From Hydnum rufescens UP504 (Eukaryota; Basidiomycota; Agaricomycetes; Cantharellales; Hydnaceae), in contig MU128972.1 of assembly GCA_014904985.1 (NCBI GenBank), forward strand, positions 156,462-220,461: a stretch of 64,000 bases of DNA, written 5' to 3'. How positions within the stretch are numbered: position 1 is the stretch's first letter; every line of letters begins with the position of its first letter. The translations under genes were made by a program, and so were the position numbers. This document shows, in pieces, positions 1 through 64,000 of the stretch. The notes beneath the pieces are model-generated. The model worked only from the letters and a program-made list of their open reading frames with translations. It was not told the DNA's origin and ran no database searches.

Positions 1-741
1 GTCGACAGAGTTTGAGTGATGGGGATTTTAAAGAATGCAGGGGAGGTGCCGTCCATGACAATGCCGGGCATAACCTAAGAAGTATAAACTCTCAGAAAAA
101 GGAAAAAGATCCACAAACTCACGAAATGACTTGCCTTCTCCGCCAGAGGAGGGAGTCCAGCCACGTCCCGTTGCGCATTATTCTCGTTGAAGGCTGCAAC
201 TGCCTCTGCTACCAGCTGAGCCCGCGCATTGGCGGGCTCATTGAGCTCCAACCTCTTGTCCTCCTGGACAAGGAGAAGAATATCGTTCCGAGAGCCATCG
301 ACGATACACACATCGGTCTTTGCGTGCCTGTTTTCGCCGCAAATAAGAAGCGACAGATCCACCCATGTGCGTGCTATTCGTTCTCGACGAACATAACCCA
401 GAACCCTGAAGAGCTCGACGACAAAGTCGTCCACAGCGGTTTCATCATCTTGGGCTCTCATGGCGACATCGAGATATGTGATCAACACAGCATGGCGATC
501 TTGTTGCATAGCACCAGCATTGATATTGCTTAGCAGCTCTTGATCAACCAATGGTTGTGGCAAATCCTGCGACGCGAAAAGCTGTTATAGTCTTTCCAAG
601 AGCTACTGCAAATGTAACCTCGCCTACCGGCACGCCAAAGAACGTGAGGGGATCTATCTGATTGAGGCTGATGTGGTATGAGTCTAGTTCATTGAGTGTC
701 CAGTCGCTGCCAGACTTGGCGGAACGAATGAGGTTAGCCAT
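1..741 (-). CDS. PD-(D/E)XK-like conserved basidiomycete protein, 3' end beyond the window
   Basis: Three exons can be read on the minus strand: 628-741 (ATG at 741, starting MANLIRSAKS), 123-566 and 1-74, the last running off the window. The proposed introns, 567-627 (GTAGGC...GCAG) and 75-122 (GTGAGT...TTAG), keep the frame and rejoin motifs I recognise from a widespread mushroom family: a DxYHI segment, then ICGENRHAKTDVCIVD followed about 10 residues later by VQEDKR. The Asp ... Glu-x-Lys spacing resembles the PD-(D/E)XK nuclease active site. That fold is my inference. Cellular role and substrate are unknown. The protein has no signal peptide or membrane segment that I can see. It is one of only two host-like genes here and shows no stops in the visible part. 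Confidence 0.7.
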
Positions 742-815
742 GATAGTGTCGGATGAGTGTCGGATGCTGTGCGGCAGTACCCGGTGGATAGCGGCGGTCC
801 CAGGTCCTAGACTCG

Positions 816-849
816 TGACCAGTCTTCCTCTGCAGAGGAAGACTGGTCA
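816..849. repeat. 34-bp perfect palindrome in the 742-1260 intergenic gap
   Basis: A perfect inverted repeat without spacer, centred on CTCTGCAGAG between 832 and 833, lies about 75 bp upstream of the first gene's start codon. The rest of 742-1260 holds no gene I can support. There is a short direct repeat (TCGGATGAGTGTCGGATG, around 750-768) but no clear promoter. Confidence 0.7.
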
Positions 850-1260
850 TGACTACCCAGGTCCGACACACACAATGACCGGGCTGCATATAATTCTTCC
901 AGTACACTTCCAAGACTCGCAAATACCTTGTCCCTCCTTTTGACAACAGTAGAGAACCAATCAGCCCTGAGATTATATTGGTGGTTTCCATTGAAATGTA
1001 CCAGATCAAAAATCTGTTTTCATACTCGCGGGAGGCTACAAGACACTTCCAAGCCTGGAGAATGCAACAAACAAACAAGACTGTGATCAACGTCAACATT
1101 TCCACGTTCAAGATAACCAATCATAACAGGAGGAGGGGATGGGCAATGAGGGACAATAGGCAAGGAGCATATAAGCATCAAGCCCAATGAAGATCGTCAG
1201 AGCAAGCCGCTGAAATACCAATTCGAAAGGTGATGGTTTTAGGACGGCCCAGTCCTCCCA

Positions 1261-2254
1261 TCATGGACGGTTGGCGGGCGAGGAGGGGATGATATGATTC
1301 TGGGAAGAATGAATATTGAAGGGTACGTACCCAATACTCTTCAGCGAATTGATGCTGTTGCGGCAGGATACAGGAACAAAACCGTCTTAGTCTTGGATAT
1401 GAGTGATCCGGTACAATGAACACTCAACTAGTAACCTGTTAGATTCCGCTCGATCTCCTCTTCCTGTCCTTTGGGAACACCAGAAAGTTCCATGACAAGC
1501 TTGGTCGAATCAGCTTGCTGATCGAGCATTGCAGTCAGTGTTCCCTCGTGATCTGAGAATCAATATCAATATTTCAGTACAGAAGCGATGCCAGCGGATC
1601 CAGTCCACCACACCATTGGGCCACATTGCACTCTTAAGCTTCCAGCTTTGCACGAAGCGATTGGGAGGATCAACCAATAAGTATTTCCTGATGACACCAC
1701 CCCCAAAGAGAGAGAATTCGGCTCCCACAGGGCTGAACTACACGGCCGAAGTCAGACATCAAAGGCTCAGCAATTTCGGAAATTGATAGAGACAGTGGAA
1801 CAGGGCCGATCTCTAGAGGACATGGGAAATGATGCCAGGCCTGAGTTCTCACCTTTGCTGGAGCTCGAGACCAAGAAGGAATCCGAGCCTCATCCGTCAG
1901 GAATCCAAATAGATCATCACCGCTAACCATGAACTGCGCCTCTACTCGTACAGTCGAGGTATTCACCAGTTTTTTCAAGACCTTTGTTGGTTCACATACA
2001 GAGCTCGACGTTGTTGCGTCGACCACACAAGGGAGGGTGAGTGTGGCAGCCGTACTTGCTGTAGATGGTGTAGCAGTTCCTGACTGAGAGGGACTTGCAA
2101 CAAGATCTTTGCCGTGGGACTTGAGGAGGATCTTAGGAAAGTCCTTGAATTTGGATTTCAGTCGAGGGGGAAGATGAGTCTTTGCCAAAGTGAGGAGGGC
2201 CTGTGCAGAGGACCCAGCCTTGGATGAGGATGACTTGTCCAGAGACCAATCGAA
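1261..2254 (-). pseudogene. AHA1: AHA1-type activator of Hsp90 ATPase, N-terminal half missing
   Basis: Four exons read on the minus strand: 1853-2254, 1614-1737, 1429-1552 and 1261-1354 (stop at 1261). The order matches AHA1: a linker ending in LKSKFKDFPKILLKSHGKDL, a Ser/Thr/Ala-rich hinge, then the AHSA1 domain with SGDDLFGFLTDEARIPSWSR, FSLFGGGV, a MLDQ..DSTKLVMELSGVPKG segment and a GYYINSLKSIGY end. AHA1 binds the Hsp90 middle domain and stimulates its ATPase in the cytosol. The N-terminal Hsp90-activating domain is absent. Upstream of 2254 comes an intron-like acceptor and then retroelement sequence from about 2440. I call it a 5'-truncated gene, most likely broken by the Gypsy insertion. 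The 115-bp second intron is the least certain boundary. Confidence 0.75.
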
Positions 2255-2445
2255 CTATAGTCCAACAAATGAAAATGAGATGTGATTGCATGGGGACAGT
2301 AGAAATGTGCCTCCGATGCGTGTGCATCCTTCACATTTCTGTCAACAATGCCAAACAAGCCCCTCGTGTTGGCAAGAATTCTGTCTCCCGACGTGCCGGA
2401 CACCAAGGAATCTAGCGACCTATCATTGCACCTTGCTGAAGCATA

Positions 2446-4060
2446 TCACCTCATCCAAGTGATGGATGGGGTTCCTAATATAACATTGTATTTATTGATA
2501 TTTACGATGTCAAAGTAATGTTCTGTCTTGCATGGGCCTGTCCTGATTGTTGTTTGGGTTCCATAAGATATTACCAATTTGCTCCCCTTGCATCCTAGCT
2601 GTAGTGGGATCAGTGTGTCCAATGTGAACACTGGGATGTTGCATGCATGTGTGAAGTCAGGGCTCATAGCATCTGTTTCACTGCCTGTGTCGATCATGGC
2701 AAGGGCTTGGACTCCATGGATGTCCACCTCAGCCACTAGGATTCATTGTAAGTGCTTGGGGTGTGTAGGCTGTGGCCCCCCACTTTTTGTTGCCCTGAGT
2801 TTTAGTTTCCTGTCATATAGGTGGGGATCTAGCATCAGGGTTTGTTGCAATGGTTTTGTAGGTTTCCCTTTTTGTTTCGGGTCCCCTAACATGCCTTCCA
2901 TATAGGCTTCCCGGGTATTGGTGGTCAGGAGGTTAGCAATTTCCTCAGGACTTTTGTCCTGAATTTGGGTTCTTGCAATTTTTAGTTTGCTGTTCCCATT
3001 CTCCTGGTGGTTTTCAAATTGCATTGGTACAAGGCAGATGTGCATGAGTCATGTGCCCTCCCCATGGTTGGGCTCCTTGTTATGCATATCATCCATGCTC
3101 TCATAAGGGTCATTGACATAGTAGGTATTTTCCTCTTCATTCTCTGGGATTGTCTCCAGACCTGCTGTGTCCACATTGTCTATCAATTCATTGGTGTTGA
3201 ACTGTACTGCATGGAGTTTTTCCTTGGATTCAGGGCATGGTGCCTTGCATTCGGCTGCCTTGTGTCCAGCTTTCCCACAATTATGGCAGGTCATTGGCAT
3301 GGATGATTGTGATCACCCCAACTGTTGTGTAGTGCCCCCTCTTGTTTCCACTAAAGGCATTTCCAATTTTCATTCTGTGAATTGGTGGCCTGAGCTTGTT
3401 TTTGTTTGTGGCATGGCTGTGCTTTGTTCATAGCATGCTGTGGCCCTAACATAATTTCAGTGGTGGTGACCTGGTGGTGCACATCCTCAACTCGGAGGAT
3501 GGCATCCACCAGGTCTTTTGTGGATGATCCTTCCATGGATACATCATAAAGTTCCATGGCTTTCTGGCACATGAGCCTCAGTAGGCCTGTCATGAATCTT
3601 TGGTTGAATGATCCCTCATTGGGTCATGTTACCATTTGTTTGGCATAATGGTCAAGAGTCATGTAGTACTTATTTGCTCCCCCATTGCTCATGTATTCCA
3701 GCATTAGGTAATGTTTATTGGCTAATGTTGCTGCCATGTGTGTGATGAATCATTGGACTAGGCACATTACCATGTCCATGAAATTGATATTTTTGTTGAG
3801 GTTGCCCTCAATGGTGGTGTTGTAAAAATCAAGGGCATCTCCCACCAAACTTTGTGAGAGTGCCAATACTCACTGATTGTTGTATTCAGGGCCCATGAGC
3901 ATATATGCTTTTATGAACCTTGTTAATCCGAATAACCAGTTCTCAAATATGGATAGGTTGTCCTCTCCTTTATAAGATTCTGGGAGCAAGTAATTTATTC
4001 ACTTCAGGTGGTCTGTGCAGGCATCTTTTGGGGTTGGTTTCCCTGTTTTCTGCTTGATTA
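2446..4060 (-). mobile_element. Ty3/Gypsy gag-protease fragment, degenerate
   Basis: On the minus strand the order is gag, zinc knuckle, protease. The knuckle is CHNCGKAGHKAAEC (about 3258-3300), a CCHC nucleic-acid-binding motif of Gag. The retropepsin part (2446-2736) has the catalytic triplet in MIDTGSETDAMS and ends in YNVILGTPSI, the usual block before reverse transcriptase. The frame is broken into several pieces (2446-2736, 2743-3045, 3049-3300, 3351-3593) and no RT or integrase follows, because the sequence runs into AHA1 at about 2440. Upstream of 3600 the gag is readable only in broken pieces. It is not related closely to the gag remnants at 33-35 kb or 46-52 kb by the motifs I can compare. 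Confidence 0.75.
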
Positions 4061-4126
4061 TGTGTTTATCGGATCGAAACTGAAGCTTCTGGAATGAATT
4101 CACCTCCTGATTCATAGTTGGGATAT

Positions 4127-4901
4127 GTATTTTTCGAATTTCTCTATCAGTTTTGATTGGATTCGCACGAAATGACCACGCCTAGAGAGGTATTGAAAAT
4201 GCCTATCCAACAATACCAGGGGCGTTGCGAACAACGAAGAACTCGGCGTTCTATAAACGAATCTCCCCCATGTCTCAGGGGAATATCATCTCCTCTTCCA
4301 ATTTCCAAATATCAAATATTGTCTGGCAACCCTATATCCGAAGGAGAGGACATCCAGGACGACTTATTCCATCATTCCCCAAGGGATTCTGTTCAGCTGG
4401 AGAGGTGGAATGGATTGGTTAAGCCAATTTCCCCTACTCTGACTTGATTCTTGAATATCTCCCTCAGTTTTAAAGATTTTGACATGATTTCTTTTTCATA
4501 GTTTTCGCCTTAACTCCACCTTTCTGCCGGTTACCATATTATTTTTCTGTGATGTATATTGGGCACAGGAGATGTGAATTTCTATTGTCTTCCCCCTCCC
4601 CAGTTTGAAGTACTGAAGTATTGCTGCTGGATTTCTGGGTGAATTCCACTTGAAGATACTGTTCTTGCTGCACTTTGTCCAAGGCCACAAGACTAGGACC
4701 TTGGAGTGTGATATTGTGGCACATTTTCTCCCTTCATTCATCTGCTTGGGCAACTACTGCTTACAGCAGATTATCTTCTATATGAAAGACCATCCTACAC
4801 CCAGACCTGAACATTCGGATTATTTCCCCAGCCCCCACTCTTTGTTCTCGATTCCATATCATGGACTGTAGCGGAGATTTCCCCTTTTTCTCCTGCTTAC
4901 A
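4127..4901 (+). mobile_element. LTR-A, 5'-truncated copy
   Basis: The sequence matches the 3' part of the ~1.37 kb LTR-A family from the first TTTCTCTATCAGTTTTGATT block to the terminal GCTTACA. The start is approximate because the first ~600 bp are missing. It ends exactly where the foldback array begins (4902). Its orientation is opposite to the Gypsy fragment to its left, so the two are separate events. Confidence 0.7.
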
Positions 4902-5935
4902 GCAGGTGTGGGGTACTGGAGCCCTGTACTCTGGCTTGTACATATGGCCAGTTGTATGGGTCCTCCCCACAGTTTTCGTTTGTGGGGGGTTATTCGTGGG
5001 TTTCATTCATGGCATGTCATCCCATGGGTTTATGATCAGGGGTTTGCATGGGTTCTGGCCAGGATCTAGAGAAATAATAATAGGTTAGTAAAAAATGAAT
5101 GCAATGCAAAAAGAGCAGCATACACTGCTCTTTTGCACCACAAGAATAAGAAATAAGACCCCACACCTGCTGCAGTGGGTGTGGGGTACTGGGTCCATAC
5201 TCTGGCTCATGTATGGTGATTTGTGCAGGTCCCCCCAGGACCCCATCATTCAGGTGTCAATAGGTGGGGTCAGGAGGGGGGGGGGTTGCATCAGTATTCA
5301 TTCGCATGAGAAGTAAAGACCTATAATAGAAGGTTATAAATGAGTTAAGAATTAAACACCATGCAAAAAGAGCAGCTTTCACTGCTCTTTTTGTGTGGTT
5401 GTAGCTACAGGGGCAGTGACTCACCTTAAATAGGACCACACACCCACTGTGGTGGGTGTGTGGTTCCTGGGGCCCTCATATGCCATGGTCACGTCCTTGT
5501 TTGGTGCGTTACTGTACATTGCATCCTCATTTGGTGCATTGCCATGTATTGCATCGTATGGCGCATTGCCATGTGTTGCATTGTTGGCACAGTGCCATGT
5601 GTCACGTCATTGGCACAGTGCCATGTGTCACATCATTGGTGTGGTGCTGTATGTTGCATCATTGGTGTGGTGCCATAGGTCATGTGGTGGGCGCATTGCA
5701 TGTGTCATGTCATTTGGTGCATCTTTGTTCAGGGCATTGCCGTTTGGGCCCTCATTTCATGGGGTTTCATTGTGCCTTAGACCCCAGGCCTCAATCTAGA
5801 AGAATACAAGATATGTTAGTAAAAAGATTCAAAGAAGTGCAAAAAGAGCAGCTTTTGCTGCTCTTTTTGTGCCATTGTATCTACAAGCAAAAACTCACCT
5901 TGTGACCACACACCCGCAGTGGCGGGTGTGTGGTC
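4902..5935 (-). repeat. FB1 left arm: tandem exon/intron-like hairpin units
   Basis: Sense is minus. H2 hairpins (CAAAAAGAGCAGC stem) lie at about 5105-5137, 5362-5394 and 5838-5872. H1 hairpins (CCACACACC stem) lie at about 5157-5188, 5434-5465 and 5905-5934. Beside two of the H1 hairpins the minus strand carries an AAGGTGAG donor (near 5420 and 5893). On the far side of H2 it has CTAAC followed by a TAG acceptor (near 5063 and 5797). The spacer at 5500-5730 is itself a degenerate 24-30 bp repeat (TTGGTGCATTGCCATGTGT-like). Open frames here are by-products of the repeat and are not annotated as genes. Confidence 0.65.
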
Positions 5936-5937
5936 GC

Positions 5938-6690
5938 ATGCTTGCCCTTTCAGGCAGTTCCCTGTTGTTGTTGCAGAGATGAGAGGGAAGATGCAAAATT
6001 CAATGCCAGCAATTGCTGATACTCAAGAAGCGCCCAAGTGCTGGCACTACAAGGACAGCACACATCAATAGCAAGCATGGAGATATGGAATAGATACTAT
6101 ATAATAAAAATTTGTCCAATAAATGTGAAGAAGAAGAAGATAATGAGTCAGAGCTCAATAAGGCATAATATGGCTAATTGCAAAATGGATTGGGCCACTT
6201 CTATGCATCAGAATTAGCCCAAATTTAAATATAGTAATAGTATATATACACCCTAACATGGGCAATTAATTATCTCAGATGGTTCTCACATTTTCAAGTT
6301 TTCATGCCTTCAATTCCCTAAATAGGGAATTGAAGGCATGAAAACTTGAAAAATGTGAGAACCATCTGAGATAATTAATTGCCCATGTAGGGTGTATATA
6401 TACTATTACTATATTAAATTTGGGCTAATTCTGATGCATAGAAGTGGCCCAATCCATTTGCAATTAGCCATATTATGCCTTATTGAGCTCTGACTCATTA
6501 TCTTCTTCTTCTTCACATTTTATTGGACAAATTTTTATTATATAGTATCTATTCCATATCTCCATGCTTGCTATTGATGTGTGCTGTCCTTGTAGTGCCA
6601 GCACTTGGGCACTTCTTGAGTATCAGCAATTGCTGCATTGAATTTTGCAACTGCACAGCCACACCCAGCAACAGAGAGGCAACCACATGA
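5938..6690. repeat. FB1 central palindrome P1
   Basis: Two near-identical ~340-370 bp arms are separated by a 4-base spacer. The core is 6311-6332 (CAATTCCCT...AGGGAATTG) with its centre near 6321. Mirrored TATATA runs sit near 6240 and 6400. Each arm ends in a GCCAGCACTTGGGC / CAGCAATTGCTG motif just before the first H1 hairpin. The same centre recurs in P2, P3 and P4 with changed sequence but conserved layout. Confidence 0.8.
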
Positions 6691-7940
6691 CCACACACCT
6701 GCTGCTGCGGGTGTGTGGTCATAAGGTAAGTTTTGTCTTAGTAGAGACAATGGTGCAAAAAGAGTAGCACAAGCTACTCTTTTTGCGCCACTTTGAATTC
6801 TTATACTAATATAGCCTTTATTATTTTAGATTATGGTCTAAGGCCAGAGACAAAAACCTGCCACACAATGAAGGCCTGAACGGCAAGAGCCATACCCAAA
6901 CAAACGATGGACTGCCCAATGGGTAGCCACAGGAACCACACACCTGCCACAGCAGGTGTGTGGTGCTGTTTAACGTGAGTTACCCCCCCCCCCCAATAGA
7001 TATAGCTGTGCAAAAGGAGCAGTGATAGCTGCACAAAAGGAGCAGCAATAGCTGCTCCTTTTGCACTGCTTCGAATTTCTAACTAACTTTCATTTTAATA
7101 TTCTAGGTCACAATCTGGACCAATGTCCATACAAGCCCCAACCAAAACTGTATGCCAAATGAAATGAAGCCAAATGAAACAACACCAAACAAAAACATGA
7201 GTGGCCACACGAGCCACACACCCACTGTGGTGGGTGTGTGGCTCTATAAGGTAAGTGCACCCCCAACAGCACAAAAAGAGCAGCATCTGCTGCTCTTTTT
7301 GCACTACTTTAATTTTTTTAAACTAGCACATTGATTATTCTAGGTTATCACTCAACAACTAACAGAAAAATGAAGACCCACCAAATGAAGCCACCCCTCC
7401 CCAAAACTGACCACACACTGACCAAATGAAAACAACAAACCTGACCTGCCAAACCTCAAGTGCCAGACAAAACCCAAGAATGGGACCCATGATGTGAGGC
7501 CACAGATGGAACCACACACCCGCTTTGGTGGGTGTGTGGTAATTTTAAGGTAAGTACAACCACCCAAAAGGAGCAGCATACACTGCTCCTTTTGGGTGGC
7601 TTTTCTTCTTTTTCTTCTGTCTTTTACTAACATATTGTTTATTCCTAGCCTACAAACCCCACAAACCCATGAAACTATGCAGCCACGAACACAAAGTCGT
7701 GCCAGGAACACAAAGCTGCAGCTGCAAATGCAATGTGGAAACCCAAATGGCGCCCCACAACTGCACAAATGGGGCCTGCGTGAAGGGGGGACCAAAGGCC
7801 CACCATACCCCTGCAAATGTGCAGACCAGCAAATGATGGCCTGTGCAAGTGCATGACACCCAAACAGGCCAGACCACACACCCACTGCTCTTTTTGTGTC
7901 ACTTTTAACTTCTTACTAATCTAAAATTTTTATTCTAGAT
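6690..7940 (+). repeat. FB1 right arm: tandem exon/intron-like hairpin units
   Basis: Sense is plus. H1 hairpins are at about 6690-6720, 6934-6964, 7211-7244 and 7511-7540. H2 hairpins are at about 6752-6789, 7032-7066, 7269-7303 and 7561-7598. Intron-like segments with donor immediately after H1 and TAG acceptor after H2 are 6726-6829 (104 bp, TACTAAT branch site at 6804), 6975-7106 (132 bp, with a partial H2 duplicate), 7251-7343 (93 bp) and 7550-7648 (99 bp). The exon-like parts between them are C/A-rich with many ATGA runs and no long frame. The last unit (7873-7897) is a fusion of half an H1 with half an H2. Confidence 0.7.
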
Positions 7941-7995
7941 CTTGCTCCCCCCTAAACAAGTACATGCCTGAAAACTCCCCAGCCCCCCTGAGCCC

Positions 7996-8480
7996 TGTAC
8001 AAAAAACCAACACTGGCTGTAAGATTTTTCCACAAAGTTCATGTAAAAATTCATGCTAAGGCCATGAGCTTCATGGGATAGCATTATCCAGGAAGACCCA
8101 CAAGTATAGCAGTAAGTCACAAGAGGATCAGTCACAGGGGGGGGGATCAACCAGAGTGGGATCAAATAACACTGTGAGCAGAAGCACATGGTTATGTTGG
8201 TTGGGGGGTATTGGGTTAGGTCCCAGCAAGCCTGGGAATGCTCCTGAATGGGTCAGCAGGCTATACAGACTTATTGGCAATTGGGATTGTTTATTTATTA
8301 CTATTTGTTCTCATTATAACACATAATTATTCATTTATTGTTATTATACTATTATACATGTATCATACAGCTTATCCCCCCTCCCCTCTCCTGGTATTCA
8401 ACAGGGGTTGCATGTTTATATTTGGCAGGGTTGCAGGTTTTTATTTGGCAGGGTCACCAGATTAGTTGAGGGTAGGTGTG
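7996..8480. repeat. Outer tail and terminal block T1 of FB2
   Basis: Starts near AACACTGGCTGTAAG and runs through GGGGATCAACCAGAGTGGG (about 8139) to an A/T-rich part (8290-8360) and a CCCCTCCCCT tract. The block is repeated directly at 10830-11170 and inverted at 15900-16385. It marks the outer edges of FB2 and FB3. Confidence 0.7.
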
Positions 8481-8499
8481 GGCAGTGGGGTCAGAAGAA

Positions 8500-9760
8500 T
8501 ACCTAGAATAGTACATTAGTGAAAAAAGAAAAGCCACACAAAAGGAGCAGCCTGTGTTGCTCCTTTTGTGTGATCTTACATATACTTACTGTAAAAAATC
8601 ACCACACCTGTGGAAGTGGGTGTGGCTCATGTGGGTTCTCAGTGTTGTGTCATTTCATGTCTTCATTGGGTGGTGGTTTTCGTTATCTGTGTGGGTCTTG
8701 TTTGGCATGGGGTTTTGGGGGGTCATTGTTCATGGGTTTGGTGGTCTCTGTTTGGCCATTCATTCTCATTCGGCAGCTCTTCATTTTGTTGGCAGAGGCT
8801 CAGGCAATAACCTAAAACAATCAAGTGTTAGTTACATGTTAAAACTGGCGCAAAAAGAGCAGCCTTCACTGCTCTTTTTGCGCCACTGTACATATAGACA
8901 TTAAAAATAAATTCACCTTAAATTACCACACACCTGCTGCAGCGGGTGTGTGGTTGGTGTGGGTTCTTCATTTGGCAGGTTTCATCGGGTGGGTCTTCGT
9001 TTGGCTGGTGTCCATTTAGTGTTGGTTGTATTTTTCATTTGTTGTTGGGTTTTGGCTGGCTCATGTGGTGTTGGTTCAGATTCATGACTAGAATATTAAA
9101 ATATAGGTTAGTTACAAATTTGAAGCAGTGCAAAAGAGCAGCCTAAGCTGCTCCTTTTGCATGGCAGTATCTACTGGGGAAACTTACCTTTATAGTACCC
9201 ACACCCACCATAGCAGGTGTGTGGTTCTGGGGCCACTCGTTGGCTCTGTATCATTTCAAGGGTCAGGGTTTGTTTGGTGGGTGTCCACTTGGCGGGCATC
9301 TGTTTTCTTCGGTTGGGGTGGTTCTTCATTGTGTGTTGTGGGTTAGGTGATAACCTAGAAAAAATAATAACCTGTTAGTTAGAAATCAAAACCAGCACAA
9401 AAAGAGCAGCATATGCTGCTTTTTGTGCTGTTGGGTACACTGAGGGACATACTTACATAGAACCACACACCTGCTGCAGCAGGTGTGTGGTTCGTGTGGT
9501 CACTCATTGGTGGGTCCCCAGCTGCCATGGTCTCATTTGTTGTGTTTTGTCTAGCATATTGCCATTTGGGCCTGGTATTTTGCACCAGCCACAATCTAAA
9601 ATAATAATGTATGTGTAGTAAAGAATCACAAGCGGTGCAAAAAGAGCAGCTTTCTGCTGCTCTTTTTGTGTGATGTATTTACTACAATAAAAAAAACTCA
9701 CCTTGTTGACCAACACTGATTGGCAGGTGTGTGGTGCCTGTGCCTTTCTGCTGTTTCGGT
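8500..9760 (-). repeat. FB2 left arm: hairpin/intron-like units
   Basis: Minus sense. H2 hairpins at about 8534-8572, 8846-8885, 9129-9161, 9393-9430 and 9634-9673. H1 hairpins at about 8601-8626, 8924-8954, 9197-9225, 9460-9493 and a weak one at 9707-9740. Minus-strand donors (AAGGTGAA, AAGGTAAG, TGTAAGTA) and CTAAC/TAG acceptors bracket each H2. The outermost H1 is shortened to CCACACC...GGTGTGG. Confidence 0.65.
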
Positions 9761-9839
9761 GCTGGTTCGGTGGTTGTGGTTCAGTGGTTGCTTTAGTGGT
9801 TGCTTGGTCGTGTTGCTGGGTTAGTGGTTGCTGGTTCGG

Positions 9840-10500
9840 TGGGTTGTGAAGTAAGACACAGATAACCGGCAATTGCTGGACCAAAAAAGTGCCAAATGTG
9901 GCTACCAGCTATATACATTAATAGCAAGTCCTAGATGTGTAAGGATAAACAACATAATAAATATTTGTTCAGAAATATAAAAAAAGACCATGATAATAAG
10001 TCAGAGATCAATATGGCACCATATGCCTGTATTGCACAGTGGGTAGGCACTTCTATGGCTTAGAATTAGCCCAAATGTAAATATATGGTGGTGTATATTG
10101 ATCCTACATGGGAGACTAGTTATATCAGACAATCACTCCATTTTTGGATTTTTCACCTTCAATTCCTAAATTTAGGGATTGGACATGCGAAATCCAAAAA
10201 TGGAGGGGTCTGATATAACTAGTCTCCATTTCGGTTGCATATACACCACCAATATATTTACATTTGGGCTAATTCAAGCCATAGAAGTGGCCTACTTCCA
10301 CTGTGCATACAGGCATATGGTGCCCATGATCTTGACTTATTATCATGGGCTTTTTTTATATTTTTGAACAATTTATTTTGTAGTCCTTTTTACACTCTTA
10401 GGTACTTGCTATTAATGTATTGTCGCTGGTAGTGCGCATTTGGGCACTATTTTGGGTTCAGCAATTGCCCTGTGAGTCTGGTGTTTTCTTCACAATCCAC
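9840..10500. repeat. FB2 central palindrome P2, partly decayed
   Basis: Inverted arms of about 330 bp centred near 10170 share sequence with P3 but contain more small indels. One example is CACCTTCAATTCC against GGGATTGGACATGCG at the core. The outer part carries repeated GGTTG/CAACC runs (9750-9850 and 10540-10720). Confidence 0.7.
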
Positions 10501-10829
10501 GACCATGAAAGCCTGACGCAACCATGAAACCGCACCCCGACAGCACCCGAACGAGCAACCCACTGAACCAGAACCACTACCGAACCCACGAACCCAACCA
10601 GAACCACCACCAACCACAACCAGCACACCAACAGACACCAACCACCACAAACCGAACACAACGCAACCCCAACCAGACACACGCAACCACCAACAGCACC
10701 ACAAACCGACCGAAGCCTGAAGGCACCAGGACCCACACTGCCAATGGCAGGTGCATGTGGTCAACAAGGTGAGTTTTTTTATTTGTGAAATAACAGCACA
10801 AAAGGCAGCAGGAGCTGCTCTTTTTGCAA
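10500..10829 (+). repeat. FB2 right arm, one unit only
   Basis: A long C/A-rich exon-like part (10510-10735) is followed by a decayed H1 (about 10735-10765), an AAGGTGAG donor near 10768 and an H2 (about 10794-10829) that ends abruptly at the T1 block of FB3. Confidence 0.6.
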
Positions 10830-11169
10830 GGGGGATCAACCAGAGTGGGATCAAATAACACTGTGAGCAGAAGCACATGGTTATGTTGGTTGGGGGGTAT
10901 TGGGTTAGGTCCCAGCAAGCCTGGGAATGCTCCTGAATGGGTCAGCAGGCTATACAGACTTATTGGCAATTGGGATTGTTTATTTATTACTATTTGTTCT
11001 CATTATAACACATAATTATTCATTTATTGTTATTATACTATTATACATGTATCATACAGCTTATCCCCCCTCCCCTCTCCTGGTATTCAACAGGGGTTGC
11101 ATGTTTATATTTGGCAGGGTTGCAGGTTTTTATTGGCAGGGTCACAGATTAGTTGAGGGTAGGTGTGGG

Positions 11170-12470
11170 CAGTGGGGTCAGAAGATACCTAGAATAGTAC
11201 ATTAGTGAAAAAAAGAAAAGCCACACAAAAGGAGCAGCCTGTGTTGCTCCTTTTTGTGTGATCTTACATATACTTACTGTAAAAATCACCACACCTGTGG
11301 AAGTGGGTGTGGCTCATGTGGGTTCTCAGTGTTGTGTCATTTCATGTCTTCATTGGGTGGTGGTTTTCGTTATCTGTGTGGGTCTTGTTTGGCATGGGGT
11401 TTGGGGGGTCATTGTTCATGGGTTTGGTGGTCTCTGTTTGGCCATTCATTCTCATTCGCAGCTCTTCATTTTGTTGGCAGAGGCTCAGGCAATAACCTAA
11501 AACAATCAAGTGTTAGTTACATGTTAAAACTGGCGCAAAAAGAGCAGCCTTCACTGCTCTTTTTGCGCCACTGTACATATAGACATTAAAAATAAATTCA
11601 CCTTAAATTACCACACACCTGCTGCAGCGGGTGTGTGGTTGGTGTGGGTTCTTCATTTGGCAGGTTTCATCGGGTGGGTCTTCGTTTGGCTGGTGTCCAT
11701 TTATGTTGTTGGTTGTATTTTCATTTGTTGTTGGGGTTTTGGCTGGGCTCATGTGGTGTTGGTTCAGATTCATGACCTAGAATATTAAAATATAGGTTAG
11801 TTACAAATTTGAAGCAGTGCAAAAAGAGCAGCCTAAGCTGCTCCTTTTGCATGGCAGTATCTACTGGGGAAGACTTACCTTATATAGTACCACACACCCA
11901 CCATAGCAGGTGTGTGGTTCCTGGGGCCACTCGTTGGCTCTGTATCATTTCAAGGGTCCAGGGTTTGTTTGGTGGGTGTCCACTTGGCGGGCATCTGTTT
12001 TGTTCATTCTTGGTGGGTGGTTCTTCATTGTGTGTTGTGGGTTAGGTGATAACCTAGAAAAATAAATAACCTGTTAGTTAGAAATCAAAACCAGCACAAA
12101 AAGAGCAGCATATGCTGCTCTTTTTGTGCTGTTGGGTACACTGAGGGACATACCTTACATAGAACCACACACCTGCTGCAGCAGGTGTGTGGTTCGTGTG
12201 GTCACTCATTGGGTGGGTCCCTGGCTGCCATGGTCTCATTTGTTGTGTTTTTGTCTAGCATATTGCCATTTGGGCCTGGTATTTGCCACCAGCCACAATT
12301 AAAAATAATAGCATGAGTATGTTAGAAAGAAATTCAAAGCAGCACAAAAAGAGCAGTTCTGCTGGCTCTTTTGCACTGATGTATATACTATGATAAAAAA
12401 AAACTCACCTTGTTGACCACACACCCGCATCGGTGGTGTGTGGTGCCTGGTTGCCTTTCTAGGCTGTTGT
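11170..12470 (-). repeat. FB3 left arm: hairpin/intron-like units
   Basis: Minus sense. H2 hairpins at about 11221-11262, 11533-11572, 11817-11853, 12092-12133 and 12343-12377. H1 hairpins at about 11289-11315, 11610-11642, 11889-11920, 12163-12194 and 12416-12446. Unit for unit this matches the FB2 left arm. Confidence 0.7.
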
Positions 12471-12529
12471 TGGGTGCTGGTTTGGTGGTTGTGGTTCAGT
12501 GGGTTGTGAAGTAAAGACACAGACTCAAC

Positions 12530-13190
12530 ACCGGCAATTGCTGGAACCCAAAAAGTGCCCAAATGCTGGCACTACCAGCATCATATACATTAATAGCAAG
12601 TACCTAGATGTGTAAAAAGGACTACATAATAAATATTTGTTCAAAAATATAAAAAAAGACCATGATAATAAGTCAGAGATCAATATGGCACCATATGCCT
12701 GTATTGCACAGTGGAGTAGGCCACTTCTATGGCTTAGAATTAGCCCAAATGTAAATATATTGGTGGTGTATATGCATCCTACATGGGAGACTAGTTATAT
12801 CAGACAATCACTCCATTTTTGGATTTTTCGCATGTTCAATTCCCTAAATTTAGGGAATTGAATGTGCGAAAAATCCAAAAATGGAGTGATTGTCTGATAT
12901 AACTAGTCTCCCATGTAGGATGCATATACACCACCAATATATTTACATTTGGGCTAATTCTAAGCCATAGAAGTGGCCTACTCCACTGTGCAATACAGGC
13001 ATATGGTGCCATATTGATCTCTGACTTATTATCATGGTCTTTTTTATATTTTTGAACAAATATTTATTATGTAGTCCTTTTTACACATCTAGGTACTTGC
13101 TATTAATGTATATGATGCTGGTAGTGCCAGCATTTGGGCACTTTTTGGGTTCCAGCAATTGCCGGTGTTGAGTCTGTGTTTCTTACTTCG
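12530..13190. repeat. FB3 central palindrome P3
   Basis: Arms of about 330 bp with a perfect 24-bp spacer-free core at 12837-12860 (centre CTAAATTTAG). The arms are nearly identical over their length, so the structure is either young or maintained by gene conversion. Confidence 0.8.
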
Positions 13191-15900
13191 CAACCCACTG
13201 AACCAGCAACCACCAAACAGCACCCCAACAACAGCCTAGAAAGGCAACCAGGCAACCACACACCCCACCGATGCGGGTGTGTGGTCAACAAGGTGAGTTT
13301 TTTTTTATCATAGTAAATACATCAGCGCAAAAAGAGCAGCAGAAGCTGCTCTTTGTGCTGCTTTGAATTTCTTTACTAACATATCATTATTATTTTAGAT
13401 TGTGGCCTGGTGCAAAATACCAGGCCCAAATGGCAATATGCTAGACAAAAACACAACAAATGAGACCATGCAGCCAGGGACCCGCCCAATGAGTGACCAT
13501 GAACCACACACCTGCTGCAGTGGGTGTGTGGTTCTATGTAAGGTATGTCCCTCAGTGTACCCAACAGCACAAAAAGAGCAGCATATGCTGCTCTTTTTGT
13601 GCTGGTTTTGATTTCTAACTAACAGGTTATTTATTTTTCTAGGTTATCACCTAACCCACAACACACAATGAAGAACCGCCCAACAAGAATGAATGAAATG
13701 GATGCCTGCCAAGTGGACACCCACCAAATGAACCCCAGACCCTTGAAATGATACGGAGCCAATGAGTGGCCCCAGGAACCACACACCTGCTATGGTGGGT
13801 GTGTGGTACTATATAAGGTAAGTCTTCCCCAGTAGATACCACCATGCAAAAGGAGCAGCTTAGGCTGCTCTTTTTGCACTGCTTCAAATTTGTAACTAAC
13901 CTATATTTTAATATTCTAGGTCATGAATCTGAACCAACACCCACACAAGCCCAGCCAAAACCCCAACAACAAATGAGAATACAACCAACAATGTAAATGG
14001 ACACCAGCCAAACGAAGACCCACCCGATGAAACCTGCCAAATGAAGAACCCACACCAACCACACACCTGCTGTGGCAGGTGTGTGGTAATTTAAGGTGAA
14101 TTTATTTTTAATGTCTATATGTACAGTGGCGCAAAAAGAGCAGTGAAGGCTGCTCTTTTTGCACTGGTTTTAACATGTAACTAACACTTGATTTTTTTAG
14201 GTTATTGCCTGAGCCTCCACCAACAAAATGAAGAGCCACTGTTGGAGGGACAAATCCCTACTACATGCAAACCCTATCCGAGGACGATCTTTCAATTAAA
14301 TGAACCATTTCTCATGTCAATCTGGATGTCAATTCCCATGTCGTCATTCATTTGAGAACAAGCCCAGATGCCATATGTCTAGAATCCACAAATCCGCATC
14401 ATTCCCTTACCTATACATGAGCCAATTTATTGTTCATCTGCAGCACTTCAACAGGCCACCCCAAATTCCACTTTTTTTTGCCATACCTCAATGTGGCAAT
14501 AGCAATTCAACTTGCTTGCTTTGTTTGACCTTCAATCAGTCTCCACTTCTGATACACACTTCCTGTTGCCTCAAGGGTGACTCTAATGAATTGTGATTAT
14601 GTAATACAACAGATTACACACCCAGGCCTTGATTCTGACTTGCGGACTTGTCACATGACAAATAGGGGCTAATGCGGTGCTCTCAAGGAGTAAACATGGA
14701 ATATCTCCCTCAGTTTTGATCAGATTGACTCGGCAAGATAGCTCCCAGAAAGCTATGATTCACACCTTTTCGACAATACCAAACACGAGACGAAAGAATC
14801 AAAACTGCACCTTCCAGGTCGATTTTACTATGTGTTTCATATATCCCTTCAGTATTTTTCAATTTTCTCAGTCAGTTTTGATCCAATTCGTTCGGGAAAA
14901 GCACGCCTAGAAAGCTGTCGACAGTCCGCATCCAATGGTACCAAGGGCAAAACGAGCGGATTAAAACTCGGCTCTCTACAACTCAACTCCCCCATGTCTC
15001 ATTCCATTATTGCCTCCGCTTTTTTGATTATTAATGGCAATTATTCTCTGCCCCTCTTATATCCGATGAAGGGTACGTCTAGGACGACCAGTTCCACCAT
15101 TCCCCAAGGGATTCTGTTCAGTAGGAGAGGAGGAATAGCTTGGTTAAGCCATATTCCCCTATTCTGACTTGATTTTGGAATATCTCCTTCAGTTTTGAAG
15201 CTTTTGACTTTATTTCTTTTTCATCATTTTTTCCTTAACCCCACCTTTCTGCCGGTTACCATAGCATTTTTCTGTGATGTATATTAAGTGCAGGAGATGC
15301 GAATTTCTATAGTCTTCCCCTCCCCAGTTTTGAGGCACTGATGTATTGCCACTGGTTCCTTGGGTGAATTCCACTAAGACTACTACACTTTGTCTAGGGC
15401 CTCAAGAGGAGAGCCTTAGGGTGTGGTTTTGTGACCCATATTCATTCTTTGTTCTATTGCTTGAGCAGGTGTTGCTTACAGCTTTAGATTTCTATCCAAA
15501 AAGACCTTCCTTTCCTTCGAGCCTCAACATTTGGATTGATCCCATGGTCCCCTCTTTTCGTTCTTGATTCCATATCATGGACTGTGGCTGGATTCCCCCC
15601 TCCGTTTCCCGCTTACACTGCTGAATGAGAACAAATGGCCAAATGGAGACCACCAAACCCACAAACAATGACCCCCCCAAAACCCTGCACTGAATGAGAC
15701 CCACGCAGATAATGAAAACCACCACCCAATGAAGACATGAAATGACACAACACTGAGAACCCACATGAGCCACACCCACTTCTGCAGGTGTGGTGATTTT
15801 TTACAGTAAGTATATGTAAGATCACGCAAAAGGAGCAGCACAGGCTGCTCCTTTTGTGTGGCTTTTCTTTTTTTCACTAATGTACTATTCTAGGTATTCT
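13190..15900 (+). repeat. FB3 right arm: hairpin/intron-like units, split by LTR-A
   Basis: Plus sense. H1 hairpins at about 13256-13285, 13502-13533, 13778-13809, 14057-14088 and 15771-15795. H2 hairpins at about 13323-13363, 13565-13606, 13844-13882, 14128-14168 and 15825-15863. Intron-like segments are 13293-13398 (106 bp), 13543-13642 (100 bp), 13818-13919 (102 bp) and 14096-14200 (105 bp). Each has GTRAGT, GTATGT or GTGAAT at its start, CTAAC before the end and TAG at the end. The exon-like segments are 130-180 bp. The LTR interrupts the exon-like part after the fourth intron. Confidence 0.7.
14240..15617 (+). mobile_element. Solo LTR-A inserted in FB3
   Basis: A 1378-bp TG...CA sequence (TGTTGGAGGG...GCTTACA). 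The 4 bases on each side (CCAC and CTGC) are a diverged duplication. The undisturbed site can be seen in the FB3 left arm near 11458 and reads CTGC in the matching orientation. Internal, there are three or four related ~130-bp blocks, each containing CTCAGTTTTGATC. No coding region is present, so it is a solo LTR left by recombination. Confidence 0.8.
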
Positions 15901-16385
15901 TCTGACCCCACTGCCTGCACCTACCCTCAACTAATCTGGCAACCCTGCTGAATAAAAACCTGCAACCCTGCCAAATATAAACATGCAACCCCTGTTGAAT
16001 ACCAGGAGGGGGGAGGGGGGATAAGCTGTATGATACATGTATAATAGTATAATAATAATAAATGAATAATTATGTGTTATAATGAGAACAAATAGTAATA
16101 AATAAACAATCCCAATTGCCAATAAGTCTGTATAGCCTGCTGACCCATTCAGGAGCATTCCCAGGCTTGCTGGGACCTAACCTGATACCCCCCAACCAAC
16201 ATAACCATGTGCTTCTGCTCACAGTGTTATTTGATCCCACTCTGGTTGATCCCCCCCCCATGACTGATCCTCTTGTGACTTACTGCTATACTTGTGGGTC
16301 TTCCTGGATAATGCTATCCCATGAAGCTCATGGCCTTAGCATGAATTTTTACATGAACTTTGTGGAAAAATCTTATGGCCAGTGT
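15900..16385. repeat. Inverted T1 block and tail, right end of FB3
   Basis: Reverse complement of 7996-8480 and, for the inner part, of 10830-11170. The outermost bases (CTTATGGCCAGTGTT on plus) adjoin the Gypsy RT frame, which stops matching RT at this point. Confidence 0.7.
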
Positions 16386-17380
16386 TGTGCATGTGAAATG
16401 CTGTGAGCCATTTGTGGCCCTCAGTGACTCGGGTGTTGTAATAGCCACTGTGAAGGTCAATTTTTGTGTAAATTGTGGTGTGGTGAAGGCAATCGAGGAG
16501 TTCATTGATGAGGGGGAGGGGGTAGTGGCTCTTTTTCATGATTCAATTGAGTGCGTGGTAGTTGACACAAAGGCAAAGTCTGCCTCCTTTCTTCTTTGTG
16601 AATAGGATTGGTGTGCCTGTGGGGGATGTCAATGGGAAAATGAACCCTTTTGAGAGGAATTCATTGATGAATTCTCATAGCGCCACAAGTTTGGCCTCTG
16701 ACATGGGGTATATGGGTCCTCATGGTATGTTGCAACCCTCCTCAATGTCAAATCTGAGGTTGTATTTGCAATGTGGTGGTAGATAGCTAGCCACCGTGCT
16801 GGTGAAGACATTGTGGAATTCATGGTATTCTGCAGGGTGTTGTGTCTCCAGGACCTGTCATTCTTCCGTGGGGATCGAGTCAGGCAGTATGCAGTGGGGG
16901 GAGTTTCATGAACTACTGATGCGGCTTGTGTGTGAATGGGTTCAGCATCATGCATGCGAAGATTGTTGCATTGTCCTTGCTGGCTTTGTTGATGAAGTCT
17001 TCTGCATTGTAGACTTCTATCATGATGCTGGTAGTAGAGGGGGCTGGTGAGTTCCTTTTTGGCATTGATGTGGTTGCTGCAACAACGTTGATACTTAGGG
17101 GCATTGTAACGAGTTCCAGGTGATTTCCCATGTGCTCAATCCTCATGTTGGCCCAGGATATTTGGGGGTTCATTTGTCGCAACCAGGGGAGTCCAAGTAT
17201 GATGGGGGTGGAGGGATGGAGTTGCAACTTGACAAATTCAATGCATTGTTGTTGAGGCGTCTGGGAGCATTACAATGTGCTTGAGGTCATTCATGATCAA
17301 TCCATTGAATAAGTGTAAGGGACAAGGGGTTGTCAAGTGGTGATGATAAGGCATCACAAGTGAGCTCTGTACTCACATGG
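16386..17380 (-). mobile_element. Ty3/Gypsy protease-RT fragment
   Basis: On the minus strand, 16913-17227 carries the post-protease block PIILGLPWLRQMNPQISW. Further along come YHEDPYTP-like and YPLPLINELLD...IYTKIDLHSGYYN with TAFH, the first RT motifs (about 16400-16540). The RT frame is cut there by FB3. The protease-linker part is closely related to the gag-pro remnant at 32.9-35.2 kb, so both belong to one Gypsy family. Frames are broken and no integrase is present. Confidence 0.75.
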
Positions 17381-17520
17381 CCAGCCCATGCTGTAAACTA
17401 TTTGCACCAATAACACTAACTTGCCATAAAATTGTTACAGTGCTACCCAGTAACTTTCATGGTAACTATTGCACCTGGGTTGCATCAAAGCCTGGTAACT
17501 TTCTGCATCCGCTTTTATTA
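17381..17520. mobile_element. MITE-like M1 repeat
   Basis: Begins with CCCATGCTGTAAACTAT and contains GGTAACT-type blocks and TGCATCAAAGCCTGGTAAC, the features shared with the copies at 21.0, 32.8, 36.2, 45.6, 52.7 and 60.8 kb. It directly abuts the Gypsy remnant. The right end is approximate, and a TTA repeat follows (17514-17531). Confidence 0.45.
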
Positions 17521-17877
17521 TTATTATTATATTCCAGCCAGGAATTAGTATCAGGAATTAATAATAATAAATCCATATATGGAAATTATTATTCTTTGGG
17601 GTCATGATCAGGCACTTGCCATGACTCCTCCTGGCCATAATATAGCAGTAAAATGTTGCATTGCATGGGTTCCTAATACTATGTAGAAATGAGGAAGGGA
17701 TTGGCAGCATCAGCGCAAATGATGCAGGTGATGAGAAATCAGGGTATCTACCAAGTATGTGTAGATTGGCAGCATCTGCACAGACGATGAGGGAGATGAG
17801 AAATGGAAGGAGGTATGTACTAAGTACATGTAGATACATAGATGAAAATGCGGAGGTCAGAGACAAGACTGAATCAT

Positions 17878-18170
17878 CTAAGTCACATCTTTTACTGCAT
17901 GATTCCAACTGGAATCTGGGGTGAAGTCTTTACACACCCTCCAGAAGTATAGTGCCATTATGACACTCAGAATCCCATTCTTTCCCCCCTTCCTCACAAC
18001 AGACCAGTCTGTGGATGGGGGGGGAATCATGGAGTTCACACTCATGGATGCCTTTCTCATGCCAGGATGGCTGACATACAGTCCACCATTTCCAAAAGAG
18101 GCTTTCAAACAGTGAGGCTTTCATGGTGGGAGGCATAAATGTGACTGAATGTGCATTTTTGATCCACAGG
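17878..18170 (-). pseudogene. 3' part of a transposon-linked conserved gene, split by the 17.5-kb LTR insertion
   Basis: Minus-strand codons give WKWWTVCQPSWHE near 18080 and a downstream DWSVVRKGGKNGILSVIMAL segment, then WNHAVKDVT. The same order (WHEWWAACQPTWR, DWSILRIGGNNGLL, WWTAAVKEVSWVL) is seen at the C-terminus of the gene at 29651-32564, so both are members of one family. The frame is broken by a +1 shift and a TAG at 17878-17880, where the paralogue has Trp. Its 5' half is at 35703-36240, beyond the insertion. With one copy of the CCAAT duplication removed, the frame continues from one half to the other. The molecular role is unknown to me. The stretch 17521-17877 holds nothing I can name. 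Confidence 0.65.
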
Positions 18171-18175
18171 CCAAT

Positions 18176-18630
18176 TGTTAAGGGTTGTACTTGAGGCGAA
18201 AGATATGATGATGTAATTGAGTCGAATACAAGGAAATGCCCTTAAGGCAATTGACGAGGGAGTCGTGAAGTGGGGATTATGTAAGTCACGAGAGACGAGT
18301 ACATATGAGGAAGACCAGCTTCTTGAGACTTAATAAGTGAAGGTTTTAAGATGAGAGTCGCGAGCGATAACTGAGATTGCAAGAGGGGAATTCAATCAGT
18401 TGACAATATATTCTCGATCTTCTAAGGAGCAAGTGTACATCAAGTAACTACTTATACTATTAGAGATCAAAGGGGTTTATGGATAAAGGGGTGTTGAATA
18501 AAGGAAGGATGTATATAATAGGAAATGCTGAAAGAGGAAGGCACAATGGCAGCAAGGGGGAAGGTCACGTGATGGCACAATTGGCTTGGTTATTCGTACG
18601 TAAGCAAGGTTACGAGTATGACTCATAACA
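18176..18630 (-). mobile_element. LTR-B, left (3') copy
   Basis: 455 bp, the same length as the right copy with no indels between them. I count about 26 differences, all C/T or G/A at CpG-derived sites. Confidence 0.85.
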
Positions 18631-18781
18631 GTACCCCCCCCCTTTGAGCATGAAGCCCTCGAAGCGTGTACTCAAGTTTTACAAGGTGGGTGTTTTGGCG
18701 GTTTTGGCGGTTGCCGTGGTGGTTACTATAAAGGATGGGTTTGTCATGCTCGCTTCTGATTCCATACCATCATCATTGACA

Positions 18782-21000
18782 TGGCCAATGAAGCCATTCT
18801 TTCTTTGATCAAGACGAAGGCAGCAATGGAGATTCTCCAGACCGAGGAGGCGGTTGCGACTGCAAAGGTCGAGTTGGCAAAGTGGGAGGTAAGTGATGAG
18901 AACTTTTCCTGTTTTCTGTAAGTTGCATTGATTTGTGGTAAAGCGGCAGGTGCAACTGCAAGGTCAGCTGCCCGAGGTTTCGCCCCTTGTGCCTGAGATG
19001 GGGTTGGAGCTTGTGGGTTGGCATCTGCATGTCGAGTGGATCAAGAATGATGTGGCCATTCGACGTGCCCAGGAGGTGGCAGTGTGCACATTAGAGGAGG
19101 CGCGTCGTCTTGATGCTGAGGTGCGGCATGATGCCAAGGCCACTGCTCAGCATGCAGCCATGGCAGAGGTGCCTTGAAAGATGCACCTTTTGGTTTTGAG
19201 CAAGGATGAGGGGTCGTTGATGGTGAGTAAAAAAAATTTGAAGTTGTGATGTCACTGACATGGGTTTTTTAGTGCGATTGGTGCGCGTCTGTGCACACTC
19301 AGTGGGTGACAGGTGGCAAGAAGGGGGAGGAGCCTCTGTGCATGTCTGGTGTTGGAGGGATAAATCCCTACACCATAGAAATCCTCATCCGAGGCCATTT
19401 TCCCTATGAATGAATCAATTATATGTCACCGTGCTCATTTAATTTTATCGCCATTCATTTATTCAAGAAATCAATTGGATTCCTACCCCTTTCCAACCCA
19501 TAATATCGCCTCATTCCTTTACCATGTCTACCAGTCAATTTATTGACTATCCATCGGACTTCAACAGTCCTCATCAAAAAGGGGCAGTTTATGCCCTACT
19601 TCAAGTCCAATTTCTTTGGACAAGGCAATTCAACTTGCCATCTTTCTTCAAGACTGGATGACTTGCCTGCTCTTCCAAGCCATCCTATTGCCTTAAGGGC
19701 GATGAATTGTGATTATGTAACGACGCGGACTGGGCCTAGTTCTGATTCTGGAGTCGCAGATCTGTCACATGATCCAGATAAGGGCTGCACTACTCTGAAG
19801 GAGTATTTTTCGAATTTCTCCGTCATTTTTGATCGGATCGACTCGAAACGACCGCGCCCAGAAAGATACGAATTGTACCTATCGAACGGTACCAAACACG
19901 AAACGAACGGATCAAAAATGCGGTCCCTGTAACAATATCTTGCCATGATCCATACTCTGAAGGAGTATTTCTTGATTTTCAAAGCCAATTCTTATCGGAT
20001 TCATTCGCGAGTACCACGCCCTGAAAGCTGTTGAAAATGCGCATCGAACGGTACTAAGGGAAAAATGAGCGGACGCGAACTCCATTTTTCACAAGACAAC
20101 TCCCTCCCCATGACTCCCCCTTTGCTCCACCATTCAAAATAGCAAATTACTTCCGGCCCTCTTATGTCCGATGGAGAAGACCCTCAGGGCGACCTATTCC
20201 ACTTTTCCTTAAGGGAACTTGTCCAGGTTTGAAGGAGGAATAGCATGTAATGTGTCAATCTCCCCTTTTATCTTGAAATTGGAATATCTCCATCAGTTTT
20301 GAAGATTTAACTTGATTTCTTTTTCTCTGTGTGTCCCTTAAGTCCGACTTTTTCACTTTCTATTGAGTCGAAGTCTGGATTGTATATTAGGTGCAGCTAG
20401 CACACAAATTCAGTAGTTCTCCCCCTCCCTCCAGTTTGAAGCTCCTTGAACAGCTGCTGGTCCCTGGGTGATTTCTCACTACAAAAAGTGAATTCTAACT
20501 ACACTTTGACTAAGGTCTCAAGAAGAGATTCTTAGGGTGTGGTAATTTGACTGAAAGACACATTCTCACTTAATTGCTTGGGCTTTGTTGGCTCACTGCA
20601 ATTTCCCCTGTTCAAAAGACCTTCCCCCACTCGAACCTGAACATCCGGATTAGATCTGTGATCCCCACTTTCGTCCCCGGCTCAACATCGTGGACAGTAG
20701 TTGGATTGGTTTAATAGCCATCCTGCTTACACCGGTCCTCGGTTCCACTGTCAAGCATGCACCAAGTGGAACAAGAAGTGTTCCCTTGTGCCAGTGAACC
20801 ATCAGCACTTGAACCGGGGTGCTGAGGGCGACAAGGAGCCATCACAGTCCTCCAGGCGACAATGTGTTGCATTGCCTGAGTCAAAGGGTTTGCCCTCTCG
20901 TGCGGATGGGGGCGAGGCTGAGGAGGAGGTGCCTGGGGTTGCGCCCAGGTTGTCTGCGGGTGACTTGATCCAGTGGGTTGAGGCGCTCCTGAAGCCACAA
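18782..21000 (+). pseudogene. Cys-rich hypothetical protein gene broken by a solo LTR-A
   Basis: Exon 1 starts MANEAILSLIKTKAAMEILQ at 18782 and ends at the GTAAGT donor near 18889. Exon 2 starts after GCGGCAG near 18950 and is Ala/Glu/Arg-rich (probable coiled coil). It runs into a TGA at 19175-19177 where CGA would give Arg. A third exon begins after a TTTTTTAG near 19273 with CDWCASVHTQWV. The LTR-A at 19350-20731 splits this exon, and removing it with one 4-bp duplication gives CMSGPRFHCQACTKWNKKCS in frame. The C..C...C..C....KKC arrangement resembles small cysteine motifs in mushroom transposon-linked proteins. The C-terminus runs into the M1 repeat at 21001. Function unknown. It lies within the LTR-B insertion. 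Confidence 0.6.
19350..20731 (+). mobile_element. Solo LTR-A inserted in the Cys-rich gene
   Basis: 1382 bp, TGTTGGAGGG to CTTACA. Flanks are CTGG (19346-19349) and CCGG (20732-20735), a 4-bp duplication with one CpG-type change. The reading frame rejoins across it. Confidence 0.8.
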
Positions 21001-21110
21001 CATGCTGTAGTGCCAATATATCAAACATGGTATGATACCACCATTAATTGATATATCAAACATGGTAGTTACCACCCACGGTAACTCTGGTATCAATGTG
21101 TTGACACAGA
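21001..21110. mobile_element. M1 repeat, left copy bracketing the KDZ region
   Basis: CATGCTGTAGTGCC followed by two ATATATCAAACATGGTA blocks and GGTAGTTACC...GGTAACTC. It matches, in inverted orientation, the copy ending at 32908. The two therefore bracket a 11.9-kb interval holding the KDZ gene and its partners. Confidence 0.55.
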
Positions 21111-21139
21111 GTCACCACCCCCCCCCAAAAGAACAGCCA

Positions 21140-21240
21140 TAATATGGCACTTGCAGGATTTGAACCCACAAGCTTTTCTTTTTTAGTACATGTGAGGAAC
21201 TCCAGATGCTCTAGCCATCTAGGTTAACTCAGTCTTGCAC
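21140..21240 (-). mobile_element. tRNA-like SINE head or degenerate tRNA-derived sequence
   Basis: On the minus strand a box A-like TGGCTAGAGCATCTGG (near 21215) is followed about 45 bases on by GGGTTCAAATCC (near 21155), a near-perfect box B. These are the internal RNA polymerase III promoter parts of tRNA genes. There is no matching acceptor stem or convincing anticodon arm, so this is not a functional tRNA. A tRNA-derived SINE is the best explanation. Confidence 0.45.
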
Positions 21241-23360
21241 AATCTAGCTGCTCCGAAGTTCTCTATATACATCTGTGGAATTTTTCTAGCCTTATCGCCC
21301 CCCCCCCCCCGTGGAACTTCTTTATTTGGCACAACTGCTACGAGGCTCCCCTATGGCAACAATCATGCTTAAATAGGATAGTTTTAGGACATAATACTCA
21401 GGTGATCCATTGTTATTTGATGTAACTATGAAAGTACGCGACAGAAGTACGTGATAGAAGCATGCGACAGCTATACCCGCACTATTCGTCATCACTGTCC
21501 CTGCCCTCAACATGTCCATCAGTTTCTGCTATAGTCGATACTGGAGATACCCATATCCTAGCAAATTCCTTGGCTCTATTGCAAAGAATAGCGGCTTGTT
21601 TTGTAGTGTAGGCCCACACACCGTTGCGTACATCAAGTGGAAGTCCACTTTCCCACTTAGTTTGTCTTGCATCCCACCATGCTGCATGATAATCGCAGAA
21701 TTTGAGCACACGGCACATTTCTTCTTGGAGAAGGCGGACCTCCTCCATCCACCGTTGCATGCATGTGCATGACCGGGCCCACTCAGCACGCAGTGCTGTC
21801 AACAAGTTAACTACACTATAGAGAAGATGAACATATGAGTGACTTACCTTTGTGCATATCTGGAGTGTTGTCCACATTTGTAGTCCCAGCTGAGATCCAG
21901 ATCCATGAGAGGACCTGATGACCCTCACTGAGACTAACCTCATCCTCAGGTCCCATGAGTGACTGCAGATCTTTCAACTCCAATGGTTTCAGGGTGGTCT
22001 CCCATTCACCAGAGCCTGCAAGGATTAGATGAGACTCTCAAGCCACATGATATTTCACTGCTATTGCCTTAGTACAGGCTTCTGCCTTATTGAGGAGGGT
22101 TCGTGCTTGTGTGTTCACATGTTGACCACGCACGTTATTGGCCTTATATCTTGTCAGGTGAGCACAGACGATCAGTGACTGGCATAGTTCTGCGATAGCA
22201 TCCGTCACCTGAGCATACCGAAGCTTTTGTTCCATCTCTGCGACATGCGGATTTGATGCATGAATGGTGGGGGGAAGTTGGGAAGGGAGAAGCAATGATT
22301 GGAGCTCAGGCTGGGACTCAGACTGATTGTCCAGGGGTGTAGCAGCAAGGAAGCACGTTGCCTCCGGCATATAAGCTGCCTGAATCACGTGAAATACGGT
22401 GATCCGCTTCTCCATTTGAAGGCGCTGCTCCTGAATATTGCCCTGCTGAGTAGTTGTCCCAGGTCCACTCTGTAGAGTGACATCTTGGGCAAGACAGCGC
22501 CTATGAATTGCACTAAGGACTCAGTACATTCATCTCAGGGAGTGGCGACTCACTGGTATTCTTCGAGTTCCAACCCCATGATCAAAAATGCACTAACACT
22601 TATGGTGTGTAGTATGGGCTCACCATCAGCATGGGACTGCCTCTCTGATTGGACCAGCTCAAGTCGAATTTGTGCCTGCATCTTGGCTATGAATGTCATC
22701 AGCCAATGGTCCATGCTTAAGGAAAAGATCTACATCATGAAGTGGCGATAATGTATGGGCCAGGTTTGGTGTTGTCCGACTCCCAAGCTAAGACCATGGA
22801 CTGCCATATGTCAGTCACAGCCTTGGGAAAACCAGCATTGAACTGCTGAAATTGATCGGAATGGAGAGCTGCTGCTGCAAGGGCAGCAATAAGTTTGACG
22901 TGCAGAGACTGACCTTCAAAATCAATGTTACCTCATTGTGCCTGTTGTTAATACAAGATAATGACTTACCAAGTCCCAGAACCTTGCAAAAATTCCAATC
23001 TCCGAAGAGATCATCAATTGTATCGTGCTGCAATCCCTCCCCCATTTCTTTTGTGCTCATGGCCACAGGATTAATGTTGGCCCAATCACGCTCAATGCCT
23101 TCGCCATCTGTACATCCCGCACCAGGGTGGAGGTTCAGTGAGTATTTCATATGGCATTGTTGTTTGTGGGCGGGCAGGTGGAACTTCGGGATAACACCAG
23201 TGAGTTCGGTTTTTGAATCAAGCTGGAGGGTAAGAGGGAGTTTGGTATGGCACACCCATTGCTTCTTCGTCCATTGGCAAAATATGTCATAGGATAGAAG
23301 TACCTCGCAGAGGTTGCATGATCAAAGGCTCGAAAAGATAATGAAGTCCATATTACTATA

Positions 23361-24967
23361 CAGTGACCCACAAAACCGTTGCAATGTTTGCCACTTTTGA
23401 CTCTCTTTGTTTATACCTCCCCAACCAGCCATTTAAAAAATTTGAAAAAATATGTTCAAGATGTATATGCTTCTTGGCTACACATGTGCCAAATTTCACA
23501 GCAATCCATCAATATTTGACAGAGATATGCCCTTAACAAGCCACCTATATCATTGCAACAGTTTTGTGGCACATGAAATTGTGACACAAATCATTACAGT
23601 TCAGTATTTTGTGTACCCCCCCTTTGCCTTCCACACTGCTTCCACCCTCCTAGGCATACTTTCTATCAAATTTTGACACACCCCTGCTTCAATCTTCTCC
23701 CACTCTGCCTCTACTCGCTCCCATAGCTCATGGATGCCTTTGGGGGGTTCTTCATATCCTCCAAGCTTTGTTTTGATGTGATGCCAGAGGTGTTCAATTG
23801 GATTGAGGTCTGGGGACTGGGCAGGCCACTTCATGACATTGAAACCATGGTCTTTGAACCAGGCTTGGGCCATTTTGCTGGTGTGTTTGGGGTCATTGTC
23901 CTGCTGGAAAACCACATTGCCAGGTGATTTGTTGTAAAATTCGAGGGATCCTTGGAGTTCATCCTCCAGAATTTGGCAGTAGAGGTTGGCATCCATCTTG
24001 CCATCAATCTTGCATGCATATCCAGGCCCCTCCCATGTCATACACCCCCACATCATCAAGGAACCACCACCAAACTTCAGAGTCCCTTCCACCAGATGAT
24101 CAGAGAGGCCCTCCCCAGCCTTTTTCCACACCCATTTTCGCCCATCAGAGCCCAGGCGATTAATTTTGGTCTCATCAGACCACACAACACGCTTCCAGTC
24201 ATCCACAGTCCAGTCCTTATGGCTTAGGGCAAAGTCCAGTCTCTCACGCTTGTGGCGCTGGGAGAGCAGGGGACGTTTCTTCTTCACCACAGCCTTTAAA
24301 CCAGCACTCTTCAGATGGCGGCGGACTGTTTCATTGGAGAGTGACTGGTTGGTGATGGATTGGAGGGAATGGGCAACTTGGGTGGCAGTGGTAGCCTTCC
24401 CAGTGTGGATAAGATGGATGGCATGGTGGACATCAGTGGGGGAAAGCTTTGATGGACGACCACCAGAGGACTTGGAAACATGGGGGCGATGTTTGGACCA
24501 GACACGGGTGATAGTAGAAGTGTGGAGACCAGTAATGGAGGAGATTTTGTGGGCAGAGTGCTTGGAGTCAATGAGATGAAGGACATTGTCAAGTTGTGCA
24601 TTTGATAAAGCACGCATGGTTGATTGGGGGGCATATAGCCTTGGGACTGCTGGTATTTATGCTTTTCCGATGTTTATTTATTTGGCTGTGTTTGTACCTT
24701 TGGGTATAAACAATGTCACATGACAGTAATGTCATGTTTCTCTGATCTGAAAGGTCAGCCACAAAACTGTTGCAATGACATAGGTGACTTGTTGAGGGCA
24801 TATCTCTGTCAAATGTTAATGGATTGCCATGAAATTTGGCACATATGTAGACAAGAAGCATACATATCTTGGACATATTTTTTCAAATTTTTTGAAGGCC
24901 TGATTGGGGAGGAATAACCAAAGAAGGTCAAAAGTGGCAAACATTGCAACAGTTTTGTGGGTCACTG
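23361..24967 (-). mobile_element. Complete Tc1-family DNA transposon inside a KDZ intron
   Basis: 1607 bp bounded by TA dinucleotides (23359-23360 and 24968-24969), the standard Tc1/mariner target duplication. Terminal inverted repeats of about 210 bp run from CAGTGACCCACAAAAC inward to 23572 and from 24755 to the right end. They are roughly 90% alike by eye. Each inverted repeat also has the word CACAAAAC.GTTGCAATG at its outer end and its inverse at its inner end. Confidence 0.9.
23601..24617 (-). CDS. Tc1-type transposase, DD34E, intact
   Basis: A single uninterrupted 338-residue frame. Residues 1-60 form the first helix-turn-helix (ISSITGLHTSTITRVWSKHR), and 70-110 the second (TATQVAHSLQ...SNETVRRHLKSAGLKA). 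The catalytic triad is Asp in VVWSDETKINR, Asp in VFQQDNDPKHTS, and Glu 34 residues later in PDLNPIEHLWHHIK, which makes it Tc1 rather than mariner (DD34D). The enzyme binds its inverted repeats and moves the element by cut and paste into TA sites. There are no stops or shifts, in contrast to the KDZ gene around it, so this is a young and possibly active copy. The ATG at 24617 lies just inside the right inverted repeat. Confidence 0.92.
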   Translation of the reverse strand: MRALSNAQLDNVLHLIDSKHSAHKISSITGLHTSTITRVWSKHRPHVSKSSGGRPSKLSPTDVHHAIHLIHTGKATTATQVAHSLQSITNQSLSNETVRRHLKSAGLKAVVKKKRPLLSQRHKRERLDFALSHKDWTVDDWKRVVWSDETKINRLGSDGRKWVWKKAGEGLSDHLVEGTLKFGGGSLMMWGCMTWEGPGYACKIDGKMDANLYCQILEDELQGSLEFYNKSPGNVVFQQDNDPKHTSKMAQAWFKDHGFNVMKWPAQSPDLNPIEHLWHHIKTKLGGYEEPPKGIHELWERVEAEWEKIEAGVCQNLIESMPRRVEAVWKAKGGYTKY

Positions 24968-26340
24968 TATCTATATCATACAAATGAATCAATCATACCA
25001 AGTGTTGGTTTTAAGAACATGATGTACCACTTGCCTTTCTGGAGATCCCCTAGTCCAAGTGGATGAATACATCCTTGACATGTGCATACCGATGCACCGA
25101 CGCCTGTCACATGTAAGCCCATTGACTTCCTGGTATTGGCAAGGTCTAGAGCAGCAAGCCCACTACATGTTGAGATCTAATGAATAGATCAGATCAGCCT
25201 CGTCGACACTATACACAAGAAGCTACAAACTTACATCCTTCTCAGAGACATAACCTAGAAGGAATGTCTTGTATTCGTAGTCTTCAACAAAGTAGGCCAA
25301 CCCTGTCCCTAGGCCGGCATCAATGCGTTTTCCGGGTTTGAAACAATTTTTCATGCAGAAATTGGCATCGGCTGCAATGTGAAGATGATAGAGAAACCTA
25401 AAAATTTCAAGTATATAAGCATCAAATCATCCTGAACTTCTGAATCCCATCACTCACGAATCTGAAGGGGGACCAGATTCCCAACCCCTTGGCAGATTGA
25501 TCTTGGGGTGTGGACAAGCTGGGCAGAGGACTGCAAGCACACCCAGCTGCATCCCTTTGACCCCAGAGTCTTCGTGGCCATGCCCTGCTCTTTTGAGCAT
25601 CATCAAATGACACCATTCGCATGACATTCGCAGGAAACTGACATATCGATCCTTGGAATACAGATATAAGTGTAAGATCTAGTTAGGAATGTGAAGAATG
25701 TACTTTCACAGACATCAAGCCCATATTGTCTGTCTCACGCTCAAGAGCAGTGATGAAATGGGTTGCCAAGAGTTTAGATTGAAGTGTTAGGAGGTGGAAG
25801 TGGTTCAATACAATGAACATCACACATGTTTGTGGCTGATGAATTGTGGCTGGATACCAGTTGCAGTGCAGAAGTTGGTACCGTGGGTGAACAGTGGCGC
25901 CACAGCTGCAGAGGAGTACATTCACACAATGGATGCCATTGGTGTGAATGATGGTGAACAACGATGGCTCTTTTGTCATTGGACAGTTTGTATGGCCGAG
26001 ATAGACTTTGAGGCCCATGGCAGTGAGTGAGGTATGTTTGAAAAATCCACCATTCCGCACCTAAAATGCATGGAGAGTAAGCACTGTCACTGATGGAGCA
26101 ACTATAAATCAACATACATTTATGTGATGCAGTGGGAGATGATTGTGTCATTGGAGACAACAGTCTTTGCAGACCATGTTGTGATCAAAGCACTCAACAC
26201 ATCAATACGTCCTGCTGATGCCAGGTAATTGGCAGGATGGACATCCACTGACAAGCAGCGAGTCACCCCATCCATCATATCATAGAAGCGCATCAAGAAA
26301 TTCATCCCAAACATATGTCCACTCAAGCAGTGGATCATCC

Positions 26341-27300
26341 TGTTACGTGCCTTCAGTGAAGGGATCTACCACTAAACTTCTGCTGTACTCAGGGCAGCGG
26401 TATAACACTTATTTCCAGATGTCTTCTTGGTTTTGCCAATGAGGTGGTGGTTACCATTACTGGGGTTGTAATCCTCAATATGAATGCCGCCCGGTGCCTG
26501 GGATGGTGCATCAAGAGGCACAGAAGGGAACTGAGAATGCTGAAAAGGTCAGACAACTTGTGGGGTACATGTCCTGGAACTGGTGGTAGAGATCACAACA
26601 TGAGTTGTAATGGTATCTGGTTTGGCAAGAACAAGTGGGTTAGACTTAGGTCTACCTTGTGGCATGTAGAGGTTTTGAGCAAGGTAAGAACAAGTAGTCT
26701 GAACGAATCATCACGACTTGGGTGGTGGCAGTGCAAAAACAAGATCCATTCCTACCCTAGGCATACAAATTGTACATAACAGTATCTACAGGATAATATA
26801 TCACCCCTGGCCCCCTAGTGGGGGCCGTGCAGAGTGATACAGAGCAGTATAGTATCTGCAAGATATAAACCCACCCTTGGCAGAGGCCCTGCAGAGTAGC
26901 GGATAAGTGCCAACACGTCTGGCTCCTGTATAGTTAAGCAAGCCTCAGATGACGGCCAGGAGCCTGACAGACATGTAACCCCCTTACCAGGGGGCTATCA
27001 ATATGGCATGTCCCTAGGGACTCTCACATTTCCTAAGCCATAGGTTCCCCCTCAGCAAGGGATCCACCTCAGCCCAATGTCCCCATCCTGGACCTAAGGC
27101 CTTGCTACAGACTCTGATTCTATACTAGATACTACTCCACTACAAGACTATGAGATCTGCAGGTTTGATCCCTCTTAATCGCATCAGTACCATGCTCACT
27201 AAGAAAATAAGATTTGAAGCATACTCACGAAGCTTGAATCAAACAGAAGACCACGACATGGCCAGACATAGTAGCCTACCCAACCCCATCATCAGAATGG
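26341..27300. other. No gene recognised
   Basis: Upstream side of the KDZ gene. Minus-strand codons near 26.35-26.45 kb may add a KDZ N-terminus, but I cannot fix exons. The rest has only short frames. A repeated GTGCAGAGTGATACAGAG / CTGCAGAGTAGCGG theme near 26.83-26.90 kb is weak. Confidence 0.4.
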
Positions 27301-27399
27301 GATAGAGATTATCTGCATTGGACTTACAAGGCAAGATTGGGGGTGTGCAACATGTAGACAGGTGAGGTATGGACTGGATGGAGTGTTGAGCAGACGAGG

Positions 27400-27915
27400 T
27401 CTAGTCAGAATGATATATAGAGATTTTCACATGGACTTACTATGCAATGTGTAGACAGGTGAGGAGCAATCAGAATGAGACACAAATTCTAGACAATGGA
27501 CTTGCTAGGCAAGGTGTAGGACAGGCGAGGCATAGTCAGAACAGGATAGAGATTCTTCCCAGTGGACTTACTAGGCAAGGTGTAGAACAGGCAAGGGGTC
27601 GTCAAAATGGGGTAGAGATTCCTCACAATGGACTGACTAGGCAAGGCACAGAATGGGCAAGAGTTAGTCAGAACAGGATGGAGATTCTAGGCAATGGACT
27701 TACTATGCAAGGTTAGAACAGGCAAGGTGTACTCAGAACAGGAAAGAGATTCTTCATGACAGACTAACTAAGAAAGGTGTAGAATGGCTGAGGGGTAGTC
27801 AGAACAGGATAGAGATTCTAGACAATGGACTTACTGGGCAAGGTGTAGAACAGGTAAAGGGTAGTCAGAATGGGATAGAGATTCTTAACAACGGACTTAC
27901 TAGGCGTGGTGTAGA
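27400..27915. repeat. 66-bp minisatellite, about 8 copies
   Basis: The word GATAGAGATTC recurs near 27545, 27612, 27678, 27742, 27808 and 27876, i.e. every ~66 bp, followed by AATGGACTTACTAGGCAAGG and a GTAGAACAGGCAAGG. Because 66 is divisible by three, part of it stays open on the plus strand (27447-27716) with a 22-residue repeat. I do not take this as proof of a gene. Confidence 0.8.
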
Positions 27916-28762
27916 ACACTTGACATGGAGACAGGCAAGGTATAGACCAGGCAAGGTGCAGAATAGGCAAGAAGCAGAACAGACAAGACAATGAAGACCA
28001 AGCTAAGCCAAGGGTGAGGAAAGAGGAAAGGCTGAGGAGGCATGGAAGAAGCAAGCGACGATGATGCTGGTGGTGGTTGAAAGAAATTTTCAGGGAGAAT
28101 CCCATGATATACCAACGAAATTTGATTCCGCTCTACTAATCCCCCGCTCACCATTCATTGGCTGTCCATAGATATATGGATGAGACAGAATGTATTGCTG
28201 TAAAGGATTTATGGGTGGCCATAAATACGAGGCAATACATTAATTTAATCACCCTCAAATAGGAAATTGGGACTCCTATGAAGCCGGGCTGGCATAAGAT
28301 AATAGGAGTGAGCTGCTTCATAATAGGTAGAGAGCAGTCTAAGTAATCCCATTAAATTCAGGCCAAAGCTCTGCAGATTCACTAGGAATCCTATCACAGA
28401 CCAAAGTAATTTATTATAGTTTACTCATAGGATATCCTTCAACCATAGCTTTGGTCACACATCACAGCAACTTTTTTCTGACCCGGAAATGCCCTCCGAA
28501 CTTTATCGGGGTTCAGAAGGCAGTTTCTGAAAAATAGATTTCCTTATCAACTTGAAGTGGTACAGTAGGGGATATCACAGTCCTCAAATTTTCATGAAAT
28601 CCTCAAATAGCACCCAAAATAGTACAGACCAGTGTCATTTGAGAGTGATTTGAAGAAGAATTTAGACCTTGGGGTCAAATGCCTTCAATTTCACATCTCA
28701 CACATGGGGATTCATAATTGTTGTAATCAGGAAACAAGCACATGGGAAGTAAAAGGTCTAAT
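27916..28762. other. No gene recognised
   Basis: Contains a tail of GGCAAG-type words (27920-28010) and otherwise unique A/T-richer sequence. I see no coding signal, RNA gene or repeat end. Confidence 0.4.
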
Positions 28763-29299
28763 CTAAGGAGAAATTACTTCTACATCTCTGCCCTGAAGTG
28801 CATTCCCATATCTAATCCATCCAACTGCTGCACTTGGGACATGATAATAGACAGAACGCGACACGCTGATCACAAGTGGCGACATTGTTTCCCTGTGTAT
28901 TGCTTTAAGTCAAGTTGAGTAAAATGGATGGTGTTCTTGTACGCACCATGAGTGGAATACTCCAGTTTGCAAGCCTTTCATGACAAGGTACCAGTGCCTA
29001 CCCAAAGATGCTTCCATAGTCTCTTGAGACATCGGCAGATTCGTGAGCAATACCACAGGTTGCAACCCAATTATGCCACCAGCATTCGGTTGGGGACTCA
29101 AAGGGGGAATCAGCACAGGACTAGGGATAGCCACAGAATCGGTGGAATTCATCATACACCGGGCCATGGGCCTGATGCTGGGTCCGGCCATAGGCTCCTC
29201 ATTGGGCTCAGCGGGGGGTATGACATCAGGAATGGGTGTGCCATTAATCGTGGAAAGTGATGGGGGAATAGGAGTTGCCATCTCAAGGGACAGATTCAT
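28763..29299 (-). CDS. Viroplasmin/RNase H1 N-terminal-like domain protein
   Basis: Two minus-strand exons: 28947-29299 (from MNLSLEMATP) and 28763-28892 (stop at 28763), joined through a 54-bp intron 28893-28946 (GTGCGT...ACAG). The first 85 residues are Pro/Ser/Ile-rich and low-complexity. Then WYLVMKGLQTGVFHSW, continuing after the intron with ETMSPLVISVSRSVYYHVPS, matches the small fold found at the N-terminus of RNase H1 and in many mushroom proteins (a pattern of WYVV.KG...GVF.SW). This domain binds RNA-DNA hybrids in RNase H1, but here the partner is unknown. A further 5' exon with a heptad-like ISLLSQAISELTAAIETM may precede the ATG (up to ~29350). The gene is divergent from the next one and lies inside the bracketed KDZ interval. 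Confidence 0.6.
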
Positions 29300-29650
29300 C
29301 GTCTCTATAGCAGCAGTGAGTTCAGAAATCGCCTGGCTAAGCAGAGAAATTTGGGTGGATACTGTAAAGAAATGGTGTGCGGTTAGAGGACTGAATTGTA
29401 ATGAGATGGCTGTTTACTTACAACTGTGGTGGTACCACTGGGATATCATTAGTATTTGGAATCAGTACATTGACCACCATAGTGGATGTGTCCTGGAGAC
29501 CAACTTCGTTGAACAATGTCATGTGCACCTCGAATGTGGATGGACGGAAATAACTGCATTTGATCTCGCGTCTCCACTCATTTCACCATGGCACCTCATC
29601 CGTGGGCTGAGGATACCAGCTGATTAAATTGGCTCCACGAATGTGGACTG

Positions 29651-32564
29651 TTGTACTGGGCTGCTGTGGTTGCAAAAACTAAGGTTTCATTTCTCAAGAA
29701 TCTCTATCACAGCTGGTTTGAGACATATCACTGGAGCCTTGATGTTAAAGTTAAGCCTGACGCAACGATGGTTTTTATTCAGCCTGTGGATGAGGAGGGT
29801 ATATTAAAAAAGAATAAGGCCATTATTCTTAGAAAAGAGGTACATACCTTCATGCTCTGTTTCGAGTAGTGGAAATTTTACTGAGCCATATTGACTATTT
29901 ACAGTCTCTGGCCCACTGGTTTGCAGCCAAATATGACGACTTAAACACATCAAACTCAAAGACCATTACTCACAATCCTTTCCCTACTGTCAATCCTACC
30001 AATCTTCTCATGGTGCAGAAAGTTAAACCAGCTGCAAAGGTGAAGCCAAAAACGCCCCAAATCAAGCACGTCTATTCGTCAATATATTATAAGTTGAAAA
30101 TCTGCCCACTAGTCACTGAACACTGGGCCTGAGACGAGGGCAAAATGGGACCCAAAAACAAGCTTTTCAGCAAGGTTTCATTGTCACAGGCCTTGACCAA
30201 AGAAATGTGGGAGAAGGAGTCAGATGAAGTTTGTGTGAAGATCCAAAATGTGCGTGAGGCACAATACAAGGAAGCGATGGCTGAGTACAACCAAGTTCAA
30301 CTGGTTTGCTCACAGTCTCCAGAACAATTCCAAAAGTAAGCCCTCAGCAATTAATAATTCTCTACTCATGGCTTAATGAAGTTTTTACAGTGCTATCGAT
30401 CACATATATCCATACCTGCAGCAGGTGGCCACTGTCATCACTGAGCATACCAGATTCATGATCTCCATCATTGTCAGAGGACCCTCGCCTGCCGCCAAAG
30501 GTGAAATAGTAACCAGCCAGTATGTATTGTGATATCTGTACATCAGGTTGAATTTCCTAACCATATTTATGGTGCTCTAGTATTCATAAAGGAGAGATCT
30601 CTGGTGATCACCTGCTCAACTTTGGCAGCTATGCGCATGACATTTTTGCCAATGTTGTAATGCCCAAATTCATCAAGTTCGTGAATCAAGTCTTTCGTAT
30701 GTGGTCTTTGTTGACTCTATGACAATTCACTAATAAAACCCTTCAACAGCTCAAGACATCCAGGACTCGCGATCCCTAATGCCAGCAAAATCATTGACTC
30801 CAGAGGTGGCACTGCTGGAGGCTGCTGCTGATGGTGCAGCTACTGTGTCTGTGCCTGATGCCTGCAATCCGAGTCCAATTTCGTCTTGAGATTGTTCTCA
30901 TTCCTCAACCCTCTCCACCAATACTTTACCACCCAGTCACAAGGCCAAGGAGTTCAGCGCTGAAAATGACCTTGAGGACAAGGATCGTGATGCTGATGAC
31001 AGTGGTGCTGACAACAAGGACTCTGACAGCAGTGACCACAACAGCAAGGATGAGCATGTCACCTTCAATCATTATTCATGTGTGGTTTCCCACTCCCCTA
31101 CACCAGCTGTATGGGATTCCACGAGTCACTGCCTTGCTGCCAATTTCTTGTCTAAGACCAAAGTGCCATTGTTGATGCAGAAAATGTCATTGTTGTTGGC
31201 AACTGACCCCAAGTTGCCAGGAACTGCAGGGATTTCCTCATCGGGAATGCCTCTTTTGGAAGCTTCTGACCCCTCAACCCCCCCTTTTGTTTCTCAGCAT
31301 TCTGATTCCCATGTCACACATGGTACGGGAGCTCCATGACGTCCTGAAAAGAATCAGCGACACTATGGTGCCAAGCATAAGGCATGCACATCTGGAGTGT
31401 CAGGAATGCAGTCCCCCCCTCGTTCGAAAAAGCATGCAGTTATTGAAACCTTACCCGACCCTGCTGTCTTGTCATTGCAAGACTCTGCGATCCTGTTGTC
31501 ACAAGACTCTGTTGCCCCATTGTTGCGAGACTCTACAGTCCCATCATTGCAAGAGGCTATAGTCCCCTCACTACGAGACTCTACAGCCCCATCATTGTGA
31601 GACTCTACAGTCCCTTCATTGTGACGAGACTCAACTGCCCTGTTGTTGCAAGACTCTACAGCCCCATCATTGCAAGACTCTACAGTCCCTTCTTTGCGAC
31701 GAGACTCAGCCACCCTGTCGTTGCGACACTCTGCAGCCCCATCATTGCGAGACTCTACAGTCCCTTCGTTGTGACAAGACTCAACAGCCCCATCGTTGCA
31801 AGACCCTTCATTGTGAGACTCCACAGCCCTGTTGTTGCAGGACTCTATGGCTCCATCATTGCAAGACCCTGTGGTCCTATTGTTGCAAGACTCTATGGAG
31901 CATAAGAGACCCCATCATAGTATTCCTAAGTCACTGGCCACTGTTGCTGTTAGCGAAAAATCATCCATAGATACCGCAAAGACTCTGGGTGCTGAAGAGA
32001 GCTGGTATGCTCAGCATTTGGAACATGCAGATTTGCTGGTGGCCTCAAAGCACTGCAGTACCCTCCTTGCCAATTGGGCCTCACTCAAGGAAGATCTTGC
32101 CAATTCCAAAGAGAATGTATGTGCACATTCACCGTAATCATCGATTTAATACTGATTTGACTTATATACTTGAACAGTCGCCATCCAGGCTCACTTCCAA
32201 AAACCGTCCAATTGCTATCCATGATTGGGTTAAGCATGCCCGAAGCCCCACTTGGATGCCCGATCTATCTGATGCCAAAGGATTGAAGGCATATGGTGAT
32301 AAATGGCATGAATGGTGGGCAGCCTGCCAGCCGACTTGGAGGGTTAAGAAGCCCAATAGCAATGAATTTCTCCCTTCAAATGGTCAAGGAGATTGGTCTA
32401 TATTGCGCATTGGAGGTAATAATGGTTTGCTCCTACATGTCATGGCTTTGGCATGGTGGGGGAATGTGAGTCTACATGATGTGAAAGAGACTAAATGGTG
32501 GACTGCAGCCGTGAAAGAAGTCTCGTGGGTACTTGGCCACATGCTGACCTCACATAGGAAGTAG
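29651..32564 (+). CDS. Multi-exon transposon-linked conserved basidiomycete protein
   Basis: Exon 1 (29651-29839) has WFETYHWSLDV. An intron 29840-29904 (GTACAT...ACAG) leads to SLAHWFAAKYDDLNT. Further segments are ALTKEMWEKESDEV with AEYNQVQ (30.2-30.3 kb), then after introns AIDHIYPYLQQVA with TRFMISIIVRGP (30.4-30.5 kb) and GEISGDHLLNFG (30.6 kb). A Ser/Asp-rich and repetitive stretch (30.8-31.9 kb) follows. The C-terminus, after an intron beginning GTATGT near 32115, reads RPIAIHDWVKHAR, KWHEWWAACQPTWR, GNNGLLLHVMALAWWG and WTAAVKEVSWVL, ending at 32564. I know this architecture from many mushroom genomes next to transposons, but not its activity. One in-frame TGA at 30130-30132 sits where CGA (Arg) would fit, so this copy may be inactive. 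A paralogue is the split gene at 17.9/35.7 kb. Confidence 0.6.
31470..31905 (+). repeat. ~30-bp minisatellite within the conserved gene
   Basis: The theme GAGACTCTACAGTCCCATCA / TTGCAAGACTCTAC repeats about 14 times with a period of 29-32 bp. Where the period is 30 it encodes a decapeptide of the DSTVPSLQE type. Copies of other length shift the frame. Such repeats probably change length between strains. Confidence 0.75.
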
Positions 32565-32654
32565 CTATCTCTCCGCCTTTCATCTGTTGTTACATAGCTT
32601 AGTTTTGCTACTCTTAATTTGCGGGTGCACCAAAAAAAATATGAGTTCATTATT

Positions 32655-32722
32655 ATATTGAATCCCGATATGGGAATTCTCGATATGGGAATTCCCAATA
32701 TGGGAATTCCCAATAAGGAAAT
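32655..32722. repeat. 15-bp tandem repeat, four copies
   Basis: GATATGGGAATTC-type words follow each other four times in the A/T-rich gap after the conserved gene. The gap to 32780 holds nothing else. Confidence 0.7.
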
Positions 32723-32782
32723 TAATATTTATATAGACAGTGATGAGGGAGGGAATGATGCTGTTGAGCCATTTTGGGATAC

Positions 32783-32908
32783 CAGCAGTATTGATATATC
32801 CTGATATATCAGGGACAGTAAGTTACCACAGGTGGTAGTTACCAGGTTTGATATATGAATTAAACACAGTACCATACCATGTTTGATATATCCATACTAC
32901 AGCATGGC
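32783..32908. mobile_element. M1 repeat, right copy bracketing the KDZ region
   Basis: About 125 bp with short inverted ends (GCAGTATTGATATATC against GTAGTATGGATATATC read inward from the right). Inside are GTAAGTTACC, GGTAGTTACC and two copies of the ATATATCAAACATGG theme. It cuts the Gypsy post-protease frame after ...FACIVTNPTG. Confidence 0.55.
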
Positions 32909-32914
32909 CTGTTG

Positions 32915-35213
32915 GATTGGTGACGATGCATGCAAAGAGTGTCACGTCATCCTCGCTAGCTGCTTGGATGAAGTCTTCTGCCTTGTAGACTTCAATTGTG
33001 ATGCTGTGAGCTGGAGGGCTCGTGGTTGTCAGTTCTGGGGTCGAGGCAGTCATTGCAATGACGTCAATGCTTAATGGTGTCGTTACAAGTTCCGAGTGGT
33101 GCGCCATGTGCTTGATCCGCATTTTGGCCCACGAGATTTGTGGATTGACTTGTTGCAACCAGGGGAGTCCCAGTACGATGGGAGTCGAGGAGTGGAGTTG
33201 TGATTTGACGAACTCAATATTTTGTTGTGACAAGTTTGCGAAAGTGACCAGGAGTGTAACTATACACTCGAGGTTGTTCGCGATTGATCTGTCAAATAAC
33301 TGCAAGGGGTGTGGTGTCGCCAGTTGGTGATGGTGCGGTGTGGTGCATGAGTTCTGTACTCATGATGCGTCAATGAAGTTTTCGGAGGTGCTGCAGTCGA
33401 TGAGTGCTGAGATGGGGCTGTCCGAGAGGAGGGGGATTGAGACCATCGTGATGAATGATGATGGGGAGAGGGAAGAGATGGTGGCTCTTAGATGAGCAGT
33501 TCCATTGGGGGGGGATGATGATGAGATCTCAGTGATGCGAGGTTCCTCAGTTGTGCTGGGGCCTCCTGAGAAGGTGAACGTAGCGCAAGCTACTGGGGTG
33601 CATGACGTTGCTGTCACAGTTGTGCTGCTGGTACTGGTGGATGTCGTGGCAGGTGTCGTCATGGTTCGCGGTACATTGCGATGACTGGGGCAACTATCTA
33701 CTGCATGGTCACTATTCCCACAGTATGCGCAGAGTTTTTCGTGTCTTCATCGTTCCTTTGGTGAGCGCACCATTAGACTTGTGAACTTTCGGGTCGTGTG
33801 GGGGGTTTGTTGAGGATGAAGGGGATGTTGACGATGAGGGGTTCGCGGTGCGGGGTTGTGTGCCACAATCTGAGGTCCTCATGGCTCTGAGTTCCTCTTG
33901 GCGTTCCCAATACTGGCCATCAAATCTTAGCACGGCTTGGTACATGCCTTGGAGTTTTGTGGGCTTGCCATCTTGCGAGATGTCATCCTGCAGACGGTTC
34001 GGTAGGCCTTGGTAGAACTGCAAGCGGAGTGCGTTGTCATTCCACCTGGTGAGGCTCACTACTTCCTTGAACTGGTTGATGTAGCGAAGGATGCGGTGGT
34101 TGTCATTCATCTTGAGCACACATAGTTTTCACTCTTGAGTCATGACCTCATCTGGGTCTCCAAAGTACATGTGGAGCTCTTCCTCGAAGAGCATCCAGCT
34201 GGAGAGTGTGGGGGATTCCTCCATCTCCATGATGAGGTGTTGGAACCATTGCCTTGCTGTATCCGTGAGATATGATCTGGCCCAGATGATGCGCGTGCTC
34301 TCTAGCATGAATCGCAATGGTTGCGATCAGAACACCATTTTGCAGTGCGCAAGGAATCCGTATAGTTTAGAGGGGTTGTGCCTGAGAACATCTCCGGCTC
34401 TTTGATTTTGGGTTCATGAAGTGTGTGTCCTGAGGGCGCAGAGGGTTGGGTGATTGTCGCTGTTTCGCGGTATCACAGAGTGGTGGGGAGGTGTTCGAGT
34501 TTGGTTCCTTGATGGTCCATGCCTGGAGTTGGGGCCCTGAACACAGAGCCCAGGTGCAGGGGGGTGGAGTGCGCATCCTCGAACATCGCACATCGTGGAG
34601 TTGGTTGCGCGATGTTGCTAGGTGGTGCATACATGACTGAATTGCCTCGCAGTGTGTCATCGAGGTTTTGAGGTGGAAACTCATTGTTTTCCTCAGGGTA
34701 GGTTTGGGGCTCGAAGTGGGGACTTCGGTGAGGGTGTGAGGTGCAAATTGTGAGTTGTGCACTGTGGGTGAGACTACTTGTCTCAGTCACGTATTTGCAT
34801 TGAGGGTGGGTGACCGCAAATTGCAGTGTGCAACTTCATTGCACAGTTCTTGGTTTTCATTCGTGAGTTCTTTGAGGTGAGCATTCATCTGGGCATTGGT
34901 GCATGCCATTTCTGCTTGTATCTGCATGCTGCGTGCTAGGTCTGCCTGCATTTGTTGCAGCATGCGCAGGAGCATTGTCTTGGTGCTCGAAGTTGATGTG
35001 GCACTGGGGGGTTTCCCATGTGCGGACCTTGCATCGAGGTGGGTGGTGTTTGTATCGTGGGATATGTCGTCCAAGGGGTGATTGGCACCTTGAGGACGAT
35101 TGGAGAGGAGAGGGTGGAAGTGGTTTCGATGGTGGCTGTGTCATTGTGATAGTCATTGGTGACTGGTTGTGGGTGTGGGTTCCGTTGAGTGGAGGGCATA
35201 TTGAGTCTTTCAA
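32915..35213 (-). mobile_element. Gag-protease region of the LTR-B retroelement
   Basis: Minus-strand pieces in order are as follows. 34787-35213 is Pro/Thr/His-rich, then a helical part with QMQADLARSMQIQAEMACTN. 34129-34317 is a capsid-type WARSYLTDTARQWFQHLI with FEEELHMYFGDPDEV. 33712-34119 carries a late capsid segment, LRLQFYQGLPNRLQDDI, and a Ser-rich tail. 33360-33662 ends in ALIDCSTSENFIDAS, the protease active site with DCS in place of DTG/DSG. 32915-33305 has PIVLGLPWLQQVNPQISW. RT, RNase H and integrase are missing beyond the M1 repeat. Several frameshifts are present. The immediate neighbour is the 5' LTR at 35243. Confidence 0.75.
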
Positions 35214-35242
35214 GGAAGTCAGTTATTTTAGATTGAAAATAC

Positions 35243-35697
35243 TGTTAAGGGTTGTACTTGAGGCAAAAGATACGATGATGTAATCGAGTCAAATACAAGG
35301 AAATGCCCTTAAGGCAATTGACGAGGGAGTCATGAAGTGGGGATTACGTAAGTCATGAGAGATGAGTACGTATGAGGAAGACTGGCTTCTTGAGACTTAA
35401 TAAGCGAAGGTTTTAAGATGAGAGTCATGAGCGATAACTGAGATCATGAGAGGGGAATTCAATCAGTTGACAATATATTCTCGATCTTCTAAGGAGCAAG
35501 TGTACATCAAGTAACTACTTATACTATTAGAGATCAAAGGGGTTTATGGATAAAGGGGTGTTGAATAAAGGAAGGATGTATATAATAGGAAATGCTGAAA
35601 GAGGAAGGCACAATGGCAGCAAGGGGGAAGGTCACGTGATGGCACGATTGGCTTGGTTATTCATATGTAAGCGAGGTTATGAGTACGACTTGTAACA
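35243..35697 (-). mobile_element. LTR-B, right (5') copy
   Basis: 455 bp, followed by the CCAAT target duplication (35698-35702). Gag of the same element starts 30 bp away on the other side. Confidence 0.85.
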
Positions 35698-35702
35698 CCA
35701 AT

Positions 35703-36240
35703 ATCAGGAGGATGAGAGGCCAATGTAACAGGCTTCCCATTCTTCTTAAATTATATTAGTCACGTTGTATAACATATACAATCCCAATGAACATACCATA
35801 GCTTCATTATAATTGAACCATTGTTCAAGTTCAGCCCATGCATATAGAAGCTCCTGCCATTTCAGTTCTCCTGCCAGGGAGGAGAGTCATGCATACTGTA
35901 TCTCAAACCAGATTGGCCATTTCTGCTGCTCCAGAATGGCCTTGGGTAATTTCAAGCCCATTCCAGGTAGCTGTGAAGGTAATGTTGATGCTTGTGGAGT
36001 GGAAGATGGCTGAGGGGCAAGGCTAGTAGTTGAGGTGGACTCACCAGAAGATGCCAGCACAAAGAGTTCAAGTAATTCATTACCACCCTGGGGGGTCGAG
36101 ACTTGGCAAACATCGCCCTTGAAGGTTGAATGAACATTGCCCTGTAAGGTCGGGACTTGGGGAATGTTGTCAGTCGAGACTTTGAGAATGTCACCAGTCG
36201 AAACTTGGGGAATGTCACCAGTCAAAACTTTTAGAACACC
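35703..36240 (-). pseudogene. 5' part of the transposon-linked conserved gene split by the LTR-B element
   Basis: Minus-strand codons give a Ser/Thr-rich lead (36225-36010), then LPKAILEQQKWPIWFEIQYA, a WQELLYAWAELEQWF segment, and after a probable intron PPDIG next to the LTR. The sequence continues at 18170 with LWIKNAHSVTFMPP, which aligns with IHDWVKHARSPTWMP in the paralogue at 32.2 kb. The lead contains two ~33-bp repeats (GDIPQVSTGDI / KVSTDNIPQV). Confidence 0.6.
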
Positions 36241-36287
36241 ATTGGCAGGCCATCCTGTAAACTGGATACATCAAACATGATATCCTA

Positions 36288-37390
36288 CCAGGTAAATTCA
36301 TACATCAAGCTGGTATAATACCACATACCATTGTCATATATCCATACCACAGATGATATATCATAACTGAAGGTGGTAGTGATGCATCATGTATGGTAAC
36401 ATAATGTATTATATAATCAATATTATGTAAGCACCCATAAAAGGCAATACACCATAAGTAGCTCCTTACATAACTTATTTCTATATTTGGAAATATTACA
36501 TAATCACTTCCATATTTGGCAATATTACATAAGCATTTTTCCTTATTTGGAGTATTACATAATTACTTCCTTATTTGGACATATTACATAATTATTTCTA
36601 TATTAGGAAGTATTATGGAATATTTCCATATTTGGAAGTATTACATAAGCCTCCATATTTGGACAAATTACATAAGCTACTATATATGGCTATATTACTT
36701 AAGCTATATTACATAAGCAATATGCAGATGCATAGGCAATATGCATGGGGGGGGGATTGGGTGAAAGCCTTGAGCCTTATATGTTCCTCAGAATGTCTGT
36801 GTGCAGTTTGGTCCCAGTTGTGGGACGTTTGAGTATCACTCAATACTTAAACATCCCACAACTGGGACCAAACTGCACACAGACATTCTGAGGAACATAT
36901 AAGGCTCAAGGCTTTCACCCAATCCCCCCCCCATGCATATTGCCTATGCATCCGCATTTTGCTTATGTAATATAGCTTAAGTAATATAGCCAAATATAGT
37001 AGCTTATGTAATTTGTCCAAATATGGAGGCTTATGTAATACTTCCAAATATGGAAATATTCCATAATACCTCCTAATATAGAAATAATTATGTAATACTT
37101 CCCAATATAGAAATAATCATGTAATGTGTCCAAATAAGGAAAATGCTTATGTAATATTGCCACATATGGAAGTGATTATGTAATATTTCCAAATATAGAA
37201 ATAAGTTATGTAAGGAGCTACTTATGGTGTATTGCCTTTTATGGGTGCTTACATAATATTGATTATATAATACATTACATTACCATACATGATGCATCAC
37301 TACCACCTTCAGTTATGATATATCATCTGTGGTATGGATATATGACAATGGTATGTGGTATTATACCAGCTTGATGTATAAATTTACCTG
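36288..37390. repeat. 1.1-kb foldback palindrome P5
   Basis: Arms of about 545 bp are centred near 36838. The right end of FB4 shows the empty site (ACCAGGTAAACACCTTGG), so P5 was inserted into the left end of FB4. The arms contain a ~35-bp A/T-rich subrepeat (CCATATTTGGAAGTATTACA). The M1-type words TGATATATC and GGTGGTAGTGATGCATCA lie near both outer ends. Open frames inside are mirror images of each other and not genes. Confidence 0.8.
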
Positions 37391-37797
37391 CAGGCTGGTC
37401 AGTCATATGGGGGACCTAATTTAGGTACCACTTTCAGGGCAGAAAATGGTACCTAATAGGTCCCCCAGACCTTATGGCCGAAATCAGGCGATTTCAATTC
37501 AGTTTTTTGGCCATCTGTTGGCCAATCCATGGCTGTGCTAGATTATATGCTTATTTATTATTATTTGTTTATTTATTATTATTATTATTATTACTACTAT
37601 AATTATATACATATTATACTATATACCTATTATCCCCCCTGGGGTCTGCCACCACAGGGGGGCATGGTTTATGTGGATCATGGTCATGTGCCCGCATTTA
37701 CCCACAGTACCCTCCACAGCGAGTGCAGTCAGGGGCTGGTTCCTTTTGGGCACTCCCTTGAGAGGGTTGGTCTTCATTTGTGGGGCTTCATTCATGG
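37391..37797. repeat. Left terminal block T4 of FB4
   Basis: Contains two facing GGTACC-centred words (TTTAGGTACCAC and AATGGTACCTAA), TTGGCC repeats and an A/T tract (37540-37620). It is the inverse of 45250-45590. Confidence 0.65.
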
Positions 37798-39164
37798 TGT
37801 TGGAGGGATAAAACCCTACTATGTATATTCTGCTTCAGGACCCAACTACCTCCTCAAATGAATCCAAATTATTCAATTCCAATCCTTCAAATACCTACCA
37901 TTCCTTTGATTGCCATATGACATGGATTTCAATTCTCCAAGACCCATTTTATTTCTCTTTCCTCCACCTTGTACATGAGACATTTATTTGTCCATCTCCA
38001 AGTCTTCAACAGACTACCTCAAATTGTAGTTACTTCAAGCCCAGCCAACTGTGGCTCAGGCAATTCAACTTGCCCTGTTTGTTTGGTACCCAATCCATTG
38101 TGCATTGCTCATTGCCTCAGCGGGGATATACGAGTCCCAATTATATAATCAAGATTGCCTAATCCTTTGGATCCAACTCACGGATTAGTCACATGTTAAA
38201 TAGGGGCTATTCCCATACTCTCAAGGAGTATTTCACGAATATCTCCCTCATTTTTGATCGGATCGACTCGGCAAGATGGCACACAGAAAGCTACGATCAA
38301 TACCTATCCAACGGTACCACATATGTGTTTATCGGATGCGAACTGCACCCTCCAGGTCGATTTTACTTCATGCTCCACACTATCCTTCAGTATTTTGCGA
38401 ATATCTCCACCAGTTTTGATCTGATTCGTTAGTAACAACCACCCCTGGAAAGACGCTGAAAATCCGCATCGAATGGTACCAAGGGAAAAACGAGCGGATT
38501 AGAACTCGGCTTTCTGAAATTTAGTCTCCCCATGTCTCATTTCACTTTTACCTCTGCTTTTCTGATTATTAAAGGCAATTATGGTTCTGGAACCCTATGT
38601 CCGATGGAGGGTACGTCCAGGGAGACCAGTTCCACCTTTCCCCAAGGGATTCTGTTCAGTAGGAGAGGAGGGATACCTTGGTTAAGCCATATTCCCCCAT
38701 TCTGACTTGTTAATTGAATATCTCCTTCAGTTTTGAAGCCTTTGACTCAATCTCTTTTTCATCATTTTTGCCTTAACCCCACCTTTCTGCTGGTTACCAT
38801 GGCATTATTCCAAGATGTATATTAAGTGCAGGGGATGCGAATTTTGATTGATTTCCCCCTCACCCTCAGTCTCTAAAGTCTTGAAGGACAGCTGTTGGCA
38901 CCAGGGTGATTTCCAGACCATATCTAGTATTGTTCACACTTTGGATAGGCCCTCAAGAGGAGAGCCATCAGTGTGATTTCTGAATCAAATCATCCATTCA
39001 TTCATTGTTAGAGCAAGCCCGCCCTAGCAAGACAAATTCTCAACCTCAAGGCCTTTCATTCAATCGGACCTTAACCTACAGATTGACTCTGTGGCCCTCT
39101 CCTTTCATCCTTGATTCAACAATCTTGGACTGTGGCATAGTCTCTTAGGAGATTCCTGCTTACA
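37798..39164 (+). mobile_element. Solo LTR-A inserted in the FB4 left arm
   Basis: 1367 bp with a perfect 4-bp duplication, ATGG (37794-37797 and 39165-39168), and TG...CA ends. Confidence 0.88.
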
Positions 39165-39419
39165 ATGGTTATCATTCATGGCGTCTTGTTCGGTGGGTTT
39201 CTGCTTGGGGGCTCACGGGGGTTCTGGTTCAGGATCTACAGAAATAAATAATGAAATATTAGTACAACAGTAATGCAGCGCAAAAAGAGCAGCTTATGCT
39301 GCTCTTTTTGTGCCACAAGACTAAGAAATGAAATATAAAACATACCTTGTACCTTGCACCCACAGGTGTAGGGTACTGGGGCCGTGTACATTGGTGCGTA
39401 CATATGCCGGCTTGTACAC

Positions 39420-41105
39420 ACGGTGTGGAAGATAAAAACATCCAGTATCAGAAAATGCGAAATTACACAACTTCCAGTCATTGGACGATCACATGACCAA
39501 TTATGAGATTAATTATGGCTATGTGCAGCAACCAAATTCATTTTATAACTCCGTCAGTTTTGATCGGAGAGGTACGCCCATATAACGCTTAGAAAGCTAT
39601 GATTCACACCTTTTGAACAGTATGAAACACAAGTTGAACGGACCAAAACTGCACTCTCCAGGCCAATTTTATTATTAAAATCCAGGATTTCCAGTAAAAA
39701 ATGAATACCTCCATCAGTTTGCATTCAATCCTCTCGGAACAACCGCGTCTAGAAGGATATGAAAAATCCGCATCCAATGGTACTAAGCACACGAAGAACA
39801 GATCAAAATTGAACTCTACAGAATGATATTACTATCAGAATCAACACCCATCAGTAAAAAATGAATTTCTCTATCAGTTCACATCCGATCTGCTCAGAAC
39901 CACCGCACCCAGAAAGCTGTTAAAAATCCACATCTAATGGTACCAAGCACACCTATTATGGATGCAAACTGCTGTCTCTGCATCGAATCCCACACCATGC
40001 ACTTGTTCCTTTTATTAACCAGTAACAAAAAAACACCTTAACCACTGGACTATGCTCAGATTAATCTCCAAAACCTGGAGATGTCCCTTAATTTCGCTTC
40101 CCATGAGCCCCAAAACACATCACAAGATCAATGACATCATGCTCCAACTACTCCACAAGCTCAGCAAACTAGTGACATCATTTCCTTTATGAATCCTTTT
40201 GTTCTCTTTATGAATGACATCACTATGACATCACTATGACATCACACTCTATGAATGACTCAGCTATGACTGCATTATGACATCATTTCTTTATTACTCT
40301 TTTGTTCTACTCCACTATGACTCCCCCATGACATCACTATGATCTCATAGCTTTATTACTCTTTTGTTCTTGCTCCATGCACAGCCACCTTCAGATAGGT
40401 ATATAAGCTAGCAGATTTTCTTGTTCCCCTCCATCTCCTCACTCTGGAAATCAACCACTGTCAACTACTGTCTACCATTCTGCTTAATATCTAAAGAACT
40501 GTCTATCTAAAGCCATCTGGAGCTAAGTCATCTTCAAGGTTGTTGAGACCAAGCTACTGGAAGTCATCTACATGAAATACTGAAGCCAAGGATAGTTGCA
40601 GAACCTAAGGTTAGAGTTGCTGGACATCCAAGGAAAAGGTAAGCATAAAGAAATACAAGCCAGGAAAGAAGATTGAAGCATACTAACCAAACTAACCAAG
40701 CACTGACCATTCCATAACCCACAGATATCCGCATTTTGACTAGGAGGACGTAAACAAGGACACACAAATATCAGTAAATGGACAAACACAACACGAACAT
40801 GTATAAGCCTTTCCATAAGCATCCCAGACGTATAAGCCTTCCTATAAGCATCCTCCACATATAAGCCTTTCTATAAGCATTCCATATGATGTATAAGCCT
40901 TCCTATAAGCATCTACGATATATCATTGACTATTGCTAGTCCATATCACATTCCATTCTCCAATAAACACATACATATCTTGCAGAGAGTGATCAACCAT
41001 TGAAGTGAACCAACCCATTTGAATAAACAGAAACACAGTCTCCTATCTACACACTGGCTGAACCAGATTTTGATTTGACAGTCATCGGAGCTCCCAACCC
41101 TTCTT
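39420..41105 (+). mobile_element. 1.7-kb insertion in an FB4 unit, probable solo LTR of another family (LTR-C)
   Basis: It separates two parts of an array unit that are contiguous at 4.93 and 5.22 kb. It has no coding region and no M1 ends. The first half has three ~130-bp blocks with CATCAGTTTGCATTC / CGTCAGTTTTGATCGG words related to those of LTR-A. Then comes a promoter-like part with TATATAAG at 40400. At 40805-40912 there are four ~27-bp repeats (GTATAAGCCTTCCTATAAGC). Exact ends and target duplication are unresolved. Confidence 0.5.
40132..40407 (+). promoter_or_regulatory. Seven TGACATCA (CRE/ATF-like) sites upstream of a TATA box
   Basis: TGACATCA occurs near 40132, 40173, 40214, 40225, 40236, 40278 and 40329, with a TGACTCA-like site near 40257. 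TATATAAG follows at 40400, and a C/T-rich start-like region at 40425-40440. In fungi bZIP factors of the ATF/CREB type bind this word. The likely reading is the U3 promoter of the LTR-C sequence. Confidence 0.5.
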
Positions 41106-42049
41106 CTATAATGGCAGTTCATATGGCCCCCCCATCGTTCGGGCGTCAATAGGCGGGGTTAGGGGGTTCTTTGTCGGTATTCGTTCGTGAGGGGAGTTGA
41201 AACCTACAAAATATTATTTTTAAATTAGTTAAGAAATAAGGACCACGCAAAAAGAGCAGCTTTCACTGCTCTTTTTGTGTGGCTGTAGGTACTGGGGGGG
41301 GGGGTGGGAACTCACCTGGTATAGAACCACACACCTGCTGTTGCGGATGTGTGATTCCTGGGGCATTATTTGGCCTGGTTGCGCCCTCATTTGGCATGGT
41401 GCCATATGTTGCGTCATTGGTGCGTTGGCATTTGGTGCGTTGGCATGGCGTGTTGGTGTGTGTCGCGTTGGTGTATGTCGCGTTGGTGTATGTCGTGTTG
41501 CCATGTTGCATTGCCATGTTGCATTTCCATGCATCGCATTGCTGTTTGGGCTCTCATCATTGGACGAGGCCTCAATCTAAAATAAATAAAGAGATTAGTA
41601 AAATATTCCAAAGCAGCGCAAAAAGAGCAGCTTTCGCTGCTCTTTTTGCATGGCTGTAGCTACTGGGGGGGCGGGACTCACCTTATATAGGACCACACAC
41701 CCACCATGGCAGGTGTGTGGTTCGTGGGGCCCTCATTTGGTGCATTGCCATATGTTGCATCCTCATTTGGTGCATTGCCGTATGTCACGTTGTTTGGTGT
41801 GTTGCCATGTGTCATGTCATTTGGTGTGTTGCCATTTGGCGCATTGTCGTTTGCGCCCTTGTCACTTCATGGGTTTTCGCTGTGCTTTGGACCAGGCTTC
41901 AATCTAGAATAATAAAAGATGCATTAGTATAAAATTTCAAAGCAGCACAAAAAGAGCAGCTTTCGCTGCTCTTTTTGCACTGTTGTATCTACTAGAAAAA
42001 ATACTCACCTTGTGACCACACACCTGCAGCAGCGGGTGCGTGGTCATGT

Positions 42050-42900
42050 GGTTGCCTTTTCAGGCAGTTGCTTGTTGTGGTTGTGGAGATAGGAAGCAAG
42101 ATGCAGATTCAACACTGGCAATTGCTGATACTCAAGAAGTGCCCAAGTGCTGGCGCTGCAAGCACAGTACACAATAGTACCAAGCATGTATATTATAAAT
42201 AAATACTATATAATAAAAAATTGTCCAGGAAAACCCAAAGAAGAGGATGTAATGAGTCAGAGGTCAATAAGGCATGAGATTGCTAATTACAGAGTGGATT
42301 GGGCCACTTCTACGCATCAGAATTGGCCCAAATTTGAATATAGTAGTGTTATATATACACTCTACATGGGTGATTAATTATCTTGGATGATTTTCACATT
42401 TTCAATTTTTCATGCCTTCAATTCCCTATTTAGGGAATTGAAGGTGTGAAAAATTGAAAAATGTGAAAATCATCTGAGATAATTAATCACCCATGTAGAG
42501 CGTATATATAACACTACTATATTCAAATTTGGGCCAATTCTGATGTGTAGAAGTGGCCCAATCCACTCTGTAATTAGTGATCTCATGCCTTATTGACCTC
42601 TGACTCATTACCATCCTCTTCTTTGGGTTTTCCTGGACAATTTTTTATTATATAGTATTTATTTATAATATACATGCTTGGTACTATTGTGTACTGTGCT
42701 TGCAGCGCCAGTGCTTGGGCGCTTCTTGAGTATTGGCAATTGCTGGTGTTGAATTTCGAACTTTACGCAGCCACACCCAGCAAGCGACTGCACAACCATG
42801 ACACAACAGCAACAACAGCAGCAACAGCTGCTGCAGCTGCTGCAGCTGCTGCAACAGCAGCAGCAACAGTGCATGACTGTGACCGCATGACCACGACCAC
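42050..42900. repeat. FB4 central palindrome P4
   Basis: Inverted arms of about 340 bp with the core at 42419-42440 (CAATTCCCT...AGGGAATTG). It is closer to P1 than to P2 and P3. On the right arm a CAG/CTG tract (42804-42869) has expanded with no partner on the left. Confidence 0.8.
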
Positions 42901-45250
42901 ATGACCACACACCCGCTGATGCGGGTGTGTGGTTATAAGGTAAGTTTTGTCTCAGTAAATACAATACTGCAAAAGAGTAGTGCAAGCTACTCTTTTTGTG
43001 CTGCCATGAATTTTTATACTAACGTAGCCTCTATTCCTCCAGATCAAAACCAAAACAACAAATGACAGGCCACCCAATGAGTGAGCCCAGGAACCACACC
43101 CGCTGTGGCAGGTGTGGTTCTATTTAAGGTGAGTCTCCCCCCTAATAGATGCAGCCGTGCAAAAAGAGCAGCAAAAGCTGCTCTTTTTGCGTCGCTTTTA
43201 ATTTTGTAACTAATTATATTTTATTCTAGGTATTGCCATAAATGAAGACCCAAGCAGCAAGCCCGCCCACAAAGGAGACCCACAAATGAAGAGACAAACC
43301 ACACACCTGCTACTGCGGGTGTGTGGTTCTATCTATACAAGGCATGTAACACACCCCTGACGACACAAAAAGAGCAGTGAAAGCTGCTCTTTTTGCGGTG
43401 CTTTTAATTCTTTTTAACTAATGATTTTTTATTCTAGGTACAGTATTGTCACAAATGAAGACTGAAGACCCATGAAGCAAGCCCCCCACAACAATAACAC
43501 ACCCGCAGAGGGGACCCCCAAATGATGACATGCCACATGAAGAGATGAACCACACACCCACTTCAGCGGGTGTGTGGTAATTTTAAGGTGAGCATATAAC
43601 CACGCAAAAGGAGCAGCATGCACTGCTCCTTTTGCATGGCTTTTCTTTTTTCCTTTTTACTAACATATTATACATTATTTTAGGTTGTCTGAACCCACAA
43701 CCCCACCAAGCAAACACACGAGAACAGCAACAGACCTGCCAAACGAAACCCGCAAGAGTTCAAACCCCCAACATGACAACCAAGCCCCATACTGAGTATG
43801 AACTGCATGACTGCAGTACAAACCAAGGACCACACCCACCAAAGTGGGTGTGGTCCTACAAGGTTTTTATTTTTTTTATTTGATTTCTATATGTACAATG
43901 ACACAAAAGGAGCAGCGTAAGCTGCTCCCTTTGTGTCACTTTGAATTTTTTTTACTAATCAACATTCTCACTCTAGGATCTGAACCGAGACCCACAAACA
44001 AAACACCCACCCAAGTGATGACCAGCCCCCCATACAGAACCAAGTATGCGACCAGGGTGCAAAGGGAGTACCACACACCCACTTCGGCAGGGATGTGGTA
44101 CTAGTTCAGGTGAGTCCCCCCCCCTCAATAGATACTGTGGTGCAAAAAGAGCAGTGAAAGCTGCTCTTTTGCATCACTTTTAATTTTTTAATTAATAAAT
44201 CTTTACTCTAGGTATCACCACAAATACAAATGAAGACCCACAGTGCAACCCCCACCCCCCCCGAATGATAACATGCCCATGAACGATGATGCACCAAACG
44301 AAGACATGGGACGATGCCAAAACCGGTACGAACCACACACCCACCATCACAGGTGTGTGGTTCTATACAAGGTAAGTAATGCACCCCCAAGGGCACAAAA
44401 AGAGCAGCCTTGCTGCTCTTTTTGCATCCATTTTTATTTTTAACTAACAAATTCATTATTCTAGGTTCTAGGTTCTTGCCTGAACTACCACCAAACAAAA
44501 CCCCCCCCCCTTTGGAAATGACAATGCACCCACCAACGGAGAGTCCCAAATGCGACCAGCCAAACAAAACCCAGAAACAGGGACGCACAACGCAAGGTCC
44601 AGGGACCCTGGACGAACCACACACCTGCTTCAGCAGGTGTGTGGTAATTTCAAGATAAGTAGGATCGCGCAAGAGGAGCAGTGTATGCTGCTCCTTTTGC
44701 ATGGCTTTCTTTTTTTATTTTTTCTTTACTAACACATTATTTATTCCTAGATTTTCACCTGAGCCTACCACCTGCACTAACCCCCAAATCAAAGACCCGC
44801 AACCCTGCCAAAGACAGCCGTGAGAATGGACGCCCACAAACCCCCAAAATGATGCCCAGCCAGTACAAAACAGTACCACATACCCACTTCAGTGGGTGTG
44901 TGGTACTACAAAGGTTTTTTTTTCAAATTTCTATATGTGCAATGATGCAAAAGGAGCAGCACAAGCTGCTCCGTTTGCATCACTTCAATTTTTTTTTACT
45001 AACATACAGTATGATTCTAGGATCCAAATTGAAACCCCCGAAATGACAACCTACCCCAACAGTGAAGTGCCAAGCTGCACCCCCGACCACACCCACCCAA
45101 GTGGGTGTGGTACTACTACATAGTTTTTTGTTTTTAAGTTTCTACAGATGGTACCACACCCGCCTAAGCGGGTGTGGTGCCACTAGATAGTTTTTTTTAA
45201 ATTTTATTTTAAATTTCTACAGATGGTACCACACCTCAGTGAGTGTGGTG
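42900..45250 (+). repeat. FB4 right arm: longest series of hairpin/intron-like units
   Basis: Plus sense. H1 hairpins at about 42903-42933, 43092-43120, 43297-43329, 43549-43579, 43827-43856, 44072-44101, 44331-44362, 44616-44644, 44874-44905, 45084-45113, 45151-45181 and 45226-45251. H2 hairpins at about 42968-43001, 43157-43193, 43363-43400, 43601-43639, 43899-43938, 44141-44178, 44394-44427, 44666-44703 and 44943-44982. Clear intron-like segments include 42940-43042 (103 bp) and 43129-43229 (101 bp). The third unit has GCATGT in place of the GT donor. Outward, units lose the donor, then H2, and shrink to ~70 bp with only H1 and a TTTCTACAG acceptor. Confidence 0.7.
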
Positions 45251-45645
45251 ACTTTTTAAATAAATAAATAAATAAAAATAAACAACTCAGTAAGAATAAA
45301 ACAGAACTGCCAAATTAAACCCACTGACTGGGGGTAGCAGTGATAATAAATAAATAAATAATTATAAATGGAACATGTTATCCCCAATAAGTCCATATGG
45401 CCTGCTGCAAGTCTGAGATTCTCTAAGTCCCAGTTTTGGCCAATTTTTGGCCATTTCAGCCAATTCTGGGCCAGGAGGTGAAATTATAAAAATGGCCATT
45501 TTGGCCGAAATAGTGATGGGACCTACTTAGGTACCATTATCTGCCCAGAAGTGGTACCTAACTAGGTAGGCTTAGATGACTGACCAAGGTGTTTACCTGG
45601 TAGGATATCATGTTTGATGTATCCAGTTTCCAGGATGGCCTGTCC
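45250..45645. repeat. Right terminal block of FB4
   Basis: An AAATAAATAAAT tract, TTGGCC repeats, the two GGTACC words and the M1-type end (45595-45645). It is the inverse of the left end without P5. Confidence 0.65.
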
Positions 45646-45649
45646 ATGA

Positions 45650-46790
45650 ACCACTTGTCATGCCCCTTAGCTGGACCTTCCATGGGAACCCTGGTGACCC
45701 AACCAGAACAGATCCTCATGTCCCTTGCAGCTTTCAGCAAGCAGGGCATGCGTCAGTGTTCTTGGTCATTGGTAGGGTTCCTGGAAGCAGCTCGGTATGT
45801 GGTGTGATTTTTTATCTCTGGAGGGTGGCAGGGCTGAACTTGAAACTTCTCTGGTGAAAAGGGAGTTGAGTAGGCAAGGACATCGAACTGTTCCCCTGGC
45901 TGGTTAATCGCCAGGTGCGTTTCCTGTGCTGTCCTCAGCACTGAGACTTTGTAATTAACCTGGAAGTCTTCTCCTAGTAGTACTGGGACATTCATGCCTG
46001 GGATCATGTAGGCTTCTTCGATGAATTCTAGGACTTGGTTATTTGTCGTGGGCATGAAGACATGAAGGTTTATAAAACCCAGAATCTTCGCCTGGTTGGT
46101 GAGCTCGAAGAGGCTAAGTTTCATTCCCTTTTGTAGTTTCAGGCGGTGCTCTAGGGTGTTGTAGTATTCCTCCAATATCAGGGTGATGTTGGTGCCTGAA
46201 TCCAGTCATAACTGTACTTCGGGACTTGAAAGAGACCCTAAGTGGCCCCTGTACACACTGAGAGCTGTAATACTGAGGGCAGATTTCCCTGGGGGTGTAG
46301 TCCTAGCTTTATGACAATGAATGACCTTCACTGGAGGGTCATTTGGTGCTTCTCAAAATCCAGGCAGAGGGCCCCTGGCTGACATTGACCTTGTTGCCAT
46401 GGCTGTGACCCTTCTATGCGTCCTTTTGAGGTCCTTGGAAGCTCGTTTCTCTGGTGGCTTCTTCAGTGGGTCCAGGGGGACTTTTATGGGAGGGGGAAGC
46501 AGTATATTACTTGTTGCTATATTTACATTATGCAACAAGTTGAGGTGTGTTTCTATGTATGTGGGCTTCCCATGGGGTACAGGGGGCCAGATGATGAAGC
46601 TTAAAAATTCAGCGCCACATTGACCATCACTGAGTATGCAGCCTTATAGTCAGGCGTTTCATACTGCTGGTGCTCCTTTTTAAGCATTCTCCTTTCTAGA
46701 TGATTAGAATACACCCTGAAGTGCTTGCAATCCCTAACCCAATGTTTTTCACTTCCACATGTGAAGCATTTTTGATTCAGCTTGTGATAG
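45650..46790 (-). mobile_element. Ty3/Gypsy gag end and protease fragment
   Basis: Minus-strand reading gives a CCHC knuckle CFTCGSEKHWVRDC (near 46760), HLERRMLKKEHQQYET, and then the protease part with FELTNQAKILGFINLH and MIPGMNVPVLLGEDFQVNY (45753-46175). It matches the plus-strand remnant at 51.1-52.2 kb closely. The frame has stops and there is no RT. The outer end of FB4 abuts its 3' side. The gap 46791-46927 between the two facing gag remnants has no gene. Confidence 0.7.
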
Positions 46791-46927
46791 CTAACTACAG
46801 TGTCTCCCTTTTGTGTCTCCCTACATGCTTCCCTAGGCTACATGTTCAACTACCCTCAGTTCACGATGGTTTACTCATCCAATTCATAGTACTTTATTAC
46901 ACTGGTTCCCTCTAGCCAACTGAGAGT

Positions 46928-49900
46928 TTGAACCGATCACTATGGGTCCTAACCAACCCTCTACTTGAAGTGCCTCTAAAACCCGGACTCTACATGTCGT
47001 GGTCAATCCCAATGACCCTGGAATTGAATACCACCCCACAACGCGAGAATGTCTCACTATCCCTGCTCATCTGCGAATGCCAGGTCATCTGCAGGAGATT
47101 ATCAATCGTCTGGATGCCCCATTGGGCGAATATTGTCTCCCAGACACAGACGTGCCCATCATGCTCTACCAATTTCTCACAGCATGGGCGAAGTTCTCTC
47201 CATCCATGTATTACAGCAAGTATTTCCAGCAGGATGAGGACACTGGGGCCTGGGCCATTGATCAGGAGATGAGAGCTCTGGTCCAGATGGGAGTAGAAGT
47301 GTTACAAGCTGTAATTACAGACTCCATATGTCTAATGGGAGAAGAGAGGTACCCTTCTACATCAACAAAGAGCACATCCTCAGCAAGAAGCTATGGACAT
47401 CGACTACGATCGAGGAACTGCGCACAGCAGATAAACTGCTGAAGCTACGGGTAGAATTGATGCTCGCATGCCTAAAGAAACTGAAAAATCTACATCAAGG
47501 AATGCTACTGGCTACCCCTATGGTGTCCCTCACCTCCCTCCCTCCTACTCCTGACCTACCTAAGTGCCTAAAAGAACTGTGGGAGGACAAATGCCTCCCC
47601 ATATGCAAGGTCACCCACCGAGCAGTTATGGTAGGGTGGGAGACCCTACAACGTGAAATCCAGCAAGGGGAAGAGGTCCCGTATTCATGACACCACCCAT
47701 TCCTGGGCATGTATGTGAAAAAGCTCGATGTGTACGATGCAGAGCTAGATGACCATCTTAACCTCCAGCCCCTTCCATGTATATACACTGAGCCATATGG
47801 CCTGGGGCTCTTCATACCTCCTGAGGAGGAAGCTACCCCTTCAGCCACTAATAAGGGCAAAGGGAGGGCAGTAGCTCTCAAGCGAGGACTTGGATTAGGA
47901 CTTGGGAGCCTGTCAATGCCAACTCCCCCCACTGAGCCCTCTCTGTCGCTCTCGGCAGCGCGCTATTGCGCCTCTTCAGTGGATTGGGACACCACACCAT
48001 CCCCTCCATCTAGTTGGAAGGACATCCCCTTGGATGAAGGCCCATCACCTTCAGGGTCTACTCCCGAAGGACTCCTCCAACAGACACCCCCGTCAGCAAT
48101 ATGACGATTGGCAGGATGGTCCCAACGGGTCTCCACTATGGGGGAAGGGCTACTGAGTGCTATGTGGACCCCTACTAAAGCCTGTTCCATGTCACTGCAG
48201 ACTCAAGGACAAGAACCACCCCGGACCCCTGCATTACAGTGGATTGCCCAGTCTCCCCCAGGGGGAGGCCATCAGGCCATGGCCCCTGAAGAGGTGGCTC
48301 CAAGTACGCTGCATACAGACTTCTTCATCATGAAAGCTAACAATGAGTACATGGACGTCAACAACTACCTCTATAGGGATGCTCCCTTCCTCCCCACTAC
48401 CCAATGTCTCCCTCAAGCCCATCACCATTTCACCCGCCTAATGGAGGAATCCATCACCCCCATGGCTATACTAAAGGCCCTGGGCCCTGTCCTACCTCTG
48501 GAGCCCACGATACGCATCCTCCCAAGGGAGCTAACGAACAAAACGGTGCCCACATCATCTCCGGGCTCAGGACGCGTGGGGATGAGTCCTAGTCCTCCCC
48601 ATGTCTCGACACCCAGCCCCCAAGGATCGAAGGGTGATTCTGGAAGGCCCGACAGCCCAGGAGGAGGGGAAGAACTGGATAACCTACCAGGTGGGAGCAG
48701 GGGACCCCCACCCCTGCCAGAGCCCCTGAGTGGTGATCCGGGGCCTGGAAGGGGACCAGACCCAGGGCCACAAGGCCCTAGAGGGCCACCTGTGCCCCCG
48801 AGACCCCCTGGACCCCAGGGCCTTCAGGGCCACCAGGGCCACCGGGGCCTCCAGGAGGTGCTGGTGGTTTCTTCCAGCTGCTGCAGGGGCTTATATGGGA
48901 TAACAAACTCAAGTGGTCGGTCATTCCAGAATGGGACGGGGACCTGGAGACGGCCCTAGAGTGGATCCTAGCCTGTGACAACCTCACTAACCTTGGCCTG
49001 GAAGTCGCGAGACTTCTCCCCATGATAGCATCATCTTGATTTAGAGGTGCCATAGCCTCGGCATGGCGAGCTCACTCTCGTTGTAAGCAGGAATCTCCTA
49101 AGAGACTATGCCACAGTCCAAGATTGTTGAATCAAGGATGAAAGGAGAGGGCCATGGAGTCAATCCGTAGGTTAAGGTCCGATTGAATGAAAGGCCTTGA
49201 GGTTGAGAATTTGTCTTGCTAGGGCAGGCTTGCTCTAACAATGAATGAATGGATGATTTGATTCAGAAATCACACTGATGGCTCTCCTCTTGAGGGCCTA
49301 TCCAAAGCGTGAACAATACTAGATATGGTCTGGAAATCACCCTGGTGCCAACAGCTGTCCTTCAAGACTTTAGAGACTGAGGGTGAGGGGGAAATCAATC
49401 AAAATTCGCATCCCCTGCACTTAATATACATCTTGGAATAATGCCATGGTAACCAGCAGAAAGGTGGGGTTAAGGCGAAAATGATGAAAAAGAGATTGAG
49501 TCAAAGGCTTCAAAACTGAAGGAGATATTCAATTAACAAGTCAGAATGGGGGAATATGGCTTAACCAAGGTATCCCTCCTCTCCTACTGAACAGAATCCC
49601 TTGGGGAAAGGTGGAACTGGTCGCCCTGGACGTACCCTCCATCGGACATAGGGTGCCAGAACCATAATTGCCTTTAATAATCAGAAAAGCGGAGGTAAAA
49701 GTGAAATGAGACATGGGGAGACTAAATTGCAGAAAGCCGAGTTCTAATCCGCTCGTTTTGCCCTTGGTACCATTCGATGCGGATTTTCAGCGTCTTTCCA
49801 GGGGTGGTTGTTACTAACGAATCAGATCAAAACTGGTGGAGATATTCGCAAAATACTGAAGGATAGTGTGGAGCATGAAGTAAAATCGACCTGGAGGGTG

Positions 49901-52680
49901 CAGTTCGCATCCGATAAACACATATGTGGTACCGTTGGATAGGTATTGATCGTAGCTTCTGTGAGCCATTTTTCCGAGTCGATCCGATCAAAAATGAGGG
50001 AGATATTCACAAAATACTCCTTGAGAGTATGGGAATAGCCCCTATTTAACATGTGACTAATCCGTGAGTTGGATCCAAAGGATTAGGCAATCTTGATTAT
50101 ATAATTGGGACTCGTATATCCCCGCCGAGGCAATGAGCAATGCACAATGGATTGGGTACCAAACAAACAGGGCAAGTTGAATTGCCTGAGCCACAGTTGG
50201 CTGGGCTTGAAGTAACTACAATTTGAGGTAGTCTGTTGAAGACTTGGAGATGGACAAATAAATGTCTCGTGTACAAGGTGGAGGAAAGAGAAATAAAATG
50301 GGTCTTGGAGAATTGAAATCCATGTCGTATGGCAATCAAAGGAATGGTAGGTATTTGAAGGATTGGAATTGAATAATTTGGATTCATTTGAGGAGGTAGT
50401 TGGGTCCTGAAGCAGAATATACATAGTAGGGTTTTATCCCTCCAACATCGTCCAATCCGCACTCCCATATTACAATCCTGGCATAAGCTAGAAGATTGGG
50501 TGCTCAAACACTATCTAGGTGATTCCTGGGTCACAGCGCAGCATCTAATGTACAGCCAAGAGACATTTTGAGGTGCAGTGCATCCCTACAAATCCCCAGC
50601 CCAATACATCCAGCGACACATTCTCCACACCCATCTCTTCTACCAATTCCCAGTCAATAGCGCTGAAGAGATGGCGTTGATCATGGAGAATGCCCCCCTC
50701 CCTTGGAATCACATACTACACTGGAGTGAGAGGCCTCCCATCAAAGACATCCTCACTTTAGCTAAGCAGTACGAAGACACACTAGTACAAGATTGGGAGG
50801 ATGAATGACACCAGTGGAGGAGATGCGAACAGAGGCAGCACAAGCAAGCAAACCTCGCGGATGCTGGGAGTCCCTCCTCTGGCAGCTCAGATTCCCTCCA
50901 TTCAGAATGGGAGGATGACGAGGAAGGCACCTACAAATACTCTGATACGAGTATGGCATGGGAGGTTATGTCCAGAGCCTATAACACAAGCAAATGCCCC
51001 TTCAAGCCCAGGAACTGAGATCAATCAAGAAAGCCACAGCTAGATCGTACAGTGGCAAGTATGGAGAAAACGTATCTGTACCCATGCAATGATTCGGTCG
51101 TCAGCCACCATAAACCTGGACAATGCTGTTTCGCTTGTGGGAGCGAGAAACACTGGCTGTGTGAATGTCCCCACTATGGGGAATTCTCCAGCCATCTGGA
51201 CTGCAAAACTTTGCAGAAAGAGCATAGACACTATGAAACCCACAATACAAGGCCACTTACATGGCGTACGTTGATGAACAGATGAATGGGCAGTCTTTTC
51301 AGTAGAGGAGCAGGGGACAATTACTCCACCACCTGTCTCCAGTGTAATTAGGAAGGAGCCTACATTTGTGGAGACACATCCTGACCTGCTAAATAATGTA
51401 AATACAACTGCAAAGACTTTTTGGGAGATCCCTCCAGCTGCTTGAGTGCCCTGAGGCCAAAGAAGCTGCCAGATGAGGGAAAGGAAGGTGACCGAACCAT
51501 AAGGGCCAAATTAAGCATTGAGGCAAGGGAAGCCCCCAGGGGGCTGCAATTGCCAGTGATGACAGATGGGATGTCTCGCCTGCACGTAATGCATGACCTG
51601 CAGAGTGAACTAATGGGAGCACAAGTTGATCCCACCCCCGAGAGCAAATTTGCACACTCACTAGGCTGGAGGGGGACCCCTTTTCCCCGAGGTCCGAAGG
51701 AGGAGGGACATCCCCCAGGAATAAGCACAGTCCAGTGCATGAAGGCATGATCAATGCCTCAGGGAAGGTCTGCCTTGGGTATAACGGCCCTTAGCATTCT
51801 GGATGGCCACCTGGGAAGCATAGAAGGACCTGTAATGCAGTTGTGCTTGGATTCAGGTGCAGACATTACGCTGCTGTCAGAGGAATGCTATCGTGCCCTC
51901 CCTTCATGACCCAAGCTCCAGAAAGGGATGAAGCTTAATCTGTTCAAGCTTACCAGCCAAGCACGAATACTAGGCTTCATCAACCTAACCTTCCTAATGC
52001 GATCGAAGGAAGGCCAATGGCTAGAGTTCATGGAAGAAGCATACGTCATCCCAGGGATGAACGTACCGGTCCTCCTAGGAGAGGACTTCCAAGTTAACTA
52101 TGAAGTCTCGGTCCTGCGCATGGCCCAAGAGTCCACATTGTCTATCTGACAGCCTCGAGGTGTATTTACAATACAAGCCTACTTGACTCCACCACCTGCT
52201 TTAAATGTGGAGATAAGACCCAGGCATCCAGAAGGAATACGAGACAGAAATGTGTACCTCGCAGCCTTGCGATGGGGCAGGACTCAGCAGTTGTGCCCTA
52301 CCTCTACCTCCAAGAAAGACCACCTCATAAAGGCCGCCAAGGACATTCATATTCCCCGGGACATTCGGTGAAGATAGGGTTGCGAGGCCAGTTCCAAGGG
52401 CAAGAGGAATGGCTCATCAAGAAGGTCATACTTCCTTCAAAGGACAGGTACTTCCTGGCCTCTCCTTCCTGCCTGATATGATCTGACAACCCATTCCTCC
52501 CAGTCTCTAACCCTTCACCTTGGCCGAAATGGATATGAGCAGGAGATGTGCTGGGGATCCTTCATGATCCAAACAAATATTTTGACAGTGGGCAGGATGA
52601 GACACAGTTGAGGAAATTATGGGCCTATGCACTACTGGTCCAGAAGATCGCCAAGGGTTCCTTAGGCAAATGGGATTTGG
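46928..52680 (+). mobile_element. Ty3/Gypsy gag-protease remnant, split by a solo LTR-A
   Basis: Gag begins near 46999 (MVNPNDPGIEYHP) and continues in pieces to 48104. Then 48108-48959 holds a Pro/Gly-rich, collagen-like part (GPRGPPVPPRPPGPQG). The capsid core IPEWDGDLETALEWI is at 48.9-49.0 kb, and across the LTR come LEDWVLKHYLGDSW and the rest of the capsid (50.45-50.81 kb). A CCHC knuckle CCFACGSEKHWLCEC follows at 51.12-51.17 kb. The protease has LCLDSGADITLLSEECY (51.84-51.90 kb) and VLLGEDFQVNYEV (52.07-52.11 kb). The last recognisable part is ILHDPNKYFDSG (52.56 kb). RT is missing where an M1 repeat starts at 52690. Many of the stops are TGA at sites where Arg fits. Confidence 0.8.
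49082..50447 (-). mobile_element. Solo LTR-A inserted in the gag of the Gypsy remnant
   Basis: 1366 bp with a perfect TCGT duplication (49078-49081 and 50448-50451). Removing it joins RAHSR to PIRTPILQSWH in frame. Very similar to the copy at 37798-39164. Confidence 0.9.
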
Positions 52681-52689
52681 GCACCATTG

Positions 52690-52840
52690 GCAGTATAGAT
52701 TGATACATCAAAACCAGTAAGTTACCGCAAAAATTCATGCATCAAACCCCAATAACTACCAGGCCTGGTTTGATATATTGGGGCATGATAATGATATATG
52801 ATACCAACTACCATGGTATTATGTATAGAGGCTGCTAGTA
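52690..52840. mobile_element. M1 MITE-like repeat
   Basis: Starts GGCAGTATAGATTGATACAT and contains GTAAGTTACC, TTCATGCATCAAACC and GGTTTGATATATTG. It truncates the Gypsy frame as the copy at 32.8 kb does. The right end is approximate. Confidence 0.45.
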
Positions 52841-53342
52841 CTTATCCATTGGAGTATGGTAATAGGGCCAGGTTATCTCCATGATGATTTCATCACGTTA
52901 TCAATTGCCATTATAGGAAATTAAATTTAATATACAGTATGACCATTCCCTGTGCTAGGCATTGGGATTCCCTCTTGGGTCCACTGTTGCTGCGCTGTGA
53001 TCCCTGAATGCCCTCGGGCTACACCTTGGGGCTCATATTGTTGCTTCTTGTGTGCACTTGCCCACAATCCTGCTGCTGCTTGGAACACATTCACAACATG
53101 TTCATTCTCCCAATTCCATCACATCCGATATGGGAGATACCTAGAGGAAGAATTGTTGCAATATCATAAGGTAGGCTGCATCCATACTCATCCAGCCTCC
53201 GGCCCCTGCCGAATGGATCATGTGATGGTTAGGGTTAGGGTTTAGACACTCAAATTTTAGGGCCAAGTACCAACTTTTCTCCGGGGCTCTGGCCATGACT
53301 AGTTTTAAGTTGAATGTATACACATAATGGAAATGAGAGGTA

Positions 53343-56300
53343 TCAAGTTTCTTTGTCTAGGTCATCCATTAGAGTGTCTGGAAGGACTCTATGACTGTGA
53401 TACCTTTTGTTGGCCATGCCACTTGCACACCATTAAGCCCCTTTTGGTACACATCCATAAATCTTAATGACCGTGTAAAAAATCTATGGCAATACTAAGC
53501 AAGATGGAATATCTAAATGCCAGAGCACTTGCCGGTGCATGGAAGTATAGGAACAGACTCCAGGGCACTTATAACATTCCACTCGAGCTCTTTCTCATTT
53601 GAAGATTCTGGGTATTGGTGGTATATGTGCTTTGAGTATCCCCAGTTATTTTCAATAAAATTGCACTCGCAGTGGAAGCGGGGGTAGAAAATAACTCCAT
53701 ACCCATATTTGTCCCCAAGCTCCTCAAGCCGTGACTTCTGGTTTGTGAAATCTGGCTGATCAAAGAGGGCCTTCCGGCAGCAGCATGGTTGTGAGCCCAG
53801 CAGGAGGACACAGTCTCGGCATTTGAATTTAGGACACTGTGCATTGAGACTTTGGGTGTTGATACCGTGCTCTTCCAGAATCGTTGCCATGCCTTTAAAT
53901 TGGCCACAATATTGGTGGCCCAGTGGGAAATAGAATGGCTGTGGGGAACCATCCGGCAACTTGCCATCATGCATCTGTTGCTTTTCCTTCACCACATTCC
54001 CACTGGCATCAGTGATTGCTTTCCCTGCTGCATCGCGTACTGTAATGTTAACAAGAAAGTTGCGAGGTGCCTTCGGCATTGCTTTTGGCATCTTTGATGC
54101 AGAGAGGGCGTCATCTGGACGTTTCAGGTGAGTTGTTGCGTTATCAAAGGCGAAGATGTGGCTTTCATGTGGGTAATACTTGTCAAGGATATCCATGGCG
54201 TGAGCTGCCTGGGCAACAATGTCATCATTGGTGAAGTAGCCGTTGTTGGAGGGATAAAATCCCACTACGTACATACCTCATCCGGGCCCAACTACCTCCT
54301 CAAACGAATCCATATTTCTGTATTTCTCGCGTATCCACACTCGTTATTCCTCTGGCCATCAAATAGTATGGATTCACATCCCAGGATCCGTGGTCCTTTA
54401 TACTTTTCCTCCACCCTATATACGAGACAATTATTTGTCCGTCCTTGGTACTTCAACAGGCCATCTAAATTGTACTTATTTCCAAGCCAGTTCAACCAGG
54501 CTAAAGCAATTCAACTTGCTTACTTTCGTCCACCTATTGTATCACTATTGGCGTATCCAAATGCCTCAAGGGCGATATTTGACCTTGGATTACATAACAC
54601 AAGTCCCACTTTGACTCATGGACTTGTCACATGTTGAATAGGGCTATTCCAATGCTCTCAAGGAGTATTTCGCGAATATCTCCCTCATTTTTGATCGGAT
54701 CGACTCGGCAAGACAGCTCCCAGAAAGCTACGATCAATACCTGTCTAACAGTACCACACACACGTTTATCGGATGCGAACTGCATCTTCCAGGTCAATTT
54801 TACCTCATGCTCCACACAATCCTTCAGTATTTTGCGAATAACTCCATCAGTTTTGATCTGATTCGTTGGGAACAACCACCTCTGGAAAGATGCTGAAAAT
54901 CCGCATCGAACAGTACCAAGGGAAAAACGAGCGGATTAGAACTCGGCCTCCTGTAATTTAGTCTCCTCATGGCTCATTTCACTTTTACCTCCGCTTTTCT
55001 GATTACTAAAGGCAATTATGGTTCCGGCACCCTATGCCCGATGGAGGGTACATCTAGGGCGACCAGTTCCACCATTCCTCAAGGGATTTGGTCCAGTAGA
55101 AGAGGAGGAATACCTTGGTTAAGCCATATTCTCCCATTCTCACTTGTTAATTGAATATCTCCTTCAGTTTTGAAGCTTTTGACTTGATTTCTTTTTCCTC
55201 ATTTTCGCCTTAATCCCACCTTTCCGCCGGTTACCATAGCATTTTTCTGTGATGTATATTAAGTGCAGGAGATGCAAATTTCTATCGTCTTTCCCCCATC
55301 CCCAGCTGAAAAGCTAGTTGAACTGCTGCTGGTGTCAGGGTAAATTCCAAAACTCCACCCCCACTAATCACACTTTTGATAGGCTCTCAAGAGGAGGACC
55401 TAGAGTGTGATTCCCTGATTTATCAACCCTTCATTTATTGTCTGGATAGGCTCTGTCTATACAGGACAATTTCACCCATCCAAAGACCTCCCTCCCCTCG
55501 GACCTTAACGTTTGGATTGGCCCCGTGATCCCCTCTCTTCGTCCTCGTATCCATTTCATGGACTGTAGCTGGTTTCATCTGCTGTTTCCCACTTACACCG
55601 TCACGGTTTTTACCAGCTTTAAAGAGGACCCAACCGGCATCCAAACCATCAGGTGAGCACAACCAACCATAGTCTGCTGATGCAAAGCTGGAGACCATTA
55701 GTGATGCCCCTTCACCCTTTTGCATAGGTCTCAGATTCTCGCTATCATGGACCCAGCGAAGTTTGTGCCGATCATGTGCGTAAAATGTTGATTCATCGTG
55801 AGTCCATATTACCGTCCTTCGATCTGCCGCCCTGTCCATTATCTCGTTACCATCCATATCCCATTCTCTCAGTGAAGGCAATAGTCGCTCCCAGAATGGC
55901 AGAAATCTATTCTGGCAGTATGCAACGACATCAGTGCATTCATGGCCGTCGGCATATTGACCTTGCAGTTGTTTTTGCCAGCGATATTGCATAACTTTCA
56001 TCCATCGCTGTGCCGTCACAACATGGATTGTTTTCCTCAGGCCAAAGCGGGATTTCACCTCTTCAGTGTCCAGATAATGTACAATGTTGATGGCAGCAAT
56101 GAATTTTCCCTTTGATTGCAAGTGCAAATGAATTTCGGAGGCAAGATCCTCATCGGCGAGTGCAGATATGTTCCATTGACCATAAATATTGACTGGGAGA
56201 GCATTTCGATCCAGGATGAATGCGCGAGTCCATTTCCGCATGCATCGTGCCAACCATGGGCCCTTTCCTGCCACCTTTGCAGCAATCAGTGAGGTCTGTG

Positions 56301-57263
56301 TCCACACTGCTGTGGTGTTGGTGTTGACATTGCCCTTCAAACCCACTATGTACAGATTGAGCAAAATGCTCATCATTTCAAGTCATCCTCAGTACACAAC
56401 GCCAAGCCCAGGGTCCTTGTATCTGGCACCCATATTATGCGGTGGTTTTAAGATTGCTTGGAGATCCTTGAGTGCCACACTTGAATCACTTAGTGAAGGT
56501 GCGGGAAGGAAGAGTTTGCCTGTCATGTGCAATGGGCTTGTATTGACATCACCAAAGTCATCGCGGTTCTCCTCCTGTTGTGTGAGGGAATCTTCACCTG
56601 GTATGTCATCAGGGGGAGGTGGTGGAGTTTCGCTGGTGGTGGATGGAAATTTGGGGGAGGAGGGACAGGTAATGATCGTGGAGACATTGTGGCACTTGTA
56701 TGGGTGGTATCCACACCACCACCAGGCAATGACCCCAAATCTGTCAGTATTGCTTCTTCCTCTTCGTTCTCACCGCCAATGGTGATCTGAATTATGGGGC
56801 AGTGTGCAATGGGTGACAGGTGATGAGAAGAAATGGTTGATTCAGCAGCTGGTACCATGGGACTTGGCACATGACGCATGTCCTTAACAGATGGATGAGT
56901 AGTAAGGTCTGGCTTAAACCACCTGGTGAGTTGGTTGCCATTTTTTTCAGACTCTGCAAGTGCATTCCTTATCTTGGCCCTGTGGCACCGTTTGGTAGAG
57001 TCTGCCTTCCTTCCCAATTTTTTGTAGAGGACTGATACCCCTTCTATGGCACCTCAGACATGCATCCTTGTGTCACTTTCGAGTCTGCGCATTCCGGCAG
57101 CAAGTATTTCTGCATAACCATCCATGTTGTTTAAAAAAGGAATATCATCTTCAGAAAGGTGGGTTTCAACTGAAAGAATAGAGTCACAGTCTGAGGTTGC
57201 CTCCACATGGTCTGTCTGGGGGTTGTCTGAGTCTGAACTTGAGTGGATATTTATTGGTTCCAA
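53343..57263 (-). pseudogene. DDE transposase of the basidiomycete IS630/mariner-like type, interrupted by LTR-A
   Basis: Exons on the minus strand: 57054-57263 (acidic, Ser/Asp-rich), ~56523-57017 (starting MGRKADSTKRCHRAK, then Pro-rich), ~55602-56376 and, beyond the LTR, ~53540-54243 with the end at 53343. The catalytic Asp is in WTHDESTFYAHDRHK, the second Asp in IFAFDNATTHLKRP and the Glu in FHCECNFIENNWGYSKH. A cysteine run (CRDCVLL...PCCCRKALF) lies between them, as in the family. KAGKNRDGYFTNDDI is restored across the LTR and its CCGT duplication. The last exon (RFMDVYQKGLNG) needs a GC-AG intron or a frameshift near 53.53 kb. Apart from the LTR the frame is well kept. Confidence 0.8.
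54244..55597 (+). mobile_element. Solo LTR-A inserted in the DDE transposase gene
   Basis: 1354 bp, TG...CA, with the perfect 4-bp duplication CCGT (54240-54243 and 55598-55601). Confidence 0.9.
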
Positions 57264-57979
57264 TGCACGTGCCTACTCCATTAGGGAATTATTGTCTGGG
57301 GACTAGATTTGGTGCTTGATTACACACCCTTTTTTGTGCATGATGCTGCAAATTTGCCTGCCATGTAAGCACAAGTTGGCGCTTGCATGGCATGATCAAG
57401 ACTGGAGTTGACCAATGGCTAGGCCTGAAAAGGCAATTCCGGAGATCGCCAAGGACCGGCAAGATCCAATTTCCTTTTTTGGAAATGCTCAAATTTTTCA
57501 TCTTGAAAATTAAGTTGCTCAGAATCTGATTATAAGACTTTCTGTATTCACACTTTTTCCAAGTGTATCTCCTCTCTCCCAAGACCTTTTCTTAAAATTC
57601 TTTTACCACAGATTACTAGATAAGACCTATGCCCACCATTTGGTGGTCTTACATAGTCCATAAAGTAATGTGCCAGTGACTAGTAGCAGTTGTGGTGAAC
57701 ATGCCCAGTAAGTGCCAGAGACTGGATGAGTATGGATGCAGCCTACCTTAGATTCTGGGACACCGTAAAGGGGCCATTTCATCCCCAAAGGGATCCTACA
57801 TGTATGAATATGAAGGTGGCTCCTAGACCTCTTCATTGCACTCATCCTCTGCCTCATCACCCTACCGGCACATCCACTAAGAACCACAATCTCAGTCTTC
57901 ATATCTTTCCTATGTATCCGGAATCACCAGAATACACACCTTTATCGTGACATTGAGCTCTCCTCCCGATGTTATTGTC

Positions 57980-59330
57980 TTCCATGAAGGCCATCTTCAG
58001 ATTCTTGACTCGGGTGTGGTTGGCTAATTAAAATACCCAGGCTTGCACCGATACAATGAAAGATTGCATGTTAACGTACCACATCTGTCACATTTCTATC
58101 CAAAACAGAGAATGGCGGTAGCAGTAGATTTGGGTTGATAGCTATAATGGGCGTGTTCTCAGCCACATCAGCCACCCCTTGCATGTCATCGATTGCAGCT
58201 GGCTTACAGGATGTCTGCTCAATATCTGCTCGCAGCTTGATCAGTTGGGGTGTCAGATGACAGCCAATCGTGGCGAGGTGTGATTTTCGTGTGTCAGGTG
58301 TGACGTTCAATCCTCCGAAAACATCTGCGTACTCCCTAAATGACCATTAGTAGAAGGAACAATCGAAAGGACATGATGCAAATACCAATGGCTGCATTTC
58401 TTCCCAACAAGCTGGACAATTTGGTCGTATAGTGCTTCTGAATCTTCCTCACCAGTGCCTGTCTTGGCATCTGCGACGGCTCCCACAGTGTCTTCTTTGT
58501 CTGCTTCAGCACTGTGTTCTGAGGTGGATGCCGGCCTAGCAGTAGGGTTGAAAGCAGATGCAAAGGGGAGCTTGGATGCAATGTGTCACCTGATCAGTCA
58601 TGTATCGGTCTTCGCATCTTGGAAGAGAAAAGACACATATGGCTCTTGCCCAACCCATCTGACTAACAATGATAACCTCGAACTGAAAGACACACTTGAG
58701 CAGCTCACGCACAGGACTGGGAGCAGGGAGAACCAATACAACAGCGAACAGTGCTGGTTCAGTATCAAAGACTCGGCACTGGTGAGAACATTGGCAAGTG
58801 CAGGTGAGAACATTGGCAAGAGTACAGGTGAGAATGTTGGCCAGAGCGCAGGTGAGAACATTGGCCAGAGCGCAGGTGAGAACATTGGCCAGAGCGCAGG
58901 TGAGAACATTGGCCAGAGCGCAGGTGAGAACATTGACAAGAGTGCAGGTGAGAACATTGGTGGTTGGCGAGAGTGCTGGTGAGAACATTGGCATGAGTCA
59001 GGGTGAAACTGGCACAGCCTGCCAGGCTCGCATGCCATTGCTCATGTTTTCTCTGTGTCAAAAACTTTGATTCAGTGGACTCAACATCAGGTTATGCCAT
59101 TAGATTTATGACTATAGATAGAGCAAATGAGAACACGACATTAAAATATAGAGGAGAGTCGAAGCAGAAGCAATTCAGAGATCTTCATTGGCGACATGAT
59201 ATTCCCAAACATCTTCATCATCGCCATCCACATCACTCTCGCTATTATCGCCATTGTCACCATGACCATCACCCTCATAATGTACCAAAGACATGTGTCC
59301 TCTATCAATGTCAGTATTATTAATGGAGGA
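57980..59330 (-). pseudogene. Unrecognised acidic protein gene, degraded
   Basis: Minus-strand pieces are an Asp/Glu/Gly-rich stretch (59330-59190, HYEGDGHGDNGDNSESDVDG), then ASTSEHSAEADKEDTVGA and ALYDQIVQLVGKKCSHWYLHH (58580-58390). After a possible intron ending TTTAG near 58337 comes EYADVFGGLNVTPDTRKSHL with IIAINPNLLLPPFSVLDRNV (58310-58071). I do not recognise the family. Acidic C-termini of this kind occur in mushroom transposases, but no catalytic motif is visible. Whether these pieces are one gene is uncertain. The 24-bp minisatellite lies between them. The stretch 57749-57950 holds nothing I can name. Confidence 0.35.
58781..58985. repeat. 24-bp minisatellite, about 8 copies
   Basis: GCAGGTGAGAACATTGGCCA is the core of a 24-bp unit, almost perfect in the middle four copies. 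It encodes SAGENIGQ on plus and a FSPALWPM-type repeat on minus. Each unit carries GGTGAG, a splice-donor-like word. Confidence 0.85.
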
Positions 59331-59425
59331 TGACTGCTGCCCACTAAGACCTTGGAGGGAAAAAGTTGAACGAAAGAGAGTCGCTCATTGGTGGAGAATC
59401 TGGGACTGTTGAAAAGCATATGCGC

Positions 59426-60752
59426 TGTTGGAGGGATAAATCCCTACCACATAGAATTCATATCACCACCCAACTACCTCCTCAAAAGAATCCAATATGT
59501 TCAATTCCGCCTCCTCCATTTCCTGTCATTCCTTTTATTATTAAATAGCACGGATTTCCCTCTTTCAAAACCGTGGCCTACTCGCTTCTCCTCCACCTTG
59601 TATACAAGACAATTGTTTGTCCACCCCCAGGTCTTCAACAGACCACCTGATTTTGTATTTACCTCGAGTCCAGCCAATTGTGACTTTGGCAATTCAACTT
59701 GCCCTCTTCATTGATGCTCAATCCAGTCTTCTGTGCCATTGCCTCAAGGGCGATATACGAGTCCCAATTATATAACCAAGATTACCTAATCCTTTGGATC
59801 CAACTCGCGGATTAGTCACATGTTAAATAGGGGCTATTCCCATACTCTCAAGGAGTATTTCGCGAATATCTCCCTCATTTTTGATCAGATCGACTCGGCA
59901 AGATAGTGCCCAGAAAGCTACGATCAATTCCTATCCAACGGTACCACTCACGCGTTTATTGGATACGAACTGCATCCTCCAGGTTGATTTTACCTCATGC
60001 TCCACACTATCCTTCAGTATTTCATGAATATCTTCACCAGTTTTGATCCAATTCGTTAGTAACGACCACCCCTGGAAAGATGCTGACAATCCACATCGAA
60101 TCGTACCAAGGGAAAAACAAGAGGATTAGAACTTGGCTTTCTGTGATTTAGTCTCCCCATGTCTCATTTCACTTTTACCTCCGCTTTTCTGATTACTAAA
60201 GGCAATTATGGTTCTAGCGCCCTATGTCCGATGGAGGGTATGTCAAGGGCAACCAGTTCCACCTTTCCCCAAGGGATTCTGTTCAGTAGAAGAGGAGGAA
60301 TACCTTGGTTAAGCCATATTCCCCTGTTCTGACTTGTTAATTGAATATCTCCTTCAGTTTTGAAGCTTTTGACTTGGTTTCTTTTTCATCATTTTCGCCT
60401 TAATCCCACCTTTCTGCCGGTTACCATAGCATTTTTCTGTGATGTATATTAAGTGCAGGAGATGCGAATTTTGATTGTCTTTCCCCCTCATCCCCAGTTT
60501 TGAAGGCTTAACAAACTGCCACTGGTCCAAGGGTAAACTCCATAACTCAATCACTACTTATCACGCATTTGATAGGTTCTCAAGAGGAGGACTTAGTGTG
60601 TGATTGATCCTTTCATTCTCTGTTTAGATAGTCTCTATCAGAGCAGTACATTCCCCTTTCCAAAGACCGTTCTTCACAAGGACCTGAACACCTGGATTGA
60701 TCCCATGATCCCTTCTCTTCGTTCTCGATCTCATATCGTGGACTGTAGCTGG
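59426..60752 (+). mobile_element. LTR-A, 3' end missing
   Basis: TGTTGGAGGGATAAATCCC start at 59426. It matches the family to GGACTGTAGCTGG at about 60752, and then the last ~40 bp are replaced by an M1 repeat. No target duplication can be scored. Confidence 0.8.
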
Positions 60753-60754
60753 AC

Positions 60755-60900
60755 ACCTGATGCTGTAGACTTATTGCATCAGATATGGTAACTTACCACA
60801 AGTTTTTTGCAAAAATTGCGGTAAGTTACCATTACCGCATTTTTGATGCATCAGGTTAGCTGTTGCATCAGCTGGGGTAACCCCCAGGCATTTTAATATC
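60755..60900. mobile_element. M1 MITE-like repeat with internal hairpin
   Basis: Inverted ends ACCTGATGC (60755) and GCATCAGGT (60856) enclose a hairpin GGTAACTTACC...GGTAAGTTACC (60787-60830). It inserted in or next to the end of the LTR-A. Confidence 0.55.
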
Positions 60901-61620
60901 AGCCAATGGCTCAGTTGGGTTCTTAATGGATTTGCATCCAATCATTTCCTATTTAGGATAATTTCCTACTGGGGTTGGGGGGCTAAAAATATTATATAAA
61001 TGATTCCTAAAATTAATACACTGATTCCTATTGAAAAAAAGCCTAAATGCGGAAATTAAATGAACTACATCCAAGAAAAATTTCCCCATCCAGCCCAATG
61101 GGGGCCCAGGACCAGGGGGTGGTGCCTGGGATGGATGGATGGACCCCTAGGGACCCTGATACAGTGAAAAAACCAGGCCCAGGGCCACTGGTTAGTGCCT
61201 GAAACAATGAGAACAGTAAAAACAGCACCGGAACCACCAGAAATTGCTGAAAAATAAGTGCTGGGTGGATGAGTCTGAAATTTGGCACATGATTAGAGAC
61301 TATTAGGACACAAATTATATCAATATTTCAGCCCAATCCATGCATTACTTATGGAGATATGGGCCAAACAAGTTTGGACATTAAAAATTGATTTCCTCCC
61401 CCTATAAAATAGCTGGGGACTTGAAAACTTACACAGAGTATGAAGTCATTATAAAGTAATTATGTGCCAAAAATCACCCCAATCCATGCACTTAAAGAGG
61501 GGGAACTGGGCAGGGAGGACCGGAACCACTGGAAGTTGCCAGAAAATAAGTGCTGGGCAGACATGTCTGAAATTTAGCACCTGCTAGGAAGTAACGTTTC
61601 TCCCTCCCGGAAAGACCGTC
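60901..61620. repeat. Non-coding A/T-rich region with a diverged ~290-bp duplication
   Basis: AAATAAGTGCTGGG...TCTGAAATTT.GCAC occurs near 61252 and 61545, both after a GGAACCACYRGAARTTGC word. No gene is supported. Confidence 0.5.
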
Positions 61621-62129
61621 CAACGTAGGAGGGCACGTGGTGCTTAGGTAACACCGGAGGCGAATCCATCAAGTCGGCCAGAGAGAGGGGGGATGGAGCA
61701 GAGAGAGAGCAGGGGGGGGTGGGGGGGGCACAACAGAGCAATCTGATCAGGGGGAAAGAGGATATATACTAAATGTCGTAAAATAAACTGAGTAAGACGA
61801 ACGGCTGGCTGATGGATGAGAAAAATGGAGAGAGATCAGGCCTGGTGCATGAGGCCGGATGCAGATGCGGCATCGCCCGATCTGGGACTGTCTTTATCGT
61901 TATGGGCAGCCGTTTCTCGCAGCACGATCCTAATATAGATTTACTAGGAGTCCATCTATTCGCGATTTCCCACGGAGAAAAAAGACAGTCCCTAGACAGT
62001 CCTGAGACGGTCCCACCAGAATCAATTGGGCTCATAGGCGGCCTTGGTTGGTTGTTCCCTCTTCCTTTTCTGTTCCGCTCATGTCTGCTCATTTAGGCGC
62101 TTACATGCCCCCATGACATTTTACTCTGT
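61621..62129. other. No gene recognised
   Basis: G-rich runs (61690-61730) and short frames on both strands without family motifs. Confidence 0.4.
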
Positions 62130-62830
62130 CAGTGGCTTTGAAAGCCCCCGAAGGTGACTTGCAGTGGAACAGAGAGGTGGCCTGGCACATTCATTTTGGT
62201 ACATGAGATTTCGGCCCATCACAACTTCTCAAGCCCCATCTCTGACAATCAGTTTCTCTCTGTGGATTTGATTCATGTGCCAACAAATCCCCACATCGGC
62301 TCCTGTGCCCAATATGAGTACCGGTACGTGGAATATTACTGTCACAGGTTTGTGCCCTCCCCTCCCCTCCCCTCGGTGGCCCAACTCCAATCATACACTA
62401 ATGATTTCTCACTCTGAAGATTGATGGAAAACTTGCTTTGAAAGCCGCTGAAGGTGACTTGCAGCAGAATGGAGAGGTGGCCTGGCACATTCATCTGGTA
62501 CATGAGATTTTGTCTGTCACAACTTCTCAAGCCCCCTCTCTGACAATCAGTTCCTCTCTGTGGACTTGATTCATGCACCGACAAATCTCCACATCGGCTC
62601 CTGTGCTTGATATGACTATGGGTGCATGGAATATTGCCATCACAGGTGTGTGCCCCCGCCCCCCATGCCTTCAGTGGCCTGACTCTGATCGACTTGATTC
62701 ACGCACTGACAAATCTCTACATCGGCTCCTGTGCTTGATATGACCATGGGTGCATGGAATATCGCTGTCACAGGTGTGTGCGCCCCCACCCCCGCTCCCA
62801 CCCCTTCAGTGGCCCGACTCTGATCGGCAA
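62130..62830. repeat. Tandem duplication: two ~290-bp copies and a partial third
   Basis: GCTTTGAAAGCC.C.GAAGGTGACTTGCAG starts copies near 62137 and 62437. A shorter third copy starts near 62695 with TGATTCACGCACTGACAAATC. Each ends in a TGTCACAGGTKTGTGCSCYC word and a C-rich run. A frame of 87 residues covers the first copy only. I do not claim a gene. Confidence 0.7.
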
Positions 62831-63162
62831 CTTGGAGGCATCAATAGTACTATACCTAGTCCTTGGTTCTCAGAGCAACCAACTGTGTAATTATAGGTGG
62901 GACCCCTGAAAATGGCTGAACGACGGAGTTGATGGCTAAGCAGTCATTGCAGGTGATCCCACCCTGTCGAAAACATATATACCGAAACTCGTCCTGTCCC
63001 GGGTGCTCGCTCAGACATCCCAGATGTGCTCTCAAAGGCTCCCTCAGCTTCTCCTGACAGTCCAGGGCATTTCCGGTCTTATAGTGATTTGGTCCATCAT
63101 AACCAGCGTAATGATTTTTGTCCATCCTATGCTTCCCCATCTCAGTCCATCTAGTCTAGCCC

Positions 63163-63615
63163 ATGAATCTGCAACAATCTTCACCACACAATACTCACCA
63201 CAACCCCCGTAACCACTCTCGGCCTACCTTTTCTCATTCCTACCCAGCTCCTGGGGCACTTTCGACACATCCGTCACCATTCCATTATTCGGAATATCCT
63301 CCTCATCCTAGTAAGGTGTCCACATCTTTTGCGCATTCCGCTCAAGCACCAATCCGAGTCCTACCTCACCCCTTCCTCCTCCCTTGTCAAAACCCTGAAG
63401 CATTGTTTCGATACAACTCACAAACAGCAGTTGAGTGGAAGTTCTGCATGTTTATTGCCATGTGCGACAAGATAAGTGGCACAAATCTGATCACAAGCCC
63501 ACTTGTGACTGATTGCGGAGCAGATCCCCCGGTGTGCGCCAGAATAGCCAACCGTCCCAGGTTACCCATGCCTAGGAGAATTCCTGTCCACCATATCGTG
63601 ATGCCGTGCAACTGA
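63163..63615 (+). CDS. Hypothetical Pro/Ser-rich protein, weakly supported
   Basis: A 150-residue frame. The first 80 residues are Pro/His/Ser-rich and low-complexity, then comes an ordered-looking part, FRYNSQTAVEWKFCMFIAMCDKISG. No known domain, and intron boundaries are unclear. The flanks 62831-63160 and 63620-64000 contain only short frames. It could be a remnant of another transposon gene. Confidence 0.25.
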   Translation: MNLQQSSPHNTHHNPRNHSRPTFSHSYPAPGALSTHPSPFHYSEYPPHPSKVSTSFAHSAQAPIRVLPHPFLLPCQNPEALFRYNSQTAVEWKFCMFIAMCDKISGTNLITSPLVTDCGADPPVCARIANRPRLPMPRRIPVHHIVMPCN

Positions 63616-64000
63616 AACACCTCGATCACTGAGGTATGCCCTGTTGGCACTCTTTTTGTCACACCGAGGCTGATGCTTCTGTCATACGCTCACCATAGAT
63701 TATTGAACATTGTGCAGCATTAACAGCCTTTGTGTGACACTGGTAACCATTCCTCAGCAGCATAGCACTGTACCATTGCTGATCTCGTTCCTTCTGATAC
63801 CTCAGCTTCCCTTAAACGTGAAGGCTGAGAAGGCCAGCACGCATTTCCTTCAGTGTTGGAATTATCCCAAATGGTTCACCAAGCCACTCTTGTGGCCATA
63901 GCTCCTGGATGCATTGTGAGTGGCCTGGAAAAATGAGGAGAATGCTGTGGCTAATGCCCCAATCTCATTGACTGGCTCAAAAAGATCCTGGGACATCGTT

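Follow-up and report, generated by a model that had tools for sequence, protein, structure and literature searches.

Decayed and intact copies of a non-autonomous DNA transposon family in Hydnum rufescens with putative divergent, multi-intron, non-coding arms

The 64-kb stretch of Hydnum rufescens DNA analyzed here (the window) contains four repeat elements, FB1 to FB4, whose features are collected in Table 1. A preliminary description had proposed that the four share one plan, a central palindrome with two arms of tandem units, and all four were recovered on this plan, three with clean centres and one with a decayed centre. FB1, FB3 and FB4 have been broken up or cut short by other transposable elements (TEs; borders by eye), and the TE inserted in FB3 has related stretches at 4313-4901, 38576-38864, 49382-49670, 55013-55349 and 60220-60505. 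FB2 is a partial duplicate of FB3 (90.6% identical, with many 1-3-base gaps) and possibly reflects an assembly fault. Past its last unit the element runs on to terminal repeats. In FB4, positions 45313-45420 show 86% identity to the right end of an intact copy, L043, and the mapped terminal inverted repeat (TIR) word has no match anywhere in the window at ≤1 mismatch. The four elements probably belong, in decayed form, to a large non-autonomous family of class II DNA transposons that has intact copies elsewhere.

Table 1. Coordinates of the elements FB1 to FB4 and their parts in the window.
Feature	Position	Strand	Remarks
FB1 left arm	4892-6006	-	leftward-reading units, H2 near 5121, 5379 and 5855; truncated on the outer side by another TE near 4892 (boundary by eye)
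FB1 central palindrome	6007-6635	.	outer 117-bp arms 99% complementary; centre 6321; probable double promoter
FB1 right arm	6636-7945	+	four complete units; in a fifth, a deletion between H1 and H2 has joined the remaining parts (deletion and end by eye)
FB1 right-arm intron-like segment 1	6726-6829	+	GTAAGT...TTTTAG, 104 bp, H2 at 6756-6785
FB1 right-arm intron-like segment 2	6975-7106	+	GTGAGT...TTCTAG, 132 bp; H2 left arm duplicated (23-bp unit)
FB1 right-arm intron-like segment 3	7251-7343	+	GTAAGT...TTCTAG, 93 bp
FB1 right-arm intron-like segment 4	7550-7648	+	GTAAGT...TCCTAG, 99 bp
Inverted end, FB2/FB3 outer flank	8008-8144	+	137 bp, 97%; pairs with 16251-16387
FB2	8137-10826	.	left arm, decayed centre near 10170, start of right arm
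FB3 left arm	10830-12516	-	leftward-reading
FB3 central palindrome	12517-13179	.	halves 99.4% identical; centre 12848
FB3 right arm, inner four units	13180-14240	+	inner left arm is an inverted copy, 95-96%
Unrelated TE within FB3 right arm	14241-15617	.	borders by eye
FB3 right arm, outer unit and terminal region	15618-16387	+	
Inverted end partner of 8008-8144	16251-16387	-	
FB4 left arm, outermost unit	39166-39422	-	
Unrelated TE within FB4 left arm	39423-41112	.	pieces 74-86% identical in L039, L040 and L044; borders by eye
FB4 left arm, inner three units	41113-42097	-	
FB4 central palindrome	42098-42763	.	halves 95% identical; centre 42430
FB4 right arm	42764-45257	+	nine H2-bearing units, then H1-only repeats
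FB4 right terminal region	45258-45436	+	AATAAA tracts; outer TIR lost, then another repeat

Each arm is a tandem series of units, variable in number and linker length between arms, in which the modules follow one order: a T-poor linker, the H1 hairpin at the 3' edge of the exon, a GTRAGT donor word 6-10 nt further on, the H2 hairpin in the middle of the intron, a CTAAY branch word and TAG. For the quantification of this anatomy, 312 H2 places were reduced to 281 by dropping 31 ambiguous ones and to 250 distinct oriented units by dropping identical contexts; H1 lies upstream of H2 in 229 of them and is lacking in 21. GTRAGY or GTATGT occurs within 30 nt after H1 in 181 of the 229 (shuffled mean 6.8, maximum 15; reversed 19; reverse complement 1) and CTRAY after H2 in 218 of the 250 (shuffled mean 78, maximum 93; reversed 30), counts that lean upward because the units were oriented by their donor and acceptor words and 31 of the 312 H2 places were dropped as ambiguous. 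With a wider list of donor words, 183 of 201 donors start 6-10 nt past the 13-bp H1 stem. The earlier observations, that H1 is followed within about 10 bases by a donor word in most units and H2 by CTAAC or CTAAT, thus hold in this larger set. The same is true of the intron-like segments, described before as 93-132 bp long with a central H2: the four in the FB1 right arm, checked base by base, have these lengths, and 198 segments have a median of 105 nt (5-95% range 93-116, extremes 76-148) with H2 in the middle. Subtracting H2 leaves a median of 61 nt (n=196).

The family extends through the genome (63 Mb), where we counted the H2 core word 8,654 times (both strands summed) vs 32 for a reversed control, and palindromic centres occur 361 times at ≤3 mismatches vs 0. 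Intact copies, found outside the window, are ~4.7 kb long, and the four compared are 96.6-97.4% identical. Their centre is a 0.65-kb palindrome in which the same promoter-like half is present twice, so that two units face outwards. From this centre arms with 5 and 7 units diverge in copy L063, whose H1/H2 arrays fill nearly the whole element, and AATAAA tracts precede both element ends, near the arm ends. In 44 of 51 arms, the distance between the centre and the first recorded donor is 400-510 bp.

Intact copies terminate in CAGCCTGGTCAGCCA / CAACTCAGTCAGCCA, which are short, unequal TIRs. At ≤2 mismatches the left end was found at 214 and the right end at 196 places in the genome, with 0 for both reversed controls. 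Among 100 exact left and 100 exact right ends listed, 37 left ends could be paired with a right end no more than 25 kb away, and in 30 of these pairs the spacing is 3.4-5.95 kb. The target-site duplication (TSD) of 8 bp is exact in 12 of 15 copies examined (8 of 10 end-fragment pairs as well as L043, L063, L064 and L065), absent in C135 and C157, and preserved at 7 of 8 bases in L089 (by eye). With fixed ends and a TSD of fixed length in many copies, the family is a class II TIR DNA transposon. The label foldback, used in the preliminary description, had to be given up: the elements carry their arms internally and terminate in short unique TIRs, and the TSD measures 8 bp where foldback elements make 9.

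A comparison of the splice words with neutral positions, set beforehand, was run on the first units of the arms, which were cut out by their distance from the centre alone and are free of the orientation bias of the unit counts. Of 54 segments 31 were kept; those >93% identical were removed, and five were dropped as non-homologous or too diverged (L024 left, L035 left, L050 right and both arms of L039, which show a donor and a branch word despite their exclusion). The mean pairwise difference is 0.067 at the donor and 0.066 at the branch word vs 0.274 in the other intron positions, and reaches 0.393 and 0.442 in the exon linkers. The acceptor (0.237) is barely better conserved than the other intron positions, which fall to 0.260 without CpG-type columns. 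Non-CpG splice-word columns, acceptor included, differ from the other intron positions with p=0.005 and from the linkers with p=0.00005. The expected conservation was therefore borne out for donor and branch and failed for the acceptor.

Both hairpins covary. H1 shows 156 compensated double changes among 159 distinct sequences (shuffled mean 37, maximum 48) and H2 shows 172 among 171 (shuffled mean 58, maximum 74), all of these counts being inflated by shared ancestry. GNRA loops occur in H2 in 89 of 220 cases on the splice-word strand vs 1 on the other strand, and UNCG loops in H1 in 39 of 206 vs 9. The mismatches in H1 stems are about equally G-U (103) and A-C (91), implying no RNA-strand preference in the resident copies; those in H2 (24 G-U, 11 A-C) are affected by CpG at the loop and were set aside for this reason.

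The longest ATG-initiated open reading frames (ORFs) in the spliced L063 arms measure 113 aa (shuffled mean 84, maximum 225) and 84 aa (shuffled mean 78, maximum 236), so that no ORF beyond the shuffled range, and no transposase gene of its own, was found in this copy. Coding arms were rejected on these grounds: the long stop-free stretches stem from the T-poor exons, and copies differ by many 1-bp, frame-breaking indels. Pol III transcripts are unlikely as well, given the T-run in the 3' arm of H2. Two exon-exon junctions sought genome-wide as signs of processed copies gave 0 matches, vs 784 unspliced first exon-intron junctions.

From the sequence, we consider it likely that the element is a DNA transposon of the non-autonomous kind, with a pair of divergent non-coding transcription units that each contain several introns. 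Pol II would transcribe both arms outwards from the putative palindromic double promoter, and splicing of introns of ~105 nt (~61 nt with H2 folded away) would yield polyadenylated non-coding RNAs with H1 hairpins along their length. For its mobilisation, through its ends, the element would rely on a transposase supplied from elsewhere. In active lineages, selection or a mutational bias may have preserved donor, branch site and base pairing in the two hairpins, with linkers and arm length left to drift. This agrees with the earlier suggestion of a non-autonomous class with arms built as if for outward transcription and splicing; the TIRs and the 8-bp TSD support such a class. Counting against the proposed splicing and transcription are the weakly conserved acceptor, the failure to find the two spliced junctions in the genome, the balance of G-U and A-C mismatches in H1, and the small share of introns that fit the spacings of yeast zipper stems (see below).

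The arms might instead be passengers of the Pack type: a host gene or lncRNA would have been captured, and unequal exchange inside the transposon would have multiplied its exon-intron unit. This would fit the tandem units of variable number and linker length, the freely drifting linkers and the lack of an unusual ORF in the L063 arms. However, the diverged first units retain donor, branch and hairpins, which a pure passenger should lose, and Rfam gave 0 matches at the gathering threshold for L063 and the window; we regard a passenger origin as possible but somewhat improbable. The arms could also act as DNA, H1 and H2 being inverted arrays of binding sites for a transposase or an accessory protein and the splice words by-products of the ancestral duplicated unit. 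Subterminal motif arrays are known from CACTA, hAT and Mu elements, both hairpins are palindromic in DNA, and arrays occupy almost all of the element. Quasipalindrome correction can generate compensated changes and could also have produced those counted here, and the near-equality of A-C and G-U mismatches in H1 points the same way. Against this, the conservation of donor and branch (0.07 vs 0.27 in the other intron positions) is not predicted by DNA binding, and the splice-word strand carries nearly all GNRA loops and most UNCG loops. In addition, transposase binding arrays are usually located near element ends, whereas those of L063 halt ~200 bp (left) and ~400 bp (right) before the termini (by eye). 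We judge this explanation unlikely.

A further alternative follows the suggestion in the preliminary description that single units might sit at intron positions in genes: lone H2 units would spread, in the manner of introners, as new host-gene introns, with the arrays as their source. Each unit does hold a plausible complete intron, but among the first 100 listed H2 places (~1.08 Mb, exact words) the 58 hairpins fell into 11 groups, two of which held a single hairpin. The lone hairpin that was opened (L045) turned out to be a decayed two-unit remnant near a gene, and the TSDs bound the whole 4.7-kb element, not its units. We find this reading hardly credible.

Within the preferred reading of a transposon with two non-coding transcription units, the transposon might spread through its RNA, efficiently spliced, hairpin-studded non-coding arm transcripts, with splicing itself as the adaptive trait, a conjecture that we advance tentatively and think rather doubtful. 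Splicing could then aid passage through spliceosome-coupled RNA surveillance (for example SCANR, described in Cryptococcus) or keep the locus transcribed and open to transposase, and the arm RNA could titrate away an H1- or H2-binding silencing protein. The prevailing view is that non-autonomous DNA transposons require nothing beyond their ends; if the conjecture is true, the family would represent a class of selfish DNA carrying a tandem intron array as payload. Hundreds of copies keep the centre, the donor and branch words and the covarying hairpins with no protein apparent, which makes escape from silencing through splicing directly testable, and thousands of related structured introns provide a natural set for the action of intron hairpins in fungal splicing. 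We found no description of such an element in the literature searched, which was mainly open-access.

As to the superfamily, the 8-bp TSD fits hAT and KDZ/Zisupton alike, usual hAT elements and Zisupton both having 8-bp TSDs according to excerpts of PMC12730594. Non-autonomous TIR elements of these groups resemble the Hydnum element in short TIRs, the TSD and many near-identical copies without evident coding capacity; they differ from it in length, putative palindromic double promoter and multi-intron arm interior. We compared transposase matches with the 37 end pairs, which come from the ends with known places (100 left ends of 214, 100 right ends of 196). None of the 90 Dimer_Tnp_hAT matches (102 candidates, all scored) lies inside a pair, and one (C331:22653) sits 540 bp inside an unpaired right end. 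KDZ transposase gave 154 matches with 150 of 584 candidates scored; among the 150 places listed, one (C56:79581) is inside a pair, which spans 15.8 kb and also contains a 4.5-kb element. We did not take this match as the autonomous partner because, with ~150 to 580 KDZ copies spread over 63 Mb, one such coincidence is expected by chance. An autonomous partner was thus not found among the hAT and KDZ matches listed against these pairs, and we assign the element to neither superfamily.

Among other known systems, Drosophila FB elements have large inverted arms of tandem repeats that form the termini, and produce a 9-bp TSD. The Hydnum element shares the large inverted tandem-repeat arms, but in an internal position and running outwards from a centre; its own termini are unique short TIRs, flanked by an 8-bp TSD. 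Tm1-HH / Cg-1 of root-knot nematodes is a non-autonomous element of Mutator/Foldback type without obvious coding potential and, as predicted for the Hydnum element, its transcript is depicted with exons, introns and a hairpin in the RNA, the histone hairpin (excerpts of PMC3169594). It is ~0.9 kb long, with a 9-bp TSD and composite TIRs of 13-15-bp tandem repeats, and those excerpts mention neither a palindromic centre nor tandem intron units for it (PMC3169594). Introners, as portrayed in parts of PMC9860276, are likewise non-autonomous DNA elements, some with TIR and TSD, that bear splice signals; one introner insertion makes one gene intron, whereas the Hydnum element holds many introns and its own exons. 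H2 resembles the zipper stems of yeast introns, mid-intron stems that shorten the donor-to-branch distance (excerpts of PMC12350175), but it is one related hairpin repeated from unit to unit, and only 32 of 182 introns satisfy all the yeast spacing limits. The H2 hairpin pattern had 0 matches in viral_contigs and was seen in 6 bacterial contigs, where the hairpins resemble terminators, by sequence type only.

The core word of the mid-intron hairpin H2, AAAAGAGCAGC, to which a perfect hairpin contributes one count per strand, occurs 4,337 + 4,317 times in the genome searched (63,185,524 bases in 539 contigs), against 14 + 18 for the reversed control. The host is placed as a Tricholoma-like agaric from an ADP-ribosylglycohydrolase gene on contig C1, for which the top match carrying an organism name is Tricholoma matsutake (71%); a protein lacking such a name matches at 96%. 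In the window and the fetched loci, 312 H2 places yielded 281 oriented and 250 distinct units, 229 of them with hairpin H1 upstream. A donor word lies within 30 nt after H1 in 181 of the 229 (shuffled mean 6.8, maximum 15) and the branch word CTRAY lies downstream of H2 in 218 of the 250 (shuffled mean 78, maximum 93), so that the unit order put forward in the preliminary description holds far above the shuffled maxima. Because orientation relied on donor and acceptor words, the first unit of each arm was also cut solely by its distance from the centre. Among 31 diverged first units obtained in this way, the mean pairwise difference was lowest at the branch word (0.066) and the donor (0.067), followed by H1 (0.135), H2 (0.140), the acceptor (0.237) and the remaining intron (0.274), and the exon linkers were the most variable (0.393 and 0.442). 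The splicing reading had been staked on splice words being better conserved than neutral positions; this holds for the donor and branch word because their differences are below those of the other intron sequence and the linkers, whereas the acceptor lends it no support.

The centre of the element is a palindrome of ~0.65 kb, whose halves are 71-99% identical in 27 elements (at least 91% in 24 of the 27), and 361 such centres were found genome-wide at ≤3 mismatches (control 0). The halves, each with CCAAT- and TATA-like blocks when the profile is read by eye, are putative promoters. The first recorded donor lies 400-510 bp from the centre in 44 of 51 arms and at 590-1254 bp in the remaining seven. 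In L063, an intact copy elsewhere in the genome, the left arm has five H2 units and the right arm seven, the final two with weak donors, and AATAAA tracts precede both element ends. Its exon segments contain 8-15% T in 11 of 14 cases, 19% in the first left exon and 23% in the two terminal segments, and no unusual ORF was found in the spliced arms of this copy, the one tested. The arms of L063 resemble each other only in patches; the inner arms of FB3, a decayed window copy, are 95-96% inverted copies.

The intact copies L043, L063, L064 and L065 (5,309, 4,700, 4,747 and 4,750 bp, respectively) start with CAGCCTGGTCAGCCA, finish with TGGCTGACTGAGTTG and each lie between two exact copies of an 8-bp target sequence. 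Of ten more end pairs drawn from those listed, eight show an exact duplication of this length and two, on contigs C135 and C157, show none; at L089 (8,556 bp including a 5-kb N stretch) 7 of 8 bases agree by eye, giving exact target-site duplications (TSDs) in 12 of the 15 copies inspected. At ≤2 mismatches, left ends occur at 214 places and right ends at 196 (controls 0); the 100 + 100 end places listed yield 37 pairs in which a left end has a right-end partner no more than 25 kb away, with a spacing of 3.4-5.95 kb in 30 of them. Longer pairs, of 7-9 kb, lie on contigs C5, C17, C73 and C139. The transposon family is real and abundant. Foldback elements terminate in their repeat arms, whereas the termini here are short, unequal terminal inverted repeats (TIRs) with an 8-bp TSD, and the foldback label is not supported. 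Likewise, introners insert in genes as single introns, whereas the hairpins here are mostly grouped: a search of ~1.08 Mb, limited to exact matches of the word, gave 58 hairpins in 11 groups, and two of these groups consist of a single hairpin, which speaks against the suggested introner kinship. One of the single hairpins lies upstream of a gene, in a decayed remnant of two units that may be part of the 5' UTR of that gene. A description of such an element interior was not found in the literature searched; the novelty is this interior arrangement within non-autonomous DNA transposons, a known class.

The family has probably been active recently, as suggested by the near-identity of the intact copies (96.6-97.4%, the differences being mainly transitions). 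The window copies look older: the terminal regions of FB4 and L043 share 86% identity, and FB4 has lost its TIR. By eye, TG/CA is frequent in the window copies where L043 and L063 show CG, as expected if a CpG-methylated element had decayed. FB2 may not be a true element but a duplicate left by insufficient correction of the assembly beside a palindrome. At locus L046, an outer short arm is placed as a single transposition with hybrid ends might have left it, the alternative being an assembly fault.

Whether the hairpins and arms act as RNA or DNA was weighed from several sides. The conserved donor and branch words, the compensated double changes and the strand bias of GNRA and UNCG loops favour an RNA-level role. 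Compensated double changes number 156 in H1 (shuffled maximum 48) and 172 in H2 (shuffled maximum 74), GNRA loops occur in 89 of 220 H2 hairpins on the splice-word strand versus 1 on the opposite strand, and UNCG loops in 39 of 206 H1 hairpins versus 9, although the hairpins share ancestry and these counts are not independent events. Covariation can also be mimicked by palindrome correction at the DNA level. The nearly equal numbers of G-U and A-C mismatches in H1 stems (103 vs 91) speak against an RNA role, as does the poor fit to the spacing limits of yeast zipper stems, as excerpted from PMC12350175: just 32 of 182 element introns satisfy all of them, and 78 the linker limit. In favour of an RNA role, in turn, the introns have a median length of 61 nt without H2 (196 introns), and introns of the basidiomycete Cryptococcus are reported to average 65 nt (PMC5851062, in excerpt). 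Against it, genome copies of spliced exon-exon junctions were 0 for the two junctions searched, whereas unspliced exon-intron junctions number 784 genome-wide (reversed control 3); this shows only that spliced RNA of those two was never copied back.

In the mechanism we propose, Pol II would transcribe outward from the centre, the arm transcripts would be spliced and polyadenylated, and the arm RNA may benefit the element. In Cryptococcus, inefficiently spliced transposon transcripts feed RNAi (excerpt of PMC5851062), and by analogy efficient splicing might let the element transcripts escape it. The element itself would be mobilised in trans. According to an excerpt of PMC12730594, 8-bp TSDs fit hAT and KDZ/Zisupton transposons. 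The genome has 90 hAT dimerisation-domain matches and at least 154 KDZ transposase matches (150 of 584 first-look candidates scored), and the domains are numerous. Within the 37 pairs among the ends listed lay none of the 90 hAT places and one of the 150 KDZ places compared, on C56. This match is only a lead for an autonomous partner because KDZ copies are so many that one such match is expected by chance.

Coordinates of the window and of individual features (C, contig; L, fetched locus; positions without prefix are window positions)
Feature	Position	Remarks
Window	C64:156462-220461	
FB2	8137-10826	90.6% identical to inner FB3; 37 gaps on FB2 side (34 of 1-3 bases), 13 on FB3 side
Inner FB3	10830-13345	
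Separate 1.1-kb palindrome	36289-37390	548-bp arms, 95%, made of ~29-bp tandem repeats
Inverted 1.37-kb repeat pair	37798-39165 and 49081-50447	98-99%, ~10 kb apart
Further pieces of the same family	54725-55296 and 59915-60486	
284-aa ORF (+)	48105-48959	Gly-Pro-rich collagen-like stretch
Inverted outer short arm	L046:6246-6685 (C1:915245-915684)	between own left TIR and neighbour's right TIR; bordered on both sides by ATGAAAAC in opposite orientations (by eye)
Single hairpin	C1:533133 (L045)	
Two-unit remnant	L045:2200-2700	few hundred bases upstream of ADP-ribosylglycohydrolase gene; donor-, branch- and acceptor-like words legible by eye
Same-orientation end pair, 15.8 kb	C56:67712-83547	encloses 4.5-kb oppositely oriented element and KDZ match
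KDZ match	C56:79581-80381	

Transposons abound in the window, which holds an exon of a KDZ transposase and an ORF for a Tc1-type transposase, and its separate palindrome is more foldback-like than FB1-FB4, the four decayed copies.
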